This document shows positions 1 through 64,000 of a DNA stretch of 64,000 nt, piece after piece (within the stretch, counting starts at the first letter, position 1; every line of letters starts with the position of its first letter). Source of the stretch: Parapedobacter composti (lineage in GTDB: Bacteria > Bacteroidota > Bacteroidia > Sphingobacteriales > Sphingobacteriaceae); the NCBI RefSeq assembly GCF_900112315.1, contig NZ_FOLL01000002.1, forward strand, positions 186,001 through 250,000, written 5' to 3'. The notes beneath the pieces were generated by a model. That model did no database searches. It was not told the origin of the DNA and saw only the letters and a list, made by a program, of their open reading frames with translations. The position numbers and the translations under genes were made by a program.

Positions 1-2
1 CC

Positions 3-458
3 CGGATCTGGTCGCTCGATTTCACGCCGTATACCAAAGCGGTATTGGTACTGTTCGCTACCGGACTGCTGTTTCCCCTGGCTTGGCTCTTTTCCAGGCT
101 ACTAAAGACGAACTGGAAGAACAGCAGTAATCCGCTGCAACCGCTTGCGTTATGGTTTAACGTTGCCCAGCTCTTCTATATGCCGATGCTGGCGTTGGTA
201 TTGCTCAGACTCCCCGAGTGCTTTATCACGGCATTCGCTATTATCACAGGGGGCCACTTTTTTCCCTTCGCTTGGCTGTACAGAACAAAATGGTACGCAA
301 TTTTTGCCGGTGTTATCCCGGCCGGTGCGTTGCTGATCACGATTACTGCCGCCGATGACCACCTGTATGCAATACCCCTTTTCGTTTGTATGTCGCTCGT
401 GCTACTGGCGGTTTGCTTATATGCTGATTTGAACCGAAAGCATAATGGCAATCAATAA
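3..458 (+). CDS. Integral membrane protein, 5'-truncated, function unknown
   Basis: The reading frame is open from the first complete codon of the window (position 3) to TAA at 456-458, so the gene begins upstream and its true start is not visible. The visible 151 residues are strongly hydrophobic, with about four to five membrane segments separated by short basic loops and a short polar tail ending in KHNGNQ. The arrangement resembles small DUF7010-type membrane proteins, but I recognise this only loosely. The first internal start-like codon is a TTG at 45 that falls inside a membrane segment, so it is unlikely to be the real start. No neighbour suggests a role. Confidence 0.6.
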   Translation, partial: RIWSLDFTPYTKAVLVLFATGLLFPLAWLFSRLLKTNWKNSSNPLQPLALWFNVAQLFYMPMLALVLLRLPECFITAFAIITGGHFFPFAWLYRTKWYAIFAGVIPAGALLITITAADDHLYAIPLFVCMSLVLLAVCLYADLNRKHNGNQ

Positions 459-563
459 CCGTATGGCGAAACAGGCACGTCATCCGGCAATTTGTCCGCT
501 TCATGGTAATTTTACCCCATACTTGTTCGGATTCGCCGGTACTTTGCAGGTACAAATCAGCGT

Positions 564-959
564 ATGATGAAAATGAAAATGAAAATGAAATTGAACGTTT
601 TGAAATGCGTATTGACGCTATCCGTGTTGGGAATAGCCCACGGTGTATTTGCACAGTCCAAACTTACCGAAGAGCAAAAGAAAGAGTTAGCAGCTAAAAT
701 GAAAACCTACCGGGCTGAGCTTAATCTGTCGGAAGAGCAACAGGAAAGAATGAAAGCCATCAACACCACATACTTCGAGGGGCTGGCGGCTCTCAAAGCG
801 TCACGCGGCTCGAGGCTGTCGAAGCTCAAGCAATTCCGGGCACTCAGCGAGACGCGCGACGAAGAAATGAAAAGGATACTGGACAAAGAACAGTACAAAC
901 GTTACAAGGCGATGCAGAACGAAATGAAAAGTGAAATAAAGAGCCGAAGGAAATCATGA
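564..959 (+). CDS. Secreted small helical protein (Spy/CpxP-like in shape)
   Basis: 131 residues. Residues 1-31 form a signal peptide (basic start, hydrophobic LKCVLTLSVLGIAHGV, cleavage after VFAQ). The mature part is almost wholly charged helix with repeated EEQ/EEQQER segments, the look of small periplasmic proteins with Spy-like LTxEQ motifs, though I cannot show the Spy LTxxQ pair convincingly. The stop overlaps the next start (ATGA at 956-959), so it is co-translated with the downstream esterase. The 5' end is odd: ATG is followed by four ATGAAA hexamers, giving MMKMKMKMKL, and any of these ATGs could initiate. Function is unknown; a chaperone or stress sensor role is a guess. Confidence 0.7.
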   Translation: MMKMKMKMKLNVLKCVLTLSVLGIAHGVFAQSKLTEEQKKELAAKMKTYRAELNLSEEQQERMKAINTTYFEGLAALKASRGSRLSKLKQFRALSETRDEEMKRILDKEQYKRYKAMQNEMKSEIKSRRKS

Positions 960-1921
960 AACCAAAAAGACACATCCGTTTGGCACTGCTGGCCGTGCTG
1001 ACACTTTTTTCGTTTGGTGGATGTGCAGGCGAGGCACCCCATCCGGCTCCCCGTTTTCCATGGGAAAACTGGCTGGATTGGGAACGCCTTGTCAACTGGG
1101 ACACGCTGATGGTTGATGGCCGGGCACGCACGTTCAACGTGCACCTGCCGCCCCAGTATGAAGAAGGGGCCGACACGTTCCCGTTGGTCATTGGCCTGCA
1201 TGGGCTGGGCGGCAGTGCCGTGCAGTTTGACCGTCACTACCATTTCTCCGGGAAAGCCGACCGGGAGGGCTTCGTCGCGGTGTACCCCAATGGTGTAAGA
1301 AGTGACGGGCGCTTCGGCATACGGACATGGAATGCTGGAACATGCTGTGATTTTGCCATGCGGGAAAACGTCGATGATGTCCGCTTCATCAGCGAACTCA
1401 TCGACAGATTGCTTGAATCGTATCGAATCGATCCAAAGCGCGTCTATGTGACAGGCATGTCCAACGGCGGGATGCTTACGTACCGCCTCGCCGCGGAGAT
1501 TCCTCAAAAGATAGCCGCGATAGCGCCCGTGAGCTGCACGATGGTGTTCGACCCACCTGCTGACCAGCCCCGCCCGGTACCGATCATCCACCTGCACTCC
1601 GTGTTGGATGAGATTATTCCCTACAACGGCGGCACCAATTCGCTGGGCTATCATTTTCCGCCTGTTGATTCGATACTGAACGTATGGGCAGCGCGTAACG
1701 GCTGCTTGCCCGACCCACAGGTAACGGAGGGAGCGGGTTACACGGTGAAACAATGGGTAGATGAATTGGACTGCCCATTTATGGTGCACTATCTCACCGA
1801 GGATGGCGGCCACTCTTGGCCGGGTGGAGAGCAGGTACGGCCCGGTGCTGCGCCGCCATCAGCAGCAATCAATGGCAATGAACTGATATGGGGCTTTTTC
1901 CAGCGCTTCCACCTTCCATAA
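956..1921 (+). CDS. Lipoprotein esterase of the PHB depolymerase/feruloyl esterase (LpqC-like) family
   Basis: 321 residues, alpha/beta hydrolase fold. A lipoprotein signal peptide ends at C23 (SFGGC), so the enzyme is probably membrane-anchored in the periplasm or at the surface. An oxyanion-hole segment GLHGLGG lies at 80-86, the nucleophile motif GMSNG at 167-171 (Ser169), a likely acid at Asp218 and the catalytic His at 286 in GGHSWPGG. The adjacent cysteines 130-131 in the WNAGTCCDF segment are typical of the LpqC/PHB depolymerase branch. It probably hydrolyses short or aromatic carboxylic esters; the exact substrate cannot be told. It overlaps the preceding small secreted protein by four bases, so the two form an operon. 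Confidence 0.85.
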   Translation: MKPKRHIRLALLAVLTLFSFGGCAGEAPHPAPRFPWENWLDWERLVNWDTLMVDGRARTFNVHLPPQYEEGADTFPLVIGLHGLGGSAVQFDRHYHFSGKADREGFVAVYPNGVRSDGRFGIRTWNAGTCCDFAMRENVDDVRFISELIDRLLESYRIDPKRVYVTGMSNGGMLTYRLAAEIPQKIAAIAPVSCTMVFDPPADQPRPVPIIHLHSVLDEIIPYNGGTNSLGYHFPPVDSILNVWAARNGCLPDPQVTEGAGYTVKQWVDELDCPFMVHYLTEDGGHSWPGGEQVRPGAAPPSAAINGNELIWGFFQRFHLP

Positions 1922-1933
1922 TCTGATGTACTT

Positions 1934-1950
1934 TGTGATCCAAATCAAAG
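1934..1950 (+). promoter_or_regulatory. Crp/Fnr-type palindrome TGTGAT-N4-ATCAA (copy 1)
   Basis: The spacer after the esterase holds TTTGTGAT-CCAA-ATCAAAG. The core GTGAT-N4-ATCAA differs from the classic FNR box TTGAT-N4-ATCAA at one base and shares TGTGA with CRP boxes. The same architecture recurs at 4760-4776, next to a Crp/Fnr gene. It lies about 60 bases before a 40-codon frame and 180 bases before the VOC gene. That it binds the local regulator is inference. Confidence 0.5.
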
Positions 1951-1995
1951 CTTAGTAAATGACAAAACCAGACTTTTGCATAACACCTATTGGCT

Positions 1996-2118
1996 ATGAA
2001 GCTCACCTACAGAAAATTGAGAAAGGTTTTTGTCATCCTGGTTGCGGCTTGGTTGGCAATGGAAACTTCGACCGACAAGGCAATGAGCCGGAGCGGAAAA
2101 CTTCTCAATATGCGCTGA
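1996..2118 (+). CDS. Possible small membrane-leader-like peptide (40 aa)
   Basis: An ATG at 1996 opens 40 codons ending in TGA at 2116-2118. The product has a basic start (MKLTYRKLRK), a short hydrophobic stretch (VFVILVAAWLA) and a polar tail, like a signal peptide followed by almost nothing. It could be a genuine small exported peptide, the 5' remnant of a lost gene, or chance. A Crp/Fnr-type palindrome lies 45 bases upstream and the VOC gene starts 13 bases downstream, so it might also be a leader peptide. I recognise no family. Confidence 0.3.
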   Translation: MKLTYRKLRKVFVILVAAWLAMETSTDKAMSRSGKLLNMR

Positions 2119-2131
2119 CAAGGATATTACG

Positions 2132-2557
2132 ATGATGACAGGTTCAAAAAGGAGCTCATTCAACGTAGCACTGAATCATTTAGTGATTTTGGCTAAAGAC
2201 AAGCGCAAAACAGCAGATTTTATCACGGAACTGCTGGATTTGGACGATGCAACAGCCGCTGACGGCCCTGTCCCCGGATTCTTCTGTTGCATCCGGTTTG
2301 ATAATGACGTGACGGTACTCATCGCTGAGTCGAAAGAGCACCCGGCAGGGCATTACGCCTTTAAAGTAACCGGAGAACACTTCGAAACCCTTTTGAATAA
2401 GCTGAAACGCGAAACACGGGATTTTTGGGCCGACCCGCGCATGGAAAAGCCTTTCGAATGCTATGAAGAGGATGGTAAGAAAGGATTGTATGTGGTTTGC
2501 CCTTCAGGACATGGGCTGGAAATTCTGACGGATTTGCAAGTAGACAATGAACGCTAA
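2132..2557 (+). CDS. VOC (glyoxalase/bleomycin-resistance superfamily) protein
   Basis: 141 residues, a single glyoxalase-fold domain with the expected pattern: a conserved N-terminal NHLVILAKD strand where the first metal-binding His of active members sits (His17 in LNHLV), then a central strand pair with a histidine segment PAGHYAFKV, and a C-terminal SGHGLEILT strand that would carry the last ligand Glu. This fits a stand-alone dimerising VOC protein of the glyoxalase/fosfomycin-resistance type. The substrate is unknown. Its stop overlaps the start of the AraC regulator by 11 bases, so the two are co-expressed. ATG 2132 is preferred; the next ATG (2135) is immediately in frame. Confidence 0.75.
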   Translation: MMTGSKRSSFNVALNHLVILAKDKRKTADFITELLDLDDATAADGPVPGFFCCIRFDNDVTVLIAESKEHPAGHYAFKVTGEHFETLLNKLKRETRDFWADPRMEKPFECYEEDGKKGLYVVCPSGHGLEILTDLQVDNER

Positions 2558-3323
2558 ACGCGTCATGCCGAATAAGACTGTAGCACTGTTCGTAAGCAAT
2601 ATATGGGTATTTGACGAGTCGCACGATGAGCAGCGGACAGTTCTTCCGTTTTTTGCAGACGGTTATCCGGGGTTGATATTTTATAAAGCGAAGAAAGCGC
2701 TTACTGTTTACCCACACAACAAAACCATGTCCGCTTTTTTCATCTATGGACAAACCCTGAACCCGATAGAGCTGATGTTCCATGGCAGTTATAGGATGGT
2801 GGTCTTCCAATTCTATCCGTTCATCTTAAACAGTTTCTTTGGGATAGCCCCGAAAACGGTCAATGATGATTGCTTTGATTTGTTGACATCAACAGATTCG
2901 AATACAGAAACTGTTTTCCGGAAGTTACAGCACGACGACACCACTGAGGGATGGATTGCAACCATTACCGATTTTCTCCTTTCACTATTCTCCACCAGAA
3001 AGCAGGCTCTTGACGTGAAACTCAAACAGGCGCTGCAACGGATAATTGACAATAGAGGACTGCTGGCCATCAAAGATCTGTGCAGAGACATCAGGATGAG
3101 CGAAAGAACACTGGAACGCCGGTTTCTCAGCGAAACCGGGCTATCCCCCAAGCAGTTTGCCAAAATCATCCAGTTCCAATCTTCGCTCGAACAGTTGTCT
3201 GTAAAAGACTATAACAAGCTGACGGATATCGTATACCGGAACGGCTACGCAGACCAATCCCACTTCATCAAGGTATTCAAGGTCTTCACAGGAAGGACGC
3301 CCAAAGAATTCTTGAAAGAATAG
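2547..3323 (+). CDS. AraC family transcriptional regulator
   Basis: 258 residues. The N-terminal part (about 1-150) is the DUF6597-like sensor found on many Bacteroidetes AraC proteins (VLPFFADGYPGLIFY, HGSYRMVVFQFYP). The C-terminal 95 residues are the AraC double helix-turn-helix: first HTH around LLAIKDLCRDIRMSERTLERRF, then the family signature around DIVYRNGYADQSHFIKVFKVFTGRTPKEF. It overlaps the VOC gene by 11 bases and lies just ahead of an NAD(P)-binding oxidoreductase that has its own 68-base spacer. In this regulator class the adjacent oxidoreductase is a frequent target, which I infer here from position only. Confidence 0.85.
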   Translation: MNAKRVMPNKTVALFVSNIWVFDESHDEQRTVLPFFADGYPGLIFYKAKKALTVYPHNKTMSAFFIYGQTLNPIELMFHGSYRMVVFQFYPFILNSFFGIAPKTVNDDCFDLLTSTDSNTETVFRKLQHDDTTEGWIATITDFLLSLFSTRKQALDVKLKQALQRIIDNRGLLAIKDLCRDIRMSERTLERRFLSETGLSPKQFAKIIQFQSSLEQLSVKDYNKLTDIVYRNGYADQSHFIKVFKVFTGRTPKEFLKE

Positions 3324-3391
3324 CATTGACGGTTTTTTTCTATTCTAAGCTTTAATACCCATGCAATTTTGCGACATAAATCTTTTCTATT

Positions 3392-4018
3392 ATGAAGATA
3401 GTCATTTTTGGATCTACAGGAAGCATTGGTATGCATCTCGTGCAACAAGCCTTGCAGCAAGGACACGCCGTAACGGCTTTTACCCGAAACCCGGTAAAGC
3501 TATCGCCCTTGAACCACGCGGGATTGACCGTTGTCCAGGGAGATATCCTGAATTATCCGGATGTTGAACAGGCTGTCAGGCAGCAAGACGCCGTATTATG
3601 TGCCATCGGCGACGGCAACAAAGGCAAGGTCAGGGCAGCGGGCACAAGAAACATCATCGCCGCAATGAAAAAAATGGGTGTAAACCGGCTAATCTGCCAA
3701 ACGACGCTGGGTTTAGGAGAAAGCTGGGGCAACCTCAACTTTTTCTGGCGGCACATCATGTTCGGCTTTTTGCTCAGAAAAGCATTCCATGATCACGAGG
3801 TGCAGGAAAAACAATTGATGGAGAGCGGACTGGATTACACCATCGTTCGCCCGAGCGCTTTTACCGACGGCCGTGTCACCAGAAGCTATAACGTCGGGTT
3901 TGACGGCGACCATAAACCCCTGACACTGAAAATTTCGAGAGCAGATGTGGCTGATTTTATGTTGCAGCAACTACATCGTGCGGAGTATGTAAAAAAAGCG
4001 GTAAGTATATCCAATTGA
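3392..4018 (+). CDS. NAD(P)H-binding oxidoreductase, NmrA/atypical SDR type
   Basis: 208 residues with an N-terminal Rossmann motif GSTGSIG (residues 7-13, TGxxGxxG class) followed by basic TRNP at the end of strand 2, which favours NADP(H). The order GDILNYPDVEQAVRQQDAVLCAIG, then RLICQTTLG, then LDYTIVRPSAFTDG is that of NmrA-like/BLVRB-like atypical short-chain reductases. It lacks the classical YxxxK of true SDRs at the usual place, so it may be a reductase of quinone or flavin type or a redox sensor. It sits directly after the AraC gene. Confidence 0.8.
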   Translation: MKIVIFGSTGSIGMHLVQQALQQGHAVTAFTRNPVKLSPLNHAGLTVVQGDILNYPDVEQAVRQQDAVLCAIGDGNKGKVRAAGTRNIIAAMKKMGVNRLICQTTLGLGESWGNLNFFWRHIMFGFLLRKAFHDHEVQEKQLMESGLDYTIVRPSAFTDGRVTRSYNVGFDGDHKPLTLKISRADVADFMLQQLHRAEYVKKAVSISN

Positions 4019-4128
4019 TATGCCGGTGAAACGCATCCCTTTGGCCGTTTGTACCCAGCAACTTGTCCGGATTGCCCCTACCGTTTCACCACGGATTGGT
4101 GTATCTTAGGCGGATAAACACAAAAGTT

Positions 4129-4737
4129 ATGAACGCGATCGGAGCAAACCGCATGACAAAGGAAGCGAATACAATTATTTCTTGCTACAAGCAATTGAAT
4201 GACGAGGCCTTCGCTGCACTTATGGCTATCGCGCGATTCAGGGTTTACCAACCAGGAGAACGCTTTTTGCGTCTTGGCGAACGATCGCTGCGGTCGGCCT
4301 TTGTGCTTTCCGGACTGCTGAAATCGGTCTGGTACGATACAGACGGGACAGAAAGGATTATCGAGTTGCTGGAGGTCGGCGACTTTGCCGCAAACTGCGA
4401 AAGCCATAACAAACGGGCACCATCCGAATATGAGATCATCCCGGCGTGCGCTTGCCGGTTGCTGGTTTTCGAAAATACCGCGCTGGAAGAGCTATGCAGG
4501 CGATATGCGGAACTCATGGAACTGGGGACAATGCTTACGCAAGCTATCCTCTTCCGAAGGGCTGAACATACGTCGATCATCTCGATGAAGGCCCCTCTTG
4601 ATCGCTACACCTACGTGGTTAACCACCGGCCGCAGCTACTGCAGCAGATAAACTTGACGGAACTGGCTAAATACCTTTACGTGACCCGGGAAACGATCAG
4701 CCGCTGCCGATCAGCGATGTCCAGGCGGGCGGGGTAA
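4129..4737 (+). CDS. Crp/Fnr family transcriptional regulator
   Basis: 202 residues from ATG 4129; an upstream in-frame ATG at 4063 would add 22 residues that do not belong to the family. The cyclic-nucleotide-binding-like beta roll spans about 20-125 (FRVYQPGERFLRLGERS, AFVLSGLLKSVWYDTDGTERIIELLEVGDF). There is no canonical cAMP-binding RxS segment, as usual for Bacteroidetes members, so the effector is unknown. The C-terminal winged helix carries RETISR at 187-192, combining the Glu/Ser/Arg contacts of FNR with the extra Arg of CRP. That predicts recognition of a (T)GTGAT-N4-ATCA-type palindrome. Two such palindromes lie nearby at 1934-1950 and 4760-4776, the latter only 23 bases after this gene. 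Confidence 0.85.
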   Translation: MNAIGANRMTKEANTIISCYKQLNDEAFAALMAIARFRVYQPGERFLRLGERSLRSAFVLSGLLKSVWYDTDGTERIIELLEVGDFAANCESHNKRAPSEYEIIPACACRLLVFENTALEELCRRYAELMELGTMLTQAILFRRAEHTSIISMKAPLDRYTYVVNHRPQLLQQINLTELAKYLYVTRETISRCRSAMSRRAG

Positions 4738-4759
4738 GTCGGGTGAACACCCGGCCCGA

Positions 4760-4776
4760 CTGTGATTGAAATCAAG
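4760..4776 (+). promoter_or_regulatory. Crp/Fnr-type palindrome TGTGAT-N4-ATCAA (copy 2)
   Basis: CTGTGAT-TGAA-ATCAAG in the 57-base spacer between the Crp/Fnr gene and the retropepsin-like lipoprotein gene. It has the same half-sites and spacing as the copy at 1934-1950. Its position 20 bases before the lipoprotein start would suit repression or autoregulation from a promoter within the spacer. Binding is inferred, not shown. Confidence 0.5.
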
Positions 4777-4794
4777 TAAAAACAACAGGAAAAC

Positions 4795-6141
4795 ATGTTT
4801 CTTTGTGTGATGAATCTACTTCAAATCCTTGGTTACCAAATAATCCGAAAATACATCGTTTTACCGCTGATTGGACTGAACCTGTGTATCAGTTCATGCA
4901 GGCCGGTTCCTGTCGGATCTACCGCAACCGAAAACGGCAAAATACTTGATTCATTGTATCACGCGAAAGATTTTTTCCGCATGAAAACCAGTTATGACGG
5001 CCTGGAAAGCAGACTGTCGGAATATGAAAAGCTTTACTACGGCAGCGTATTGAAGAATCTTTTCAATGAACCGGGCGAGTCGCTGTCGGCTATTGCAGAA
5101 CTCGAACAACGCTTCGGGAAAAAGATAACAGACAGTACCCGTTCTGCACTTTGGCAGTTGCAGCTAAGCAACTATATCAAACGGCTCGACTACCGGAATG
5201 CCGCCCGGGTAAGCCGGTTAATCCTCGGCAATTACACCGCGTACCTGGACTCCGCGACGTTATCCGATATACGCAACGAACTGAATATTTGGAAGGCACT
5301 TGAGAAGGTACCGGCTGTGAAAGCTTCCGTTAATACCGACCATCGTTTGCTGTTGACGTTGGACAAGGCCGGACTCAAAAACACAACGGTACGATTCGGC
5401 AGCGATTCCGTGGACTTCATATTTGATACCGGTGCCAATTTCTCCGTTATAAGACGGTCGGTAGCGGAAAAAGCGGGATTGAAAATCATGGAGACCGATT
5501 TCCTGGTGGGTACCATCACCGGAGAGCAAGTGAAGAGCAGGTTAGCTGTGGCGCCGCAGATTCACATGGGCAGCATTACCTGGCATAACGTGGTCTTCCT
5601 CGTATTCGATGATAACTCACTAACCATTCCTCAAATCGATTACCATATCTACGGAATACTGGGATTTCCGGAAATCCGTTCGCTGCGCGAGATTAGGATC
5701 AGCAAGGACAATATCCTCACCGTACCGGCCAGGCCCACTGCTGGGCAACCGCAGAACTTGTATTTCGATGGCCTTATGCCTATAATTGCGGCCCGCCACG
5801 GCGGCGATACATTAGCGTTTTCATTCGACAGCGGAGCCAGCACAACGCATCTATACCCCAAGTTCTACGAAAAGTACCAGCGTGCGATCGACACCCTGTA
5901 TACCATCACCAGCATCGCCTTCGGTGGCGCAGGAGGTGTTCAGGAATTCACAGGCGTAGAAAACGTCGCGCTCGATCTTGAACTGGGGGATAAATATGGT
6001 CAACTTGACAATATCGCCCTTATTGTAGACGAACGGTATACGGAGAAAAGGGGGATATTCGGCAATCTTGGCCAGGATTTCATCGGATTGTTCGGTGGGT
6101 TTGCTATAAACTTTGAAACAAGTTCCTTGTGGTTCGAATAA
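4795..6141 (+). CDS. Lipoprotein with two retropepsin-like aspartic protease lobes
   Basis: 448 residues. A signal peptide with a lipobox ending at C35 (CISSC) predicts a membrane-anchored exported protein. Residues 45-175 are helical, TPR-like in character. Two retropepsin-like lobes follow: the first with the catalytic FIFDTGANFSVI (DTG 211-213) and a later GILGFPEI, the second with FSFDSGASTTHL (DSG 345-347) and GNLGQDFI. Retropepsins normally dimerise to bring two Asp motifs together; here both are in one chain, like a pepsin-style pseudo-dimer. Both catalytic aspartates are present. ATG 4795 is used; ATG 4810 is nearly as good. A TGTGAT-N4-ATCAA palindrome lies just upstream. The substrate is unknown. 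Confidence 0.8.
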   Translation: MFLCVMNLLQILGYQIIRKYIVLPLIGLNLCISSCRPVPVGSTATENGKILDSLYHAKDFFRMKTSYDGLESRLSEYEKLYYGSVLKNLFNEPGESLSAIAELEQRFGKKITDSTRSALWQLQLSNYIKRLDYRNAARVSRLILGNYTAYLDSATLSDIRNELNIWKALEKVPAVKASVNTDHRLLLTLDKAGLKNTTVRFGSDSVDFIFDTGANFSVIRRSVAEKAGLKIMETDFLVGTITGEQVKSRLAVAPQIHMGSITWHNVVFLVFDDNSLTIPQIDYHIYGILGFPEIRSLREIRISKDNILTVPARPTAGQPQNLYFDGLMPIIAARHGGDTLAFSFDSGASTTHLYPKFYEKYQRAIDTLYTITSIAFGGAGGVQEFTGVENVALDLELGDKYGQLDNIALIVDERYTEKRGIFGNLGQDFIGLFGGFAINFETSSLWFE

Positions 6142-6287
6142 AAAAAACCTCCAACCTAACCGGTAATTACGATGCATGCAGCCCAAAACATACGAGAACC
6201 GACGCATTGGATCGACAACCTGATGTGTGCCGGACCTGCACGCCGACTTAGCGCCATGCTTGTCTAACCCACAGCTTCCACGGCAAG

Positions 6288-6355
6288 TTGTCGCATTTCC
6301 CCCGCATATTGTCGTGTCTTCCCATCCCGTCTGATGAATTTCGGACGTATGTTTG
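6288..6355 (+). promoter_or_regulatory. AraC-type tandem operator plus promoter -7 box
   Basis: The hexamer TTGTCG occurs at 6288-6293 and again at 6309-6314, each followed within 3-4 bases by TTCCC. The period is 21 bases, two helical turns, which is the geometry of AraC-family half-sites. A Bacteroidetes -7 box TATGTTTG lies at 6348-6355, placing the repeats just upstream of the -33 region as for an activator. The first downstream gene is the GNAT at 6430. The rest of the 288-base spacer (6142-6429) holds only two short frames (6172-6267 and 6357-6419) that I do not recognise. Confidence 0.45.
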
Positions 6356-6429
6356 CATGGATGAACGAGGTATCCATACAGCAGGCATAACGTCGCTGAA
6401 AATGAAGGCACCGCTATAATCAGTTAACC

Positions 6430-6975
6430 ATGCTATTTGTTATTGACCGCCTGTTATACGCACACAAGTCCAGCGCAACGGAAGGTTATGAGGAAAAACC
6501 TGACCTTACCAACAACCGGATTGTGTTACGGGTATTGAGCCAACCAGACACCACCCCCTTCTTTGACATCCATACTCGACTGGTGGCATGGAACGATGCC
6601 AAAACTACTCCTATTCCCGCCGACACCCCAAGCAGCTTCGCGCAACGGATCGTTTCTGTCTTTGAGATGATATGGACTATCCGTTCCGCGAGTGATCCCG
6701 GCAGGATTATCGGTGAATGCGCCCTGCATCGATGGAACAAAGAAACCCGCGAAATGGAGTTCAATGCCGCCCTGCTTCCTGAATACCGGCGACGCGGATT
6801 CATGACGCCGGTTTTCTCGTTAATTATACCTTTCGTAAAAAAGAACTATGGCGTAACAGCATTGAAGTGCACAACCCCCGCAGCCAACGTCAAAGCCATC
6901 CGACTTACTGAAAAAATGGGATTCAAAGTAGCCGGAAAGACAAACAGTTCGATGATTTGGATTAAGCCCCTCTAA
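6430..6975 (+). CDS. GNAT family N-acetyltransferase
   Basis: 181 residues. The layout matches ribosomal-protein-type (RimJ/RimL-like) acetyltransferases: an N-terminal RIVLRVLSQPD strand, then GRIIGECALHRWNKETREMEFNAAL, the acetyl-CoA pyrophosphate-binding loop PEYRRRGFM (motif Q/RxxGxG/A variant) and the C-terminal NVKAIRLTEKMGFKVAGK, where the Asn-containing segment is typical. The acceptor substrate cannot be predicted. The first 25 residues precede the domain, so a later start is possible, but no better ATG is seen. A tandem repeat and -7 box at 6288-6355 probably drive it. Confidence 0.85.
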   Translation: MLFVIDRLLYAHKSSATEGYEEKPDLTNNRIVLRVLSQPDTTPFFDIHTRLVAWNDAKTTPIPADTPSSFAQRIVSVFEMIWTIRSASDPGRIIGECALHRWNKETREMEFNAALLPEYRRRGFMTPVFSLIIPFVKKNYGVTALKCTTPAANVKAIRLTEKMGFKVAGKTNSSMIWIKPL

Positions 6976-7032
6976 CTTGGAACGGCGAATCGCAATTTGT
7001 ACCAAATTTTTTAGTAAAAACTAAAAATTAAC

Positions 7033-7063
7033 TTGACATGAAAAATTCGATTTCATATTTTTG
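7033..7063 (+). promoter_or_regulatory. Bacteroidetes-type promoter of the 2H phosphoesterase gene
   Basis: TTG at 7033-7035, 20 bases, then TATTTTTG at 7056-7063 matches the -33/-7 consensus well. Transcription would start near 7068-7070, leaving a leader of about 15 bases before ATG 7085. Confidence 0.65.
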
Positions 7064-7084
7064 CTAAATATAATAGCAAAACAA

Positions 7085-7693
7085 ATGGAAACATCAATTC
7101 AACAAATGTATGGGTTCCAGCTGTGCGAATACCTACTAATCATTGAACCCACTGATCCTGTACAGAAGCAAATACGAGCTTTCAAGCAGTATTTTATCAG
7201 AAGCTGCCGTTATCCCAATGCCATTGTGTCAAAAGGGCACATCACGCTGATGAAATTCGTTCAATACGACAGTTATGAAAAACCCATTATCCGCGAATTC
7301 CAGCGACTTGCCGCTGGAATCATGCCGTTTGACATCACGTTACAGGGATTCGGCAATTTCGGCCACACCTTGTTTGTTGACGTAAAATCCACCGGTCCCA
7401 TCCGCGAACTGGTAACCTTGCGGCGCCGCGAACTCCGATCGCTGTTACGTGCGGAAGGCTTCGATCCGTACTTTGTTACCAAGCCCCATGTTACAATTGC
7501 CCGTAACCTCACCCCTACGCAAACCGAAACGATATGGCCCATATGGAACCGGACCAGATACTGCGGCTCATTCCGTGCCCGGCAAATGGTGCTGCTGAAA
7601 CGCCCGGTAGGTTCGCGCGCCTATTCCGTTGTGGATAAATTCAACTTTCTGGGATTAATCCCCCGGTTTACGCAAGGAAAGCTATTTGCCTAA
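7085..7693 (+). CDS. 2'-5' RNA ligase/2H phosphoesterase superfamily protein
   Basis: 202 residues from ATG 7085; an in-frame TTG at 7061 lies within the promoter -7 box and is not the start. Two HxT/S-type motifs define the 2H fold: GHITL (His52) and PHVTI (His135), about 83 residues apart, as expected. Such enzymes open or close 2',5' or 2',3'-cyclic phosphodiester bonds in RNA or nucleotides; the direction here is unknown. Many Bacteroidetes carry this gene annotated as LigT-like. It converges tail-to-tail with the ECF sigma gene, with only two bases between the stops. Confidence 0.85.
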   Translation: METSIQQMYGFQLCEYLLIIEPTDPVQKQIRAFKQYFIRSCRYPNAIVSKGHITLMKFVQYDSYEKPIIREFQRLAAGIMPFDITLQGFGNFGHTLFVDVKSTGPIRELVTLRRRELRSLLRAEGFDPYFVTKPHVTIARNLTPTQTETIWPIWNRTRYCGSFRARQMVLLKRPVGSRAYSVVDKFNFLGLIPRFTQGKLFA

Positions 7694-7695
7694 TA

Positions 7696-8283
7696 TCAAC
7701 CGATTTTTAAGGCCAGCTCCTTACCATACATCATCTTCCGCAAGTTATTGAGCGCATAACGCATCCTACCCAAGGCGGTATTGATGCTTACTTCGGTAAC
7801 ATCAGCTATCTCCTTGAAGCTCATTTCGCCATAGTGACGCATGATAAGCACTTCCTTTTGATCGTCTGGCAAAAGCCGGATCATTTTCCGCAGGTCGCTG
7901 TGGGTCTGCTCCCGGATCATGCGCGTTTCCGCGCTCTCGTCAGCGAAGTGAAGCACGTCAAAAATATCAAAGCCATCGCTATTCACAACCACCGGCGTGC
8001 GCCGCTCTTTACGGTAATAGTCTATTACCAAGTTGTGCGCGATACGTACAACCCAGGGCAAGAACTTGCCCTCCTCGTTATACCGCCCGCTACGAAGGGT
8101 GTTGATAACCTTAATAAAGGTATCCTGGAAGATATCTTCAGCAAGATATTCGTCCTTCACCAGCAAATAAATGGATGTATATATTTTAGATTTATATCGG
8201 TCAATCAACGCCTCTAAACCTGCCTCATCTCCAGAAACGTAAAGACGGACAAGTTCCTGGTCTGTCCTTTGTTCAAGCTTCAT
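7696..8283 (-). CDS. RNA polymerase sigma factor, ECF (sigma-70 family)
   Basis: 195 residues. Region 2 (about 10-75) holds the core-binding and -10-melting segments with AEDIFQDTFIKVI, and region 4 (about 130-185) holds LLPDDQKEVLIMRHYGEMSFKEIADVTEVSINTALGRMRYAL, the helix-turn-helix for the -35 element. No sigma-1.1 or region 3 is present, so this is an ECF factor. No anti-sigma gene is adjacent; the neighbour downstream is convergent and upstream is glyA behind its terminator. This stand-alone arrangement is seen in a Bacteroidetes ECF group that acts without a SusCD partner; the regulon is unknown. Confidence 0.9.
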   Translation of the reverse strand: MKLEQRTDQELVRLYVSGDEAGLEALIDRYKSKIYTSIYLLVKDEYLAEDIFQDTFIKVINTLRSGRYNEEGKFLPWVVRIAHNLVIDYYRKERRTPVVVNSDGFDIFDVLHFADESAETRMIREQTHSDLRKMIRLLPDDQKEVLIMRHYGEMSFKEIADVTEVSINTALGRMRYALNNLRKMMYGKELALKIG

Positions 8284-8467
8284 AATACGCTACTCTCGTT
8301 TTTACTTTCTCAATAAAATAAGTAATCTCTCCGTGTAGTCGTATCTTCGATAAGCTGTTCTCCTGTTAATAGTAAAATTAGGTTTTCAAAAAAAAGCAAA
8401 ATTTTCAGAAAATCAAAGTGTTTGTTGATTTTCCGTTTTCAACGGCATTCCTTTACAAGGATTGTAA

Positions 8468-8501
8468 CAAAAAGCCCTGCTCCCGACACGGGAAGCAGGG
8501 C
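8468..8501 (-). terminator. Rho-independent terminator of glyA
   Basis: On the minus strand GCCCTGCTTCCC, a four-base loop and GGGAGCAGGGC form a stable hairpin (positions 8474-8501), followed by TTTTT (8473-8469). It lies 20 bases beyond the glyA stop. Confidence 0.8.
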
Positions 8502-8521
8502 GGCATCGTCTTTCCGGTGTA

Positions 8522-9793
8522 TTATCCGTACAACGGATATTCGGCCATCAGGGCCTTCACTTTATGGTGGATTTTATCCAACGCAGCGTCATCATCGTGC
8601 TTAATCAGGGCTACATCGATCATCTCGGCAATCTCTGTCATCTGCGCTTCCTTAAGCCCCCGCGTGGTGATAGCAGCAGTACCCAGGCGGATACCCGACG
8701 TGACGAACGGTGAGCGGTCATCAAACGGCACCATGTTCTTGTTGATGGTGATACCGGCTTTGCCCAGGGCAGCCTCTGCCGCCTTGCCGCTGATTCCTTT
8801 ATTGCGGAGATCAATCAACATCAAATGATTATCGGTTCCGCCCGAAATGATGTTGTAATCCTTTTTGACGAAAGCTTCCGCCAGTACCGCGGCATTTTTC
8901 TTGACCTGGATAATATATTCCATATAGTCATCGCTGAGCGCCTCGCCGAAAGCGATGGCTTTGGCCGCGATGATGTGTTCCAGCGGACCGCCCTGCGTGC
9001 CGGGAAAAACGGCAAGATCCAGCAGCGACGTGATGCTTCGGATTTCGCCTTTCGGGGTTTTGATGCCCCATGGGTTTTCAAAGTCTTTGCCCACCATGAT
9101 AAGACCGCCCCGGGGTCCGCGCAACGTTTTATGGGTGGTGGTGGTTACCACATGGCAATGGGGCAGCGGATCGCTGAGCAGCCCCCGGGCGATAAGGCCC
9201 GCCGGGTGCGAGATGTCGGCCACCACCAGGGCGCCGATTTCGTCGGCCACCTTGCGGATGAAAGCGTAGTCCCAATCCCGGGAATATGCAGAAGCACCGC
9301 AGATAATCACCTTAGGTTTTTCCTGCAGGGCGATTTCTTCCAGTTGTTTATAGTCGATAAGCCCCGTTTCCTTATCTACCCCGTAAAATAGGGGCTGGTA
9401 CAATTTGCCGGAAAAGTTAACGGGAGAACCGTGCGTGAGGTGTCCGCCATGGGAGAGATCGAAACCAAGGATTTTATCACCCGGCTGCAGCAACGCCAGA
9501 AACACGGCAGCATTGGCCTGGGCGCCAGAATGCGGTTGTACATTCACCCATTCAGCATTGAAGAGCTTTTTTGCGCGCTCAATAGCGATGGTTTCCACCT
9601 CATCAACCACTTCGCAACCGCCATAATAACGTTTACCCGGCAAACCTTCTGCATATTTATTGGTAAGGACAGACCCGGCAGCCTCCATCACCTGTTTGCT
9701 GACAAAGTTTTCCGAGGCTATCAGCTCAATACCTTCTTCCTGCCGTTTGCGTTCCTGGTTGATTAAATCAAATATGGTTTCGTCTCTTTTCAT
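8522..9793 (-). CDS. glyA: Serine hydroxymethyltransferase
   Basis: 423 residues, the usual length. PLP-dependent enzyme that interconverts serine and glycine with tetrahydrofolate, supplying one-carbon units in the cytosol. The PLP-lysine segment [15 protein letters not shown] is intact (Lys in THKT), as are the substrate/PLP segments [19 protein letters not shown] and the N-terminal [11 protein letters not shown]. It is transcribed alone: a good promoter (TTG-N19-TATCTTTG, 9831-9860) precedes it and a hairpin terminator follows it. Confidence 0.97.
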
Positions 9794-9830
9794 TATGATG
9801 TACCAAATAATTGAATGTTAAAAAGTTGCG

Positions 9831-9860
9831 CAAAGATATGACTTTGGAAATAATATTCAA
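9831..9860 (-). promoter_or_regulatory. Promoter of glyA
   Basis: On the minus strand TTG (9860-9858), 19 bases, then TATCTTTG (9838-9831), a close match to the Bacteroidetes -33/-7 consensus. The -33 element overlaps the last codons of the upstream gene. The leader would be about 30 bases. Confidence 0.65.
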
Positions 9861-10393
9861 CCCGCCAATTCATTTTTGATGGTTTTGAGGGCGAGGCTGT
9901 AGGGATTTTCTTCCATGGCGGCCACGTGGTTTAAGAGTACGGTACTGAGTTCCTTTGCGCTGGCCGTATCAGGCAGCCCGGCCACCGCATTGCGGATAAG
10001 CGCGATGGTTTGGTCTTTAAGCTGCTTGGTGACGGCCCATGCCGTATCGCTGACATAAAGCTGCTGCGTAATGTTATGCTGATACTCCGCCCGGATTTCA
10101 TTGAGCAGCATATGTTGGAAATCAACGGCCTTCAGCCCCGGTTCGTGCAGCCGGACCAGCAGATTGGACGGGTTAATACGCTCTACAAAGAGCACCAGGC
10201 GTTCATAAGCCTGTAAACGGAGCGGCAGTACCTCCTTCTGGGAAGCATGCCGGGCGTCCAGCACTTTAAGCCGGAAAACCTGGTTGTTGTACTTGGGCCA
10301 GAATATCAGGTTGGCCACACCCACCACCGCACAGCCGGCTAATGTGTATTTAAGCACATCTATGAAAAACGAAATAATGTCAATGGATACCAT
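9857..10393 (-). CDS. Membrane-anchored protein of unknown function
   Basis: 178 residues. One N-terminal membrane segment (about 10-30: DVLKYTLAGCAVVGVANLIFW) is followed by a cytosolic, mainly helical part with LRLQAYERLVLFVERINPSNLLVRLHEP, a pattern I have seen in a conserved Bacteroidetes family (DUF7935-type). I do not know a function. Its 3' end overlaps the -33 element of glyA by four bases. It is divergent from the A-type Fe-S carrier gene, with about 100 bases between the starts. Confidence 0.7.
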   Translation of the reverse strand: MVSIDIISFFIDVLKYTLAGCAVVGVANLIFWPKYNNQVFRLKVLDARHASQKEVLPLRLQAYERLVLFVERINPSNLLVRLHEPGLKAVDFQHMLLNEIRAEYQHNITQQLYVSDTAWAVTKQLKDQTIALIRNAVAGLPDTASAKELSTVLLNHVAAMEENPYSLALKTIKNELAG

Positions 10394-10431
10394 TTAGCTT
10401 ATGTTTGTATAACGTAAAAATCCGTACTCCC

Positions 10432-10462
10432 CTGCAAAAGTGGCGAATTTTACTTATTTTTG
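10432..10462 (+). promoter_or_regulatory. Probable promoter of the A-type Fe-S carrier gene
   Basis: TATTTTTG at 10455-10462 is a full -7 box. A weak CTG at 10432-10434 sits 20 bases upstream where a TTG would be expected. The predicted leader is about 28 bases before ATG 10497. Confidence 0.45.
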
Positions 10463-10496
10463 TATGATTCATTGATTTAATGTTTAGGAGATAGGT

Positions 10497-10844
10497 ATGG
10501 AAACGCTTGCATCAACAGCACCGCTGACATTGACACCGGGCGCCATCAAGGAGCTCAAAAAGCTCAAAGAACAGCAGGAAATAGCAGATGATTTCGGATT
10601 GCGGATAGGCGTTGAAGGTGGCGGATGTGCCGGAATGAACTATATTCTGGGGTTTGACCAGAAAAAAGAAGGTGATAACGAATACGACATCGAAGGCATC
10701 CGGGTGTTCATGAATAAAGCGCATGGCTTATACCTTGCCGGAATGGAAATCGACTTCAAAAACGGCCTGGATGCGCGCGGTTTCACTTTCAATAATCCCA
10801 ATGCCACCAGCACCTGCGGCTGCGGGTCGTCGTTTTCGGCATAA
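10497..10844 (+). CDS. HesB/IscA (A-type) iron-sulfur cluster assembly protein
   Basis: 115 residues, the usual size. The three cluster-binding cysteines are in place: C44 in EGGGCAGMNY and C107/C109 in TSTCGCGSSF. A-type carriers accept Fe-S clusters from the SUF/ISC scaffold and pass them to apo-enzymes in the cytosol. Within the family the sequence is closest to SufA/ErpA-like proteins of Bacteroidetes. No suf genes lie next to it in this window. It is followed by a structured 182-base spacer before ileS. Confidence 0.9.
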   Translation: METLASTAPLTLTPGAIKELKKLKEQQEIADDFGLRIGVEGGGCAGMNYILGFDQKKEGDNEYDIEGIRVFMNKAHGLYLAGMEIDFKNGLDARGFTFNNPNATSTCGCGSSFSA

Positions 10845-10896
10845 TTTTCGGCATAACGGGTAATGATTTATGGAAATGCCCTCGGGCAAATCGCTC

Positions 10897-10967
10897 GGGG
10901 GCTTGTTCCGTACACCTCGTTCCCCACGTCCTTGTAAACCAAGCAAGGAAACCGCTCGCAAGCCCCC
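10897..10967 (+). other. Long-range inverted repeat in the spacer before ileS
   Basis: GGGGGCTTG (10897-10905) can pair with CAAGCCCCC (10959-10967), enclosing a 53-base loop that itself contains CTTG-N5-CAAG. It lies before the ileS promoter, so it is not a leader of ileS. It could be a structured 3' end for the Fe-S carrier transcript or a small RNA; there is no T-tract right after it on the plus strand. Confidence 0.3.
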
Positions 10968-10968
10968 C

Positions 10969-11000
10969 TTTCTTCCTTTCACATTATTTCCCTATCTTTG
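10969..11000 (+). promoter_or_regulatory. Promoter of the ileS operon
   Basis: TATCTTTG at 10993-11000 is a perfect -7 box, and TTTC at 10969-10972 is a near-consensus -33 with 20 bases between. The leader before ATG 11030 is about 24 bases. Confidence 0.6.
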
Positions 11001-11029
11001 CATCCTCATTTTTTCAGCACAAACGATTG

Positions 11030-14000
11030 ATGTACAAGGAATATAAGCAGCTCAATTTATCCGATATCGGTAAGGAAATACTGGCCCGCTGGCAAGCAGA
11101 AAACATTTTTGAAAAAAGCATCAGCCAGCGGCCTGCCGACAAGCCCTATACATTCTATGAAGGGCCGCCGTCGGCCAACGGCATGCCGGGCATACATCAC
11201 GTGATGGCGCGCGCCATCAAGGATATCTTTTGCCGCTACAAAACGCTCAAAGGGTATCAGGTGAAACGTAAAGGGGGATGGGATACGCACGGACTTCCTA
11301 TTGAGCTTGCCGTTGAAAAAACCCTGGGCATCACCAAGGAGGATATCGGCAAGACCATATCCGTGGCCGACTATAACGCAGCGTGCCGCCGCGAGGTGAT
11401 GAAATACACGGATGTATGGAACGACCTTACGGAAAAAATGGGGTATTGGGTTGATTTGGATAACCCATACATCACTTACGAAACCGAATACATTGAAACG
11501 CTCTGGTGGATACTGAAAGAACTCTACAAAAAGGGATTGCTTTACAAAGGTTATACCATCCAGCCGTATTCGCCCGCCGCGGGCACCGGACTGAGTTCGC
11601 ATGAGCTGAACCAGCCCGGCACTTACAAGCAAATCAAGGATACCACCATTGTTGCGGAATTCCGTATCCGGAAGGATCAGGTACATCCCGTCATTCCCGC
11701 ACTTTTTGAAGAAGAGCATGAAGACACGGCTTTCCTGGCCTGGACAACCACGCCTTGGACATTACCGGCAAACAGCGCGCTGGTGGTCGGCAAAGACATC
11801 CGGTACGTCAAAATCCGCACGTTCAACCAATATACGCATGAGCCGGTAAGTGTGGTGCTGGCCAAAGACCTGATAGGCCGGTACTTCAAGCCTGAAGGGC
11901 AAGACATCCCGTTGAAAGACTATCAACAAGGCGACAAAACCATCCCCTGGGAGATCCGGGGCGAGTTTCAGGGGGCTGAATTGGTGAACCTCCGTTATCA
12001 CCAGTTGCTTCCTTATGTCACCAATGATGAATTGGAGCAAAAGGCGTTCCGTGTCATTGCCGGTGACTTTGTGACGACCGAAGATGGTACCGGTATTGTG
12101 CACTCGTCTGCAACGTTCGGCGCCGATGACTTCCGGGTGAGCAAGGAGAACGATGTGCCCGGCGTTTTTGTAAAGGACGAAAACGGAAGGGATGTACCCA
12201 TCGTGGATAAACAGGGCCGCTTCGTAAAAGAAATCGGCGAGTTCGGTGGCCGTTTTGTCAAGGAAGAATTTTACAGCGAAGCGGAGCGTGCCGCTGAAGG
12301 CTTCAAACCCACCGATGTATTGATTGCCATCAAGCTGAAAGAAGAAAACAAGGCTTTCGAAGTCAAGAAATACGAGCACAGCTACCCCCATTGCTGGCGG
12401 ACGGACAAGCCCGTACTGTATTATCCGCTGAACAGCTGGTTTATTCGTACCACAGCGGTAAAAGATGAGTTGGTAGCGCTCAATAAAACCATCAACTGGA
12501 AGCCCGAGGCCACAGGGACGGGCCGCTTCGGCAACTGGCTGGAAAATTTGGTCGACTGGAACCTTTCGCGTTCGCGCTACTGGGGCACCCCCCTGCCCAT
12601 CTGGCGCAGCGAAGATGAAAACGAGGAAATCTGCATCGGCTCCATCGATGAATTGAAAAGCCGTATCGAGCATAGCCTGGCCACTGATGTACTCAACGAC
12701 GATGAGAAAAATAAGCTCCGGGAATACTTGAGCAAGTTCGGCACCGACGCATTGGACTTGCATCGTCCGTACGTTGATGATGTTGTTCTGGTTTCCGATG
12801 CCGGCCAGAAACTCTACCGCGAACCGGATCTTATCGACGTTTGGTTTGATAGTGGGGCCATGCCGTTTGCCCAATGGGGGCTGGACAAGGGAAAACTGGC
12901 CGCGGGCAGCGATATGCCGTTCAAGGACGGGTTCGACGGGGCTTACCCGGCAGACTTCATTGCGGAAGGAGTCGACCAAACCCGGGGCTGGTTCTTCACC
13001 CTGCATGCCATTTCCACGATGCTCAGGCATTCGATAGCTTTCAAAAACGTGGTATCCAATGGCCTGGTACTGGATAAAAACGGCAACAAGATGTCCAAAA
13101 GACTGGGCAATGCCGTGGATCCGTTTGCAACCATCGAGCAGTACAGTGCCGATGCTACACGTTGGTACATGATCAGCAATGCGGCGCCGTGGGATAACCT
13201 GAAATTCAATGAAGAGGGGCTCGACGAGGTGCGGCGCAAGTTTTTCGGTACGCTCTACAACACGTACGCGTTCTTTGCCCTGTATGCCAATATCGATAAA
13301 TTTTCTTACCGGGAAGATGATCTGCCCATTGAAATGCGTCCGGAAATAGACCGATGGATCATCTCCTTGCTGAACAGCCTTACCCTGGAGGTAGACGGCT
13401 ATTATGCTGATTTCGAACCGACGAAGGCGGCCCGGGCTATCCAGACGTTTGTAGACGAGCATTTGAGCAACTGGTATGTGCGGCTAAGCAGGCGGCGTTT
13501 CTGGAAAGGCGACTATACCGATGATAAAATTTCCGCGTACCAGACGCTGTATACCTGCCTCGTCACCGTGGCGAAGCTGATGTCGCCCATTGCACCGTTC
13601 TTCAGCGACCGGCTGTATCTTGACCTCAACGAAGTTACAGGCAGGGAGCAGGCCGAATCGGTGCATTTAGCTGACTTCCCTGCTTACCAGCAAGCGCTGG
13701 TAGACTCCGCCCTCGAAGAACGGATGGCCTTGGCTCAGGACATCTCGTCGCTTACGCTCTCGCTCCGCAAGAAGACCGGCATCAACGTACGGCAGCCGCT
13801 GAACAAAATCTTGCTCCCCGTACTGGACAATGGCTTCCGCGATAAGGTGGAGCGCGTAAAGGACTTGATTCTTTCTGAAACCAACATCAAGGAAATCGAG
13901 TTTATCACGGATACCTCCGGCATTATCCGGAAGAAAATCAAACCGAATTTCAAGGCCCTCGGTCCCAAAGTCGGAAAAGACATGAAACGGGTTGCCAACG

Positions 14001-14443
14001 CCATCCAGGCGTTTACGCCGGGCGACATCGCCACCCTGGAGACCCAAGGCCAAATCGAGTTGCCGGGTACTCCGTACACCGTGCTGCTGACCGACGTGGA
14101 AATCATCGCCGAAGATGTTGCCGGATGGCAGGTGGCCAATTTAGGCAAACTGACCGTAGCGCTGGATATTAACATCACCCCCGAGCTGAAAAATGAGGGA
14201 ATTTCCCGCGAATTGGTAAACCGTATCCAGAACCTCCGCAAGGAACATGGACTGGAAGTAACCGACCGGATCAGGGTAAGCTTAAGCAACGTCCCGGACA
14301 TTACCGAGGCGGCACAATGTAATTTATCTTATATTCGCACCGAGATATTGGCAGACTCTTTGATATTCGAGGATAGCCTTGACAAGGGCGATACCATCGA
14401 AATTGCAGAAAAAGAGTTGAACGTACTAATCGAAAAAGTGTAA
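11030..14443 (+). CDS. ileS: Isoleucyl-tRNA synthetase (long, IleRS2/eukaryote-like type)
   Basis: 1137 residues from ATG 11030, about 200 longer than the E. coli enzyme and typical of the type 2 form. It charges tRNA-Ile in the cytosol. The class I catalytic core, CP1 editing domain (AWTTTPWTLPANSALVVG segment and GIVHSSATFGADDF) and anticodon-binding region are all present. The KMSKS loop reads KMSKR near 687-691. The HIGH signature is unusual: the segment PPSANGMPGIHH gives G54-I-H-H57 (GxHH) where the class consensus is HxGH. This swap is known in some type 2 IleRS enzymes and goes with strong mupirocin resistance. It is the first gene of an operon with the DksA-like and lspA genes (4- and 6-base gaps). 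Confidence 0.97.
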   Translation: MYKEYKQLNLSDIGKEILARWQAENIFEKSISQRPADKPYTFYEGPPSANGMPGIHHVMARAIKDIFCRYKTLKGYQVKRKGGWDTHGLPIELAVEKTLGITKEDIGKTISVADYNAACRREVMKYTDVWNDLTEKMGYWVDLDNPYITYETEYIETLWWILKELYKKGLLYKGYTIQPYSPAAGTGLSSHELNQPGTYKQIKDTTIVAEFRIRKDQVHPVIPALFEEEHEDTAFLAWTTTPWTLPANSALVVGKDIRYVKIRTFNQYTHEPVSVVLAKDLIGRYFKPEGQDIPLKDYQQGDKTIPWEIRGEFQGAELVNLRYHQLLPYVTNDELEQKAFRVIAGDFVTTEDGTGIVHSSATFGADDFRVSKENDVPGVFVKDENGRDVPIVDKQGRFVKEIGEFGGRFVKEEFYSEAERAAEGFKPTDVLIAIKLKEENKAFEVKKYEHSYPHCWRTDKPVLYYPLNSWFIRTTAVKDELVALNKTINWKPEATGTGRFGNWLENLVDWNLSRSRYWGTPLPIWRSEDENEEICIGSIDELKSRIEHSLATDVLNDDEKNKLREYLSKFGTDALDLHRPYVDDVVLVSDAGQKLYREPDLIDVWFDSGAMPFAQWGLDKGKLAAGSDMPFKDGFDGAYPADFIAEGVDQTRGWFFTLHAISTMLRHSIAFKNVVSNGLVLDKNGNKMSKRLGNAVDPFATIEQYSADATRWYMISNAAPWDNLKFNEEGLDEVRRKFFGTLYNTYAFFALYANIDKFSYREDDLPIEMRPEIDRWIISLLNSLTLEVDGYYADFEPTKAARAIQTFVDEHLSNWYVRLSRRRFWKGDYTDDKISAYQTLYTCLVTVAKLMSPIAPFFSDRLYLDLNEVTGREQAESVHLADFPAYQQALVDSALEERMALAQDISSLTLSLRKKTGINVRQPLNKILLPVLDNGFRDKVERVKDLILSETNIKEIEFITDTSGIIRKKIKPNFKALGPKVGKDMKRVANAIQAFTPGDIATLETQGQIELPGTPYTVLLTDVEIIAEDVAGWQVANLGKLTVALDINITPELKNEGISRELVNRIQNLRKEHGLEVTDRIRVSLSNVPDITEAAQCNLSYIRTEILADSLIFEDSLDKGDTIEIAEKELNVLIEKV

Positions 14444-14447
14444 TAAT

Positions 14448-14834
14448 ATGGCAAATAACAGCGAAAAAACACGGTATAGTGATGCAGAGTTGCAAGAATT
14501 CAAGGAAATCATCCTGGAAAAACTCCGTATAGCCAAGGAAGAATTGTCTGCATTGACCAAGTCATTGAATGCCAGCAATGCCAACGGCACTGACGATACG
14601 GCAGGCACTTTTAAGACGTTGGAAGATGGATCAGCCACACTGGAGAAAGAGCAGACCAACCAACTGGCTGCCCGCCAGAAGAAATTCATCGATAACCTGG
14701 AAGCGGCATTGGTCCGTATTGAAAACAAAACTTATGGTATTTGCCGGGAAACCGGTAAGTTGATACCAAAAGAAAGGCTGCGCGCCGTTCCGCATACGAC
14801 GCTCAGCATGGAAGCCAAAATGAAACAATATTAA
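14448..14834 (+). CDS. TraR/DksA family protein
   Basis: 128 residues. An N-terminal coiled-coil hairpin (about 10-85) is followed by the DksA C-terminal segment YGICRETGKLIPKERLRAVPHTTLSMEAK. Only one cysteine of the four in classical DksA zinc fingers remains (in YGICRETG), as in most Bacteroidetes members, so zinc binding is doubtful. Family members bind the RNA polymerase secondary channel and modulate initiation, often with ppGpp. The gene starts four bases after the ileS stop and is followed six bases later by lspA, a conserved Bacteroidetes order linking it to that operon. Confidence 0.9.
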   Translation: MANNSEKTRYSDAELQEFKEIILEKLRIAKEELSALTKSLNASNANGTDDTAGTFKTLEDGSATLEKEQTNQLAARQKKFIDNLEAALVRIENKTYGICRETGKLIPKERLRAVPHTTLSMEAKMKQY

Positions 14835-14840
14835 GGGGCC

Positions 14841-15491
14841 ATGAAAGGCTATACCAAACCTTTTATATTAGTCGTGTCCGTGCTTTTGATCGATCAGCTG
14901 TCTAAGCTGTGGATCAAACTCAACATGACGCTTGGCCAGGAGTACAAAATCCTGGGCGACTGGTTTATCATCCATTTTACGGAAAACAATGGCATGGCGT
15001 TCGGTCTGGAGTTCGGTGGTGAGGCCGGCAAGCTGGCCCTATCGCTGTTCCGTATCGCTGCGGTGACCGCGATCGGATACGGCTTGCATTATATGGTCAA
15101 GCATAAGTACCACCGTGGGTTCATCCTTAACGTGTCGCTGATATTTGCAGGGGCATTGGGTAACATCATCGATTCCACGTTTTACGGCATGATCTTCAGC
15201 GAAAGCACCTGGTTTGAGCGGGCCAAGCTTTTCCCTGCCGAAGGGGGTTATTCCAGTTTCCTCCACGGTAAGGTAGTGGATATGCTGTATTTCCCTATCA
15301 TCAAGGGCGAATTTCCTGCTTGGTTCCCCATCTGGGGTGGTGAAGATTTTCTCTTTTTCCGCCCCGTATTCAATATTGCCGATTCGGCCATTACCGTAGG
15401 CGTGGCCCTTATCCTGATTTACCAAAAGCGCTATTTCAAGGAGGAAGTTGTAGAACCCGAGAGCTACAACAGCGAAGTGGTGGAAGATTAG
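14841..15491 (+). CDS. lspA: Lipoprotein signal peptidase (signal peptidase II)
   Basis: 216 residues with four membrane segments. It removes the signal peptide of diacylglyceryl-modified prolipoproteins in the inner membrane, relevant to the many lipoproteins in this window. Conserved blocks are visible: LLIDQLSKLWI, FTENNGMAFG, AGALGNIIDSTFYG with the first catalytic Asp, and VFNIADSAITVG with the second. The loop between blocks is longer than in E. coli (FSESTWFERAKLFPAEGGYSSFLHGKVVDM), usual for Bacteroidetes. Last gene of the ileS operon, followed by a strong hairpin. Confidence 0.95.
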   Translation: MKGYTKPFILVVSVLLIDQLSKLWIKLNMTLGQEYKILGDWFIIHFTENNGMAFGLEFGGEAGKLALSLFRIAAVTAIGYGLHYMVKHKYHRGFILNVSLIFAGALGNIIDSTFYGMIFSESTWFERAKLFPAEGGYSSFLHGKVVDMLYFPIIKGEFPAWFPIWGGEDFLFFRPVFNIADSAITVGVALILIYQKRYFKEEVVEPESYNSEVVED

Positions 15492-15511
15492 AAGACTAAA
15501 GAGGCTGACGC

Positions 15512-15552
15512 AAAAAAGCGGGCTGACTTTTCCTGAATCAGCCCGCTTTTTA
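15512..15552. terminator. Bidirectional terminator between lspA and gnd
   Basis: A 14-base perfect stem (AAAAAGCGGGCTGA at 15513-15526 with TCAGCCCGCTTTTT at 15538-15551) surrounds an 11-base loop. The A-run and T-run at the two ends serve as U-tracts on either strand, so it can end both the ileS operon and the convergent gnd gene. Confidence 0.85.
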
Positions 15553-15568
15553 CGTCGCAACCTTACTA

Positions 15569-17023
15569 TCAGACATCGTAAGTGGTGGAAGAGGTCTCCC
15601 CGCCGCGTCCCGTCCAATTCGTATGGAAAAATTCCCCGCGTGGTTTATCAATCCGTTCATAGGTGTGCGCACCAAAGTAGTCGCGCTGCGCCTGCAACAG
15701 GTTGGCCGGCAAACGCTCGCAACGGTAGCCATCGTAATAAATCAGGCCTGCGCTGAGGCAGGGAATAGGTATACCGTTGGTTACCGCTGCCGCCACCACG
15801 TTTCGCCAGCCGTGCTGCGCAGCCTGTATTTTCTCACGGAAGAAATCATCCAGGATTAGGTTCGGCAAACCGGGGTTCTTATCAAACGCGTCTTTGATTT
15901 TACCGAGAAAAGCAGAACGGATAATACAGCCCTCACGCCACATCAGCGCAATGCTGCCGTAGTTCAGTTCCCAGCCGTATTCCTTGGCGGCCACAGCCAT
16001 CATCTGGAATCCCTGTGCATAGGAAATCACTTTTGCCGCATACAACGCATCCCGCAGGTTGTCGATAAACGCTTTTCTGTCACCTTCAAAAACCGGAACA
16101 GGCCCTTGCAATACCTTTGATGCGGCTACCCGTTCGTCTTTCAGTGCCGAGAGGCAGCGGGCAAACACCGATTCGGCGATGAGCGTGAGCGGCACACCCA
16201 ATTCCAGTGCCACGGTTCCCGTCCATTTACCCGTTCCCTTCTGTCCGGCTGTATCCAGTATCTTATCCACCAGCGGCATGCCATCCTCATCCTTAAAAGC
16301 AAGGATATCGCGTGTGATTTCAATCAGGTAGCTGTCCAGTTCGCCTTCGTTCCAGTCCTTGAACACCTCATGCATTTCGTCCGGCGTCATCCCCAGCACT
16401 TCCTTCATAATGTGGTAAGTTTCGTTAATCAACTGCATATCGCCGTACTCGATGCCGTTGTGCACCATCTTAACGAAATGTCCCGCACCACCGTCGCCTA
16501 CCCAGTCGCAGCAGGGCGTTCCATCCGCTACCTTGGCGGCTATGCCCTGGAAAATCGGCTTCACGGCCGGCCATGCCGCCGCTGAGCCCCCCGGCATGAT
16601 AGACGGGCCAAGCAATGCGCCCTCTTCGCCCCCCGATACACCGGTGCCGACATACAGCAGCCCTTTGCTTTCCACATATTTCGCGCGCCGTTCCGTATCC
16701 GGGAAATGGGAGTTGCCCCCATCAATGATGATGTCTCCCGGCTCAAGGTGGGGAATAAGCAATTCAATAAAATCGTCTACCGGCTGCCCCGCTTTCACCA
16801 TCAGCATGATTTTCCGCGGCCGCTTCAGCGAACCGATCAAATCTTCGATTGAGGTAGCTCCATAAATATTCTTGCCTTTTGCCCGGCCGTTGACGAAACG
16901 CTCCACCTTATCCACCGTACGGTTATAAGCCGTTACATGGAACCCCTTGCTTTCCATGTTCAGGATAAGGTTTTCCCCCATGACAGCGATACCAATGACG
17001 CCTATATCGGATTTTTCTTGCAT
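15569..17023 (-). CDS. gnd: 6-phosphogluconate dehydrogenase (decarboxylating)
   Basis: 484 residues, the long dimeric type. It oxidises 6-phosphogluconate to ribulose 5-phosphate with NADP+ in the oxidative pentose phosphate pathway. The Rossmann motif GVIGIAVMGENL (9-20) is followed by NRT, favouring NADP. Substrate-binding blocks VSGGEEGALLGPSIMPGG and FVKMVHNGIEYGDMQLI (catalytic Lys and His-Asn) are intact, as is the C-terminal FHTNWTGRGG. It stands alone: zwf is not adjacent. A -7-like TATTTTTG occurs on the minus strand at 17054-17047, without a clear -33 element. Confidence 0.96.
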   Translation of the reverse strand: MQEKSDIGVIGIAVMGENLILNMESKGFHVTAYNRTVDKVERFVNGRAKGKNIYGATSIEDLIGSLKRPRKIMLMVKAGQPVDDFIELLIPHLEPGDIIIDGGNSHFPDTERRAKYVESKGLLYVGTGVSGGEEGALLGPSIMPGGSAAAWPAVKPIFQGIAAKVADGTPCCDWVGDGGAGHFVKMVHNGIEYGDMQLINETYHIMKEVLGMTPDEMHEVFKDWNEGELDSYLIEITRDILAFKDEDGMPLVDKILDTAGQKGTGKWTGTVALELGVPLTLIAESVFARCLSALKDERVAASKVLQGPVPVFEGDRKAFIDNLRDALYAAKVISYAQGFQMMAVAAKEYGWELNYGSIALMWREGCIIRSAFLGKIKDAFDKNPGLPNLILDDFFREKIQAAQHGWRNVVAAAVTNGIPIPCLSAGLIYYDGYRCERLPANLLQAQRDYFGAHTYERIDKPRGEFFHTNWTGRGGETSSTTYDV

Positions 17024-17163
17024 ATAAAATATTTCGTGTAGTTAAACAAAAATAACCATATAAATCAAACTATGGATAGCGTCCCCAAAGTTATACTTTA
17101 CCCAACAGTAAAAAAGACAAAAAAAAGAAAAATCGTATTTTAGCCCCAAACAATCCGATTGAG

Positions 17164-18168
17164 ATGACGAATTCACTGAATATCCAGCCCGGAAAAGCCC
17201 TCCTGATACTTTGCATCGCATTTTTCCCACGGCTTGCGGCGGCCCAGCAGAACCCCGTGTTCCCCGGCTGGTATGCCGACCCCGAAGGCATCGTATACGG
17301 CAACCGCTTCTGGATTTACCCCACCTACTCCGCACGGTACGAAGAGCAAGTATTTTTTGATGCATTTTCTTCTCCTGATCTGGTCAACTGGACGAAGCAT
17401 CCGCGTATCATCGACACCGCGGAAGTGAAATGGGCCAAGCGGGCAATGTGGGCGCCCGGCGTATTGGAGAAGGACGGCAAATATTACTTTTTCTTCGCCG
17501 CAAATGACGTGCATGAAGGCGAAATAGGCGGCATCGGCGTAGCCGTAGCCGATAAGCCCGAAGGCCCGTTCAAGGATCTGCTGGGCAAACCGCTTATCAA
17601 CGAAATAGTGAACGGTGCACAGCCCATCGATCAGTTCGTTTTCAAAGACAAAGACGGCACCTACTATATGTACTACGGCGGCTGGCGGCATTGCAATATC
17701 GTAAAACTGAACGACGACTTCACCGGACTGGTACCGTTCGATGACGGTGAAATCTATAAAGAGGTAACTCCCGAAGGTTATGTGGAAGGGCCGTTTATGT
17801 TCATTCGGGAGGGCAAATACTATTTCATGTGGTCTGAAGGCGGCTGGGGCGGCCCCGACTACAAAGTAGCCTATGCCATTGCAGACTCTCCCTTCGGGCC
17901 GTTCAAACGGATAGCCACTGTCCTTGAACAGGATCCGGAAATCGCTACGGGGGCGGGGCATCATTCCGTCATCCAGATACCCGGAAAAGACCAATGGTAC
18001 ATCGTGTACCATCGCCGCCCCCTGGGTAAAACGGGCGCCAATGAACGGGTTACCTGCGTCGACGAAATGCATTTTGACGAAAACGGCTACATCCTGCCGG
18101 TAAAGATGACACACACCGGGGTGCGTTACCCGTTGGAACAACATAATGCCGAACTAACGTCCCATTAA
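17164..18168 (+). CDS. Glycoside hydrolase family 43-type exported enzyme
   Basis: 334 residues. Signal peptide 1-27 (cleavage after LAAA). A five-bladed beta-propeller of the GH43/DUF377 superfamily follows, with the three catalytic acids visible: Asp39 in PGWYADPEG (base), Asp156 in PIDQFVF (pKa modulator) and Glu208 in YVEGPF (acid). These enzymes cleave arabinofuranosides or xylosides; this short single-domain form gives no clue to the polymer. It is not near a SusCD pair. The next gene (M28 peptidase) starts about 60 bases downstream on the same strand. Confidence 0.88.
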   Translation: MTNSLNIQPGKALLILCIAFFPRLAAAQQNPVFPGWYADPEGIVYGNRFWIYPTYSARYEEQVFFDAFSSPDLVNWTKHPRIIDTAEVKWAKRAMWAPGVLEKDGKYYFFFAANDVHEGEIGGIGVAVADKPEGPFKDLLGKPLINEIVNGAQPIDQFVFKDKDGTYYMYYGGWRHCNIVKLNDDFTGLVPFDDGEIYKEVTPEGYVEGPFMFIREGKYYFMWSEGGWGGPDYKVAYAIADSPFGPFKRIATVLEQDPEIATGAGHHSVIQIPGKDQWYIVYHRRPLGKTGANERVTCVDEMHFDENGYILPVKMTHTGVRYPLEQHNAELTSH

Positions 18169-18229
18169 ACAATGGTCATACATTCCGGAAACTATGGTTA
18201 TCTTTGGCCCGGGCTATATCCGACTCGCT

Positions 18230-19183
18230 ATGCATCTTAGACCACCAGTGGTTTTTTTTCTGTTACTGTTAACCGTATTTCTTCACGGCCCGTACGCCCA
18301 CGCCCAGTATGCCAAAGAGCCGGTGGTGCTTAAACATGTACACCGGCTGGCATCAGACAAGATGAAAGGCCGCGGTGCAGGGAGCCCGGAGCTGGAGCGT
18401 GCTGCCCGGTATATTGAAAAGCACTTCAAGAAATACAGGCTCCAGCCGTTGGGCACCGAAGGGTACAGGCAGGCCTTTACCGCCACCGTACGGCGGGTTA
18501 CGGTGGCCGACAGCATACGCAAAGCCGACAACATCATCGGCTTTCTGGATAACGGCGCCCCCCATACCATCATTGTGGGTGCGCATTACGACCATTTGGG
18601 CACCGGGCAACAGGGCGGTTCATTGGATTCGCTGCCGCAGGGTAAAATCCATAACGGTGCCGATGATAATGCGTCCGGTGTTGCCGGACTGCTGGAACTT
18701 GCCCGCCATTTCAGCCAGAACGGCCGCAAGGAACCCTATAACTTTCTTTTTATCGCATTCGCTGCCGAAGAGCTTGGGCTACAGGGATCCCGCCACTTCA
18801 CGGATCACCCTACCCTGCCCCTGGAACAGGTTCATTTCATGCTCAACATGGACATGATTGGGCGCTACCATCCGGAAAGAGGAATCGGCATCGGGGGCTA
18901 CGGCACCAGCCCCGCATGGCCGGAAGTATTCAGTGCCGTGGAAACCGATACCAAGTTTTTTACGGACAACGCCGGAAGTGGCGGATCCGACCACCATGTC
19001 TTCTACCGGAAAGGGATTCCGGTATTGTTTTTCCATACCGGCGGGCACCCCGACTATCATAGACCGGGAGACGACCCCGATAAAATCAATTATCCGGCCC
19101 TGGCCGGTATTATTGATCTGGAAATCCAACTTATTGAACATGCCATGAAACAGGGCAAGCTTACATTCAGCCCAACGGACTGA
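18230..19183 (+). CDS. Exported M28 family zinc aminopeptidase
   Basis: 317 residues from ATG 18230, which gives a clean signal peptide (MHLRPP, then a hydrophobic core, cleavage at AHA-Q); ATG 18194 would add 12 residues in front. The M28 metal sites are all present: GAHYDHLG (His), NGADDNASG (bridging Asp), AAEELGLQGS (catalytic Glu and Zn Glu), NMDMIG (Asp) and GSDHHVFY (His). It should be a periplasmic di-zinc exopeptidase for peptide or amino-acid scavenging. It lies 18 bases before the RmlD-like reductase and may share a transcript with the genes around it. Confidence 0.9.
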   Translation: MHLRPPVVFFLLLLTVFLHGPYAHAQYAKEPVVLKHVHRLASDKMKGRGAGSPELERAARYIEKHFKKYRLQPLGTEGYRQAFTATVRRVTVADSIRKADNIIGFLDNGAPHTIIVGAHYDHLGTGQQGGSLDSLPQGKIHNGADDNASGVAGLLELARHFSQNGRKEPYNFLFIAFAAEELGLQGSRHFTDHPTLPLEQVHFMLNMDMIGRYHPERGIGIGGYGTSPAWPEVFSAVETDTKFFTDNAGSGGSDHHVFYRKGIPVLFFHTGGHPDYHRPGDDPDKINYPALAGIIDLEIQLIEHAMKQGKLTFSPTD

Positions 19184-19201
19184 CCCTTACATCGCAAAAC
19201 C

Positions 19202-20134
19202 ATGTCTACTATACCCATGCCAACCGCAAAAAAAATACTCGTCACAGGAAGCAACGGTCTGCTGGGCCAGAAAATCACGGATTTGGTCCTTGCCGGCACG
19301 CACATTGAACTGATTGCCTCTTCCCGCGGCGAAAACCGCCACCCCGTGAAAACAGGCTACACCTACCTGGATTTGGATATGCTTGATGGCGATCAGCTCC
19401 GCCACGCGGTGGCCAGCCACCGGCCGGATGCCATCATCAATACAGCGGCCATGACCAATGTAGACGCTTGCGAACACGACCCCGAAGGCTGCCGGAAACT
19501 GAACGTCGAAGCCGTAGCGCAACTGGTGGCGCTATGCGAAGAATTCGGCAGCCAGTTGATCCACCTGTCTACCGATTTCATCTTCGATGGCGAAGACGGC
19601 CCCTACGCCGAAGATGCCCGGCCCAATCCGTTGAGCCTCTACGGCCAGAGCAAGCTGGATGCCGAGCAGATCATCCAACGTTCCGCTTGCAAATGGGCTG
19701 TCCTCCGCACCATACTGGTATATGGTGTGGTAGCCGACATGAGCCGCAGCAATATTGTTTTATGGGCCAAGGGAGCATTGGAAAAAGGTCAGCCGCTCCA
19801 TGTGGTGAACGACCAATGGCGCATGCCTACATTGGCCGAAGATCTGGCCCGGGCATGTTTACTCGCCGTTACCCGGGCCGCCCAGGGCATTTACCATATT
19901 TCCGGTAAAGACATGTTCGCCATCCACGAGTTAGTAGCCGCCGTGGCCGATTTCTGGGGGCTTGATAAATCGCTCATCCAAGAAGTAAGCTCTTCCACGC
20001 TAAACCAGGCCGCCCCCCGCCCCAAACGTACAGGATTTATCCTGGATAAGGCCATATCCGTATTGGGTTATGAGCCGCACAGCTTTTCCGACGGACTGGC
20101 CATGGTGGACGCACAGTTAAAAACCAAAAAATAA
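19202..20134 (+). CDS. Extended SDR, dTDP-4-dehydrorhamnose reductase (RmlD)-like
   Basis: 310 residues. The Rossmann motif VTGSNGLLGQK lies near 14-24 and the catalytic YGQSKLDAE (YxxxK) near residue 150. The segments INTAAMTNVDACEHDPEGCRKLNVEAV and STDFIFDGEDGPYAEDARPNPLSLYG are strongly RmlD-like. Stand-alone copies like this one, without rmlABC nearby, are common in Bacteroidetes and their substrate is uncertain, so I do not give the symbol. Start 19202 or 19217 (MPTAKK) are both possible. The thioesterase follows after 16 bases. Confidence 0.82.
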   Translation: MSTIPMPTAKKILVTGSNGLLGQKITDLVLAGTHIELIASSRGENRHPVKTGYTYLDLDMLDGDQLRHAVASHRPDAIINTAAMTNVDACEHDPEGCRKLNVEAVAQLVALCEEFGSQLIHLSTDFIFDGEDGPYAEDARPNPLSLYGQSKLDAEQIIQRSACKWAVLRTILVYGVVADMSRSNIVLWAKGALEKGQPLHVVNDQWRMPTLAEDLARACLLAVTRAAQGIYHISGKDMFAIHELVAAVADFWGLDKSLIQEVSSSTLNQAAPRPKRTGFILDKAISVLGYEPHSFSDGLAMVDAQLKTKK

Positions 20135-20138
20135 TCCC

Positions 20139-20150
20139 CATCTTTGCAGC
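20139..20150 (+). promoter_or_regulatory. Candidate leaderless promoter box of the thioesterase
   Basis: CATCTTTG (20139-20146), one base off the -7 consensus, is followed by exactly four bases and then ATG 20151. Transcription from it would begin at or within the start codon. The same spacing occurs at the DEAD-box helicase and gltX. Confidence 0.35.
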
Positions 20151-20675
20151 ATGACCCAAAAATATGCCCGCGAGTCGTTTACCATTATGAATGAATTGGT
20201 GTTGCCCAATGACACCAATACACTGAACAACCTCATGGGAGGCAGGCTGCTCCACTGGATGGATATCGCAGCAGCCATATCGGCCCAGAAACATTGCAAC
20301 CGCATTGTTGTGACCGCTTCGGTAGACAATGTATCGTTCAAGCATCCGGTAAAACTGGGCGACGTCATCAGCATCGAGGCGCAGGTAACACGGGCATTCA
20401 ACACCTCGGTGGAAGTACGCTTGGTGGTCTGGGCCCAAAACATCCCCTCGGGTACCCGGGTACGCTCTAACGAAGCGTTTTATACCTTCGTGGCCATCGA
20501 CCAGAACGGCCGCACCATCACGGTTCCGCAACTGATCCCCGAAACAGACGAAGAAAAACGGTTGTATAACGAAGCACTCCAACGGCGGGAACTACGACTG
20601 GTGCTGGGCGGCAAGCTGAAACCCAAAGATGCCAAAGAGCTCCAGAACCTGTTCAAGGAAGTTGTAAAAGAGTGA
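20151..20675 (+). CDS. Acyl-CoA thioesterase (hotdog fold, YciA/ACOT type)
   Basis: 174 residues. The block NTLNNLMGGRLLHWMDIAAAISAQKHC is the hotdog helix with the conserved Asn/Gly and the catalytic Asp, followed by VTASVDNVSFKHPVKLGDVISIEAQVTRAFNTSVEVRLVVW, typical of YciA/cytosolic long-chain acyl-CoA thioesterases that form hexamers. It hydrolyses acyl-CoA to free CoA and fatty acid; chain-length preference is unknown. The C-terminal 35 residues are a charged helical extension. It follows the RmlD-like gene by 16 bases but may have its own promoter. Confidence 0.9.
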   Translation: MTQKYARESFTIMNELVLPNDTNTLNNLMGGRLLHWMDIAAAISAQKHCNRIVVTASVDNVSFKHPVKLGDVISIEAQVTRAFNTSVEVRLVVWAQNIPSGTRVRSNEAFYTFVAIDQNGRTITVPQLIPETDEEKRLYNEALQRRELRLVLGGKLKPKDAKELQNLFKEVVKE

Positions 20676-20700
20676 CCAACACCTTCCGTTCCCCGGAACC

Positions 20701-20760
20701 GTAGTTGGATTACTACAAAATAAAAAATACCCCCCGCCTGTTGTAGTCATACAACTACAA
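20701..20760 (+). repeat. Inverted repeats with GTAGT/ACTAC arms
   Basis: GTAGT-N6-ACTAC spans 20701-20716 and TTGTAGT-N6-ACTACAA spans 20741-20760; both arms match perfectly. They lie about 40 bases upstream of a TAGCTTTG -7 box. Two equal palindromes ahead of a promoter suggest an operator for an unknown dimeric regulator. Confidence 0.45.
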
Positions 20761-20798
20761 ACCAATCGTTTAGCCCCAAAACTTTCCTTTATCCGCTT

Positions 20799-20806
20799 TA
20801 GCTTTG
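20799..20806 (+). promoter_or_regulatory. -7 box upstream of the DUF11/OmpA gene
   Basis: TAGCTTTG matches TAnnTTTG. No clear TTG is found 19-21 bases upstream. A transcript from here would have a leader of roughly 120 bases before ATG 20932. Confidence 0.35.
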
Positions 20807-20931
20807 CGCGCTGAATAAACAGCTGCGGATTATGAATTAATGGCAGCAGGTTAAGTTGATGCTCCGATGGGTATGGCAGACGCTAACCAGAAAGGAGTAA
20901 GCCAACTGTACCAGCGCACACGTTTTGAACA

Positions 20932-22176
20932 ATGGAAAAGCAAAATCAGTCGCCCAACCCGTTCCGCTTCCGGATCACGCTGCTACTGCTGTTTATGGGC
21001 AGTGCGGGCAGCGCCTTGGGGCAGGCTGATGTAGCTGTAACACAAAGTTGTACACCATCATGGAAATGAACCTTCGATGAGCGTCTTTGTGATTACTGTC
21101 CGCAATAATGGACCCGAGGCGGCCACCAATGTCGTAGTAGCCAGTAACCTGTCAAACGACTGGTCGTTCCATAATCCCACAGCCAATCACGTTGTGTCGC
21201 ATGGCGCCCTATCATGGTCAAGCACGGACAATCGGAATCTCACATGGGGCGTTCCTTTCATTCCCAATGGGGGGCCGCTGTTTTAACACTCAAAGTCCAT
21301 CGTAATTTTTCCGGCTACGAGAGCCGAAGTGTATCATCAAGCATTGTGTCTTCCGACCAACCCGATCCAAACATAAACAATAACACGACTGCAACGACCA
21401 GTAATCCCGGCTACAATGCGCATGATCTGCGCTTATCGAAATCGTTAAACAATACTGCACCCAATGTAGGGGAAACTGTAACTTTTACTATCACATTATC
21501 GAAAGTCAGCGGAGGAAACACTGTATCCCTCCAAGTTATAGATAAATTGCCGCCTGGATTTACGTATGTCAGTTCCAATACAAACGGCACAGGAACATAC
21601 GATCCGTCAACCGGCATTTGGGATCTTGGTAGTCCAGACACCTACAGCAATTTTTCTCGCTCACTCACGATTACAGCGACCGTAAATACGCCTACGGGCG
21701 TGCCTGACGAATATCGAAGTGTGGCTGCGCTAACACATGTGGGACTAGACCCGGATGTAAGCAATAACATCGCTATTGCCACTGCTGTGGTCGATACGGG
21801 TGATCCGACCGACTTGGGGCAAACCTTCGTGCTGGAAAACATCCATTACGATTTCGACCAACACCACATCAGGGCTGATGCGGCCGTGATTCTGGATGAG
21901 CTGGTAAAGACCCTGCAGGAACACCCGACCCTGAAAATCGAACTATCCAGCCATACAGACAGCCGCGGGAACGATGCCTACAACCTGGCCTTATCACAGC
22001 GCCGTGCACAAGCGGCAGTAGATTACCTGGTAAGCCGGGGCATTGCGCGTGAGCGGATGGTCGCCAAGGGTTACGGCGAGGAGCGCCTGGTAAACCGCTG
22101 TACGAACGGCACAGCTTGTTCGGAAGCCGAACATCAGGCCAACAGGCGTACCGAAATTACAGTATTGGCCTATTAA
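20932..22176 (+). pseudogene. DUF11 repeat-OmpA surface protein, interrupted by two frameshifts
   Basis: Three consecutive frames together make one protein. ATG 20932 opens a signal peptide (MEKQNQSPNP, then hydrophobic, then LGQADVAVTQS), the usual start of a DUF11 domain, but stops at 21067-21069. The DUF11 sequence continues one frame over (VFVITVRNNGPEAATNVVV) to a stop near 21284. It then returns to the first frame within a run of six G (21269-21274), giving a second DUF11 repeat (LSKSLNNTAPNVGETVTFTI) and an OmpA peptidoglycan-binding domain (IHYDFDQHHIRADA, SSHTDSRGNDAYNLALSQRRA, NRRTEI) to TAA 22176. The intact form would be a cell-envelope adhesin-like protein of about 415 residues. 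The two shifts compensate each other, so the cause may be real decay, homopolymer slippage or sequencing error. Confidence 0.75.
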
Positions 22177-22207
22177 TGCGCCAACTGCGGCTGGGTGTGG
22201 TGCGGGG

Positions 22208-22420
22208 TTACCTTTTCCTCGGTACGATGAGCAGCACCACGCCGGCTACGAGTATTACGCCGCCGACGTACGGGGGCCAGTTGACCCGCTCCTTCTGATC
22301 CGCGGAGATTTCCAGGGAGCCGATGTCTACTACCTTTTCCTTGCGGGTGAACGAGAACCCCGTCCATACCAGCATTACGATGCCAACAATAACCAGGATA
22401 ATTCCAATTGTCTTTGCCAT
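22208..22420 (-). CDS. Small two-helix membrane protein, function unknown
   Basis: 70 residues with two membrane segments (about 5-21 and 50-66) separated by a polar loop containing EISADQKERVNWPPYVGG. The layout is that of a conserved small family found in many Bacteroidetes and Proteobacteria (DUF3185-like). No function is known. It converges with the frameshifted DUF11/OmpA gene and lies downstream of the DUF1080 gene on the same strand, separated by about 50 bases. Confidence 0.65.
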   Translation of the reverse strand: MAKTIGIILVIVGIVMLVWTGFSFTRKEKVVDIGSLEISADQKERVNWPPYVGGVILVAGVVLLIVPRKR

Positions 22421-22469
22421 ACGGTTGTTGTTTTAGGAAGCTAACAAAGACCACCGGAAAATGTTTTGG

Positions 22470-23453
22470 TTACCGGGCAGGCGTGATGATGACTTTCCTG
22501 AACTCCACAGGTCCGTGATCGCCCTGGATATAGATCGGACCCGGCTCGCCCTCATTGCTATCCAAAGCACCGCCGGTAATGCCTGGTATCTCCTGGTTAC
22601 AGATAACCGTCTTTCCATTAGCTACGATGGTTACCATCCGGCCCACCAAGGTGATATCGAAGGTTTGCCATTCGCCCGGATCTTTGGCCGCTATCTCGCT
22701 GGGAGTAAGAAAACCATAAACACCGCCGTACAGCACACTGGAGGGATGTTCATCTGGGGATGTATCCATGATCTGCACTTCGTGACGGCCCCTCAGGTAT
22801 ACGCCGCTGTTGCTGCCCTTAGGGTACCGGAATTCAAGATGCAGCTTGAAATCTTCAAATTTCCGCTCGGATATGAGATTGGCACCCGCACGCGGGTTAA
22901 TGAGGATACCGTCCTTTACCTGCCACTGGTTTTCGCCGGTGGCCTGCCAACCGGTGAGATCCCGGCCATTGAACAATGCGATGGGATCGCCCCACACGGG
23001 CTCGCCGGAACGCTTAAGTTCGGGAGCTCTTACCCCTTTCCAGCGGTATGTTTTCCCCTCGGGGGTGGTTACCGTCCCTTCGATACGCTCCCCGGCCAAC
23101 GCACCGGACACGACCAGATCATTGTTGCCCTGCTCCCATTGTTTCGGAATACGGAAGCTGAACGTACCGTCGTTGAAGACCACCTCGGAAACCGGCCGGG
23201 CGCTGCCTTCGGTACTCACATAGCTGCCCACCAGGGTTTCAAAACCCGAAAGCTTTACTTCCAGCCACGATGGCGCGGGCGTACCATCGCGGTCAACGGT
23301 AATATCCCAGCGCCCGATGAGTGCTTTGCCACGCACTTCCTGGGAATGTGCCGGAACGGGCAGCGCCATTGTCAATAACATCATTGCGCAGGCTATACCA
23401 AATGGCATCGCCAAGGCTAAACCAACAATTCGTCTATACATACCAAAATCCAT
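22470..23453 (-). CDS. Exported DUF1080 (3-keto-disaccharide hydrolase) protein
   Basis: 327 residues. Signal peptide about 1-37 (hydrophobic IVGLALAMPFGIACAMMLLTMALPV, cleavage near AHS). Residues 45-135 are a beta-rich N-terminal domain (LIGRWDITVDRDG, SWLEVKLSG). Residues 140-327 are the DUF1080 jelly-roll domain: PIALFNGRDLTGWQATG, EFRYPKGSNSGVYLRGRHEVQIMD, WQTFDITLVGRMVTIVANG, GPIYIQGDHGPVEFRKVII, with the NSGVYLRG and EVQI signatures. Family members hydrolyse 3-keto-glycosides or bind glycans in the periplasm. A textbook promoter (23470-23501) sits ten bases upstream. No 3-dehydrogenase partner is in the window. Confidence 0.88.
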   Translation of the reverse strand: MDFGMYRRIVGLALAMPFGIACAMMLLTMALPVPAHSQEVRGKALIGRWDITVDRDGTPAPSWLEVKLSGFETLVGSYVSTEGSARPVSEVVFNDGTFSFRIPKQWEQGNNDLVVSGALAGERIEGTVTTPEGKTYRWKGVRAPELKRSGEPVWGDPIALFNGRDLTGWQATGENQWQVKDGILINPRAGANLISERKFEDFKLHLEFRYPKGSNSGVYLRGRHEVQIMDTSPDEHPSSVLYGGVYGFLTPSEIAAKDPGEWQTFDITLVGRMVTIVANGKTVICNQEIPGITGGALDSNEGEPGPIYIQGDHGPVEFRKVIITPAR

Positions 23454-23469
23454 TTACAAGTTAACCCGC

Positions 23470-23501
23470 CAAATATAAACGCTATGATGCGGTACCGCAA
23501 A
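23470..23501 (-). promoter_or_regulatory. Promoter of the DUF1080 gene
   Basis: On the minus strand TTTG (23501-23498), 20 bases, then TATATTTG (23477-23470): both elements match the Bacteroidetes consensus fully. Predicted leader is about 10 bases. Confidence 0.75.
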
Positions 23502-23502
23502 T

Positions 23503-23735
23503 TTAATTGTCGCGTGCGGAAGCCGCTGGAAGGCGATAGTGGAAACTGGCTCCGCCGTCTTCATTGTTCGCCGCCCATAACTTACCGTTCATGGCCGTAA
23601 TCATCTCGTGGCAGATGATCAATGCCAGGCCTGAACCACGCTTGGCTGACTGCTGCTGTCCGGGAATGCCTTCCAAGTTGCCCGTCTTCAGGCATGTGCT
23701 TTATCGCGTTGTGGATGATGTTGCGGTTTTTATTA
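23503..23735 (-). pseudogene. Remnant of a sensor histidine kinase (C-terminal ATPase part)
   Basis: No intact gene lies between the EVE and DUF1080 genes, but the minus strand encodes recognisable kinase pieces. Starting at the EVE stop, one frame reads RNIIHNAIKHMPEDG, the N-box of a HATPase domain. After a frameshift another frame reads GIPGQQQSAKRGSGLALIICHEMI, the F/G2-box (normally GTGLGLAI), and ends in NGKLWAANNEDGGASFHYRLPA, the usual C-terminal strand, stopping at 23503. The D/G1 box expected between N and G2 is missing. This is therefore an internally deleted, frameshifted relic; everything N-terminal (dimerisation, sensor) is gone. Confidence 0.7.
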
Positions 23736-24140
23736 TTCCGATCCCAGGGCTACAATGCGGTCAAATTCTTCGCGCGTGACCGTCATTACCGATAAACGCC
23801 CCTGCCGCACCAGGGCCATGTGCTGCAACTGCGGATCAGCTTTGATGGTTTCAAGCGTGACCGGCTTCTTAAGCGTTTCTATCGGAGCCAGATCAACGAC
23901 CACCCAACGCTCGTCGGTAGTGGTCGGATCAGGGTAGTGTTCTTTTATCACCTTGGCTATGCCGACCACCTCTTTCCCCTCATTGCTGTGGTAGAACAGC
24001 ACCAAGTCGCCTTCTTTCATCGCCTGCAAATTGTTACGCGCCTGGTAGTTGCGCACACCGTCCCAAAAGGTCTGCTTGTCTTTGAGGAATTGCTCCCAGC
24101 TGTACTTAAAAGGTTCTGACTTGACTAAAAAGTAGTTCAT
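23733..24140 (-). CDS. EVE domain protein
   Basis: 135 residues, a stand-alone EVE (PUA-like) domain: NYFLVKSEPFKYSWEQFL at the start, then FWDGVRNYQARNNLQAMKEGDLVLFYHSN, the family hallmark, and VGIAKVIKEHYPDPT. EVE domains bind modified bases in DNA or RNA; stand-alone forms of this type resemble eukaryotic thymocyte nuclear protein 1. The target is unknown. The stop codon abuts the histidine-kinase remnant. The gldC gene lies about 50 bases upstream on the same strand. Confidence 0.9.
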   Translation of the reverse strand: MNYFLVKSEPFKYSWEQFLKDKQTFWDGVRNYQARNNLQAMKEGDLVLFYHSNEGKEVVGIAKVIKEHYPDPTTTDERWVVVDLAPIETLKKPVTLETIKADPQLQHMALVRQGRLSVMTVTREEFDRIVALGSE

Positions 24141-24192
24141 GGTATTCCGGTTTATATCTTGTGCGCCTGCTTAAGGCGGCAGTGTGTATCGG

Positions 24193-24549
24193 TTAATTTT
24201 GCTTTGGTGTCACCTCCATCTTTTCCGCAAAATGCTCGCAGTAGTCACGCAGATCGCCAATGACGGCTTTGGCCAGCGCATCATCACCTGAAGCGCGGAT
24301 AAAAGTATCCCCCAGCGTTTGCAGGGTTTCGTAAAAAAACCGCTTCATCTCGTCCAGCGGCATATCTTTCGTCCACAAATCGATGCGCAGGGAATTTTTA
24401 TAGTGATGGTCCCACAGCGCCAGGAACATCGCCTTGGCTGGCAGGGCCTCCTTGTTTTCCCCGTCCGTAGACTCCCAGTTGATTTTGTCCGGCACGTTAT
24501 TTTCGTCCAGCTCAATGGTTAATTTTATTTCTGCTTTCTTCATGTTCAT
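24193..24549 (-). CDS. gldC: Gliding motility protein GldC
   Basis: 118 residues. The sequence follows GldC of Bacteroidetes closely: IKLTIELDENNVPDKINWESTDG, AKAMFLALWDHHYKNSLRIDLWTKDMPLDEMKRFFYETLQTLGDTF. GldC is a small cytosolic protein linked to gliding motility and the type 9 secretion system, though it is found alone in many non-gliding Sphingobacteriaceae. No other gld genes are in the window, so it does not show by itself that the organism glides. ATG 24549 or the in-frame Met at codon 3 could be the start. Confidence 0.88.
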   Translation of the reverse strand: MNMKKAEIKLTIELDENNVPDKINWESTDGENKEALPAKAMFLALWDHHYKNSLRIDLWTKDMPLDEMKRFFYETLQTLGDTFIRASGDDALAKAVIGDLRDYCEHFAEKMEVTPKQN

Positions 24550-24576
24550 ATCGTTTATCGGACGGCGTGGATGCAG

Positions 24577-24825
24577 TTACCACACATTCAGTATCCATAT
24601 TGCCAGCACCACGAATAATAGAAAGACGCCCTCCGCCATCCAAACCCGTTTAAGGCTCCCCAGCATCAGCCTGAAAAACTGATCGGCCCCCACCAATACC
24701 AGCAAAAGTAACAAAAACCAGCCAATGATACCCATACCAATCGCTTCGTCCATGATCTGCCATAACATCCAGGTGACCAATAACGCAGACGCAATGTTCA
24801 ACGGGGTAATCCGCAACTGTTTCAT
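24577..24825 (-). CDS. Small membrane protein, function unknown
   Basis: 82 residues with two to three membrane segments (about 10-27, 31-48 and 62-81) and few charges apart from the KRVW loop. I do not recognise the family. Its start overlaps the end of the DEAD-box helicase gene by four bases (ATGA), so it is translationally coupled to the helicase; the helicase, this gene and gldC probably share one transcript. Confidence 0.65.
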   Translation of the reverse strand: MKQLRITPLNIASALLVTWMLWQIMDEAIGMGIIGWFLLLLLVLVGADQFFRLMLGSLKRVWMAEGVFLLFVVLAIWILNVW

Positions 24826-26153
24826 CGCTTTTTCCGGGATTTGGATTTACCGGAAGGGCCGCCGTACTTATTTTTCTGCCGGGGTTTAGCTGTCAGCTGG
24901 TTGTCGGCCTTTTTTTCATGGAAGGCCCCCTTAAATTCTGGGTTTTCCTTGCGTTTCTGTGCATCGATTTCACGGGCAATGGCCTGCCGCTCCTCAAAAC
25001 CGGTTTCAGTGACCGTCACTTCTTCAGGGATGGGCGCCACAGGAATTTGCTGCCGGATGAGTTTTTCGATTTTGCGGATGTAATACTCCTCAGCGGGATT
25101 ACAGAAGGTGATGGCATCGCCCGTATTGAAAGCCCGGCCCGTGCGGCCGATACGATGCACATAATCCTCGATGACGATGGGCACGTCAAAATTGATAACG
25201 TGGCTCACGTTGCTCACGTCCAGTCCGCGGGCTGCCACATCCGTGGCCACCAAAATCCGTACAGTGCCTTCTTTAAAGGCATTGATGGAATTAATCCGGG
25301 TGTTCTGCCCCTTGTTGGCATGGATTACCCTGACGTTTTCCGATCCATATTTGCGTTCCAGGAAGCTGAACACATTATCTGCCACGGCCTTGGTTTTGCA
25401 GAAGACAATAAGCCTGTGCAACGTTTCATCATCTTTGAGCAGGTGCTGTAGCAGGTTGATTTTGGTTTTCAGGTTCGGCACATAATAAAGTGCCTGCGTC
25501 ACCGTTTGCGCTGGGGTGGCTTGTTCGCTGACCTCCACCACGGTCGGAAACGCCAGGAAATCGCCTGCAATTTTGTGCACAAGTTCGCTCATGGTAGCCG
25601 AAAACAGCAGGTTCTGCCGTTTACGGGGCACCACTTCGAGGATACGGTGCAGCTTGCTGATGAAACCCATGTCCATCATCTTATCGGCCTCATCCATCAC
25701 GAGCACATTCAGGGACTTCGTTACGATATGGCCTTCAAGGTAAAGGTCAAGGAAACGCCCCGGGGTGGCCACGATGATGTCTACACCTTTTTCCAGCTCA
25801 GCGATCTGCGCCTTCGGCCCCAGCCCACCGTACAGTACCACGGTACGTAAATCCGTATATTTTGCAAACAACCGGATATTCTCTTCGATTTGCATAGCCA
25901 GCTCACGCGTGGGCGACAGGATAAGTGCGCGGGCGTCATTGCCTTGCGCATACTTGAGTTTCATGAGGATGGGCAGCACGAAGGCGGCCGTCTTGCCTGT
26001 TCCGGTCTGGGCTATACCCATTACATCCTGACCGGCCAGTATCGGTGGAATGGCCTTCTGCTGAATGGGAGTCGGTACCGTATACCCCGCCTCTTCGATG
26101 GCATTCAGGATTTGCCTGTTGAACTTGAAATCCGCAAAGGTATTCCGCTCCAT
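24822..26153 (-). CDS. DEAD-box ATP-dependent RNA helicase (RhlE-like)
   Basis: 443 residues. All helicase motifs are present in order: Q-motif PTPIQQKAIPPIL, motif I AQTGTGKT (48-55), Ia PTRELA, Ib TPGR, II DEAD, III SAT, IV to VI including VATDVAARGLDV and HRIGRTGR. The C-terminal 70 residues form a basic, low-complexity tail (RQKNKYGGPSGKSKSRKKR) for RNA binding. It probably remodels rRNA or mRNA in the cytosol. The gene starts a minus-strand operon with the small membrane protein and possibly gldC. A TATCTTTG box lies four bases before the ATG, suggesting a leaderless transcript. Confidence 0.94.
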   Translation of the reverse strand: MERNTFADFKFNRQILNAIEEAGYTVPTPIQQKAIPPILAGQDVMGIAQTGTGKTAAFVLPILMKLKYAQGNDARALILSPTRELAMQIEENIRLFAKYTDLRTVVLYGGLGPKAQIAELEKGVDIIVATPGRFLDLYLEGHIVTKSLNVLVMDEADKMMDMGFISKLHRILEVVPRKRQNLLFSATMSELVHKIAGDFLAFPTVVEVSEQATPAQTVTQALYYVPNLKTKINLLQHLLKDDETLHRLIVFCKTKAVADNVFSFLERKYGSENVRVIHANKGQNTRINSINAFKEGTVRILVATDVAARGLDVSNVSHVINFDVPIVIEDYVHRIGRTGRAFNTGDAITFCNPAEEYYIRKIEKLIRQQIPVAPIPEEVTVTETGFEERQAIAREIDAQKRKENPEFKGAFHEKKADNQLTAKPRQKNKYGGPSGKSKSRKKR

Positions 26154-26165
26154 TCGGCAAAGATA
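26154..26165 (-). promoter_or_regulatory. Candidate leaderless promoter box of the DEAD-box helicase
   Basis: On the minus strand TATCTTTG (26165-26158) is followed by four bases and then the ATG at 26153. The -33 element is weak. Box and spacing are the same as at gltX. Confidence 0.4.
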
Positions 26166-26210
26166 AGAAAAGGAAGGTATAATTCTGGCTGTTGCTCCTC
26201 AATGCCGGAA

Positions 26211-27107
26211 TCAACGGTGCAGCGCCAGCGCCTTCGCGACTTCAATGGGCAGGTCCGATTCGAGGATAGACGCCCCATCGGCAATGATGGCCCGGTAGGC
26301 TTCAGCGCGTGCCGCGGCCGTGGGCAGCTTATCGTAGGTTGGTGCCGCCGAAATCATGCACATCGTGCCCCTGGCGTTCAAGAGCCGGTACATGGTCCGG
26401 TTTCCGGGCTTGATATCCGGGCCGATATAAGCGATCATCCGGTTGAACGGGATTTTTGCCTTTTGGTAAGCCTCCAGCTTAGCTTCGGTTTGGATGTGTG
26501 CAGAGAGCATCTGATGCTTGTTCTTATCCAAATAAAAGCGGGCTTGTTCGGGCGAATGCACGGTTACCATCACAAAAGCGTAGGCGTCCAGCTCCCGGAT
26601 GAGGTCGGCCGTCATTTCCAAAGGCACATCCTTCCGGTCGAGGTTCAATATGGTTTTCCCCCTTGCCCATTCGATTACCTCAGCCAACGTCGGAATACGG
26701 TGCGGAGTCAGGTTGCCGTCCTTGTCTTTAAGCCGCAGTTGCTTCAGTTCCTCCCATGTAAAATCAGCCACTTTTCCCCGGCCATTGGTGGTGCGGTCCA
26801 GCGTGGCATCGTGCATGAGGATTATGACACTGTCTTTGGTAAGCCGCGGGTCGATTTCGAAAAAAGCCGGCGTATGCTCCAATACCTTTTCAAACGCAGC
26901 AATGGAATTTTCGGGAAGTCCGGCCTCGATGGAACCCCGGTGGCCACTGATGATGGTTTTGCCCTTTTCGTAGCGAAAAAAACGGTGCAGTTCTTTAGGA
27001 GATTTAAATTCCAGTGTATGAAGCTGCTGGGCGTTGGCCGAGCCAGCGGCGGCACCAAAGCACAGTACCGCCAGGCACCAATATTGTTTTAATTGCATCG
27101 TCATCAT
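26211..27107 (-). CDS. Exported glycerophosphodiester phosphodiesterase
   Basis: 298 residues with a signal peptide (1-26, cleavage at ANA-Q), so periplasmic. The GDPD TIM barrel is complete at its active site: HRG (His56, Arg57), Glu66-Asn67 in LPENS, Glu84 and Asp86 in FFEIDPR, and His99-Asp100 in MHDATLDRTTNGRG. Family members release sn-glycerol 3-phosphate from glycerophosphodiesters; GlpQ-type members can also trim poly(glycerol-phosphate) teichoic acid. It is the last gene of the RbtT-type permease/kinase operon, ten bases after the histidine phosphatase. That placement suggests it feeds the pathway with a phosphate-linked polyol. Confidence 0.92.
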   Translation of the reverse strand: MMTMQLKQYWCLAVLCFGAAAGSANAQQLHTLEFKSPKELHRFFRYEKGKTIISGHRGSIEAGLPENSIAAFEKVLEHTPAFFEIDPRLTKDSVIILMHDATLDRTTNGRGKVADFTWEELKQLRLKDKDGNLTPHRIPTLAEVIEWARGKTILNLDRKDVPLEMTADLIRELDAYAFVMVTVHSPEQARFYLDKNKHQMLSAHIQTEAKLEAYQKAKIPFNRMIAYIGPDIKPGNRTMYRLLNARGTMCMISAAPTYDKLPTAAARAEAYRAIIADGASILESDLPIEVAKALALHR

Positions 27108-27117
27108 ATAGTTAATG

Positions 27118-27720
27118 TCAGCTGTTCAGTTTCAGTAATGAAAATTCCTCTTCCCCCCCGAGACGTATCACCGTGATGGCCGAGTTTTCCTGGACGATTC
27201 TGCGGTAATGTTTCAGCGGCATGCCCAGTTTCCAGGCCAGGTACAGGCGGTTGATACCATTATGAGCCACCACCAATATTGACTGGCCGTCGTGCCGGAC
27301 CATCATCTCCGAAAAGAAGTCGTCCATCCGTTGCACCGCTTCCAGTCCGGTATCTCCCGTTCCCCCAGCACGCACATGGTCAGGCGACGCGTTCCAGTCG
27401 TCCCAAAGGGCAGGATTTTCGGCCACAAACGCTGCGCGCGTCTTACCTTCCCATGTACCGAAATCCAGTTCTATCAAGCGATTATCCCGCACCACCGGCA
27501 ACCCGTTTCCACAGGCAATTTCCGCCGTGCGGTATGCACGCTGCAAAGGCGAGGCGTAAACCGCATCAATCACCTTATCACGCAACACACCGGCCACCCG
27601 CCGGGCCTGTGCCAAGCCCGTTTCCGTCAGTTCAGCATCTATCCTTCCGCAATAGCGGTTTCCGTCTGCATTATAATGGGTTTCTCCATGTCGTAGCAAA
27701 TACACGTTCAGCATCTTCAA
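27118..27720 (-). CDS. Histidine phosphatase family protein (phosphoglycerate-mutase-like)
   Basis: 200 residues. The catalytic LLRHGETHYN (RHGE at 10-13, phospho-His11) is followed by AELTETGLAQARR, the second arginine region SPLQRAYRTAEIA, IELDFGTWEGKTRAAF with the acid Glu, and the second His in VVAHNGINRLYL. This is the cobC/GpmB-type branch, cytosolic, acting on small phosphate esters. Its start overlaps the stop of the upstream kinase by four bases, so it is coupled to it. It may dephosphorylate a sugar-phosphate intermediate of the cluster; the substrate cannot be read from sequence. Confidence 0.88.
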   Translation of the reverse strand: MKMLNVYLLRHGETHYNADGNRYCGRIDAELTETGLAQARRVAGVLRDKVIDAVYASPLQRAYRTAEIACGNGLPVVRDNRLIELDFGTWEGKTRAAFVAENPALWDDWNASPDHVRAGGTGDTGLEAVQRMDDFFSEMMVRHDGQSILVVAHNGINRLYLAWKLGMPLKHYRRIVQENSAITVIRLGGEEEFSLLKLNS

Positions 27721-29150
27721 ATATAATTCCGTCTTTTTAACTCGTCCATAAACCGGTGGTAGCCTGCTTCATAGCTTCTCACCAAACCAACCTGAGGGTG
27801 GATTTCGCGTTCGATAGCCGTCATCCGCCCCGCAGCTTCAGCCACGGAACTGAAATACGTTTTCGACGCCGCCGCAATAGCGGCACCCACCGCGCCGCTG
27901 GCTTCCCTGCATTTAAAAACCGGGCGATTCAGCACGTTGGCGCGGATATTCAGCCAGGTATCGCTATTGCTGCCACCGCCGGCGGTAAACACAGCGGCCA
28001 CCTGTTCACCTGAAAGCTGCTCAATAAGTTCATAAGCAAGCCTTTCGATATAGGCTACCCCTTCCAGGCACGCCGCGAACCGCATGGAAGGAGCCGTCCC
28101 CACAGGCATGAATCCCTCGGCGTCTGGCGCAATGAACGGGAACCGTTCGCCCCGCTGCTTCAAGGGCCAGGCGGCCAGACCCGTAGGAATCAGGGCCGCC
28201 GCTTCCTTGTCCAACTGCTGTACATCCGTACCGAAGTCCATCGCCACCCAATCAGCCCCCGTATTACTGGCGCCGCCGGGCATCCAATAACCATCGGGAT
28301 GGCGATGGCTATACAAACGGCCTTCGGGGTCGTTAACGGCCTGCTCCGTGACCCCTTTGATAACCAGCGTTGTGCCAATGGTGGTATTCCACTCGCCTGG
28401 CCTGACTGCACCTGACGCTAACTGCGAGGCGCAGCCATCCGTCATCCCCACAACCACTTCCGCATGATGCAGTTTCCACCGGTTGGCGAGCGCCCGGCGC
28501 AACGGCCCAATGGGCGTGCCGGAAGGCAGCACTTCCTGCAGCCATGCTGACTTCAGCGCCAAGTGCTCCATCAGGTAATCCGGCCATTGGCGGTTTGCCA
28601 CATCGTATCCCGATTTAAGCGCATTGGTGTAATCAGTCACATCAAAACGGCCACTGAGCATCCCGGTAATGTAATCCGAAGCGTGTATCCATTTCCGGAT
28701 GGCAGGCACCTGCCGGGAATAGGCTTGCATAAACCAAACCATCTTGGAAAGCCCGCTCGACGCATTGAAACCCGTATAACCCGAAGGCATGAACCGCTCG
28801 GCAAAAGCCTTGCATTGGCGGCCGGCCTCTGCAGAACGGGGGTCGCTGTACATGATTGCCGGATGCAACGGCCGGTTGGCTCCATCCAGCGGGATAACCG
28901 TGCCGGAAGTGGAATCCACCCCGATGGCTTGTACCGCTTCCCTGTCGACGTTTGGGGGCAGGATGCCAAATAATTCGTCCATTACGTCTAACGTGCATTG
29001 CCACCAATCATCCGGCGACTGCTCCATCCGGGAATCCGCCGTCAATTTAAAGCGGCGTGAAGCTTCGCCCAGCACCTGGCCCGTGTCCGTCACCATCGCG
29101 GCCCGTATTCCCTGCGTCCCTACATCTATTCCAATAAAGCTTTTCCCCAT
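27717..29150 (-). CDS. FGGY-family carbohydrate kinase (ribulokinase/xylulokinase-like)
   Basis: 477 residues. The first lobe opens with FIGIDVGTQGIRAAMVT, the phosphate-1 loop, and has the substrate-region motif IGVDSTSGTVIPLD. The second lobe shows WNTTIGTTLVIKG (phosphate 2) and AVFTAGGGSNSDTWLNIRANVLNRPVFKCREASGAVGAAI, the FGGY adenosine and signature region. Such kinases phosphorylate ketoses or polyols at a terminal hydroxyl with ATP. The sequence is closest in feel to D-ribulokinase/xylulokinase-like members, but the substrate is uncertain. It starts three bases after the second kinase gene and overlaps the phosphatase. Confidence 0.88.
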   Translation of the reverse strand: MGKSFIGIDVGTQGIRAAMVTDTGQVLGEASRRFKLTADSRMEQSPDDWWQCTLDVMDELFGILPPNVDREAVQAIGVDSTSGTVIPLDGANRPLHPAIMYSDPRSAEAGRQCKAFAERFMPSGYTGFNASSGLSKMVWFMQAYSRQVPAIRKWIHASDYITGMLSGRFDVTDYTNALKSGYDVANRQWPDYLMEHLALKSAWLQEVLPSGTPIGPLRRALANRWKLHHAEVVVGMTDGCASQLASGAVRPGEWNTTIGTTLVIKGVTEQAVNDPEGRLYSHRHPDGYWMPGGASNTGADWVAMDFGTDVQQLDKEAAALIPTGLAAWPLKQRGERFPFIAPDAEGFMPVGTAPSMRFAACLEGVAYIERLAYELIEQLSGEQVAAVFTAGGGSNSDTWLNIRANVLNRPVFKCREASGAVGAAIAAASKTYFSSVAEAAGRMTAIEREIHPQVGLVRSYEAGYHRFMDELKRRNYI

Positions 29151-29153
29151 CCC

Positions 29154-30599
29154 TTACCTGATTTGGCTGAATGTATGCCGCACCCGTTTCCATTCCTCAT
29201 AAAGCTCCAGGAAGCGCTCACGGTTGTCCGGTTGCACCTCCTCCTGCACCTCAGGGACCGCCCCGGCCAGGCCAAGCGCGTCGGCACAGATAAACGCCCC
29301 GCCCAACACCGACGATTGGCGGTAAGTATTGCAGATACGCACCTTCTTATTGGTCAGGTTAGCAATAAACTGCCGGAGCTTCCGGCTCTGCACACCACCT
29401 CCGCACGCCCAGATATAGTCGCGGTCATGCTGCGATACACTGCATAGCGTCTTATAGTTCTCATAAATGCTGCAAGCAATGTCCCACAGGATAGCAAACA
29501 CGAACCCCCCGCGCGTAAGCTGGTGCGATACCGGCGCATTAAAGATAAAACCGCCCTTGGTCAAGGGCGCATCCTCATCAGCCACCAGCGAGCCCAGCGA
29601 TGCCACGCATTGCGAATACGAGGTTTCGTCCAGCTCCCGCTCGATCACCTCGTAGCTTTCATTGGGATAAAAAATTTCTTTAAGGCGCTGGTAGTTAAGT
29701 CCGGTTACCCCGGCGTTGGCCTCCAGCATAAAACGATCAGCATCGATATGGCGCCCCGTCCATGTGCGCTGGCGGGTATCGGTAACGTACGCCTCCACCA
29801 GATTAACGATAGGTGTGGTAGTGCCCGACACGATGATCACATCATGGGTATCCGGCTGGATGCTCCGCACCGCCAGTTGGGTATCCGCTCCGCCGACTAC
29901 CACCACGGCCTCAGACGCAATCCTCAACTCGCTTGCGATTTCCGGCAACAGCGTGCCGAGTATCGTACCCGACGGTTTCAACGGGGGCAGCAATGCGGGC
30001 GCCAGTTTAAACACGTTGCACAGCTCATCCGACCAGCTTTTCGCCTGCACATCGTAAAGCAGGGTTTCCGAAGCCTGGGAATGTTCATAGCCCAGCACGC
30101 CCGAAAACTGGAATTGCACCCAATCGCTGATGCTGGTAAACGTTGCGGCACTGCTCCACAAATCGCGTTTCCGTTCGCGTAGTCCTACGAGTTTCAATGC
30201 CGAAAACAAGGCCGTGGGATACCGTCCGGTAAGCGTGTACATCCGCTCTTTATCGGCAATCATCCCTTCCCATTCCCGGCCCCGGTTATCGTGGTTAGAC
30301 ATGCCGATCAACGGCTTGCCCGAAGCGTCCAGCACAACAATGCCTTCCCGTTGGCTGGTTGCCGTAACCGCACATATGCGTACCGGACCGGCGTCAGCCA
30401 ATGCATGCATGGTCAACCGTTTAATCTGGTCCCACAGCCTGCCGGGTTCAAAATAAATAGCATCCGGGTAGTCGGCATCCTTTTCATACTGCACGTTTTC
30501 ACGGCGGAGGGCCAGGATCTCACCGGAGGTGGCCACCACAGCCGTCCGCGCATTACCCGTGCCGATATCCACCACCAAATAAGCCTGCACTGCACTCAT
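29154..30599 (-). CDS. FGGY-family kinase, LsrK (autoinducer-2 kinase)-like branch
   Basis: 481 residues. The phosphate-1 loop is VVDIGTGNARTAVV. Landmarks shared with LsrK are ICAVTATSQREGIVVLD, SISDWVQFQFSGVLGYEHSQAS and VVVVGGADTQLAV. The later WACGGGVQSRKLRQFIANLTNKKVRI is the FGGY-C signature region. LsrK phosphorylates the linear form of autoinducer-2, but the other lsr genes (lsrABCD, F, G, R) are absent here, so I expect a related small polyol or keto-sugar as substrate instead. It starts two bases after the dehydrogenase and three bases before the other kinase, so all are one operon. Confidence 0.85.
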   Translation of the reverse strand: MSAVQAYLVVDIGTGNARTAVVATSGEILALRRENVQYEKDADYPDAIYFEPGRLWDQIKRLTMHALADAGPVRICAVTATSQREGIVVLDASGKPLIGMSNHDNRGREWEGMIADKERMYTLTGRYPTALFSALKLVGLRERKRDLWSSAATFTSISDWVQFQFSGVLGYEHSQASETLLYDVQAKSWSDELCNVFKLAPALLPPLKPSGTILGTLLPEIASELRIASEAVVVVGGADTQLAVRSIQPDTHDVIIVSGTTTPIVNLVEAYVTDTRQRTWTGRHIDADRFMLEANAGVTGLNYQRLKEIFYPNESYEVIERELDETSYSQCVASLGSLVADEDAPLTKGGFIFNAPVSHQLTRGGFVFAILWDIACSIYENYKTLCSVSQHDRDYIWACGGGVQSRKLRQFIANLTNKKVRICNTYRQSSVLGGAFICADALGLAGAVPEVQEEVQPDNRERFLELYEEWKRVRHTFSQIR

Positions 30600-30601
30600 A
30601 A

Positions 30602-31612
30602 CTAAGACGAAGTTACATTGATGGTAAGCGATTCTTTATTAACCCATTGCCGGACATCCCGGTTGTTTTCCTTGAAATATTGCTTCAAACTCCGGTTCAT
30701 GATGGCCACATGATGGTCCTCCACCTCATGGGTGGCCCCGGCGATATGCGGCGTTGCCAGCACCCGCGGATGCCGGATAAGCCGGTAGTCCGTTTCATCC
30801 GGGGGTTCGTGGTCGAATACATCAAGAATAGCGCCGCCAATACGGCCGTTTTCGATAACGTCAAGCAATGCCATGCGGTCGACCACCACGGCCCTTGCCG
30901 TGTTGACGAAAACCGCGTTGGGTTTCATCAGTGAAAACAACCGCTCACCGATCATCCCTTTGGTTTCCTCAGTAACGGGCAGGTGAATGCCCACAATATC
31001 ACTGGTACGGAACAACTCTTCCAGCGACAGCTTGGCATAAGCTTCGTCATCCGCCGTATAAAACGGATCGTAATACCCGATCCTGCACGGAAATGCCTTC
31101 AGGATCTGCGCGATGGTTTGCCCCACCGCACCAAAGCCAACCATGCCCACCTGCTTCCCTGCCAGCTCGTTTCCCTTAAATTGCAGGTAAGACGTATGCG
31201 CACCCACGCCCCACCGGCCATTTTCCAGCCATTCGATGCTCTCCCGCGTATGGCGCATAAAGGTAATGATATTCGCGATAAAAAGTTCGGCGACGGCCTG
31301 GGCATTTCGAGCCGGTGTATTAAACACCGGTATACCCTGTTCTGTGGCCTGCTGTACAGCTATATTCGACGGTGTTCCGCGGCATACACCGATAAATTTC
31401 AGCCCCGGATATGCCTGGATAACTTCCGCGGTGACCTCATCGTGCTCGGTTATGAGCGCATCTGCCCGTGAGTCGGCCAGCAGCGTGATGAGTTCATCCG
31501 GTTTGTAGCCCCTTCCGTGCTGTTTCCAAGATTTGTAAACCACCTCTCCAAATAGTTGCGCCAGTTCTGCTCTACCCTTTTCATGGTAAGGCGCGGTAAC
31601 CAGTATCCTCAT
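30602..31612 (-). CDS. D-isomer-specific 2-hydroxyacid dehydrogenase (SerA-like)
   Basis: 336 residues. The NAD-binding domain shows MVGFGAVGQTIAQILKAF (GxGxxG) followed by an acidic YYDPFY, favouring NAD. The catalytic Arg lies in NTARAVVVDRMALLD, the Glu in FDHEPPDETD and the His in TPHIAGATHE. The C-terminal ACT regulatory domain of true SerA is absent, so serine synthesis is not the likely role. Similar genes occur with FGGY kinases in polyol or sugar-acid clusters, where they oxidise a hydroxy-acid intermediate. It follows the polyol permease by 33 bases and precedes the LsrK-like kinase by two. Confidence 0.88.
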   Translation of the reverse strand: MRILVTAPYHEKGRAELAQLFGEVVYKSWKQHGRGYKPDELITLLADSRADALITEHDEVTAEVIQAYPGLKFIGVCRGTPSNIAVQQATEQGIPVFNTPARNAQAVAELFIANIITFMRHTRESIEWLENGRWGVGAHTSYLQFKGNELAGKQVGMVGFGAVGQTIAQILKAFPCRIGYYDPFYTADDEAYAKLSLEELFRTSDIVGIHLPVTEETKGMIGERLFSLMKPNAVFVNTARAVVVDRMALLDVIENGRIGGAILDVFDHEPPDETDYRLIRHPRVLATPHIAGATHEVEDHHVAIMNRSLKQYFKENNRDVRQWVNKESLTINVTSS

Positions 31613-31645
31613 AAAATGTTAGTGTTTGGTATATTGCATTATCAA

Positions 31646-32914
31646 TTACTCCGTGGCCGTCTCCGTGGCCGGTGCCTGTACCGCTTGGGCGTATTTAGGT
31701 AAGGTGATGAACAAGGTAAGGAATGCACTCAGGAAGTATAATCCCGCGAGCACCCATATCACTCCTTCATCGCCAATCGTAGCAATCAGCCCACCCACAA
31801 TGGCCGGCCCCACGAATACCGGCAGGCCGGCGCCCAGGTTCAGGATGGCCATGGCCGCCCCTTTATCTTTTTTGACCAATGATGGCACCAACGCCGACAG
31901 CGGTACATACCCCGCCAGCAAGCCGCCCCAAAGGACCCCGCTGAACAGGACGGCCCAGAAATCGCCACCGAACCATACGGGCGAATAGAAAAAGAGCAGC
32001 GTGGTAAGCCCACAGCCCACCCCGCCAAACCACATAATCGTGGTGCGCCAGCCAAGCCGGTCGCCCACAAAACCGAATATCAGGTTAAAAGCGATATTAC
32101 TGGTAAAAATTGTACCCCATATCTGCAGCCATTCCTTGGTACTGAATCCATGGGTAGCCATGTATATCGGCAAGAAAACCGGAAAAGCAAACTGGGCCGT
32201 GGTATTGATAACCCGCACGATGCCACCCAGCAGTACTTTCGGTTCCTCACGCACAATAGTGAGCCCTTTTAGCATTTCCCTCGTTTTTGACCCCGCATCA
32301 CCCGAAGGGACAAAGCGATCTTTATTGAGTACAAGCGCAAAGAAGGCGCCCACTAACACCCAGAAAATTGAACTCCACAGCGTATTTTGATATCCCATGA
32401 AATCGATAGCCCAGCTTGAGTAATAAGCGCCGAAGACGTTCAGCCCACCCGTAAAAACAAACCAGAACCAGCCCACGGCACGGCCCAGCCTATCCTTCGG
32501 CGTACGATAGGTTACCCATACCAAAAAGGAATAAGCAAAAAGCGGATACCCAAAGCCACGGATTGCATAGGTTACCAGCATTACCGGAAAATCCAGTTTA
32601 GCCATGCCTAAGCCGACGAATCCGATGGTGCCAATAATATAAAGCAGCAACCCCATCAACATGGCCTTTCGCGGGCCATACCCTTCTGCCAGCACGCCGG
32701 AAAACCAAGAAGAGATGGCTATCGTGATACCATATGCAGTAAAGAGAGAAGCCGATTGCTGAATAGACATCCCGTGCTCCAACAAGTAAGGGCTTAGCCA
32801 GCCCTGCTCGACACCATCGCCCATCATAAAAATAATAATGCCCAGGTAACCCCAAGCCAGCGGTTTTGGCAGGCCGATTTTATCTAACAATTCTGGTTTT
32901 TCTTGTACATTCAT
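31646..32914 (-). CDS. MFS polyol permease (RbtT/DalT/CsbX-like)
   Basis: 422 residues and about 12 membrane segments. Landmarks shared with the ribitol/arabitol permeases RbtT and DalT are FMMGDGVEQGWLSPYLLEHG near the start, YAIRGFGYPLFAYSFLVW, AVGWFWFVFTGGLNVFGAYYSS, GGIVRVINTTAQFAFPVFLPI and FSTKEWLQIWGTIF. This points to proton-coupled inner-membrane uptake of a pentitol or related polyol. It heads the permease-dehydrogenase-kinase-kinase-phosphatase-GDPD operon. The 243-base spacer upstream is very AT-rich with a TATATTTG box (minus strand, 32957-32950) and AAATTTAA repeats, so it is probably regulated separately from susCD. Confidence 0.9.
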   Translation of the reverse strand: MNVQEKPELLDKIGLPKPLAWGYLGIIIFMMGDGVEQGWLSPYLLEHGMSIQQSASLFTAYGITIAISSWFSGVLAEGYGPRKAMLMGLLLYIIGTIGFVGLGMAKLDFPVMLVTYAIRGFGYPLFAYSFLVWVTYRTPKDRLGRAVGWFWFVFTGGLNVFGAYYSSWAIDFMGYQNTLWSSIFWVLVGAFFALVLNKDRFVPSGDAGSKTREMLKGLTIVREEPKVLLGGIVRVINTTAQFAFPVFLPIYMATHGFSTKEWLQIWGTIFTSNIAFNLIFGFVGDRLGWRTTIMWFGGVGCGLTTLLFFYSPVWFGGDFWAVLFSGVLWGGLLAGYVPLSALVPSLVKKDKGAAMAILNLGAGLPVFVGPAIVGGLIATIGDEGVIWVLAGLYFLSAFLTLFITLPKYAQAVQAPATETATE

Positions 32915-32949
32915 GATATTACAATTGGTTGTTAGTTTTTAAAGCCGAC

Positions 32950-32998
32950 CAAATATAATAAAATTTAATATTATTAAATATTTTTAAACAAAATTTAA
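32950..32998 (-). promoter_or_regulatory. Promoter box and paired AAATTTAA motifs before the polyol permease
   Basis: On the minus strand a -7 box TATATTTG (32957-32950) lies about 36 bases before the permease start. AAATTTAA occurs at 32961-32968 and 32991-32998 (plus-strand coordinates, 30 bases apart), with a third copy at 33089-33096. The nearest copy sits between the -7 and -33 positions. The same octamer pair is in front of susC. A role as operator for the DeoR-type regulator is inferred. Confidence 0.4.
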
Positions 32999-33157
32999 GT
33001 GTTTAAAATAAGCTTTTCGTCTTTTCGGAGATGATATCGTATAACCGGTCTGAGCAAACTCGAAGGAAGCAGTTGGTTGTCGTGTTTTAAATTTAATATC
33101 CATGTTTATCAATCGCTTTTCTTGGAGCAGTGCCGCGTCAGCCAAGCTACCAAAGGT

Positions 33158-34762
33158 TCAATACGATCTGGCGGCATTGAAATCCGTAGTCAGTTGGTGT
33201 TGTTCATATACATTTCCGAAGCGATCAGTAGCCAACACCTTGATATCGGCCCTAGGATTTTCGGGGGCATAAGTGTACAAGTGGGTACAAAGCTGACTAT
33301 AATTGGCCGGATTACGGTTCAATACACCAATATGGTAACCTAAGCTCCATGCGTCTCGATTTACGGCTGCCGGCGCCATATTACCTGTTTTAACGCCGTC
33401 TTCATACACCTCAATAACCCACTCGTCGTCGGCATTCCATACATTGGCTACAAGAGTGTTACCGGGAAGACTATAAGAAAAATACCCATATTGCCCCCCG
33501 AACGAAGCATCTCCCCAATGCAGCCGTATCTGGAAATCCTTGTCATAATTAGTGGCTTTGTAGTACCATTCTGTTATGGTGTTCCCAGTGACTCTATACA
33601 CGGCATAGCCATTGGGCGTACCATCGCCGTTGATGGTAGAACGCCACCATGCACCACATGCTGCGCCATGGATATGTTCATAAATATGCGGCGAGACGGA
33701 TGTGTGTATGTAATTCTGATTGTAATGCGTATGGCCGCTCATGAAGTGAACTTCGGCGTATCCCTCAAACAGTTTCAGCAACTTGTCTTTATTCGCCATG
33801 TTAGCCCCTCGTATGGGGATATGGTAATACAGAATGATCATCTTGTCTTTAGGAACGTAGCTTAAATCCTGTTCAAGCCACGTTAACTGTTCTTCGCTGA
33901 ATGCTCCTGTATAATTTGTATGGTCTGTAAATACAACATTATCCAGGCAGATAAAATGCACATCGCCACGGTTGAACGAGTAATTCAAGGGGCCATAGAT
34001 GTTACTAAAGAAATCTCCCGTGCGGGGGGCGGGAGCCGATGAAAATTTGTCATGGTTGCCAATGGTAGTAAATACAGGCATCGAGGTGCTCCCTAATATG
34101 TTTTTCATGCTGTTGAGCAATCCTTGTTGATCACCTACCACATCCCCCATCGACAGCCCGTATGCCGGCGTACTAAGCGTGCTTAGCGTCATTTTCAGGT
34201 CATTGATGGTTTCCTGTTGGAAACGCGTGACTTCACCTTGGTTAGTAACCTGCGGATCCCCGATACAGAAAAGCGTAAAATCCGACTCTTTGCGCGGCAG
34301 TTTCGTCAACTGAAAATCGGCCCTTACAGCCGCTCCGGCTGCAGCGTTGATCGGTTTGTAAAAACTGGGGATATTGCGAGACGAAGTTTCCACGTTGATG
34401 GCATAATCCGCAGGGGTGACATAGAAAACAAACCGTGCGTTGGCATTCCTTTTCAGTTGATAGACCCCTTCTTCATCCGTCTGGACGCAGGTATAACCAT
34501 CACTGACCACCACGCCCTGTACGGGTTGACCGCCATCATCCAAAATAAGTCCATATAAATCATTTCCGGATTCCGGTTCAATCGTTACCACTCCCGGGTC
34601 GTGTGGATCATCAATCGCCGGTGTTTCTGTCTTGCCTCCGCAGTGGATTAGTAAAGCAATAAAGAATACACAGCCATACTTACCTATGGCGCTTCGCACC
34701 CACTGGTGTAAATACATCTTTTTTACCTGCAACATATTCATAGGGTTGTAAATGGAATTCAA
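33158..34762 (-). CDS. Lipoprotein calcineurin-like metallophosphoesterase
   Basis: 534 residues. A hydrophobic segment ends at C41 (ALLIHC), so it is probably a lipoprotein; Met16 (ATG at 34717) may be the true start. Residues 65-150 are a carboxypeptidase-regulatory-like beta domain (LYGLILDDGGQPVQGVVV). Residues 155-360 are the phosphoesterase with all metal motifs: IGDPQV, MGDVVGD, IGNHDK, YYHIPIRG and SGHTHYN. Residues 360-534 match the C-terminal domain common to these Bacteroidetes enzymes. It would hydrolyse phosphomono- or diesters outside the cytoplasm. It follows the BACON lipoprotein by 42 bases in the susCD operon; PhoD-like enzymes of this fold degrade teichoic acids, which frames the substrate idea. 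Confidence 0.88.
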   Translation of the reverse strand: MNSIYNPMNMLQVKKMYLHQWVRSAIGKYGCVFFIALLIHCGGKTETPAIDDPHDPGVVTIEPESGNDLYGLILDDGGQPVQGVVVSDGYTCVQTDEEGVYQLKRNANARFVFYVTPADYAINVETSSRNIPSFYKPINAAAGAAVRADFQLTKLPRKESDFTLFCIGDPQVTNQGEVTRFQQETINDLKMTLSTLSTPAYGLSMGDVVGDQQGLLNSMKNILGSTSMPVFTTIGNHDKFSSAPAPRTGDFFSNIYGPLNYSFNRGDVHFICLDNVVFTDHTNYTGAFSEEQLTWLEQDLSYVPKDKMIILYYHIPIRGANMANKDKLLKLFEGYAEVHFMSGHTHYNQNYIHTSVSPHIYEHIHGAACGAWWRSTINGDGTPNGYAVYRVTGNTITEWYYKATNYDKDFQIRLHWGDASFGGQYGYFSYSLPGNTLVANVWNADDEWVIEVYEDGVKTGNMAPAAVNRDAWSLGYHIGVLNRNPANYSQLCTHLYTYAPENPRADIKVLATDRFGNVYEQHQLTTDFNAARSY

Positions 34763-34804
34763 CGTTGCATGGCGACGGTTGTACGATCGCCATGCAATTA
34801 TTTG

Positions 34805-36061
34805 TTATTCGACAGACCTCGATATGACGACATCGTCTAACAAAAAACGATTGTTGGCTACCGATTTCGCCCGGAATGCAATCACGGTTTCGGGAGTCGC
34901 ATCCCGTATGATGAAAGACATTTCCTGCCATTCGGGAGTCAGATCAATTTCGGTTCCGGCAATTTCCGCTATCCCGCCGTTCGCCACCTGAATGACCAGT
35001 TTGGCATTTTGGTCGGCCGAAGCATTCTCGCTCCAGCGGGCCACTTTAAACGTTACCTTCACATCGTCCGTTCCTTCTATAGTGCTTAACGGCGGTGTAG
35101 CGATATAACCGTCTGTGCTTCCGGCAGTACCGATTTTCACGTATCCCGGCCGCTCGTATACGCGCATTCCTGTCCAGCCGGCCAATCCCCTATCAGCCAC
35201 AAAAGAAGGGTGCATGGTATTGAAGTAGTCGCCTGTACCGTCGGTATTCGCTGTTCCACTAATTGCAAATTGGGGATTCTCGGGAAGCACACGTTTACCA
35301 TCGATTGTTGGCCAATTTCCTACAAGGTGTAGCCCGGCAGCCTTTCCGACATGGTCGCCACCAAGCACAAGCAAGTCAAAATACTGCTCAAGATAAATCA
35401 TGCTGCCTGGATCCGTTTCGAACACCGTCGCATTGAGGGAAGCGGAAGTGCCCATAACACTTACGGCGATATTAAGTGATCCCTCAGCCAACGGGGTTCC
35501 GGTAATGGGGATTTCAAACGTCCCGGTTTCTCCATTAAGTTCAACGGTTACCCCCGAAGCGGTTAATCCCTCGGCTCCCGGGCCGCTAAGTGTGACAGAC
35601 ACATCCAGTTGCTCGCCGACTATCCCTTTATTGAATGGAACAACCACAGACACGTCTTCCAGCGGTTCCCCTTTTATCAGCGTTTTGCTTAACGACAAAT
35701 TGCCCAGAATCATACGGCCCTCGGCTTGGACGACATCAATATAGATGTTATCGTTAGCCGCTTGGATTGTTAACCGACCCGTACGCTGATCGCCGACGTT
35801 ACGGGCTACCGTTACCGTGACCACTTCCCTTGTCTCGCCGTCCCCGACCCCTGAAGCTGGACTCACATCTATCCAATCGCTTTCCTCGCCCGACACCGTC
35901 CAGTTCCCATTCGTACATATCGTAAACGTTTGGCTGGAAGCTGCATAACCAAAAGTCAAATTATCCGTGCTGCGGAGTACAAAAGGCAGGTCGGTCTTTG
36001 AACAAGAAACGCAGCAAGCCAAAATAACGACCAATAAATTTTTACCAAACAGATTTTTCAT
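34805..36061 (-). CDS. Surface lipoprotein with BACON domain (SusE/F-position protein)
   Basis: 418 residues from the ATG at 36061, which gives a clean lipoprotein signal (MKNLFGKNLLVVILACCVSC, C20); the frame stays open 58 codons further upstream into susD and is not coding there. Residues about 30-110 form a BACON domain (FTICTNGNWTVSGEESDWIDVSPASGVGDG), a glycan- or mucin-binding beta sandwich. A second beta domain lies about 120-210, and a C-terminal domain (about 240-418, VKIGTAGSTDGYIATPPL, FRAKSVANNRFLLDDVVI) resembles carbohydrate-binding/discoidin-type folds. Directly after susD, it occupies the SusE/SusF position and should help hold the ligand at the outer membrane. Confidence 0.85.
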   Translation of the reverse strand: MKNLFGKNLLVVILACCVSCSKTDLPFVLRSTDNLTFGYAASSQTFTICTNGNWTVSGEESDWIDVSPASGVGDGETREVVTVTVARNVGDQRTGRLTIQAANDNIYIDVVQAEGRMILGNLSLSKTLIKGEPLEDVSVVVPFNKGIVGEQLDVSVTLSGPGAEGLTASGVTVELNGETGTFEIPITGTPLAEGSLNIAVSVMGTSASLNATVFETDPGSMIYLEQYFDLLVLGGDHVGKAAGLHLVGNWPTIDGKRVLPENPQFAISGTANTDGTGDYFNTMHPSFVADRGLAGWTGMRVYERPGYVKIGTAGSTDGYIATPPLSTIEGTDDVKVTFKVARWSENASADQNAKLVIQVANGGIAEIAGTEIDLTPEWQEMSFIIRDATPETVIAFRAKSVANNRFLLDDVVISRSVE

Positions 36062-36101
36062 GTTGATTATCCGATTTACATGCATGTTTTGATTTAGAAA
36101 G

Positions 36102-37901
36102 CTATCTTTCCCATCCGGGATTCTGACCAAGTGCAGGATTGACCTGTCTGGCACTGGTAGGTATCGGACGCAGGTATTTTTTGTCCAACCAACGCCGCCC
36201 CTGGCTGAAGCCAAACTCCAAGTTACCCCTATCACCTTCCGAAAGACGGTAAACCGAACCCAGCACTACATAAGCAACCCCTGGAATCCGCTGATTCGCA
36301 GGTGGCTCGGCATCCACCACGCTAAGATCTGGGGCGCCATCTCCATTCAGATCATAAACCTCGCCTTTTTGGGGAATATATATTCCCTGCCAGGTTTTCT
36401 CCAGCAGTTCGCCCATGCGCCAGCGCATAATATCGTCGTACCGAACGTTTTCAAACACTAGTTCCACACCCCTTTCGCGCCGCACTTCCAAAATCCACTT
36501 ATCGGTGGTCTGGTGCTGGTAATAAGCAGCCAAATAAGGATCGTACGCTGCAGGCGGTGCACCATTCACTCCAGCCCGCTCCCGCAGCAACCGTATTGAC
36601 CGGTCCCATTCGGGCACATCCATTTCCCCCAATTCAGCTTTGGCTTCAGCGTAGTTCAGCAGCACCTCGGCGTAACGAAACATAGGGATTGAATTATTTG
36701 CGGTAGCCAAACCCACATGCACATCATCATCGAGCGCCCATTTGATGGGCTGGTAACCTGTTGACGTCAGGGCGAAATTCGGTGCATCCCGCCGCACGGC
36801 GCCACTAATCCTGCGCGTATAGGAAGGTGATATAACGGTCTGTTCCAATCGCCGATCCCGGTTTTCAAACACCTCCCGATAAGTTTTCTGTTCATATCCC
36901 GGAAGGTCGGTAAAGCGGCTCCCGTCAAGCATCAGGTATTGGTTTACAAATGGCTGGGTGAGTGACCAGTTATTACCGAATGATGCCGAGAAGAGTTTCC
37001 AAGTGATCGAATGCATACGCACATCGGTCCTGAACGACAACCCTAATATAACCTCCGTTGTATTCAAGTTTTCCGAAGTAAACAGCGATCGGTATTGCGT
37101 TGCCACATTAGCGGGATTATTCACTAACCGATAAGGACCTGTGGTCATCAGTTCCTCTGCCGCGCTTACCGCTTCCCGTAAAAATTTCGGAGCGGACGCT
37201 TTAAGCCCCAATTCTTCATGATAATTCCGATATGTACCTTCAAACAAGCACACCCTCGATTTGAACGCCAAAACAACCCATTTATTAATCAGTGTAGACG
37301 AACGGACATAACGATCTTCCGCTGAGCAGTTTTCCGCAGCGAAATTCAAGTCCTCCAATATCTTGTCCATCACGAATTCACGGGAATCCCTCGGCTTATA
37401 TAACTGGTCTGCATCGGCGATGTCAATTTCGCTGTCGTACCAAGGAACATCCCCGAACGTACGAACCATACTATAATAAAAATAAGCCCGCCAGAACCTT
37501 CCCACACCTTCATAATGGCGATAGGTAGCGTCGGACACGTTCGATCTTGCTTTAGGCAGATTATCAAGAAAATAGTTCACATTGCGCAACTCCGACCATT
37601 TTCCACTGGCGCCGCCACCCCAGCCGCCTTGTTCGTCAGGCCCCCAGTTATCACCGATCAGGAATTGGGTGGATGTGCGGGTCGCGATGTTATCGCTGTA
37701 TTGATCTCCCCAAGCCAACGTCTCTTCATCTGGCATATGCCGCTGCAAAAATCCATTGGTATATAGCACCAGGTCATTTTCGGTTCGCATAAACTCCTCT
37801 GACCCTATTTCGTTTTCAGGATCCCTGGTTAAAAACTCCTGGCAAGACGCCAAAAGAAATGCGGATAACAAAATAAATAGCTGTTTCATAAGACCTTTCA
37901 T
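36102..37901 (-). CDS. SusD/RagB family outer-membrane nutrient-binding lipoprotein
   Basis: 599 residues. Lipobox at C20 (LLASCQEF). The helical TPR-like N-terminal half (DNLPKARSNVSDATYRHYEGVGRFWRAYFYYSMVRTFGDVPWY) and the SusD C-terminal block (PMFRYAEVLLNYAEAKAELG, LRERAG, ERGVELVFENVRYDDIMRWRMGELL, YLRPIPTSARQVNPALGQNPGW) are typical. SusD lids the SusC channel and binds the ligand at the cell surface. It starts one base after the susC stop, so the two are co-translated. The start could also be the ATG at 37889 (MKQLF). The ligand is not evident from sequence. Confidence 0.95.
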   Translation of the reverse strand: MKGLMKQLFILLSAFLLASCQEFLTRDPENEIGSEEFMRTENDLVLYTNGFLQRHMPDEETLAWGDQYSDNIATRTSTQFLIGDNWGPDEQGGWGGGASGKWSELRNVNYFLDNLPKARSNVSDATYRHYEGVGRFWRAYFYYSMVRTFGDVPWYDSEIDIADADQLYKPRDSREFVMDKILEDLNFAAENCSAEDRYVRSSTLINKWVVLAFKSRVCLFEGTYRNYHEELGLKASAPKFLREAVSAAEELMTTGPYRLVNNPANVATQYRSLFTSENLNTTEVILGLSFRTDVRMHSITWKLFSASFGNNWSLTQPFVNQYLMLDGSRFTDLPGYEQKTYREVFENRDRRLEQTVISPSYTRRISGAVRRDAPNFALTSTGYQPIKWALDDDVHVGLATANNSIPMFRYAEVLLNYAEAKAELGEMDVPEWDRSIRLLRERAGVNGAPPAAYDPYLAAYYQHQTTDKWILEVRRERGVELVFENVRYDDIMRWRMGELLEKTWQGIYIPQKGEVYDLNGDGAPDLSVVDAEPPANQRIPGVAYVVLGSVYRLSEGDRGNLEFGFSQGRRWLDKKYLRPIPTSARQVNPALGQNPGWER

Positions 37902-37902
37902 T

Positions 37903-40900
37903 TTAAAATGTCAGATTAATACCCAGCGTATAGGTGTTCAACATTGGGTAACCGTAACCATCGCCATCAGTTCCCGAAGTTGCCCGGAAATCCGTATCGC
38001 CGGCATGTATTACCTCGGGATCGAAATTTTTAGTGACACGGAACATAGGCGACCACGTATATAAATTCTCTCCGGCCAAGTAAACGTTTAACGCCTGCAT
38101 TCCCAGTTTGGAGCAAATACGCGGACTGAAGGCATAGCTGATTTGCAAATTTTTCAATCTTACATAGGCTGCATTTTGCAGATACCGGTCATTGGTCACT
38201 GTCATGCTGCGATTGGCGTTTAGCGCCAAGTATCCACGATAACGTGGCCAATAGGCGTCTACATTTTGGTTCTCTTCAGTCCACACATTATCGCCCGTGT
38301 GCATGTTGAGCATATAGCCGTAGGGCCGGTTATATTGCCCCCAGAAATAAGCCGATTCCTTAGCGGGATACCAATGGCGCTGCCCCACGCCTTGAATGAA
38401 GGCGTTCAGCCCTATGCGGTTCCAAGAAAATCCTAAATTTACCCCGAACTGATAACGGGGGGTAGTATTGCCGATAATCGTACGATCACCCGGATCATCG
38501 ACAGTATTCGCACCTGGAGTGATGGCCTGATCTCCATTCAAATCGGCAAATTTAAGATCTCCCGGCTTCAAAATGTTGCTGCCGGACACAATGATGCGCG
38601 ATTGATCAACATGATTATCAATATCCTCCTGATCCCGGAACAACCCTAATATACGGTATCCCCAGATTTCGCCGATTTCCATCCCTTCATAATATGTCGA
38701 TAACAGCTTATTGGGGTTATTGTATTTCGTTACCCAACTGCGGCTATCCCAAAGCATCGCTTTAACACTGTATTGGAAAGGCTTGTCTGCTAAGCTTCCC
38801 TGGTCGCGCCACTCCACCGATGCCTCCCAGCCCTTGGTTTTGAGGTCAGCATTATTGCCTCTCGGGATAGCGGCACCGAACACATGAGGCACTTCCGGTC
38901 CGACAGTGAACATATCTGTCGTATGGCGCTCGTAATAATCCAATATCACACTAAGCCTGTTGTTCAAGACCGTAAAATCCAATCCGATGTCATATGTTGT
39001 TGCCTTTTCCCACGTCAGGCTTCTCGGGATATTGGCCGGCGCATACGTATAGGTTTGCAACAGATCATCAATAATGAGTGAGCTCCGGTTAATGGGCATG
39101 GTGGGCAGATAAAGGTAGGGATCAACGTTACCGTTACCCAAGCCGCCCACCGAAAGGCGAAGCTTGAGGTCATTCAGCCATCCTGCTGTCGGCTGCATGA
39201 ACCGCTCTTCATTAATCCGCCATGCAAGCGATGCAGAAGGGAAAAATCCCCACTGCTGGTTAGAAGGGAATTTCGACGTACCGTCGTAGCGCCCGCTGAC
39301 TTCGACCAGGTATTTATCCTTATAGTTATAATTGCCACGGAAAAAGAGTCCCGCATACGCCCACTCGTAGCCCGCTTGGTCATTGATGTAATAATCACCG
39401 TCCATCAAGGCAAAACTAGGCTTTGTAGGATACAATAATCCCCGGCGGTATGTCCGGATATCGCGTGATCGGCGCTCTTCCATGTTCCATCCGGCCAACA
39501 GGTTCAGGCGATGGTCGGTCCCCGAAAATTTAGGGATGTAATTGGCGGTGGCGTTGAGCACCATATATTGATTGTCATACGAGTAATGCTCTAAAGAGCT
39601 GAACGTATGACGTGTTTTCTTAATAGAAGGCCCGGTGTAAAAGTCGTACATGTTTTCCACGCGCTGGCGCTCCGAATGATTGAAAAGATAAGTAAACTCG
39701 CCCTTAAATATCAATTGCTCAGGGATTGCGGTATAGGTTAATCCGGTAATATTCCGCAAGTCGAATTTTTGATTTTTCTGGTAGGATGTTCCTTCAACAA
39801 AGCCGGCCCAGCCGGTATATACCGCGGTTTCGGTCCAAGTGCCATCCAGATTGCGAACCATGGTCATCGGATAAGCTTGGTGCTCAAGCATCCGCGGAAG
39901 GAGTTGCCGGTCGTACATTACCATAGGTTGATGGATGTGCCGGCGGATAAAATCCATATTATTGTCAAGTACCAGCTTAGGGGTCAATTGGATTTGCCCT
40001 TTGGCGCGCACATTATACTGGTTGTAATCCTCATTGCCAGCATTATATATGCCTTCCTGATTGAAATAACGCCCAGACAAGTAATATTTAGCGCGATCTG
40101 TGCCGCCAGAAAGGCTCAAATTATGTTCGGTAGAAAGGTTGTAATCGCGATAAACAACATCGAACCAGTTGGTATTGCCGAAGTATTCGTATTCACCGGC
40201 GCTGTTAACCCTAATCTTCTCCAGCGTCGGGTCAGCATCGCGCTTGCGCAGTTCATTATACCATTCCGTACTGTATTTGAAAACATTGTTAATGCCGCCG
40301 GGCGGTGTCCCCAGATCCATGCCTTCCATGTATGCCTTATACCAGCCATCCGTCCATTGAAGACCGTTTGATATTATATTGTCTTCCATTTTAACAAGTC
40401 GCTGATGACGAGAAAGGCCACCGCTGTACGTAATTTTAGGTTTACCTTCGGCCGCCTTCTTGGTGGTAATCAGCACCACACCAAAAGCGCCGCGCGCACC
40501 GTAAACAGCTGCCGAGGAGGCATCTTTCAGGATACTGACACTTTCTACATCATCGGGGTTCACCGTCGTCATATCGCCTTCCACACCGTCAATCAGGATA
40601 AGTGCTCCTCCACCGGCCCCGATACTGCCCGTGCCACGAAGATTCAGCGTGGCTCCCCGAGACGGCTTGCCGTCACGCATGGTAATATTCAAGCCCGGCA
40701 TCATGCCCTGCAGGGACCTTGAAATGTTCATGTTTCCTCTGTTCTGCAGCCGGTCGCCGCTGATTTGATCAACCGCGCCCACCAAATCTCGGCGTTTCAT
40801 CGTTCCATACCCGACCACCACGACCTCTTCCAGACTGCGCTCTTCGGGCGACAACTGAACCTGCACCGAAGGCTGCCCATCGTAAACGATTTTCTGTGAT

Positions 40901-41136
40901 TGATAGCCTACAAGGGTAAACGAGAGTTCATCTCCCCGGGCTATATCCAAGGAAAAGGCTCCATCCGCAGCTGTCACCGCCCCCGGTCCAGATCCGCCCC
41001 TGGTAACGGTAACACCCTGCAAAGGCCGTCCGCCATTGTCTGTCACATACCCGGTGACCCGGGCCGTTTGCTGGGCCAGTACTGTGGCACTCGTCAGCAA
41101 ACAAAACATCATTAAATAGTAAATCTGCTTCGCCAT
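37903..41136 (-). CDS. SusC/RagA family TonB-linked outer-membrane transporter
   Basis: 1077 residues. Signal peptide 1-21 (VLA-QQ), carboxypeptidase-regulatory-like domain about 26-95 (VTGYVTDNGGRPLQGVTVT), TonB-box region EEVVVVGYG 103-111, plug domain (GDRLQNRGNMNISRSLQGMMPGL, RGTGSIGAGGGALILIDG, NPDDVESVSILKDASSAAVYGARGAFGVVLITTK) and a beta barrel ending in an aromatic strand (YTLGINLTF). It imports oligomeric nutrients across the outer membrane with TonB energy, in complex with the SusD protein. No anti-sigma-binding N-terminal extension is present, which agrees with control by the divergent DeoR-type regulator rather than by an ECF/anti-sigma pair. Confidence 0.96.
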   Translation of the reverse strand: MAKQIYYLMMFCLLTSATVLAQQTARVTGYVTDNGGRPLQGVTVTRGGSGPGAVTAADGAFSLDIARGDELSFTLVGYQSQKIVYDGQPSVQVQLSPEERSLEEVVVVGYGTMKRRDLVGAVDQISGDRLQNRGNMNISRSLQGMMPGLNITMRDGKPSRGATLNLRGTGSIGAGGGALILIDGVEGDMTTVNPDDVESVSILKDASSAAVYGARGAFGVVLITTKKAAEGKPKITYSGGLSRHQRLVKMEDNIISNGLQWTDGWYKAYMEGMDLGTPPGGINNVFKYSTEWYNELRKRDADPTLEKIRVNSAGEYEYFGNTNWFDVVYRDYNLSTEHNLSLSGGTDRAKYYLSGRYFNQEGIYNAGNEDYNQYNVRAKGQIQLTPKLVLDNNMDFIRRHIHQPMVMYDRQLLPRMLEHQAYPMTMVRNLDGTWTETAVYTGWAGFVEGTSYQKNQKFDLRNITGLTYTAIPEQLIFKGEFTYLFNHSERQRVENMYDFYTGPSIKKTRHTFSSLEHYSYDNQYMVLNATANYIPKFSGTDHRLNLLAGWNMEERRSRDIRTYRRGLLYPTKPSFALMDGDYYINDQAGYEWAYAGLFFRGNYNYKDKYLVEVSGRYDGTSKFPSNQQWGFFPSASLAWRINEERFMQPTAGWLNDLKLRLSVGGLGNGNVDPYLYLPTMPINRSSLIIDDLLQTYTYAPANIPRSLTWEKATTYDIGLDFTVLNNRLSVILDYYERHTTDMFTVGPEVPHVFGAAIPRGNNADLKTKGWEASVEWRDQGSLADKPFQYSVKAMLWDSRSWVTKYNNPNKLLSTYYEGMEIGEIWGYRILGLFRDQEDIDNHVDQSRIIVSGSNILKPGDLKFADLNGDQAITPGANTVDDPGDRTIIGNTTPRYQFGVNLGFSWNRIGLNAFIQGVGQRHWYPAKESAYFWGQYNRPYGYMLNMHTGDNVWTEENQNVDAYWPRYRGYLALNANRSMTVTNDRYLQNAAYVRLKNLQISYAFSPRICSKLGMQALNVYLAGENLYTWSPMFRVTKNFDPEVIHAGDTDFRATSGTDGDGYGYPMLNTYTLGINLTF

Positions 41137-41470
41137 TGTTTATGATATAATTATATTAAATGAATAATTTTATTAGGCGCGAGCTAAAGCACCCCACCTC
41201 AACAAGCGGCCTCAACGCTACATGGCAATTCACTTTCATTTGCTTACTTTTAAGGTTTATAATGTAAGACAAATTTAACAAAATAAAATTTTATAAAACA
41301 AGAAATTTAAATAAAATAAACAAAATATAATATACATTTAAACATTAATTAACATAAAACCTGTTGAATGCCGAACATCGTTTCAAAAAGTTAACTATTC
41401 TTTCCTTTTTAATTTCCCTTTATTCGCAAAATCCAGTAACATTGCCATAGCAATTCATTTCTGGAAGATT
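41137..41470. promoter_or_regulatory. Divergent AT-rich control region between susC and the DeoR-type gene
   Basis: 334 bases. For susC a minus-strand promoter is visible: TTG (41301-41299), 21 bases, TAAATTTG (41277-41270), giving a leader of about 125 bases. AAATTTAA occurs at 41271-41278 (over the -7 box) and 41303-41310 (next to the -33), 32 bases apart. The rest is almost pure A/T between 41270 and 41360. No convincing -7 box for the regulator gene itself was found. Confidence 0.5.
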
Positions 41471-42238
41471 ATGAAGAACATCACCAAGCGGCACCAGTTC
41501 ATTCTGGAACGGCTCAAAGACAAAGGACAGATTACCATACCGGAGCTCATTGACCTTACGGAAGTATCGGGCGTCACGATTCGCAAGGACTTAAAATTCT
41601 TGGAAGACAAGGGGCTTATCTTTATCACCCGCGGCGGAGCGTCGCTCACAAACCCATATACCATTGACAGGCCCATCTATGAAAAGGCCACCATCAATGC
41701 GGAGCAGAAAAAGAGAATTGCACAGGCTGCTGTCAAACTAATCGGCCAGAATGATGCCATTATTATAGGCTCCGGCACCACCGCGTTTGAATTTGCCCAC
41801 CAACTGCATCCGGCAACCCCATTGACGGTGATCACCCCCGCGGTGAGAGTGACGATGGAACTCTGCAACCGGCCAAACGTTGAAGTGCTCCAATTGGGTG
41901 GGCTTATCCGGCCTAACTCATCGTCTGTGGCCGGCTCCTATGCCGAGTATATGCTCGACCGCGTATCGTGCGGCGTTCTTTTCATCGGTGTCGATGGCAT
42001 CGATCTTGACTTCGGATTTTCCATCAGCAATCTAACGGAAGCCAACATCAACCAGAAGATGATCAATACATCACAGGTGGTAGTGGTGTTGGCCGACAGC
42101 ACCAAATTCGGCAAGCGCGGCATCGGAAAGATATGCGAACTGGAACAGGTCCAATACATTGTAACGGATAATGGTGTCTCTGAAACCTTCGTCAAAGAGC
42201 TGGAAGAACGCGGGCTGAAGGTCATCGTTGCCAAATAA
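41471..42238 (+). CDS. DeoR/GlpR family transcriptional regulator
   Basis: 255 residues. N-terminal winged helix (about 1-60: RHQFILERLKDKGQITIPELIDLTEVSGVTIRKDLKFLEDKGLIFITRGGA) is the DeoR signature. The C-terminal DeoRC sugar-phosphate-binding domain (about 75-230) has IIIGSGTTAFEFAHQL, FIGVDGIDLDFGFS and VVVLADSTKFGKRGIGKIC. Regulators of this class are normally repressors released by a phosphorylated sugar or polyol intermediate. That matches the two kinases in the neighbouring cluster. It is divergent from susC and is the obvious candidate to bind the AAATTTAA repeats. Confidence 0.92.
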   Translation: MKNITKRHQFILERLKDKGQITIPELIDLTEVSGVTIRKDLKFLEDKGLIFITRGGASLTNPYTIDRPIYEKATINAEQKKRIAQAAVKLIGQNDAIIIGSGTTAFEFAHQLHPATPLTVITPAVRVTMELCNRPNVEVLQLGGLIRPNSSSVAGSYAEYMLDRVSCGVLFIGVDGIDLDFGFSISNLTEANINQKMINTSQVVVVLADSTKFGKRGIGKICELEQVQYIVTDNGVSETFVKELEERGLKVIVAK

Positions 42239-42250
42239 CCTGCAGGGCTT

Positions 42251-42601
42251 TCAATATTTGCGTTTCACCAGCAACACATCGTCATTTTCGAGGAGCAGGT
42301 ATCCGTATTCATAACAAAACCGGTACTGCGCCCCGCTAGCGGTTTCGTAAATGTCTGTAATGTAATCAAAGTTAAACCCTTCGCCCACCAGCTTCCGCCA
42401 CTTTACTTTCGTCTTGCCTCCGGGGTTAAGGGTTTCCAAGATTTTCCGGTTACGTTTTAGAATGGCGTTTACTTTACGGAGATAACTGTTTTCCGCACTG
42501 TTACGCCGGTTGTTGTAATTGTTGCGGCAAGCATCATCACAGAATTTCTTATCGGCACGCCCAACAAGCTGCGCTCCGCAATCCAAACATTTTCTTTCCA
42601 T
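42251..42601 (-). CDS. Small Zn-ribbon protein (DUF2116-like), function unknown
   Basis: 116 residues from the ATG at 42601; the frame is open 21 codons further up but those residues are not family-like. The N-terminal CLDCGAQLVGRADKKFCDDACRNNYNN gives a CxxC-x12-CxxxC zinc ribbon often seen in prokaryotic zinc-finger proteins close to DUF2116. The remainder (SYLRKVNAILKRNRKILETLNPGGKTKV, FNFDYITDIYETASGAQYRFCYEYGYLLLEND) is conserved among Bacteroidetes as I recall, but no function is known. It converges with the DeoR-type gene and is divergent from the GT4 gene. Confidence 0.8.
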   Translation of the reverse strand: MERKCLDCGAQLVGRADKKFCDDACRNNYNNRRNSAENSYLRKVNAILKRNRKILETLNPGGKTKVKWRKLVGEGFNFDYITDIYETASGAQYRFCYEYGYLLLENDDVLLVKRKY

Positions 42602-42696
42602 AACAGGATGTTTTTGTCTGACAGCGTATAAGATGATGCGATAAAAATAAGACTTTGCATGCATTTTTCATAGCTTTGCTCCATCACCCGCTATCC

Positions 42697-43881
42697 ATGC
42701 GCATACTGATTATACATACCCACTACCAGGATCCCGGCGGAGAGGACGCTGTTTTCAGGCATGAGAAAGCATTGTTAGCCACCACGGAGGAAGTTTTTCC
42801 GCTGACTTTCCGGAACCGGAAGGGATGGCGGGGCGCATGGCAGACGCTATGGTCGCCCTGGAATGTATGGGCGGGCAACCGGGTGAAACGGGCCATCCGC
42901 AACTACCGGCCGGACATCGTCCATATCCATAACCTGCACTACGCCATTGGCCCCATTGCCATACGCATTGCCAAAAGATGCGGCCTTCCGGTAGTGATGA
43001 CGCTGCATAATTACCGCCTATTATGCCCTTCAGCCACGTTGTTCCATAATGGCCGTTTGTTTACCGACAGCGTTCATGCGGCATTTCCCTGGAAAGCGGT
43101 ACGTTTGGGCGTGCACAGCCATTCCGTTGTCAAGACATGGTGGCTTGCCGCCACCACCTGGCTGCACAAACGGCTGGGCACCTGGCTAATGGTAGACCGA
43201 TATATCGTGTTAACGGTTTTTGCCCGGCAGTTGCTTGCCGGATCTGCACTGGGGCTACCCGCAGAAAAACTCGCCGTAAAACCCAATTTTGTCATGCCTC
43301 CTGATACCGCAGTGCCATCGCGCGGCAAGCATTTCCTGTTTGTCGGCAGGCTTTCCCCTGAAAAGGGCGTGGAAGTACTGCTGGATGCCTTTGCCGGCAC
43401 GGACTGTCCGCTGCGTATTGCGGGGGATGGTCCCCTGCGCCGGTTGGTTGCGGACGCGGTGGCAAAAAACGCCAACATTAACTACCTGGGTTCGCTTGAT
43501 CACGCGGAAATCCGCCGGGAACTGTTGTCCTGCACCGCTCTGGTATTTCCGTCCGTCTGGTACGAAGGCATGCCGATAACGCTGCTGGAGGCATTTTCCG
43601 GCGGCACTCCGGTCATTGCCAGTGATTTGGGCGCCATGCAGGTTATGGTAACGGACGGACAAACGGGATACCTTTTCGCGCCGGGAGATGCACGTGCATT
43701 ACGCGAGAAAGTATATCAATGGACGCAACTGGACGCCGCCGGACGGGCGTACATGGAGGGCCAAGCGCGAGAAGAATATGAACGGCATTATACAGCAGCT
43801 AAAAACAGAACCCAGTTGCTGGAGATTTACGTATCGGCAATGCAATCTGCCAAAAAAAAGAAACTACAGCATCAAGCATAA
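42697..43881 (+). CDS. Glycosyltransferase family 4
   Basis: 394 residues from ATG 42697 (MRILIIHTHYQDPGGEDAVF); upstream Met codons extend over the promoter box TAGCTTTG at 42671-42678. GT-B fold: the N-terminal domain has DIVHIHNLHYAIGPIAIRIAKR and MTLHNYRLLCPSATLF. The C-terminal nucleotide-sugar domain has FLFVGRLSPEKGVEVLLDAF, ALVFPSVWYEGMPITLLEAFSGGTPVIASDLGAM with the EX7E-type motif (E...GMPITLLEAF) of retaining GT4 enzymes. It is a probable cytosolic or peripheral enzyme of cell-surface polysaccharide or glycolipid synthesis. No polysaccharide locus surrounds it. Confidence 0.9.
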   Translation: MRILIIHTHYQDPGGEDAVFRHEKALLATTEEVFPLTFRNRKGWRGAWQTLWSPWNVWAGNRVKRAIRNYRPDIVHIHNLHYAIGPIAIRIAKRCGLPVVMTLHNYRLLCPSATLFHNGRLFTDSVHAAFPWKAVRLGVHSHSVVKTWWLAATTWLHKRLGTWLMVDRYIVLTVFARQLLAGSALGLPAEKLAVKPNFVMPPDTAVPSRGKHFLFVGRLSPEKGVEVLLDAFAGTDCPLRIAGDGPLRRLVADAVAKNANINYLGSLDHAEIRRELLSCTALVFPSVWYEGMPITLLEAFSGGTPVIASDLGAMQVMVTDGQTGYLFAPGDARALREKVYQWTQLDAAGRAYMEGQAREEYERHYTAAKNRTQLLEIYVSAMQSAKKKKLQHQA

Positions 43882-43887
43882 CATGAT

Positions 43888-45345
43888 ATGAATATACCGA
43901 TGAAATTTCTCTGCCTTGTCATCCTATGGATAACTTTAGGCTGCCATTCCCAATCATCCGCTTTCCGCCGCGGGGAAAACCGCCCCAATATTGTGTTCAT
44001 CCTGGCAGATGATCTCGGTTACGGCGATTTGGGGTGTTACGGCCAGCACATCATCAAGACCCCGCACCTGGACCGCCTGGCATCTGAAGGCATGCGCTTT
44101 ACGCAATTCTACACCGGCGCCACCGTGTGTGCACCGTCACGTTCGGCCCTGCTAACCGGACAGCATACCGGCCACACCTACATCCGCGGAAATAAGGAAA
44201 TGCAGCCGGAAGGGCAGGAACCCTTGGCCGATTCGGTACAGACGTTCGCCCAGTTGCTGCAAAAAGCCGGATATGTAACCGGCGCCTTCGGCAAATGGGG
44301 CCTGGGCATGGTGGGCACGGCCGGCGACCCGAACCGCAAGGGCTTCGACGAGTTCTTCGGTTACAATTGCCAGCGGCAATCGCATCGCTATTACCCCACT
44401 CACCTCTGGCATAATGCCAACAGAATCGTGCTGGAAGGCAACGACCTGACCCAGAAAATTCACTATGCACCGGCCATCATCCAGGAAAAAACATTGGCCT
44501 TTATTGAACAGCACCGGAATAAACCATTTTTCCTCTTCATGCCCATCGTATTGCCCCATGCCGAACTTCAAGGACCGGAAGATGAATATTACCGCCTGTA
44601 TGACGGCGCATTTGAGGAAACCCCGCATAAAGGCAATGGCTACGGCCCAGGTGCTACGGTGGGTGGTTATGCTTCTGTGGATAAGCCCAGAGCTACTTAT
44701 GCTGCCATGGTAAGCCGTCTTGATGGCTATGTGGGAGAGGTATTGCGCAAACTGGATGAACTTGGACTCGCGGAAAACACGATCGTGATGTTCGGCAGCG
44801 ATAACGGACCCCACACCGAAGGCGGAGCCGACCCGCAATTCTTCCGCAGCGCGGGCGGGTTGCGCGGCGTTAAACGCGACCTTTATGAGGGTGGCATCCG
44901 CACACCTTTCCTCGTAAGATGGCCGGGAAAAGTGGCTGCCGGCAGCATATCTGAGCATGCGGGCGCGTTCTGGGATGTCATGCCCACGCTGGTAGAAATC
45001 GCCGGCGCGCCCCTGCCCCGGTATACGGACGGACTATCGTTCCTGCCGACCCTGCTCGGCCAGAACACCCAGCAGCGGCACCGGTACCTGTATTGGGAAT
45101 TCCATGAGGGAGGCGGTAAACAGGCCGTGCGCATGGGGAAATGGAAAGGGGTGCGTCTGCAAGTGAAGGAAAATCCCCACACGCCGCTTGAACTTTACGA
45201 CCTCTCCAACGACATGGCCGAACGCCATAATGTAGCCGACCAACATCCGGACATCGTTGCGCAGCTCCAACAAGCCATGGACGAAGCGCATCAGGAGAGT
45301 ACCGTGTTTCCCCTGTTTTCCGGAACGAATAAAGACAAACACTAA
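43888..45345 (+). CDS. Lipoprotein sulfatase (arylsulfatase A-like, S1 family)
   Basis: 485 residues. The lipobox ends at C19 (WITLGC); ATG 43900 is an alternative start. Metal site FILADDLGYGDLGCYG (Asp41, Asp42), formylglycine motif C81-APSR in the full signature CAPSRSALLTGQHTG, so Cys-type maturation by an anaerobic or FGE-type maturase encoded elsewhere. Later ligands lie in GKWGLG, HAELQGP and MFGSDNGPH. It removes sulfate esters from carbohydrates or small aromatics at the cell envelope. It follows the GT4 by six bases. Its 3' end overlaps the convergent dipeptidase gene by four bases. Confidence 0.93.
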   Translation: MNIPMKFLCLVILWITLGCHSQSSAFRRGENRPNIVFILADDLGYGDLGCYGQHIIKTPHLDRLASEGMRFTQFYTGATVCAPSRSALLTGQHTGHTYIRGNKEMQPEGQEPLADSVQTFAQLLQKAGYVTGAFGKWGLGMVGTAGDPNRKGFDEFFGYNCQRQSHRYYPTHLWHNANRIVLEGNDLTQKIHYAPAIIQEKTLAFIEQHRNKPFFLFMPIVLPHAELQGPEDEYYRLYDGAFEETPHKGNGYGPGATVGGYASVDKPRATYAAMVSRLDGYVGEVLRKLDELGLAENTIVMFGSDNGPHTEGGADPQFFRSAGGLRGVKRDLYEGGIRTPFLVRWPGKVAAGSISEHAGAFWDVMPTLVEIAGAPLPRYTDGLSFLPTLLGQNTQQRHRYLYWEFHEGGGKQAVRMGKWKGVRLQVKENPHTPLELYDLSNDMAERHNVADQHPDIVAQLQQAMDEAHQESTVFPLFSGTNKDKH

Positions 45346-46586
45346 AGCGACAGCGTTTCCGCCACACGCTGTGCTTCTTTCATCGCCCGGAAAAAGTTGC
45401 CGCTCCATATTTTCTTGATGTCCTCTTCGCTGTACCCGCGTTTCACAAGTTCATAGGTGATATTTCCCATCTCGCTAACGTCAAACATGCCGTCAACACC
45501 GCCTCCGCCGTCGAGGTCAGGCCCGATACCGACATAATCCACCCCCACCAGTTTCACAATATGATCAATATGGTCTACCACTTGCTCCAACGTAGCCAGG
45601 TCTTCAGGATAGCGCTCATTAATCTCCTTCAGGGCCGCAGTCCGTTCGGCCTGCTGCGCTTCTGTCAGCTCCACGCCGCGCGGGTACTTCTCGCGTAATG
45701 CCTGCATCGCCTTCGCCCGTTCGGGATTGCCGTCTTTCAGGTAGCCGCTCAACATATTCATCTGCACGACCCCGCCTTTGGCCGCTATCGCGCGAATCTG
45801 TTCGTCGGTCAAATTGCGTGGATGATCATACAACGCCCTCGCCGAACTGTGAGTGGCCACAATCGGAGCTTTCGAAAGCTCCAGGCAATCCCATACCGTC
45901 TCATCCGAGACATGCGACACATCGATGAGCATCCCCAGGCGGTTCATCTCTTTTACCACCTCCATGCCGAAAGGGCTGAGCCCACCATGTTCCGGCCCTT
46001 CAGGGTCAGTCGATGAATCGCAGATGTCATTGTTGCTCGTATGGCACAGGGTCATATACCGGGCGCCGAGGTCATAATACGTCTGCAATAACGAAAGGTC
46101 TTTACCGATAGCCCAGCCGTTTTCCACGGCGGTAAACACCGAAAATTTACCTGCCTGTTCCAATGCGACGGCGTCTTCGGGTGTGGTCGCCAGTCCGGCG
46201 ATATCGGGGTAATCATTTGCTATTCCGTGCACAATATCAAAAAGCGCTAAGGCCCGGCGCTTAGCATCCGCGTAGCCTTCCGGCGTCCGCGGTCCCTGCC
46301 CGAGATATACCGCGAAGAACATGGCGTCCATTCCTCCCTTCTTTATGCGTGGAAAATCCACCTTGGATCCGGAGGTATGCGGGTCGTGTTCTTCGGTCAG
46401 ATCGAAATCAGGGCGTGCGTGCATAAGCATGGGCAGGTCGCAATGCGTATCCAATGTCAAGGCGGCCGCGTGGATGGCTTCGGCTTTCGCCTTAAGGTCC
46501 GACTCCGTGTTGCTGCAGCGATGGAAAAATAACGATAGAACCGATAGGAGGCCACTCATAATAACGAACGAAGCTCTTTTTCTCAT
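45342..46586 (-). CDS. Membrane dipeptidase (M19/renal dipeptidase family)
   Basis: 414 residues. A hydrophobic signal (1-23) ends near a cysteine (FFHRCSNTE, C24), probably a lipoprotein although the lipobox is irregular. The TIM-barrel zinc enzyme has DTHCDLPML (HxD), the bridging Glu in TAVENGWAIG, IDVSHVSDETVWDCLE (His), APIVATHSSARALYDHPRNLTDEQIRAIA (His and Arg) and the Asp in VGIGPDLDGGGGVDG. It hydrolyses dipeptides, including those with D-residues, outside the cytoplasm. No operon partner is seen; the next gene upstream on this strand is a small peptide gene. Confidence 0.93.
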   Translation of the reverse strand: MRKRASFVIMSGLLSVLSLFFHRCSNTESDLKAKAEAIHAAALTLDTHCDLPMLMHARPDFDLTEEHDPHTSGSKVDFPRIKKGGMDAMFFAVYLGQGPRTPEGYADAKRRALALFDIVHGIANDYPDIAGLATTPEDAVALEQAGKFSVFTAVENGWAIGKDLSLLQTYYDLGARYMTLCHTSNNDICDSSTDPEGPEHGGLSPFGMEVVKEMNRLGMLIDVSHVSDETVWDCLELSKAPIVATHSSARALYDHPRNLTDEQIRAIAAKGGVVQMNMLSGYLKDGNPERAKAMQALREKYPRGVELTEAQQAERTAALKEINERYPEDLATLEQVVDHIDHIVKLVGVDYVGIGPDLDGGGGVDGMFDVSEMGNITYELVKRGYSEEDIKKIWSGNFFRAMKEAQRVAETLSL

Positions 46587-46704
46587 GAATTTTTTGTCTG
46601 TGGTTTAAAATTAAGCCCCTAAACTAAGCAAAACGCACCAGTTATGCCCTATTTTTTACAAAAATGTGGATGCGCCAGCCGGTTGCGTGCATGAAATAGT
46701 AGGG

Positions 46705-46872
46705 TCATATGCTTCCTCCCGTAACGAAATCAAGTAACTTCTGAAACCAACCCGCTTGTTTAGGGTCTTTCCTGCTCCCCCCATTGACGCCCTCTTGCTC
46801 TTGTATGTCAAGCAACACTGTTTGGGCGGGTAACACCATTTCCTGTTTCTTAAAAGCAAATTTCCTTTTCAT
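46705..46872 (-). CDS. Candidate double-glycine-leader peptide (55 aa)
   Basis: An ATG at 46872 opens a 55-codon frame ending in TGA at 46707-46705. The basic start (MKRKFAFKK) is followed by VLLDIQEQEGVNGG. Counted back from the GG, L at -12, E at -8 and V at -4 match the double-glycine leader consensus of bacteriocins and peptide signals; only -7 (Q for L) departs. The predicted core is the 23 residues after GG, containing the amphipathic WFQKLLDFVTGG and no cysteine. The gene lies alone in a 420-base interval opposite an XRE regulator. No C39 peptidase, ABC exporter or modification enzyme is in the window. It is too short for me to assign to a family. Confidence 0.45.
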   Translation of the reverse strand: MKRKFAFKKQEMVLPAQTVLLDIQEQEGVNGGSRKDPKQAGWFQKLLDFVTGGSI

Positions 46873-47011
46873 AATAACTTGTATTAAAGACATTCCCTCC
46901 AATAGCGGAGATTAGGGGCAAAAGTGATGCATAGATGCAGGCCGTCCTACAACCACAGGTTTTAACCAATAAATTTGCTATCTTTTAGGCCATTAACGAA
47001 TACCACATCTT

Positions 47012-47239
47012 GTGATATGGAAAAACAGCGCGCACTTGGGCGAATACATACGAGCGAAACGAGAAGAGCTAGAAATATCGCAGCAAGCTGTGGCGTTTGC
47101 ATTAGGCATGTCTCAACCCGCCTATTCCAAAATCGAACGGGGTGAAACCGAAGTGAAGGCAAGCCAGCTTTACAAAATTGCCGCGTACCTCAGTTTGAGT
47201 ATTTATGACCTATTGCCCGAGGCCTCGCAAGCGATGTGA
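47012..47239 (+). CDS. Small XRE-family DNA-binding protein
   Basis: 75 residues from a GTG at 47012 (MIWKNSAHLGEYIRAKRE). The five-helix Cro/C1 HTH fills the whole protein: LGEYIRAKREELEISQQAVAFALGMSQPAYSKIERGETEVKASQLYKIAAYLSLSIYDLL, with recognition helix SQPAYSKIERG. A TAAATTTG box at 46970-46977 may serve as its -7 element. There is no toxin gene beside it and no effector domain, so it would be a simple repressor. It is divergent from the 55-codon peptide gene with a 139-base interval between the starts, which makes that gene a plausible target. Confidence 0.8.
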   Translation: MIWKNSAHLGEYIRAKREELEISQQAVAFALGMSQPAYSKIERGETEVKASQLYKIAAYLSLSIYDLLPEASQAM

Positions 47240-47638
47240 TGGGTGATTACCTCCTTGCTCCGTTGGTACACCGCATTCGCAAATGGTGGTACACCAAACG
47301 GATAAACAGGGCAACTGCCCGTAACAGCAATACCTCATATCGTTAATCACCCGCCTTTTCGGCAGGGATAACCCGCCCATGCCCCAAGCGGCGAAGCTTA
47401 CAGAAACGTGGCAGATAGGTGGATTATACGTGGATTATACGTGGATCAGAGGTGACTAAACCGACATTCGGCCACAATGATGCAAAGACAGCGGCAAGTA
47501 GTCCATTAATCGCCAACGGTTAAAACCGTGGTTATACAAATTATTGTAACATCACACACGTTTTTCCGTCGAAGATTAGTAAACTTGCGCAACTAGTGAT
47601 TGATCAACAACCGTTCTTTAACCCTCACAATTGCATAA
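47240..47638 (+). other. 399-base intergenic region with tandem repeat and palindrome
   Basis: No gene found. GTGGATTATAC occurs twice in tandem at 47419-47440 and a third partial copy (GTGGATcA) follows at 47441. A perfect 14-base palindrome ACGGTTAAAACCGT lies at 47516-47529, 110 bases before the M16 peptidase gene. GGTACACC occurs twice near 47262 and 47288. I see no clear promoter consensus; a TAAACTTG at 47578 region is the nearest match to a -7 box. Confidence 0.5.
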
Positions 47639-48976
47639 ATGAATAAACTGTTATCCTTAACGGCATGGATTGGCCTGCTGGTTTCCACCGGCTCTGTGGC
47701 AAATGCCCAAAACCGCATTGAATTCAAGGAGTTCAAGCTTGACAACGGCCTAACGGTACTGATGCACCGCGACAACACCACTCCGATTGTAGCGGTATCT
47801 GTAATGTACCATGTGGGCTCCAAAAATGAAAGACCAGACCGCACCGGATTTGCACACTTCTTTGAGCATCTGCTCTTTGAAGGCACGGAAAATATCGGCC
47901 GCGGTGAGTACATGAAGAAAATCGAGTCTATCGGGGGCACGCTCAATGCATTTACATCGAATGACGTCACCTATTACTATGAAGTGGTGCCCTCCAATTA
48001 TCTCGAAACCGCCCTCTATATGGAAAGTGAGCGTATGCTGCACGCCAAGATAGATTCCACTGGCATTGCTACCCAACGGAGCGTCATCAAAGAAGAAAAG
48101 AAGCAATCCTACGACAACCGGCCTTATGGCACCATTTTGCAGGAAACCTTCAAGCGCACGCACCAAGTGCATCCATACAACTGGACGGTAATCGGTTCTA
48201 CAGAGCACCTGGATGCCGCTACGCTGGATGAATTTATGCAGTTTTACCGCACCTATTATGTACCCAACAACGCTGTACTGTCCATTGCTGGCGACATTGA
48301 TTATGCGCAAACAGAAGCATGGATAAGAACGTACTTCTCCGAAATACCTAAAGGTACCGGTACCATCAACCGCCCGAATGTAACCGAGCCTAAGCGTACC
48401 CAGGAGATCCGCGACGTGGTGTATGATAACATCCAGCTTCCGGCAGTCATCCAAGCCTATAACCTGCCGCCCAAGAAACACAAGGATAGCCCTGCGCTGG
48501 CTATGCTCTCCACCTACCTTACCGGTGGTAAAAGCTCGCTCCTTACCAAGGAGGTCGTAGATAAACAGCAGAAAGCGGTAGTCATCCAAGCATTCCCTTT
48601 GGATTTGGAAGACGGCGGACTGTTCCTGATGTTTGGGGTGGCGAATATGGGGATTGCCGCAGACAGTCTGGAACACGCTATTGACGAGCAAGTCAATAAT
48701 GTTATTGCTAACGGAATTTCCGAAGCTGACTTCCAAAAACTTAAAGCGCAAATTGAAAATTCGGTGGTAAGCCGCCATGCTTCCGTGGCGGGTATTGCCC
48801 AAAGTCTGGCAGAAGCCAAAACCTTCTATGGTGATGCTGATGAAGTAAACAGGGCTATGGACAAGTACAATGAGGTGACCCGCCAGGACATTCAGCGGGT
48901 TGCCAAACAGTATCTTGGCAAAGACGGACGCGTTGTGCTGTACTACCTGCCGAAATCAGAGGAACCGAAACAATAA
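47639..48976 (+). CDS. M16 family zinc metallopeptidase, catalytic subunit
   Basis: 445 residues with a signal peptide (1-23, ANA-Q), so periplasmic. The inverted zinc motif HFFEH (His73, Glu76, His77) is intact in GFAHFFEHLLFEGT, and the third ligand lies in the RSVIKEEKKQSYDNRP segment. The second half is the non-catalytic M16 repeat (DNIQLPAVIQAYNLPP, LTGGKSSLLTKEVVDKQQ). In these pairs the active and inactive subunits form a clam-shell heterodimer that degrades peptides. The inactive partner follows after 31 bases. Confidence 0.95.
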   Translation: MNKLLSLTAWIGLLVSTGSVANAQNRIEFKEFKLDNGLTVLMHRDNTTPIVAVSVMYHVGSKNERPDRTGFAHFFEHLLFEGTENIGRGEYMKKIESIGGTLNAFTSNDVTYYYEVVPSNYLETALYMESERMLHAKIDSTGIATQRSVIKEEKKQSYDNRPYGTILQETFKRTHQVHPYNWTVIGSTEHLDAATLDEFMQFYRTYYVPNNAVLSIAGDIDYAQTEAWIRTYFSEIPKGTGTINRPNVTEPKRTQEIRDVVYDNIQLPAVIQAYNLPPKKHKDSPALAMLSTYLTGGKSSLLTKEVVDKQQKAVVIQAFPLDLEDGGLFLMFGVANMGIAADSLEHAIDEQVNNVIANGISEADFQKLKAQIENSVVSRHASVAGIAQSLAEAKTFYGDADEVNRAMDKYNEVTRQDIQRVAKQYLGKDGRVVLYYLPKSEEPKQ

Positions 48977-49007
48977 CCGTTTAGTTGCACGCTAAAGAAT
49001 CAACGAC

Positions 49008-51053
49008 ATGAAGAAAATCAGCATATATTTACTGACTTTTATTGGTACCTGCGCTGCGGCCATCGCGCAGGTAGATCGAAGCAAATACCCTGACCCGGGA
49101 CCGGCCCCGCAGATTAATATCGGCGATCCGGCCACATTTACTTTGGCTAATGGCCTGAAGGTATTTGTTGTGGAAAACCATAAACTCCCACGCGTCACCT
49201 ACTCGCTCGTGTTAGACCGCGATCCTATTCTGGAGGGTGATAAAGCGGGCCTGACATCGCTCATGGGCGACATGCTCCTCGGAGGCACGGCCTCCCGTAG
49301 CAAAGACGAACTCGACGAGGCCATCGATCGTATCGGCGCGCGCATCAACGCCTCGTCGACTTCGGCCAGTGCTTCGTCTCTGAAGAAATACAATGGCCAG
49401 CTGCTCGAACTGTTTGCCGATGTACTGTTTAATCCGGCATTCCCCCAAGCGGAGCTTGACAAGCTCAAAAAGCAAACGATCTCGTCGCTCGCTGCGGCCA
49501 AGGAAGACCCGAATAGCATTGTAAGCGTAGTGCGGAATGCCGCGATGTATGGCAAAGACCATCCTTATGGGGAAACCGAAACTGAAGAGACCGTGGAGAA
49601 CCTGAATGTGGAAGATTTCAAGCAGTATTATCAAACGTATTTCAGGCCCAACATTGCTTATTTAGCCATCGTGGGCGACATCACGGTATCCGAAGCTAAA
49701 GATTTGGTAAATAAACACTTCGAAAACTGGCAGAAGGGCGAAGTGCCCACGCATGAATGGCCTGCGCCCAAAGCGCCGGCGGGAAATAAAGTGGTGTTGG
49801 TTAACCGTCCGGCGAGTGCCCAGTCAGTCATCAACGTGGGGTATCCGCTTGATTTGAAGCCGAACAATCCTGACGTAATCGCTGCCAGCGTGGTGAGCCG
49901 TGTACTTGGGGGCGGCTCATCGGGCCGCCTATTCCTCAACCTGCGTGAAGATAAGGGATACACCTATGGAGCTTATGGCGGTATTAACCCCGGAAAACTG
50001 GTGGGCACCATCAATACCAGCGCCAGCGTGGGCACCGCCGTGACTGACAGCGCCACGCAGGAGTTTATCCATGAACTGAAAAGGCTGAGTGAAAAAACCA
50101 TTACGCAGGAGGAGCTCGATTTGGCCAAAGCGGCCTTAGCAGGCAGTTTCGGACGATCCCTCGAACAGCCGGCAACCATCGCCAACTTCGCCATCAACAC
50201 GGAGCTGCAAAAGCTTCCCAAAGATTACTATAAAAATTACCTGAAAAACCTCGATGCCATCACCCTCGAACAGGTCAACAACATCGCCGCCAAATATGTT
50301 CAGGGAGATAATCTGCAAATCACCATCGTGGGGAAAACGGATGATTTTGCCGGCAAAATGGAACGCTTCGGGGATGTACAGTTTTATACCGTAACGGGCG
50401 ACCCTGAGGTGAAAAAAGAAATTACCGACACGGATATCACGGCGGAACGTATTATAGCGAAATATATTGACGCCATAGGCGGCCGCGAAAATCTGATGGC
50501 CGTGAACACCTTGAAGCTTATCAGCGAAGCCGAAATACAGGGAATGACCATCACGATCGAACAATTGGTGGATAAAGAAAAAGGCCGCGCCGTTCAAAAC
50601 ACCAAACTCGGCGATCAAACGTTGTCCAAGGTGCTTGTAACTCCGGATAAGGTAACCGTATCTGCTCAGGGCCAAACGCAAGAGTTGCCTGCTGAAGCGG
50701 CTTCGGCCTATCAGGCATTGCTGGATATTTTTCCTGAACTGACCTACGAAGAACGCCGTGTAACGCTGGCGTTGGATGGCATCGGCCAAGTGAACGGCGA
50801 GGACGCCTACAAAGTGAAGGTAACCCAAGGTGAAACGACATCCGTGGAGTACTTCAGCGTGGCCTCCGGCCTGAAACTGAAAACGGAAAGCCCGCTATCC
50901 GGCGAAACCACCGTGGATAAATACACCGCTTACGACGGTATCCAGATGCCGGCTGCCGTTACCGTGGCCAACCAGATGATACCCATGCCACTGAAAGCGA
51001 TAACCAAGGAGGTGGTCATTAACGGCACCATTGCAGATGAAGAACTGAAGTAG
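49008..51053 (+). CDS. M16 family peptidase-like protein, non-catalytic subunit with extra C-terminal domain
   Basis: 681 residues with a signal peptide (1-20, AIA-Q). The M16 fold is clear (NGLKVFVVENHKLPRVTYSLVLDRDP, VLGGGSSGRLFLNLREDKGYTYGAYG, R/Y pair of substrate binding), but the zinc motif is lost: the aligned segment reads LTSLMGDMLLGG with no HxxEH. It is therefore the partner subunit of the preceding peptidase. Residues about 465-681 are an extra beta-rich domain (RIIAKYIDAIGGRENLMAVNTLKLISEAEIQG, VDKYTAYDGIQMPAAVTV) of the outer-membrane lipoprotein-sorting/LolA-like kind. The two genes form an operon. Confidence 0.93.
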   Translation: MKKISIYLLTFIGTCAAAIAQVDRSKYPDPGPAPQINIGDPATFTLANGLKVFVVENHKLPRVTYSLVLDRDPILEGDKAGLTSLMGDMLLGGTASRSKDELDEAIDRIGARINASSTSASASSLKKYNGQLLELFADVLFNPAFPQAELDKLKKQTISSLAAAKEDPNSIVSVVRNAAMYGKDHPYGETETEETVENLNVEDFKQYYQTYFRPNIAYLAIVGDITVSEAKDLVNKHFENWQKGEVPTHEWPAPKAPAGNKVVLVNRPASAQSVINVGYPLDLKPNNPDVIAASVVSRVLGGGSSGRLFLNLREDKGYTYGAYGGINPGKLVGTINTSASVGTAVTDSATQEFIHELKRLSEKTITQEELDLAKAALAGSFGRSLEQPATIANFAINTELQKLPKDYYKNYLKNLDAITLEQVNNIAAKYVQGDNLQITIVGKTDDFAGKMERFGDVQFYTVTGDPEVKKEITDTDITAERIIAKYIDAIGGRENLMAVNTLKLISEAEIQGMTITIEQLVDKEKGRAVQNTKLGDQTLSKVLVTPDKVTVSAQGQTQELPAEAASAYQALLDIFPELTYEERRVTLALDGIGQVNGEDAYKVKVTQGETTSVEYFSVASGLKLKTESPLSGETTVDKYTAYDGIQMPAAVTVANQMIPMPLKAITKEVVINGTIADEELK

Positions 51054-51080
51054 CCCGGAGGGGGCGGGGGGCTATCAACA

Positions 51081-51602
51081 TCAAAACCTGATAAATTCTT
51101 CTATCTGCTCGCCCGTAAACCGGACCGTGTCTTCTTTGTATAGGTTGCCATCGGTATCGAATTCATTGACGATATAGGGAATGTGGATGCGCAGCGGTAA
51201 TACGTTCAGGCGCACATAGTGGCAAACGCCCGTAAAATGGTCAATACCACGGATGTTTCCATACCTCCCACTGGACAATCCCACCAGGGCAGCTTTTTTG
51301 TTGAAAAAACTGTCGGGAAACTTACAGGCATCCACAAATGTCTTTAAAATGCCGGGAAAGCTTCCGTTGTATTCCGGAATCACGAAGATGAACTTCTCCG
51401 TAGCCAGAATCCGTTCCTGATAAGGTTGGAACGCATCGCTCCGGTTTTTATACATGTCTGCCGAGATGAAATCGGCAGACAGTTCCGCGAGCGAAAGGAT
51501 ATGCGCTGCCACGCCCCGTTCCTTCAGTTTGTACTGATAATAACGGGAAAGTTTCAGCGTATTACTATGCGGTCGGTTTGTCCCGGATATGATTGTAACC
51601 AT
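51081..51602 (-). CDS. NADPH-dependent FMN reductase family protein
   Basis: 173 residues, flavodoxin-like fold. The FMN phosphate-binding loop ISGTNRPHSNTLKLSRYY lies at the start, and VIPEYNGSFPGILKTFVDAC, with the PEYN(G/H) signature, is the isoalloxazine-contact segment. AALVGLSSGRYGNIRGIDHF matches the family's later loop. These enzymes reduce FMN, quinones or azo compounds with NAD(P)H in the cytosol. It stands alone between the M16 pair and parA, converging with the former and divergent from the latter. Confidence 0.9.
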   Translation of the reverse strand: MVTIISGTNRPHSNTLKLSRYYQYKLKERGVAAHILSLAELSADFISADMYKNRSDAFQPYQERILATEKFIFVIPEYNGSFPGILKTFVDACKFPDSFFNKKAALVGLSSGRYGNIRGIDHFTGVCHYVRLNVLPLRIHIPYIVNEFDTDGNLYKEDTVRFTGEQIEEFIRF

Positions 51603-51787
51603 GGCAACATGAATTTAAAAACACAGGTTTCTGCACAAAAACACGTAATTGTTCGTATCTTAGCCCCTCGTATTCTGACCTGTTGAAATGCCCCAAAAGT
51701 ACGAATTAACATCCACTTTTGGATGCATAACAGGCAATGTTTACGTAGGTTAGCACGTTTTCATGTAGATTATTTTTATCTTCATCC

Positions 51788-52585
51788 ATGGGTAAAATCA
51801 TTGCAATAGCCAATCAAAAAGGGGGAGTAGGCAAGACCACCACATCCATTAACCTGGCGGCCAGCTTGGCGGTACTGGAATACAAGACGCTGCTGGTAGA
51901 CGCCGATCCGCAAGCCAACTCGACCTCCGGAATCGGGTTTGACCCGCGGGCCATTAAATCCAGCGTATACGAATGCTTGATAAACGGCCTTGACCCGCAT
52001 GAGGCTATCCAGCACACGGAAACGCCAAACCTCGATTTGCTGCCGGCACATATCGACCTCGTAGGCGCAGAAATCGAAATGATAAACCTGCATGAACGGG
52101 AATACAAAATGCGGCATGTGCTGGACCAGGTAAAGAATGAGTACGACTTTATTGTCATTGACTGTTCACCTTCACTGGGCCTGATCACCATAAATGCGCT
52201 CTCTGCATCAAACTCGGTTATCATTCCGGTGCAGTGTGAATATTTCGCGCTTGAGGGGCTGGGCAAATTGCTCAATACGATCAAGATTGTGCAGAACCGG
52301 CTTAACACTGCCCTTGAAATTGAGGGTATTTTACTGACGATGTATGACGTACGGCTCCGCTTGTCCAATCAGGTAGTGGAAGAGGTCAAGTCGCATTTCA
52401 CCGAACTGGTCTTCGACACCATCATCCAGCGCAATACCCGGCTAAGCGAGGCACCGAGCTTCGGTATATCCGTCATCATGCATGATGCCAACAGCAAAGG
52501 TGCCATTAACTACCTCAATCTGGCCCGGGAAATTCTACAGAAAAACAACCTTAGTAAAGAAGAAAAAGAACAAGTTAGCGTATAG
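51788..52585 (+). CDS. parA: Chromosome-partitioning ATPase ParA (Soj)
   Basis: 265 residues. Deviant Walker A KGGVGKTT (11-18), Walker A' in DADPQANSTSGIG and Walker B region DFIVIDCSPSLGLITINAL are all present. There is no N-terminal HTH extension, so this is the chromosomal Soj-like type. It forms ATP-dependent gradients on DNA that move ParB-parS complexes. It starts a run parA-parB-DUF5683-dapB-lepB that is conserved in Bacteroidetes; parB follows after six bases. I saw no parS palindrome in this window. Confidence 0.95.
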   Translation: MGKIIAIANQKGGVGKTTTSINLAASLAVLEYKTLLVDADPQANSTSGIGFDPRAIKSSVYECLINGLDPHEAIQHTETPNLDLLPAHIDLVGAEIEMINLHEREYKMRHVLDQVKNEYDFIVIDCSPSLGLITINALSASNSVIIPVQCEYFALEGLGKLLNTIKIVQNRLNTALEIEGILLTMYDVRLRLSNQVVEEVKSHFTELVFDTIIQRNTRLSEAPSFGISVIMHDANSKGAINYLNLAREILQKNNLSKEEKEQVSV

Positions 52586-52591
52586 TACGAC

Positions 52592-53512
52592 ATGGCAGCA
52601 CAACAACGGAAAATAGGTTTGGGTAAGGGATTAAGTGCACTGCTCGACGATTCGGAGGAAGTAATAAAGCGCCCGGCAGAACAAAAACCGGTAGGTGATG
52701 TACCTACCCAGAAAACCGCGGGCACCATCAGTGCGGTCAGTATTTCGCGGATTGCCATCAATCCGTTCCAGCCGCGAACGGACTTCGATGAGGAAGCGTT
52801 GCGCGAATTGGCAGACTCCATCAGACTGCAGGGGCTTATACAACCCATCACCGTTCGCCAAGCCGCCGATGGCACTTACCAGCTGATTAGCGGTGAACGG
52901 CGGCTGCGGGCCGCCAAACTGGCAGGACTCACCGAAATTCCAGCATATATCCGTACAGCCGACGACCAGCAGATGCTGGAAATGGCACTTATTGAAAATA
53001 TCCAACGGGAAAACCTGAACGCCATCGAGGTGGCGCTGAGCTTCCAGCGGATGATTGAGGAATGCAACCTTAAGCAGGAAGAACTGGGCGAACGGGTGAG
53101 CAAGAACCGTTCAACGGTAACCAACTACCTGCGGTTGCTGAAGCTGCCGCCCGTTATCCAGGCTGCTATCCGCGATGGGCAGATCTCCATGGGCCATGCC
53201 CGGGCTTTAATTAACGTGCCGGAAATTGACAAGCAGCTTTATATTTTCCGGGAAGTCGTTAAACGGGACCTATCTGTCCGGAAAACGGAAGAACTTGTGC
53301 GCGAGGTGCAGCAGCATGCCAACCGGCAAACCAACAAACCACAGAAAACCCCGCTTTCTTTTCAGTACCAGAAGGTAGAAGATGATCTGGCTTCCAAGTT
53401 CGCCACCCGGGTGAAGCTGAAAGTTTCCGGCAAAAAAGGCAGCGGTGCCATTGAAATTCCTTTCCATTCTGAAGACGACCTGAACAGAATCCTGGAATTA
53501 TTAGACTGGTGA
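52592..53512 (+). CDS. parB: Chromosome-partitioning protein ParB (Spo0J)
   Basis: 306 residues. The N-terminal RKIGLGKGLSALLDD is the ParA-stimulating start. The ParB/sulfiredoxin CTPase domain (about 50-140) has INPFQPRTDFDEEALRELADSIRLQGLIQPITVR and the box ISGERRLRAAKLAG. The HTH (about 150-200: EELGERVSKNRSTVTNYLRLLKLP) binds parS, and the C-terminal 50 residues are the dimerisation domain. It works with the preceding ParA in chromosome segregation. Its TGA overlaps the next ATG by one base. Confidence 0.95.
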   Translation: MAAQQRKIGLGKGLSALLDDSEEVIKRPAEQKPVGDVPTQKTAGTISAVSISRIAINPFQPRTDFDEEALRELADSIRLQGLIQPITVRQAADGTYQLISGERRLRAAKLAGLTEIPAYIRTADDQQMLEMALIENIQRENLNAIEVALSFQRMIEECNLKQEELGERVSKNRSTVTNYLRLLKLPPVIQAAIRDGQISMGHARALINVPEIDKQLYIFREVVKRDLSVRKTEELVREVQQHANRQTNKPQKTPLSFQYQKVEDDLASKFATRVKLKVSGKKGSGAIEIPFHSEDDLNRILELLDW

Positions 53513-54258
53513 TGAATCGCGTTATCCTTATCCTGCTGCTGGCCTTCGGGATAACTGCAACCCTTTGGGCGCAGGAGCCGGACAGCCTGCGGCGGGGCAC
53601 GGTTCCGGCAATGGCCGACACCGTACAGCAGGACAGCCTCCCGGTAACCAGTACTGCCGATACCGCGGAAACGCGCCGGGAACGAAGGCAACGTGAACGG
53701 CAAGAAAAGGAAGCGAAAGCACAGGAAGAGGTAATTTTCAAAGACTCCGCAAGGCTGGTGCTCGAAGCGCTTTCGGCGAAAGCCTGGAAACGCTCACTGG
53801 TGATTCCGGGCTGGGGGCAATATACCAATGGCGGTTTATGGTGGATTAAAGTACCTGTGATTTACGGCGGCTTTGTGAGTGCGGGATTGGTCTTTGAATT
53901 TAATAACCGGTATTACCGTGAGATCTTACGCGAAGTACAATACCGCGTGGAAAACAACCATGCCCAACCACCTAACACCCGGTATCCGCACCTTCCGGCC
54001 GAAAGCTGGGCTACCGAGCGCATGATTTCCGCAAAAGACTATTACCGCAGAAACCGTGACCTTACCGTGCTGGTAACTGCCGGCTGGTGGGGCCTGCAAG
54101 TGGTGGAGGCCTACGTCAATTCCATGCTTAAGTACCGGTGGGACGTTAGCGACGACCTGGGGTTTAAGGTTACCCCTACCCTAATCTCGCAACCAGTAAA
54201 TGCATTTGCTTACAAACAGCCTTATGCCGTCGGATTCAAAATCGGGCTTCAATTTTAA
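53512..54258 (+). CDS. DUF5683 membrane protein
   Basis: 248 residues from ATG 53512, overlapping the parB stop by one base; a GTG at 53509 is also in frame. Signal peptide about 1-21 (LWA-Q), a charged linker rich in Arg/Glu (TRRERRQRERQEKEAKAQEE), then the DUF5683 core SLVIPGWGQYTNGGLWWIKVPVIYGGFVSAGLVFEFNNRYYREI, which has membrane-type hydrophobic stretches, and RRNRDLTVLVTAGWWGLQVVEAYVNSMLKYRWDV. Function is unknown. The gene is consistently found after parB in Bacteroidetes, so a link to cell-cycle or envelope processes is possible but unproven. Confidence 0.88.
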   Translation: MNRVILILLLAFGITATLWAQEPDSLRRGTVPAMADTVQQDSLPVTSTADTAETRRERRQRERQEKEAKAQEEVIFKDSARLVLEALSAKAWKRSLVIPGWGQYTNGGLWWIKVPVIYGGFVSAGLVFEFNNRYYREILREVQYRVENNHAQPPNTRYPHLPAESWATERMISAKDYYRRNRDLTVLVTAGWWGLQVVEAYVNSMLKYRWDVSDDLGFKVTPTLISQPVNAFAYKQPYAVGFKIGLQF

Positions 54259-54347
54259 AATTACGGCATCAGATGTTAGATTTACCAATTAGTTTTACGA
54301 TTTTGGACAACCTTTTAGATTTTTGACTTTAGCGTTATAACATATTC

Positions 54348-55097
54348 ATGAACATTGCATTACTCGGATACGGTAAAATGGGGCAGCTTATTGAGCGATT
54401 TGCCCTGCAGCGCGGCCATCACATCCACCTCATCGTGGACGAAAATAACCGCAGCAACATCGGCGTGACCGATATGGAAGGCGCTGATATTGCGATAGAT
54501 TTCAGCAGGCCGGAAGCGGCGGTAGCGAATATCGACCTATGTTTTGAGGCCAGTGTACCCATTGTAGTGGGCACCACGGGCTGGTACGAACAATTGGCTG
54601 AAGTGAGAAAAAAATGCCTTGACGGTAACAAATCCATGCTGTATGGCTCTAACTTCAGTATCGGCGTGAATATCTTTTTTCACATCAACAAACTGCTGGC
54701 AGCCGTAATGAATCCGTACAAGCAATATGACGTGCAGGTAGAAGAAATACATCACACCCAGAAACTGGATGCACCGAGCGGTACGGCCATCACCATCGCC
54801 GAGGGGATAATCGCGCATACAGACACGAAGTCTGAGTGGATTAACAACCTTATTGGCGAAGGTGAGGAACAGATACCAAAAGCAAACCAGCTCCTGATTG
54901 AAAGCCATCGGATTGACGATGTGCCGGGCACGCATACGGTACTCTATAGTTCTGAGGTAGACCAGATTGAGTTTAAACATACCGCCCATAGCCGTGCGGG
55001 ATTTGCGCTTGGCGCGGTGATTGCCGCAGAGTGGCTGTCCGGAAAAACAGGATTTTACCAAGTAACTGAAATGTTTAACTTTGGCCAGTCGTCATAA
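54348..55097 (+). CDS. dapB: 4-hydroxy-tetrahydrodipicolinate reductase
   Basis: 249 residues. It reduces the dapA product in the lysine/diaminopimelate pathway, needed for peptidoglycan. Rossmann motif LGYGKMGQ (5-12), the GTTGWY segment at the nucleotide site, catalytic EIHHTQKLDAPSGTA (His-His and Lys) and FKHTAHSRAGFALGAVIAAEWL at the C-terminus. It is about 20 residues shorter than the E. coli enzyme, as usual for Bacteroidetes. It is followed by lepB after 32 bases. Confidence 0.96.
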   Translation: MNIALLGYGKMGQLIERFALQRGHHIHLIVDENNRSNIGVTDMEGADIAIDFSRPEAAVANIDLCFEASVPIVVGTTGWYEQLAEVRKKCLDGNKSMLYGSNFSIGVNIFFHINKLLAAVMNPYKQYDVQVEEIHHTQKLDAPSGTAITIAEGIIAHTDTKSEWINNLIGEGEEQIPKANQLLIESHRIDDVPGTHTVLYSSEVDQIEFKHTAHSRAGFALGAVIAAEWLSGKTGFYQVTEMFNFGQSS

Positions 55098-55129
55098 ATA
55101 ACAGTAAATTTTAACATACCGTTCCAACC

Positions 55130-56554
55130 ATGGGATATATCGTTTTCACCATTCTTCTTATTTTCGTCCATATTGGCCTATGGAAGCTATTTATTAAAGC
55201 CGGACGCAAGGGATGGGAATCATTGATACCGCTATACAGGGAGTTTGTTATCGCTAAACACATTACCGGGCACCCCGGCTGGTGGATTGCGTTATTGCTT
55301 ATCCCCATCGTTAATATCTTTATCTTCTTCGGCTTGCACCTCGACCTGGTCAAGAGTTTTGGCAAGCGCCGGTTCTGGGAGTATGCGGCAACCATCTTGG
55401 TGCCCTTTGTGGTACTTCCCTGGTGGGGCAACGATCCGAAAGTGGTGTACCTCGGCCAATCTTTTACGCCGGAGTTCAAAGAGAAATACCCCTACAAAAA
55501 ATCAGTAGCACGTGAATGGGCAGATGCCATTGTTTTCGCGGTGGTAGCGGCTACCTTGATCAGGAGCTTCCTCATTGAAGCGTATATGATCCCGACGGGC
55601 TCTATGGAAAAGAGCCTTATGGTGGGCGACTTTCTGTTCGTAAGCAAACTGAATTACGGACCGAGGGTGCCCATGACGCCCGTTGCGTTTCCCTTTGCCC
55701 ATCATACCATGCCGTTAACGGGTGGCAAAGCATATTGGGAAGGCATCCAGCTGGACTACAAACGCCTGCCGGGGTTTCAGCAGATCAAACGTAACGATGT
55801 GGTGGTATTCAACTATCCCATGGAGGCCGACCCTCCATTCAACCGCCCGATTGACAAGCGTGAAAATTACATCAAACGCGCCGTGGGTATTCCGGGAGAT
55901 ACCATATCGCTTCGGGGAGCGGTGCTTTACGTAAACGGGCAGAAAGGTTTTGAGCCGCCGCACGGGCAACTGGACTATTACGTATATACAGACGGTTCCG
56001 GATTAAACCCCCAACGGCTGCTTGATATGCGCATCGACTATGATAGCAGGGCACGGGAACCGTACAGGCTTTTCCTTACTGAGGAGGCATATCAGGAAGT
56101 CAAAAGCTGGGCAAACGTAACGAAAATCGTACCTAATATCAGCCACCAAGACGCACGGGAACCAGGGACATTCCCGAACAGTCAGCTTTATAATTGGAAC
56201 ATCGATAATTTCGGACCCGTCATCGTACCGCAGAAGGGATGGACAATATCGCTCGACAGCCTGACTTATCCGATTTATGAACGGGCCATACGTGTGTATG
56301 AAGGCAATGAGCTGGAAAGCCGGAGTGATGGTTTTTACCTCAACGGTGTCAAAGCGGACAGCTATACCTTTACGATGGACTATTATTGGATGATGGGCGA
56401 CAACCGCCATAACTCACAGGACGCCCGTACATGGGGCTTCGTGCCGGAAGATCATATCGTGGGCAAAGCCCTGTTTGTATGGCTAAGCTGGGACCAAGAC
56501 GGTACTTTCTTCAGTAAAATCCGCTGGAACAGGTTGTTCATGGGTATAAAGTAA
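55130..56554 (+). CDS. lepB: Signal peptidase I
   Basis: 474 residues, much longer than E. coli LepB. The N-terminal 115 residues hold membrane segments of a DUF5684-like domain (WKLFIKAGRKGWESLIPLYREFVIAK). A further membrane anchor (DAIVFAVVAATLIRSFLIEAYMIPTG) precedes the catalytic Ser in IPTGSMEKSLMVGDFLFV. The general-base Lys lies in RENYIKRAVGIPGD. A Bacteroidetes-type insertion of about 130 residues separates this from the final box YYWMMGDNRHNSQDARTWGFVPEDHIVGKALFVW. It cleaves the signal peptides of secreted proteins at the periplasmic face. Confidence 0.95.
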   Translation: MGYIVFTILLIFVHIGLWKLFIKAGRKGWESLIPLYREFVIAKHITGHPGWWIALLLIPIVNIFIFFGLHLDLVKSFGKRRFWEYAATILVPFVVLPWWGNDPKVVYLGQSFTPEFKEKYPYKKSVAREWADAIVFAVVAATLIRSFLIEAYMIPTGSMEKSLMVGDFLFVSKLNYGPRVPMTPVAFPFAHHTMPLTGGKAYWEGIQLDYKRLPGFQQIKRNDVVVFNYPMEADPPFNRPIDKRENYIKRAVGIPGDTISLRGAVLYVNGQKGFEPPHGQLDYYVYTDGSGLNPQRLLDMRIDYDSRAREPYRLFLTEEAYQEVKSWANVTKIVPNISHQDAREPGTFPNSQLYNWNIDNFGPVIVPQKGWTISLDSLTYPIYERAIRVYEGNELESRSDGFYLNGVKADSYTFTMDYYWMMGDNRHNSQDARTWGFVPEDHIVGKALFVWLSWDQDGTFFSKIRWNRLFMGIK

Positions 56555-56559
56555 GCTGG

Positions 56560-57285
56560 CTAACCACCGCCTGTCAGTTGTGCCAAATACCGTTTGACGG
56601 TCTCTTCGAGCCCGAGATACAGTGCGTCTGAAATCAGCGCATGGCCGATGCTTACCTCCAGCAATCCGGGGATGTGCTCGTTAAAATAACGAAGGTTATG
56701 CAGATCTAAATCATGCCCGGCATTTAAGCCCAAACCGGCTTCCAGTGCCTCGTTTGCTGCTTCAACATACGGAGCTATGGCTTGTTCGCGGTTGCCGTGG
56801 TATGCCCGCGCGTAACCCTCGGTATACAACTCTACACGATCGGCACCGGTATCAGCAGCAGCAGCCACCATTTTCGGATCAGGATCTACAAAGATAGACA
56901 CGCGGATCCCCTCTCCCTTGAACAGTGCGCAGATATCCCGCAGATAGTCGCGATGCTTAATAGTGTCCCACCCATGGTTGGAGGTGAGCTGTCCGGGGTC
57001 ATCGGGCACAAGCGTCACCTGTGCAGGGAGTGTATCCAATACAAGCCGTACGAATTTCTCTTCACGGCTGTTGCCTTCGATATTCAATTCCGTGCGGATA
57101 TGCGCCTTCAAATCAAATACGTCCTTGTACCGGATATGCCGCTCATCGGGGCGCGGATGTACGGTGATGCCCTGAGCACCGAACCGCTCACAGGCCAATG
57201 CTGCCTGAAGGACATCGGGGTTATTGCCCCCGCGCGAATTACGGAGCGTAGCGATTTTATTGATATTTACAGAAAGCCTTGCCAT
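56560..57285 (-). CDS. pdxJ: Pyridoxine 5'-phosphate synthase
   Basis: 241 residues from the ATG at 57285 ([20 protein letters not shown]); six codons upstream are in frame but lie toward the promoter. TIM-barrel blocks: [32 protein letters not shown] with the phosphate/substrate residues, [16 protein letters not shown], and [18 protein letters not shown]. PdxJ joins 1-deoxyxylulose 5-phosphate and 3-amino-2-oxopropyl phosphate in de novo vitamin B6 synthesis. It is divergent from cdaA. A TACCTTTG box (minus strand, 57308-57301) lies 15 bases upstream. Confidence 0.95.
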
Positions 57286-57300
57286 GGAACTCGTTTTTTG

Positions 57301-57308
57301 CAAAGGTA
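57301..57308 (-). promoter_or_regulatory. -7 box of pdxJ
   Basis: TACCTTTG on the minus strand matches TAnnTTTG. No clear -33 element is placed 19-21 bases upstream, and the region also precedes the divergent cdaA start at 57339. Confidence 0.4.
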
Positions 57309-57338
57309 TAAATATAAAATTGTTAAATTGCGTGGGTT

Positions 57339-58121
57339 ATGGAGAGCTTGGACTTCAATTTCCGGTTGCTGGATGTCATTGACATTTTCCTCGTTGCCGT
57401 TATCCTTTATTATGTATACAGCCTGATCCGGGGTACCATTGCAGTTAATATCCTCATCGGATTGGGACTGATTTATGTCATCTTCCTTTTGGTCAAACAA
57501 TTTAACATGCACCTGCTTACCAGTATTTTCGGCGGGTTCATCAGTGTAGGATCGTTAGCTTTAGTGGTTGTATTCCAACAGGAAATCAGGCGCTTTCTCA
57601 TCCATATCGGCAAAAATATATCCGTAAAACGGAAAAACTTCCTTTGGTCTATTTTTGTCAGTAAAAAGGCGGCCGAGCGGGACAACCGTGCCCACCTTAA
57701 ACCGGTCATTGATGCCTGCCGAAGCATGTCCAAAACCCACACGGGTGCCCTGTTGGTGTTTGCCAAGTACTTTGACGAGGAATATTACCAGACCAGCGGC
57801 GAATATATTGATGCCCAGCTTTCAAAGCGGCTGCTCGAAAGTATATTCCATAAAAACAGCCCGCTGCATGATGGGGCTGTGGTTATCGTAGATTTCAAGA
57901 TAAAGACTGCCAGTTGCGTACTGCCGCTTTCGGACAGCGAAGATTTGCCCCTGCACTTCGGCCTGCGCCACCGGGCAGCCATCGGCGTAACGGAAGTAAG
58001 TGATGCCGTTGCCGTGGTGGTATCTGAAGAAACCGGTGAAATTTCCTTTGCCAAGGATGGCAATGTAAACATGAACATCAGCCACGATGAACTGGAGGAG
58101 CTGCTTAACGCTTCACTCTGA
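57339..58121 (+). CDS. cdaA: Diadenylate cyclase (CdaA type)
   Basis: 260 residues. Three membrane segments in the first 80 residues (VIDIFLVAVILYYVYSLI, NILIGLGLIYVIFLLV, FISVGSLALVVVF) precede the DAC domain: HTGALLVFAKY, SPLHDGAVVIVDFKIKTASCVLPLS with the DGA motif, and LHFGLRHRAAIGVTEVSDAVAVVVSEETGEISFA with the RHR motif. It makes cyclic di-AMP from two ATP at the inner membrane, a messenger for potassium and envelope homeostasis. The CdaR partner typical of Firmicutes is not present. It is divergent from pdxJ and followed by a hairpin. Confidence 0.94.
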   Translation: MESLDFNFRLLDVIDIFLVAVILYYVYSLIRGTIAVNILIGLGLIYVIFLLVKQFNMHLLTSIFGGFISVGSLALVVVFQQEIRRFLIHIGKNISVKRKNFLWSIFVSKKAAERDNRAHLKPVIDACRSMSKTHTGALLVFAKYFDEEYYQTSGEYIDAQLSKRLLESIFHKNSPLHDGAVVIVDFKIKTASCVLPLSDSEDLPLHFGLRHRAAIGVTEVSDAVAVVVSEETGEISFAKDGNVNMNISHDELEELLNASL

Positions 58122-58126
58122 AACGA

Positions 58127-58165
58127 AAACAGGATGGTTATATCGACTGCACCATCCTGTCCGCT
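58127..58165. terminator. Hairpin between cdaA and the DUF2911 gene
   Basis: ACAGGATGGT (58129-58138) pairs perfectly with ACCATCCTGT (58151-58160). On the minus strand it is followed by TTTCGTTT, so it best serves the DUF2911 gene; on the plus strand the tail is less T-rich. Confidence 0.6.
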
Positions 58166-58185
58166 TTATATTATGGGGCTGCAAA

Positions 58186-59037
58186 TTACTTTTTGGCCTC
58201 AGCTATCACCTGTCCGTTTAATTTCACGTATTCCGCATTATTGGCCTGCTCAGCCAACGCTATCCCCTGCTGGGCGGTAGCGATAGCGCCTTGTTTATCA
58301 CCGGCCTTCAACTGAATCCTCGCCTTCCAATACTTGACATGAGGTGCTTGCGGACTGGCCTTTTCAGCCTCATTAATCCATTCCAACGCCTTGGCGATGT
58401 CTTTTCCGTTTTTGTAATAGTACTGGGCTGCGGGGAAATAAGGCTTCTTCTCGCCTTTCATCGCCTCATCGATAGACGCCATGATTTCGGCGTCTTGTTC
58501 GACCGTAAGGTCGAAGCCGACCTGGGTTTTCTCCCAAGCAATATTCAATCGTGCGCTTTGGGGAGCAACGTCTGAGAATGATATGGTAAACGTTTCTACG
58601 GGTTTATTCAACTTCTCAGGCTTCACCTTAAAGCGCAGCAGATCTTCGTCTTCTTTATATGCATACGCCCCCCATTGCTGCGCATTTTTGCTAAGGATTA
58701 CCGTCCATTCGGTTTTTCCCGGTATGGTGAGCAATCCATAAGTGCCGGGTTGCACCGCTGTGCCGGCAATGGTTACTGTACCATCAAATGTCAGCGTGGG
58801 GATATTATTTGCACCTGTGCGCCAAACTTCATTATAGGGCACTAACTCACCGAAAATTTTCCGGCCATTCATGCTTGGGCGGAAATAACTCAATGTTACC
58901 GTGCTGATCCCCAGTCCTTGGGTAATCGTCTGCGCGCTGCTTGCCGGGGGCAGACGCAACTGTGCTGCCGCCGGCTGCCAAAGTAACGCTGTGGCAAGAA
59001 CGGCAAATGCTGCCGAAGTAAAAAAACGTTTCCTCAT
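58186..59037 (-). CDS. Exported DUF2911 protein with C-terminal TPR-like part
   Basis: 283 residues from the ATG at 59037 (MRKRFFTSAAFAVLATALL, cleavage at AAA-Q); an ATG nine codons upstream is less likely. Residues 30-175 are DUF2911: LRLPPASSAQTITQGLGISTVTLSYFRPSMNGRKIFGELVPYNEVWRTGANN, then GTYGLLTIPGKTEWTVILSKNAQQWGAYAY. Residues 190-283 are TPR-like helices (YPAAQYYYKNGKDIAKALEWINEAEKA, GDKQGAIATAQQGIALAEQ). It is a common periplasmic family in Bacteroidetes without known function. Confidence 0.88.
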   Translation of the reverse strand: MRKRFFTSAAFAVLATALLWQPAAAQLRLPPASSAQTITQGLGISTVTLSYFRPSMNGRKIFGELVPYNEVWRTGANNIPTLTFDGTVTIAGTAVQPGTYGLLTIPGKTEWTVILSKNAQQWGAYAYKEDEDLLRFKVKPEKLNKPVETFTISFSDVAPQSARLNIAWEKTQVGFDLTVEQDAEIMASIDEAMKGEKKPYFPAAQYYYKNGKDIAKALEWINEAEKASPQAPHVKYWKARIQLKAGDKQGAIATAQQGIALAEQANNAEYVKLNGQVIAEAKK

Positions 59038-59183
59038 ATTTCTTGTTATCGTATGGTTTACCAAAGCCCGAATTTAGGAAATATCGCCCGCAATTCCCCA
59101 ACATTACCTAAAAATTACAATTCGGCTATAATACGGGCACTATTGCAGCCGTTTTTAAGATAAAATTATTCTACAAAGTCCTG

Positions 59184-59218
59184 TTTTCCTGCGTCATGCT
59201 GTGCATGATGCAGGAAAA
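59184..59218. terminator. Long hairpin downstream of the sugar transporter gene
   Basis: TTTTCCTGCgTCATGC (59184-59199) pairs with GCATGAtGCAGGAAAA (59203-59218), a 16-base stem with one mismatch and a three-base loop. The A/T ends lie inside the stem and no extra T-run follows, so it is either a terminator using its own T-arm or an RNA-stability element for the minus-strand transporter transcript. Confidence 0.45.
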
Positions 59219-59240
59219 TCAGGCACAACTGATTCGTGAA

Positions 59241-60518
59241 TTAAACCGCTGCCCGCTTTTTGCCTACTTTATGACCACTCAAGGCGTAGTACAGAATAAA
59301 GAGGTAACAGGGGACTGTGATCCAATATGCTTGGTGCGGCGTAAATTGATCTGCTAATGCGCCATATATCAGCGGAACAACTGCTCCGCCGGCGATTCCC
59401 ATGATAAGCAATGACGAAGCGGCCTTGGTAAAGCGGCCCACACCAGCGAGCGCCAACGGCCATATTGCCGGCCACATCAAGGAATTAGCCAATCCAAGCA
59501 GCGATACGAAGGCAACTGACGTAACCCCGGTTGTGGCCAATGTACCGATGGAAAACAGTAAACCTAAAATAGCGCAGATAACAAAAGCATGCTCCTGCTT
59601 GATGAACCTGGGAATCGTGATAATACCGATAACATAACCCACAACCATCGATATCATCGTCGCCGTGGTAAAAAACTTGGCTTGGGTGAGCGAAATACCC
59701 TGTGAGGACGCATAGGCGACCACGGTATCCCCGGCTATTACTTCAACGCCCACATATAGAAAGAGTGTGAGTACGCCCAGCAATACATGAGGAAAGTCAA
59801 AGACGCTCTTTTTCCCCATATTGGACGCCGCAACCGTCTCATCTTCCGCATCGGTGTCTACTTCTGGCAAATGGGACTTGAAAATAACGAATGCCAATAC
59901 GCATAGCACAAGAATAATACAGATATAGGGCGCTATCACTTTAGCCGCCAGGGCATCCAGTTCGGCCGCCTGCTGCACTTCGGTGAGGCTGCTCAGCCGC
60001 GCTGTCAGGCCATCAGCATCACTAAGCAAAAAGAAGCCCAGTACAATCGGCGCCAAGCCACCTGCAAACTTATTGCAGATTCCCATAATACTGATGCGTT
60101 GTGCCGCACTCTCCGGCGGACCTATGATGGTGATGTATGGATTAGAAGCGGTCTGCAATATGGCCAACCCGCCCCCCTGAACAAACAAGCCTACCAAAAA
60201 CAGTAAATAGGTCCGGCTCGTCGCTGCGGGGATGAACAACAATGCTCCGACGGCCATCACCACCAATCCAACGGCCATGCCGTTTTTAAATCCGAATATG
60301 CGAAGCGTAGCCGTAGACACCGGAGCCATCAGTAGGTAAGCGATGTAAAACGCAAATGTCACCAAATAAGACTGAAAATGGTTAAGCTCACAGGCAATCT
60401 TCAAGTACGGTATAAGTACCGAATTTAGCCAGGTGACAAAGCCAAAAATAAAAAACAAGGCACCGATGATAATCATGGGGCCCAACGTCGATTTAGGGCC
60501 AGTGGGGTTTGAATTCAT
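59241..60518 (-). CDS. Sugar MFS transporter (FucP/GluP-like)
   Basis: 425 residues from the ATG at 60518; 11 in-frame codons upstream are non-coding in character. About 12 membrane segments. FucP-family landmarks: GALFFIFGFVTWLNSVLIPYLK, AFYIAYLLMAPVS, GLFVQGGGLAILQTASNPYITIIGPPESAAQRISIMGICNKFAGGLAPI and SLLGLANSLMWPAIWPLAL. These proton symporters import fucose, glucose, galactose or N-acetylglucosamine across the inner membrane. No sugar-specific enzymes are adjacent to settle the substrate. It ends before a long hairpin at 59184-59218. Confidence 0.92.
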   Translation of the reverse strand: MNSNPTGPKSTLGPMIIIGALFFIFGFVTWLNSVLIPYLKIACELNHFQSYLVTFAFYIAYLLMAPVSTATLRIFGFKNGMAVGLVVMAVGALLFIPAATSRTYLLFLVGLFVQGGGLAILQTASNPYITIIGPPESAAQRISIMGICNKFAGGLAPIVLGFFLLSDADGLTARLSSLTEVQQAAELDALAAKVIAPYICIILVLCVLAFVIFKSHLPEVDTDAEDETVAASNMGKKSVFDFPHVLLGVLTLFLYVGVEVIAGDTVVAYASSQGISLTQAKFFTTATMISMVVGYVIGIITIPRFIKQEHAFVICAILGLLFSIGTLATTGVTSVAFVSLLGLANSLMWPAIWPLALAGVGRFTKAASSLLIMGIAGGAVVPLIYGALADQFTPHQAYWITVPCYLFILYYALSGHKVGKKRAAV

Positions 60519-60850
60519 GCTGTTGGGTTTAACATTAATTTGCACCCACAAGACTATAAAATAAAATCAACAATTGAAAGAAAAAATCCATGCAAACGGT
60601 TGCTCTTTTGGGGGGCCGGGGGTGGGTGGTCGGTGGTCGGTGATGGGTGGCGGGTGGTCGGGGCCAATTAGGATAAAATAGGAAACGCCCCGAAAAAATT
60701 CCAGGGCATTTCCTACACCTAAACCGTATCATAAAACCATGGAATGGTTTCGTAGATACTTTAATTACAACGGTGCGTGAAAAAGGTTTTGATGTTTTTT
60801 AATTTTTTACCCTCGGGTTTCGGACCACCAATAACCAGCCACTAACTCGA
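60519..60850. other. 332-base intergenic region with G-rich tract and hairpin
   Basis: No gene is found. A strand-asymmetric tract at 60610-60663 consists almost only of G and T in the forms GGTGGTCGG and GGGTGGCGGG, able in principle to form G-quadruplexes on the plus strand. Further on AGGAAACGCCCC (60679-60690 region) can pair with AGGGCATTTCCT (60701-60712 region) allowing G-U pairs, a possible terminator for the DinB gene on the minus strand. Confidence 0.5.
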
Positions 60851-61357
60851 CTAAAGATACCGCTCACGGATAATATTGCGGTGATGATTGAGATGCCCGG
60901 CAATGATGTACATAAAGGCGCTTACACTGATGAGCCGTTCGGAAGCCAAGCCTTTACGCGCCAATTCGTGGTCATTAAACTGCTGAAAAAGTACCAGATT
61001 GGATTTACGTACCAAAACAAATTCGTCGGCAAAACTCTCCAGCGACCGCTCGTTGAACCTGGCATTAGCCACGAAATCCTCGGGTTCGAATCCGATCAAT
61101 TCTTTTGTATCATTACGTGCAAACCGCAGTGCACGGTAAGCCATGATACGTTCGGTATCAATAATGTGCCCGACAATTTCTTTAACAGTCCACTTACCCT
61201 CCGCATAAGCATATTCCGATTTATCGGCGGGGATATCGGCCAGAAATTCCGGAAACGATGTTATCTGCTCTTCAAGAACGGCAAGTGCTTCACCTTTAAC
61301 GGTATCGATGTAAGGTGCATAAATGGCTGGATATTCGTCAGATTTGAGCGGGTTCAT
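60851..61357 (-). CDS. DinB family protein
   Basis: 168 residues, four-helix DinB/YfiT-like fold. The three metal-binding histidines are visible: IVGHIIDTERIMAYRALRFARND (first) and AGHLNHHRNIIRERY (second and third). Such proteins are metal-dependent transferases, often using bacillithiol or other thiols, or hydrolases; the partner here is unknown. Its start lies inside the 3' end of the sensor kinase gene (20-base overlap), so it is translationally coupled to it on the minus strand. Confidence 0.9.
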   Translation of the reverse strand: MNPLKSDEYPAIYAPYIDTVKGEALAVLEEQITSFPEFLADIPADKSEYAYAEGKWTVKEIVGHIIDTERIMAYRALRFARNDTKELIGFEPEDFVANARFNERSLESFADEFVLVRKSNLVLFQQFNDHELARKGLASERLISVSAFMYIIAGHLNHHRNIIRERYL

Positions 61358-62555
61358 ATGTTTGGCTACTTGGTAAAACTATTCTGAATGTGGTTCCTTT
61401 ATCTATTTCCGATTCTTTTACAAAAATCTGCCCTTTATGGTACTCGATCATCCTTTTGGTCAGGCTCAATCCCAACCCCCATCCCCGCTTCCGGGTGGTG
61501 AACCCCGGAAGGAATACCGCATCGAACTTGGTTCGGGGTATTCCCTTACCGGTATCGCTAATGTCTATAAAAATTTGTTCTTTTGCAATATTTTCCGAAA
61601 TAACGATATCTATCCTCCCGGCAGATTCGATGGCATTTGCGGCGTTTTTTAACAGGTTTTCGAGTACCCAATCGAATAGCGGCACATTGAGCATTGCCTG
61701 TACTTGCGTGTCTCCGGATACGTTGAAGACAATTTTATCACTGGTTCGGACCTTGAAATAATTAACGAAATCAACCACAACTTTGTACACCACCTGACTT
61801 TGCAGCACAGGAGCAGAACCGATTTTGGAGAACCGGTCGGCAACCACCTCGAGCCGCTTCACATCGTTTTCCATTTCGGCGATCAACGGATCGTTTTCCG
61901 CGTCGAACTTGGCGCGGACCAACTCCAGCCAAGCCATCAGTGACGATATCGGCGTACCCAGCTGGTGGGCGGCCTCCTTCGCCATCCCCACCCATACGAG
62001 ATTTTGCTCAGACTTGCGGATAGAATTAAATACGGTATACGCAATGCCCAGGAATATCGCAATCAGCGAAAGCTGGACATAGGGGAAAAAACGCAGCTGG
62101 TTCAAAAGCAGGGAGTCCTTGTAATAGACAAACCATTGGCCTCCATTTGGCAGATCTACCACAATAGGTGGGTGGCTTTTCTTCATAATGGCCAATTGCC
62201 GCTTGAAATACACCGGATCATACACCAGGTTTTCGTCATCATCTCCCGGAATATTGGTTTTAGCGGAGTCTAAATCACGCCAATAAATGATGCTGTCCTG
62301 TGCATCGGCAATGATGGCCGGCAGCGAAAGACTATCGCGCACCGCATAAATAAACGTAATGGTTTCATCATCCACATCGGGCATGGTGATTATGCTGCGC
62401 GTACTCATGGCAAACACCTCTGCTTTTGTCCGCTCTGATTTGGACAGGTTCCTTACCAAGTAATTGGTATAAAGCAACGATGCTGCCGCGATAAGGGCTG
62501 CAAATATCAATAAAGCGAATTTCCACCGTTGCTGGTTATATTGATAAGGATTCAT
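61338..62555 (-). CDS. Membrane sensor histidine kinase
   Basis: 405 residues. Two membrane segments (about 11-30 and 171-190) flank a periplasmic sensor of about 140 residues. Dimerisation/phospho-acceptor His lies in KEAAHQLGTPISSLMAWLELV, N-box in LLKNAANAIESAGRIDI, G1 in DISDTGKGIPRTKFDAVFLPGFTTRKRGWGLGLSLTKRMIEYHKGQIFV. There is no HAMP domain and no response regulator beside it, so it is an orphan kinase. It overlaps the DinB gene downstream and is divergent from gltX with 91 bases between the starts. Confidence 0.93.
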   Translation of the reverse strand: MNPYQYNQQRWKFALLIFAALIAAASLLYTNYLVRNLSKSERTKAEVFAMSTRSIITMPDVDDETITFIYAVRDSLSLPAIIADAQDSIIYWRDLDSAKTNIPGDDDENLVYDPVYFKRQLAIMKKSHPPIVVDLPNGGQWFVYYKDSLLLNQLRFFPYVQLSLIAIFLGIAYTVFNSIRKSEQNLVWVGMAKEAAHQLGTPISSLMAWLELVRAKFDAENDPLIAEMENDVKRLEVVADRFSKIGSAPVLQSQVVYKVVVDFVNYFKVRTSDKIVFNVSGDTQVQAMLNVPLFDWVLENLLKNAANAIESAGRIDIVISENIAKEQIFIDISDTGKGIPRTKFDAVFLPGFTTRKRGWGLGLSLTKRMIEYHKGQIFVKESEIDKGTTFRIVLPSSQTYEPAQI

Positions 62556-62634
62556 CTACCGATTCACTGCCTACTAAATTTTCGCCAAAATACACAATTC
62601 AGTTTTAAATGGCCGTTTCACCCCATGCATTTTT

Positions 62635-62646
62635 TATCTTTGCCTC
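62635..62646 (+). promoter_or_regulatory. Candidate leaderless promoter box of gltX
   Basis: TATCTTTG (62635-62642) is a perfect -7 box followed by CCTC and then ATG 62647. The start of transcription would fall on or next to the start codon. The -33 element is weak. Confidence 0.45.
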
Positions 62647-64000
62647 ATGGATCAAGACAGGAAAGTAAGGGTGCGTTTCGCGCCGAGCCCCACGGGAGGG
62701 TTGCATCTGGGAGGTGTACGCACAGCATTGTTCGGCTACCTATTTGCCCGGCAACACCAAGGTGCGGTAGTGCTGCGCATTGAAGACACGGACCAAGCCC
62801 GTTTCGTGCCGGGTGCCGAAGAATATATCCAGGAATGCCTTAAATGGTGCGGCATAGCGCCGGACGAAAGCCCTTTACATGGCGGCGAATATGGCCCATA
62901 CCGCCAAAGCGAACGCAAAGAACGTTACCGGGCGTATGCAGAACAGCTTGTGGCTGATGGTTATGCCTATTATGCGTTCGATACGGCAGCCGAACTGGAT
63001 GCACTCCGGGCAACACAACCCAACTTCAAATATAGCCATGAAAACCGATTACAACTCCGTAATTCGCTTAGCTTGGCTCCCGAGGAAACGGCAAGGCTGC
63101 TTGCGGAGGGCCATCCCCATGTTATCCGGATCAAGATGCCTGCAGGCGAAACCATCAGCTTTAACGACATGATCCGTGGCGTGGTGAGTTTTGAATCTTC
63201 ACTGGTGGACGACAAGGTATTGCTCAAGGCCGATGGCATGCCCACTTACCATCTTGCGGTGGTGGTAGATGATTATCAAATGGCAATCAGCCATGTGTTC
63301 CGCGGTGAAGAATGGCTCCCTTCCGCTCCGGTACATTTGCTGCTGTGGGAGTACCTTGGATGGCGGCAGGACATGCCGCAATGGGCGCACCTACCGCTTA
63401 TCCTCAAACCGGATGGTCATGGCAAACTCAGCAAGCGCGATGGCGACCGCCTGGGCTTCCCGGTATATGCCATGAATTGGCAGGATCCAAAATCGGGCGA
63501 CCTGACCAAAGGCTTCCGTGAAATGGGGTTCCTGCCGGAGGCGTTTGTGAATATGCTTGCCCTACTGGGCTGGAATGACGGTACTGATCAGGAGTTGTTT
63601 TCACTCGATGAATTGATAGCCAGATTTTCGGTCGACCGCATCAGTAAAGCGGGGGCTAAATTTGATTTTGAGAAAGCGAAGTGGTTTAACCAGGAATGGA
63701 TACGGCGGACGGCAACCCATGAACTCGCCGTGCATGCGGCCTCGATACTTGCGGCCCATGGTGTCACAGATACCGACGAGCACTACCTTGCTGACGTACT
63801 CGATTTGGTTAAAGATCGCTTGACGCTGCTTGTTGATTTCTGGGACCAGGCATCGTTTTTCTTCCGGCGCCCGGAACACTACGATCTGCAGGCCGTGCTA
63901 CCAAAATGGAACGAAGAAAAAACGGCCTTCTTCCTGGACATGATTAATAAACTGGAAAATTTCGACCCTTGGCACAGTGCGGAACTGGAAAGCTTCTACA
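62647..64000 (+). CDS. gltX: Glutamyl-tRNA synthetase, 3'-truncated by the window
   Basis: The frame runs from ATG 62647 to the window end: 451 complete residues of a protein normally about 500 long. It charges tRNA-Glu (and provides Glu-tRNA for heme synthesis and, where present, amidation). Class I motifs: RFAPSPTGGLHLGGVRTALF with HLGG as the HIGH element, LRIEDTDQARFVP, the cysteine-free insertion, VFRGEEWLPSAPVHLLLWEYLG, and KLSKRDGD as the KMSKS element. The ATG at 62647 aligns with the normal N-terminus. It may be leaderless. The anticodon-binding domain has begun (SVDRISKAGAKFDFEKAKWFN) and continues beyond the window. Confidence 0.96.
   Translation, partial: MDQDRKVRVRFAPSPTGGLHLGGVRTALFGYLFARQHQGAVVLRIEDTDQARFVPGAEEYIQECLKWCGIAPDESPLHGGEYGPYRQSERKERYRAYAEQLVADGYAYYAFDTAAELDALRATQPNFKYSHENRLQLRNSLSLAPEETARLLAEGHPHVIRIKMPAGETISFNDMIRGVVSFESSLVDDKVLLKADGMPTYHLAVVVDDYQMAISHVFRGEEWLPSAPVHLLLWEYLGWRQDMPQWAHLPLILKPDGHGKLSKRDGDRLGFPVYAMNWQDPKSGDLTKGFREMGFLPEAFVNMLALLGWNDGTDQELFSLDELIARFSVDRISKAGAKFDFEKAKWFNQEWIRRTATHELAVHAASILAAHGVTDTDEHYLADVLDLVKDRLTLLVDFWDQASFFFRRPEHYDLQAVLPKWNEEKTAFFLDMINKLENFDPWHSAELESFY

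Follow-up and report, generated by a model that had tools for sequence, protein, structure and literature searches.

A SusCD locus of Parapedobacter composti that may serve the use of phosphodiester-linked polyols

Eleven genes at positions 26211-42238 of the window analysed here, a 64-kb stretch (64,000 nucleotides) of the Parapedobacter composti genome, plausibly make up a SusCD-type carbon-utilisation locus that takes a phosphodiester-linked polyol as its ligand, most likely a teichoic-acid-like polymer or glycerophospho-polyol fragments. The idea of a phosphodiester-linked polyol is supported by the conservation of a five-gene core, the phosphoesterases, the linkage of the SusD-like protein to that core, and a predicted operator shared by both halves of the locus. 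Teichoic acids make up much of the Gram-positive cell wall, and in the literature searched we found no description of a SusCD locus feeding on them and nothing on the gene set of P. composti. If the reading is true, soil and plant Bacteroidota would have an outer-membrane system dedicated to reusing Gram-positive wall polymers for carbon and phosphorus, and a testable role would emerge for a five-gene polyol cassette that is widespread.

The gene inventory of the initial annotation was confirmed, with all eleven genes recovered at their coordinates and strands (Table 1) and their families matched by Pfam and NCBIfam profiles (the Pfam scan covered ten proteins, all but SusC). A DeoR regulator is divergent from susC, susD, a BACON lipoprotein gene and the gene for a metallophosphoesterase (MPE). 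This is followed, after 243 bases, by a second block that encodes an RbtT permease, a 2-hydroxyacid dehydrogenase (HDH), two FGGY kinases (FGGY1 and FGGY2), a histidine phosphatase and a glycerophosphodiester phosphodiesterase (GDPD). The intergenic gaps in this block are 33, 2, 3, -4 and 10 bases, so that the tight operon first described, with gaps of 33 bases or less, stands, while its two overlaps are reduced to one, which itself vanishes if translation of the phosphatase begins two codons further in, at the ATG at 27714. The 243-base gap and the predicted regulator site within it indicate that the locus is probably organised as two transcription units. The stretch from 26211 to 42238 is free of glycoside hydrolases, as had been noted at the outset; the Pfam matches of the ten proteins scanned include no GH or PL, and the eleventh protein, SusC, is a porin. 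Rfam gave no match that would point to a riboswitch or other RNA element in control.

Table 1. Genes and predicted regulator sites of the P. composti locus, in window coordinates
Feature	Position	Strand	Evidence
Exported glycerophosphodiester phosphodiesterase (GDPD)	26211..27107	-	PF03009 89 bits
Cytosolic histidine phosphatase, CobC/PspA-like	27118..27720	-	PF00300 184 bits
FGGY kinase 2 (FGGY2), SePSK/AtXK-1 subgroup	27717..29150	-	5htr E 6.8e-52, 5htn E 9.6e-48
FGGY kinase 1 (FGGY1), nearest LsrK (autoinducer-2 kinase)	29154..30599	-	NF008187 143 bits, below cut-off 528
D-2-hydroxyacid dehydrogenase family enzyme (HDH)	30602..31612	-	PF02826/PF00389
RbtT/DalT/CsbX-family polyol permease	31646..32914	-	TIGR00897 559 bits, cut-off 375
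Predicted regulator site upstream of rbtT	32981..32998	-	best motif match, 19.0
Calcineurin-like metallophosphoesterase lipoprotein (MPE)	33158..34762	-	PF16371-PF00149-PF16370 (MetallophosN/Metallophos/MetallophosC)
BACON-domain surface lipoprotein	34805..36061	-	PF13004
SusD-like surface binding lipoprotein	36102..37901	-	PF07980 145.3 bits
SusC-like TonB-dependent outer-membrane porin	37903..41136	-	70% identical orthologue adjoins core in Sphingobacterium
Two predicted regulator sites (41271-41288, 41313-41330), deoR-susC gap	41271..41330	-	motif scores 14.8, 14.7
DeoR/GlpR-family regulator, divergent from susC	41471..42238	+	PF00455 157.8 bits, PF08220

Of 99 distinct Bacteroidota loci, 91 have the core genes RbtT, HDH, FGGY1, FGGY2 and phosphatase in this same order, which places the gene set far beyond chance. 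The histidine phosphatase is present in 98 of these loci and the GDPD in 79, and a GDPD or other phosphoesterase is found in 85. In P. composti the GDPD combines its domain with a signal peptide and the HRG, ENS, EID and MHD motifs of an exported GlpQ/GDPD enzyme; its best NCBIfam scores fall far under the equivalog cut-offs. The MPE is proposed to act as a surface phosphodiesterase, as its metal-binding motifs GD, GNHD, H and GHTH are kept in the alignment. Its sequence matched no solved structure, and a low-confidence structure model has purple acid phosphatase and the SMPDL3 phosphodiesterases as its nearest folds. An earlier PhoD-type assignment of this protein is not upheld, as its three domains come without a PhoD match in Pfam or NCBIfam. 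The adjacent susC-susD pair is a hallmark of PULs, but the carbohydrate-active enzyme (GH or PL) expected of a PUL is lacking. For the BACON protein the probable start is 36061, beside its lipobox, rather than 36235, and its orthologues in linked loci are 48-51% identical. Its structure model (pLDDT 79) returned Ig/BACON-type matches only, without a ligand clue, and no characterised close relative was found for either the MPE or the BACON protein.

The permease scores well above the curated TIGR00897 cut-off, in accord with the RbtT/DalT-like polyol permease first named, and its relatives at 67-70% adjoin mannitol/arabitol-type polyol dehydrogenases. Both FGGY proteins score higher on other FGGY classes than on glycerol-kinase models (NCBIfam). 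FGGY2 keeps the residues equivalent to SePSK D8, T11, S72, K163 and D221, which places it in the SePSK/AtXK-1 subgroup; D-ribulose is the preferred substrate of the bacterial member of that subgroup (PMC4880283). By its sequence, FGGY2 is a probable D-ribulose kinase.

From these assignments we infer a substrate, a division of labour among the phosphoesterases and an effector. The SusD and BACON lipoproteins would hold the ligand at the cell surface, where the MPE would cleave phosphodiesters, and the fragments would enter through SusC. In the periplasm, GDPD would remove glycerol 3-phosphate to leave a free polyol for RbtT to carry into the cytosol; ribitol or another pentitol is the probable candidate. 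The polyol would then be converted to D-ribulose, which after phosphorylation by FGGY2 could enter the pentose-phosphate pathway, and the DeoR protein would repress both units until a phosphorylated intermediate accumulates.

For teichoic acid specifically there is one further lead. Some locus variants encode a beta-propeller lipoprotein, PROP5, whose relatives include the platform by which staphylococcal phage fibres recognise teichoic acid (phage fibre platforms of this kind are described in PMC4901313). The similarity spans a short stretch and is weak (E about 1e-6), and the protein is absent from the P. composti genome. Teichoic acid itself is only hinted at, by this resemblance in variants. 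A complete teichoic-acid acquisition system, with surface recognition by the phage-fibre-like propeller in some variants, cleavage, SusCD import and a new polyol pathway of HDH, FGGY1, FGGY2 and phosphatase, is accordingly put forward as a tentative possibility.

The conserved accessory genes of the variants are overwhelmingly phosphoesterases, from several unrelated families (EEP, metallophosphoesterase, phospholipase C, NPP and GDPD), and a related SusC-SusD-GDPD operon without polyol genes occurs in L207. Alpha-rhamnosidase (GH106) genes near several loci were judged to belong to separate neighbouring loci. The phospholipase C genes of L209, L217, L047 and L053 suggest a lipid substrate. 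It is possible, if doubtful, that the phosphoesterases strip phospholipids or glycerophosphodiesters and that RbtT imports the head-group polyol, whether glycerol, inositol or a derivative. EEP and GDPD genes also occur among these variants, L059 has a glycerol-3-phosphate dehydrogenase adjoining a SusCD, the modelled fold of the MPE resembles SMPDL3 phosphodiesterases, and glycerophosphodiesters are the usual GDPD substrate. However, the operon has no inositol dehydrogenase or glycerol kinase, the FGGY scores favour other classes, FGGY2 groups with ribulose kinase, and a TonB-dependent SusCD pair would be unusual for lipid fragments. Of the phosphodiester-polymer PUL first envisaged, the phosphodiester-linked polyol is supported, by the phosphoesterases, RbtT, FGGY2 and linkage; its teichoic acid goes no further than the PROP5 hint, and phospholipase C fits a lipid equally well.

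The regulator points to carbon use. A site motif trained on 74 regulator-flanking regions from other genomes has its three top matches in the whole window upstream of rbtT (first) and susC (second and third), which argues that both units are probably under a common DeoR regulator. An unseeded motif search was dropped after it converged on the start codon region of the regulator itself. An orthologue of the regulator flanks the core in 83 of the 99 loci. These observations bear on whether the locus, like the PusCD loci of Flavobacterium, instead serves phosphate scavenging. This is unlikely, even though published PUS loci are laid out in the same way, with phosphodiesterase and phosphatase genes beside SusCD and no glycoside hydrolase (PMC8115612). 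A sugar-phosphate-type DeoR regulator with predicted sites on both units does not fit it, and the best-conserved part of the locus (polyol permease, two sugar kinases and dehydrogenase) would be of no benefit to a cell seeking only phosphate. In Dyadobacter and Larkinella, moreover, most versions lack SusCD beside the core.

As first remarked, a polyol dehydrogenase or aldolase is missing from the operon, where Pfam and NCBIfam show no pentitol dehydrogenase, and a genome search over selected families brought up no dedicated-looking candidate; the sole mannitol-dehydrogenase-family gene of the genome lies on a different contig. A direct ribitol-to-ribulose step by HDH was considered, and the chemistry of the family, which acts on 2-hydroxyacids, argues against it. 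This chemistry and the lacking dehydrogenase count against the polyol reading, and the HDH and FGGY1 steps do not add up to a recognisable pentitol pathway. The HDH orthologues form a sharply separate group (at least 57% versus at most 38%), with R240, E269, H289 and most of the CRGTPSN loop invariant. Naming HDH by its nearest structure was rejected, as phosphoglycerate dehydrogenase and glyoxylate reductase are both matched broadly, without pointing to a specific substrate; FGGY1 matches 5ya0 (E 5.5e-31). Bacillus subtilis yoaDCB presumably encodes an HDH, an FGGY kinase and a permease. These genes are S-box regulated (PMC2743287). HDH and FGGY1 might together form a module that handles an aldonic acid or a methylthioribose/5-deoxyribose-like compound, a by-product of S-adenosylmethionine, freed from a phosphodiester by the phosphoesterases. 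Beyond the HDH family itself, non-Bacteroidota HDH-FGGY pairs have class II aldolases as neighbours and also, in the case of Enterococcus raffinosus, MtnK- and MtnA-family genes, and an organic-acid-type MFS protein (MFS422, 23 of 99 loci) and an FAD oxidoreductase (FADox, 26 of 99; nucleotide-binding similarity only among solved structures) join the operon. Yet these outside relatives are just 33-44% identical, the Bacteroidota cassette has no aldolase, and RbtT and FGGY2 indicate a pentitol or pentulose, which leaves such a module quite improbable.

That the susCD-MPE half and the permease-kinase half belong together is supported by genomic context, namely SusD orthologue linkage, a one-strand arrangement of the two halves and the shared predicted operator. 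Of 401 Sphingobacteriales genomes, just five have a SusD orthologue (at least 64% identity), always next to the core at a distance of about 10 kb or less, and Niabella has one there as well; several of the linked genomes are close relatives, so they represent perhaps three independent linkage events. In Sphingobacterium (L150, L210 and L211) the two halves are fused on one strand, from RbtT through GDPD to SusC, SusD, BACON and MPE. The permease-kinase operon therefore does occur beside susCD-phosphoesterase genes in relatives, as the initial annotation would have it. Most genomes have the core without SusCD (SusC lies within 9 kb of it in 28 of 99 loci), but an ordinary polyol operon adjoining an unrelated susCD by chance is very hard to credit against SusD linkage in five of five genomes, the fused arrangements and the shared predicted operator.

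The closest known kind of system is the PusCD phosphate-utilisation loci of Flavobacterium (PUS I-II), in which SusCD is likewise joined by phosphodiesterases and phosphatases in place of glycoside hydrolases (PMC8115612). Those loci are induced by phosphate starvation (PMC8115612), whereas in the P. composti locus a DeoR regulator is predicted to control a polyol permease-kinase operon, in keeping with carbon use. With classical PULs it shares susC-susD, surface lipoproteins, a surface hydrolase, a dedicated regulator and downstream catabolism, but it differs in having phosphoesterases and no glycoside hydrolase or lyase, and in its DeoR regulator. An RbtT-family permease and an FGGY pentulose kinase are held in common with ribitol and D-arabitol operons, which have a polyol dehydrogenase where the P. 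composti operon has HDH, an LsrK-like FGGY kinase, a histidine phosphatase and GDPD. Finally, FGGY2 shares with SePSK and AtXK-1 long motifs as well as the five residues given above (PMC4880283), and differs from them in its catabolic operon context and in the Gly at the position of SePSK S222.

All eleven genes described for this locus in the initial annotation are present in the genome that holds it (4.6 Mb, 99.6% complete), and the reported absence of a glycoside hydrolase there was confirmed; the nearest named relatives for the locus are Parapedobacter species. One gene overlap was found in the operon where two had been claimed, and the metallophosphoesterase lipoprotein (MPE), previously called PhoD-type, has a low-confidence model (pLDDT 65) nearest to purple acid phosphatases and SMPDL3 phosphodiesterases. 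The locus is likely made up of two transcription units, as a 243-base gap lies 5' of rbtT. Just outside it is a gene whose sulfatase-like product carries a formylglycine-type motif, CAPSR.

The polyol permease (RbtT), the D-2-hydroxyacid dehydrogenase family enzyme (HDH), two FGGY kinases (FGGY1 and FGGY2) and a histidine phosphatase make up a cassette that is real and conserved. True RbtT turned up in 25 of 151 genomes searched at family level, and 21 of the 24 besides the window's own share its downstream gene order. Scanning of named genomes with an FGGY1 alignment recovered the cassette from Sphingobacterium, Pedobacter, Olivibacter, Larkinella, Spirosoma, Dyadobacter, Adhaeribacter, Rufibacter, Chitinophaga, Niastella, Niabella, and others. 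With duplicates removed, the set comprised 99 loci, of which 91 keep the five-gene order, 83 contain DeoR, 79 contain the glycerophosphodiester phosphodiesterase (GDPD), and 85 contain GDPD or another phosphoesterase. HDH orthologues are separated from paralogues by a sharp gap (at least 57% versus at most 38% identity); they occur in 55 of 401 Sphingobacteriales genomes and are rare across the phylum as a whole (3 of 396 genomes, the window's own among them).

The SusCD half of the locus (susC, susD, BACON lipoprotein and MPE) belongs with this core, which lies within about 10 kb of the SusD orthologue in all five of the 401 genomes that have one (at least 64% identity). Several of these genomes are closely related, so the linkage is seen in perhaps three independent lineages. 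The Sphingobacterium genes run on a single strand as RbtT-HDH-FGGY1-FGGY2-phosphatase-GDPD-SusC-SusD-BACON-MPE, and in Niabella the SusCD orthologue adjoins the regulator gene. Weaker SusD relatives occur in L207, where SusC-SusD-GDPD stands without polyol genes, and in L208, alongside genes for MPE and GDPD, a D-arabinitol-dehydrogenase-like gene and genes for a ribose-type ABC transporter.

Both units are predicted to be controlled by the same DeoR protein, since the three best motif sites on either strand of the 64-kb window fall upstream of rbtT and between deoR and susC; the next best, outside the locus, scores 11.0. The motif, TTTAATTTTGTTTAAaTA (16.6 bits, versus 9.7-10.2 for AT-matched control sets), was learned on other genomes, from 74 intergenic regions that flank the regulator gene, leaving out Parapedobacter and SusCD-orthologue loci, and its search was seeded with a word over-represented in that same set (22.5% of regulator-flanking versus 0.9% of other intergenic regions). 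AT-richness of the region, together with moderate scores of some control motifs at or near 41271, makes the rbtT-upstream site the stronger evidence.

Features of the locus, the window and compared loci
Feature	Position	Details
Regulator gene		DeoR family
Outer-membrane pair		SusC; SusD
BACON lipoprotein gene
MPE gene		MetallophosN/Metallophos/MetallophosC architecture
Permease gene		RbtT/DalT/CsbX, 559 bits (cut-off 375)
HDH gene		D-2-hydroxyacid dehydrogenase
FGGY kinase genes		two
Histidine phosphatase gene
GDPD gene		product exported
Motif site	32981	upstream of rbtT, score 19.0
Motif sites	41271; 41313	deoR-susC gap, scores 14.8; 14.7
Sulfatase-like gene	43888-45345	+ strand
Bacteroidota lipoproteins akin to phage receptor-binding beta-propeller platforms	L209:9136-10485; L225:10163-11557; L226:8345-9511; L227:8129-9496
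GDPD-replacing lipoproteins	L122:13702-14961; L128:13476-14669; L148:4533-5768	Niabella (L122, L128); more distant genome of same class (L148)
MFS and FAD_oxidored pair	L044:6753-9448	and orthologues
Enterococcus raffinosus operon	L141:6643-15675	megaplasmid

What varies around the core are genes for substrate capture and cutting. SusCD genes adjoin it in some loci and are absent from others, and its variants carry endonuclease/exonuclease/phosphatase-family proteins, metallophosphoesterases, phospholipase C, nucleotide-pyrophosphatase-type phosphodiesterases, extra GDPDs, and SGNH esterases. That unrelated phosphoesterases have been recruited again and again is the strongest sign of a phosphodiester substrate, and the proposed use of a phosphodiester-linked polyol is well supported by gene context; recruitment alone does not say which phosphodiester. 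In some variants, about a quarter of loci, an organic-acid-type MFS protein and a FAD oxidoreductase (PF12831) accompany the core. Directly 3' of the phosphatase, a lipoprotein replaces GDPD in Niabella and a more distant genome; one Niabella member (L122) had no Pfam match. Alpha-rhamnosidase (GH106) genes often neighbour the cassette (L058/L087, L121/L132-L134, L137) and are judged a separate locus.

The imported polyol may be ribitol or another pentitol, as pointed to by the RbtT-family permease and by FGGY2, which is nearest the SePSK/AtXK-1 subgroup and in alignment keeps the equivalents of SePSK D8, T11, S72, K163, and D221. D-ribulose is the sugar preferred by SePSK among those tested (PMC4880283). 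RbtT relatives of 67-70% identity adjoin mannitol/arabitol-type dehydrogenases at two loci (L046, L050). In the families searched, no dedicated polyol dehydrogenase was found in the genome of the window. Conservation of HDH, FGGY1 and the histidine phosphatase equals that of the permease, yet we know of no pentitol pathway that includes them. HDH-FGGY may be an older module, as suggested by distant pairs outside Bacteroidota (33-44% identity) that travel with class II aldolases and, in Enterococcus raffinosus, with MtnK- and MtnA-family genes. The E. raffinosus operon encodes a DeoR regulator, NhaC-like transporter, HDH and FGGY relatives, class II aldolase, Fe-ADH, and the MtnK- and MtnA-family proteins, and possibly serves methylthioribose/5-deoxyribose-type salvage.

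Teichoic acid is the leading but unproven substrate. One further lead towards it is a lipoprotein (L209) with a match to the five-bladed propeller platform found in fibres of Staphylococcus phages (PF21311; P68 fibre 6iab/6iac). The phage fibre is still the best match to a profile of four orthologues (E 1.6e-6), over a short stretch. In phage phi11, a relative of the platform is part of a receptor-binding protein that recognises GlcNAc on wall teichoic acid (PMC4901313). The lipoprotein family occurs four times in 55 cassette genomes, always in SusCD loci and twice inside the cassette operon, and is absent from the P. composti genome of the window. A lipid head-group is also in play as substrate, given the phospholipase C of some variants.

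The locus is real and conserved, and it works like a PUL but lacks the glycoside hydrolase of a classical one; nor is its MPE a PhoD. Flavobacterium has similar loci, the PusCD loci (PMC8115612), from which this one differs in its regulator and in having a dedicated carbon pathway of its own.
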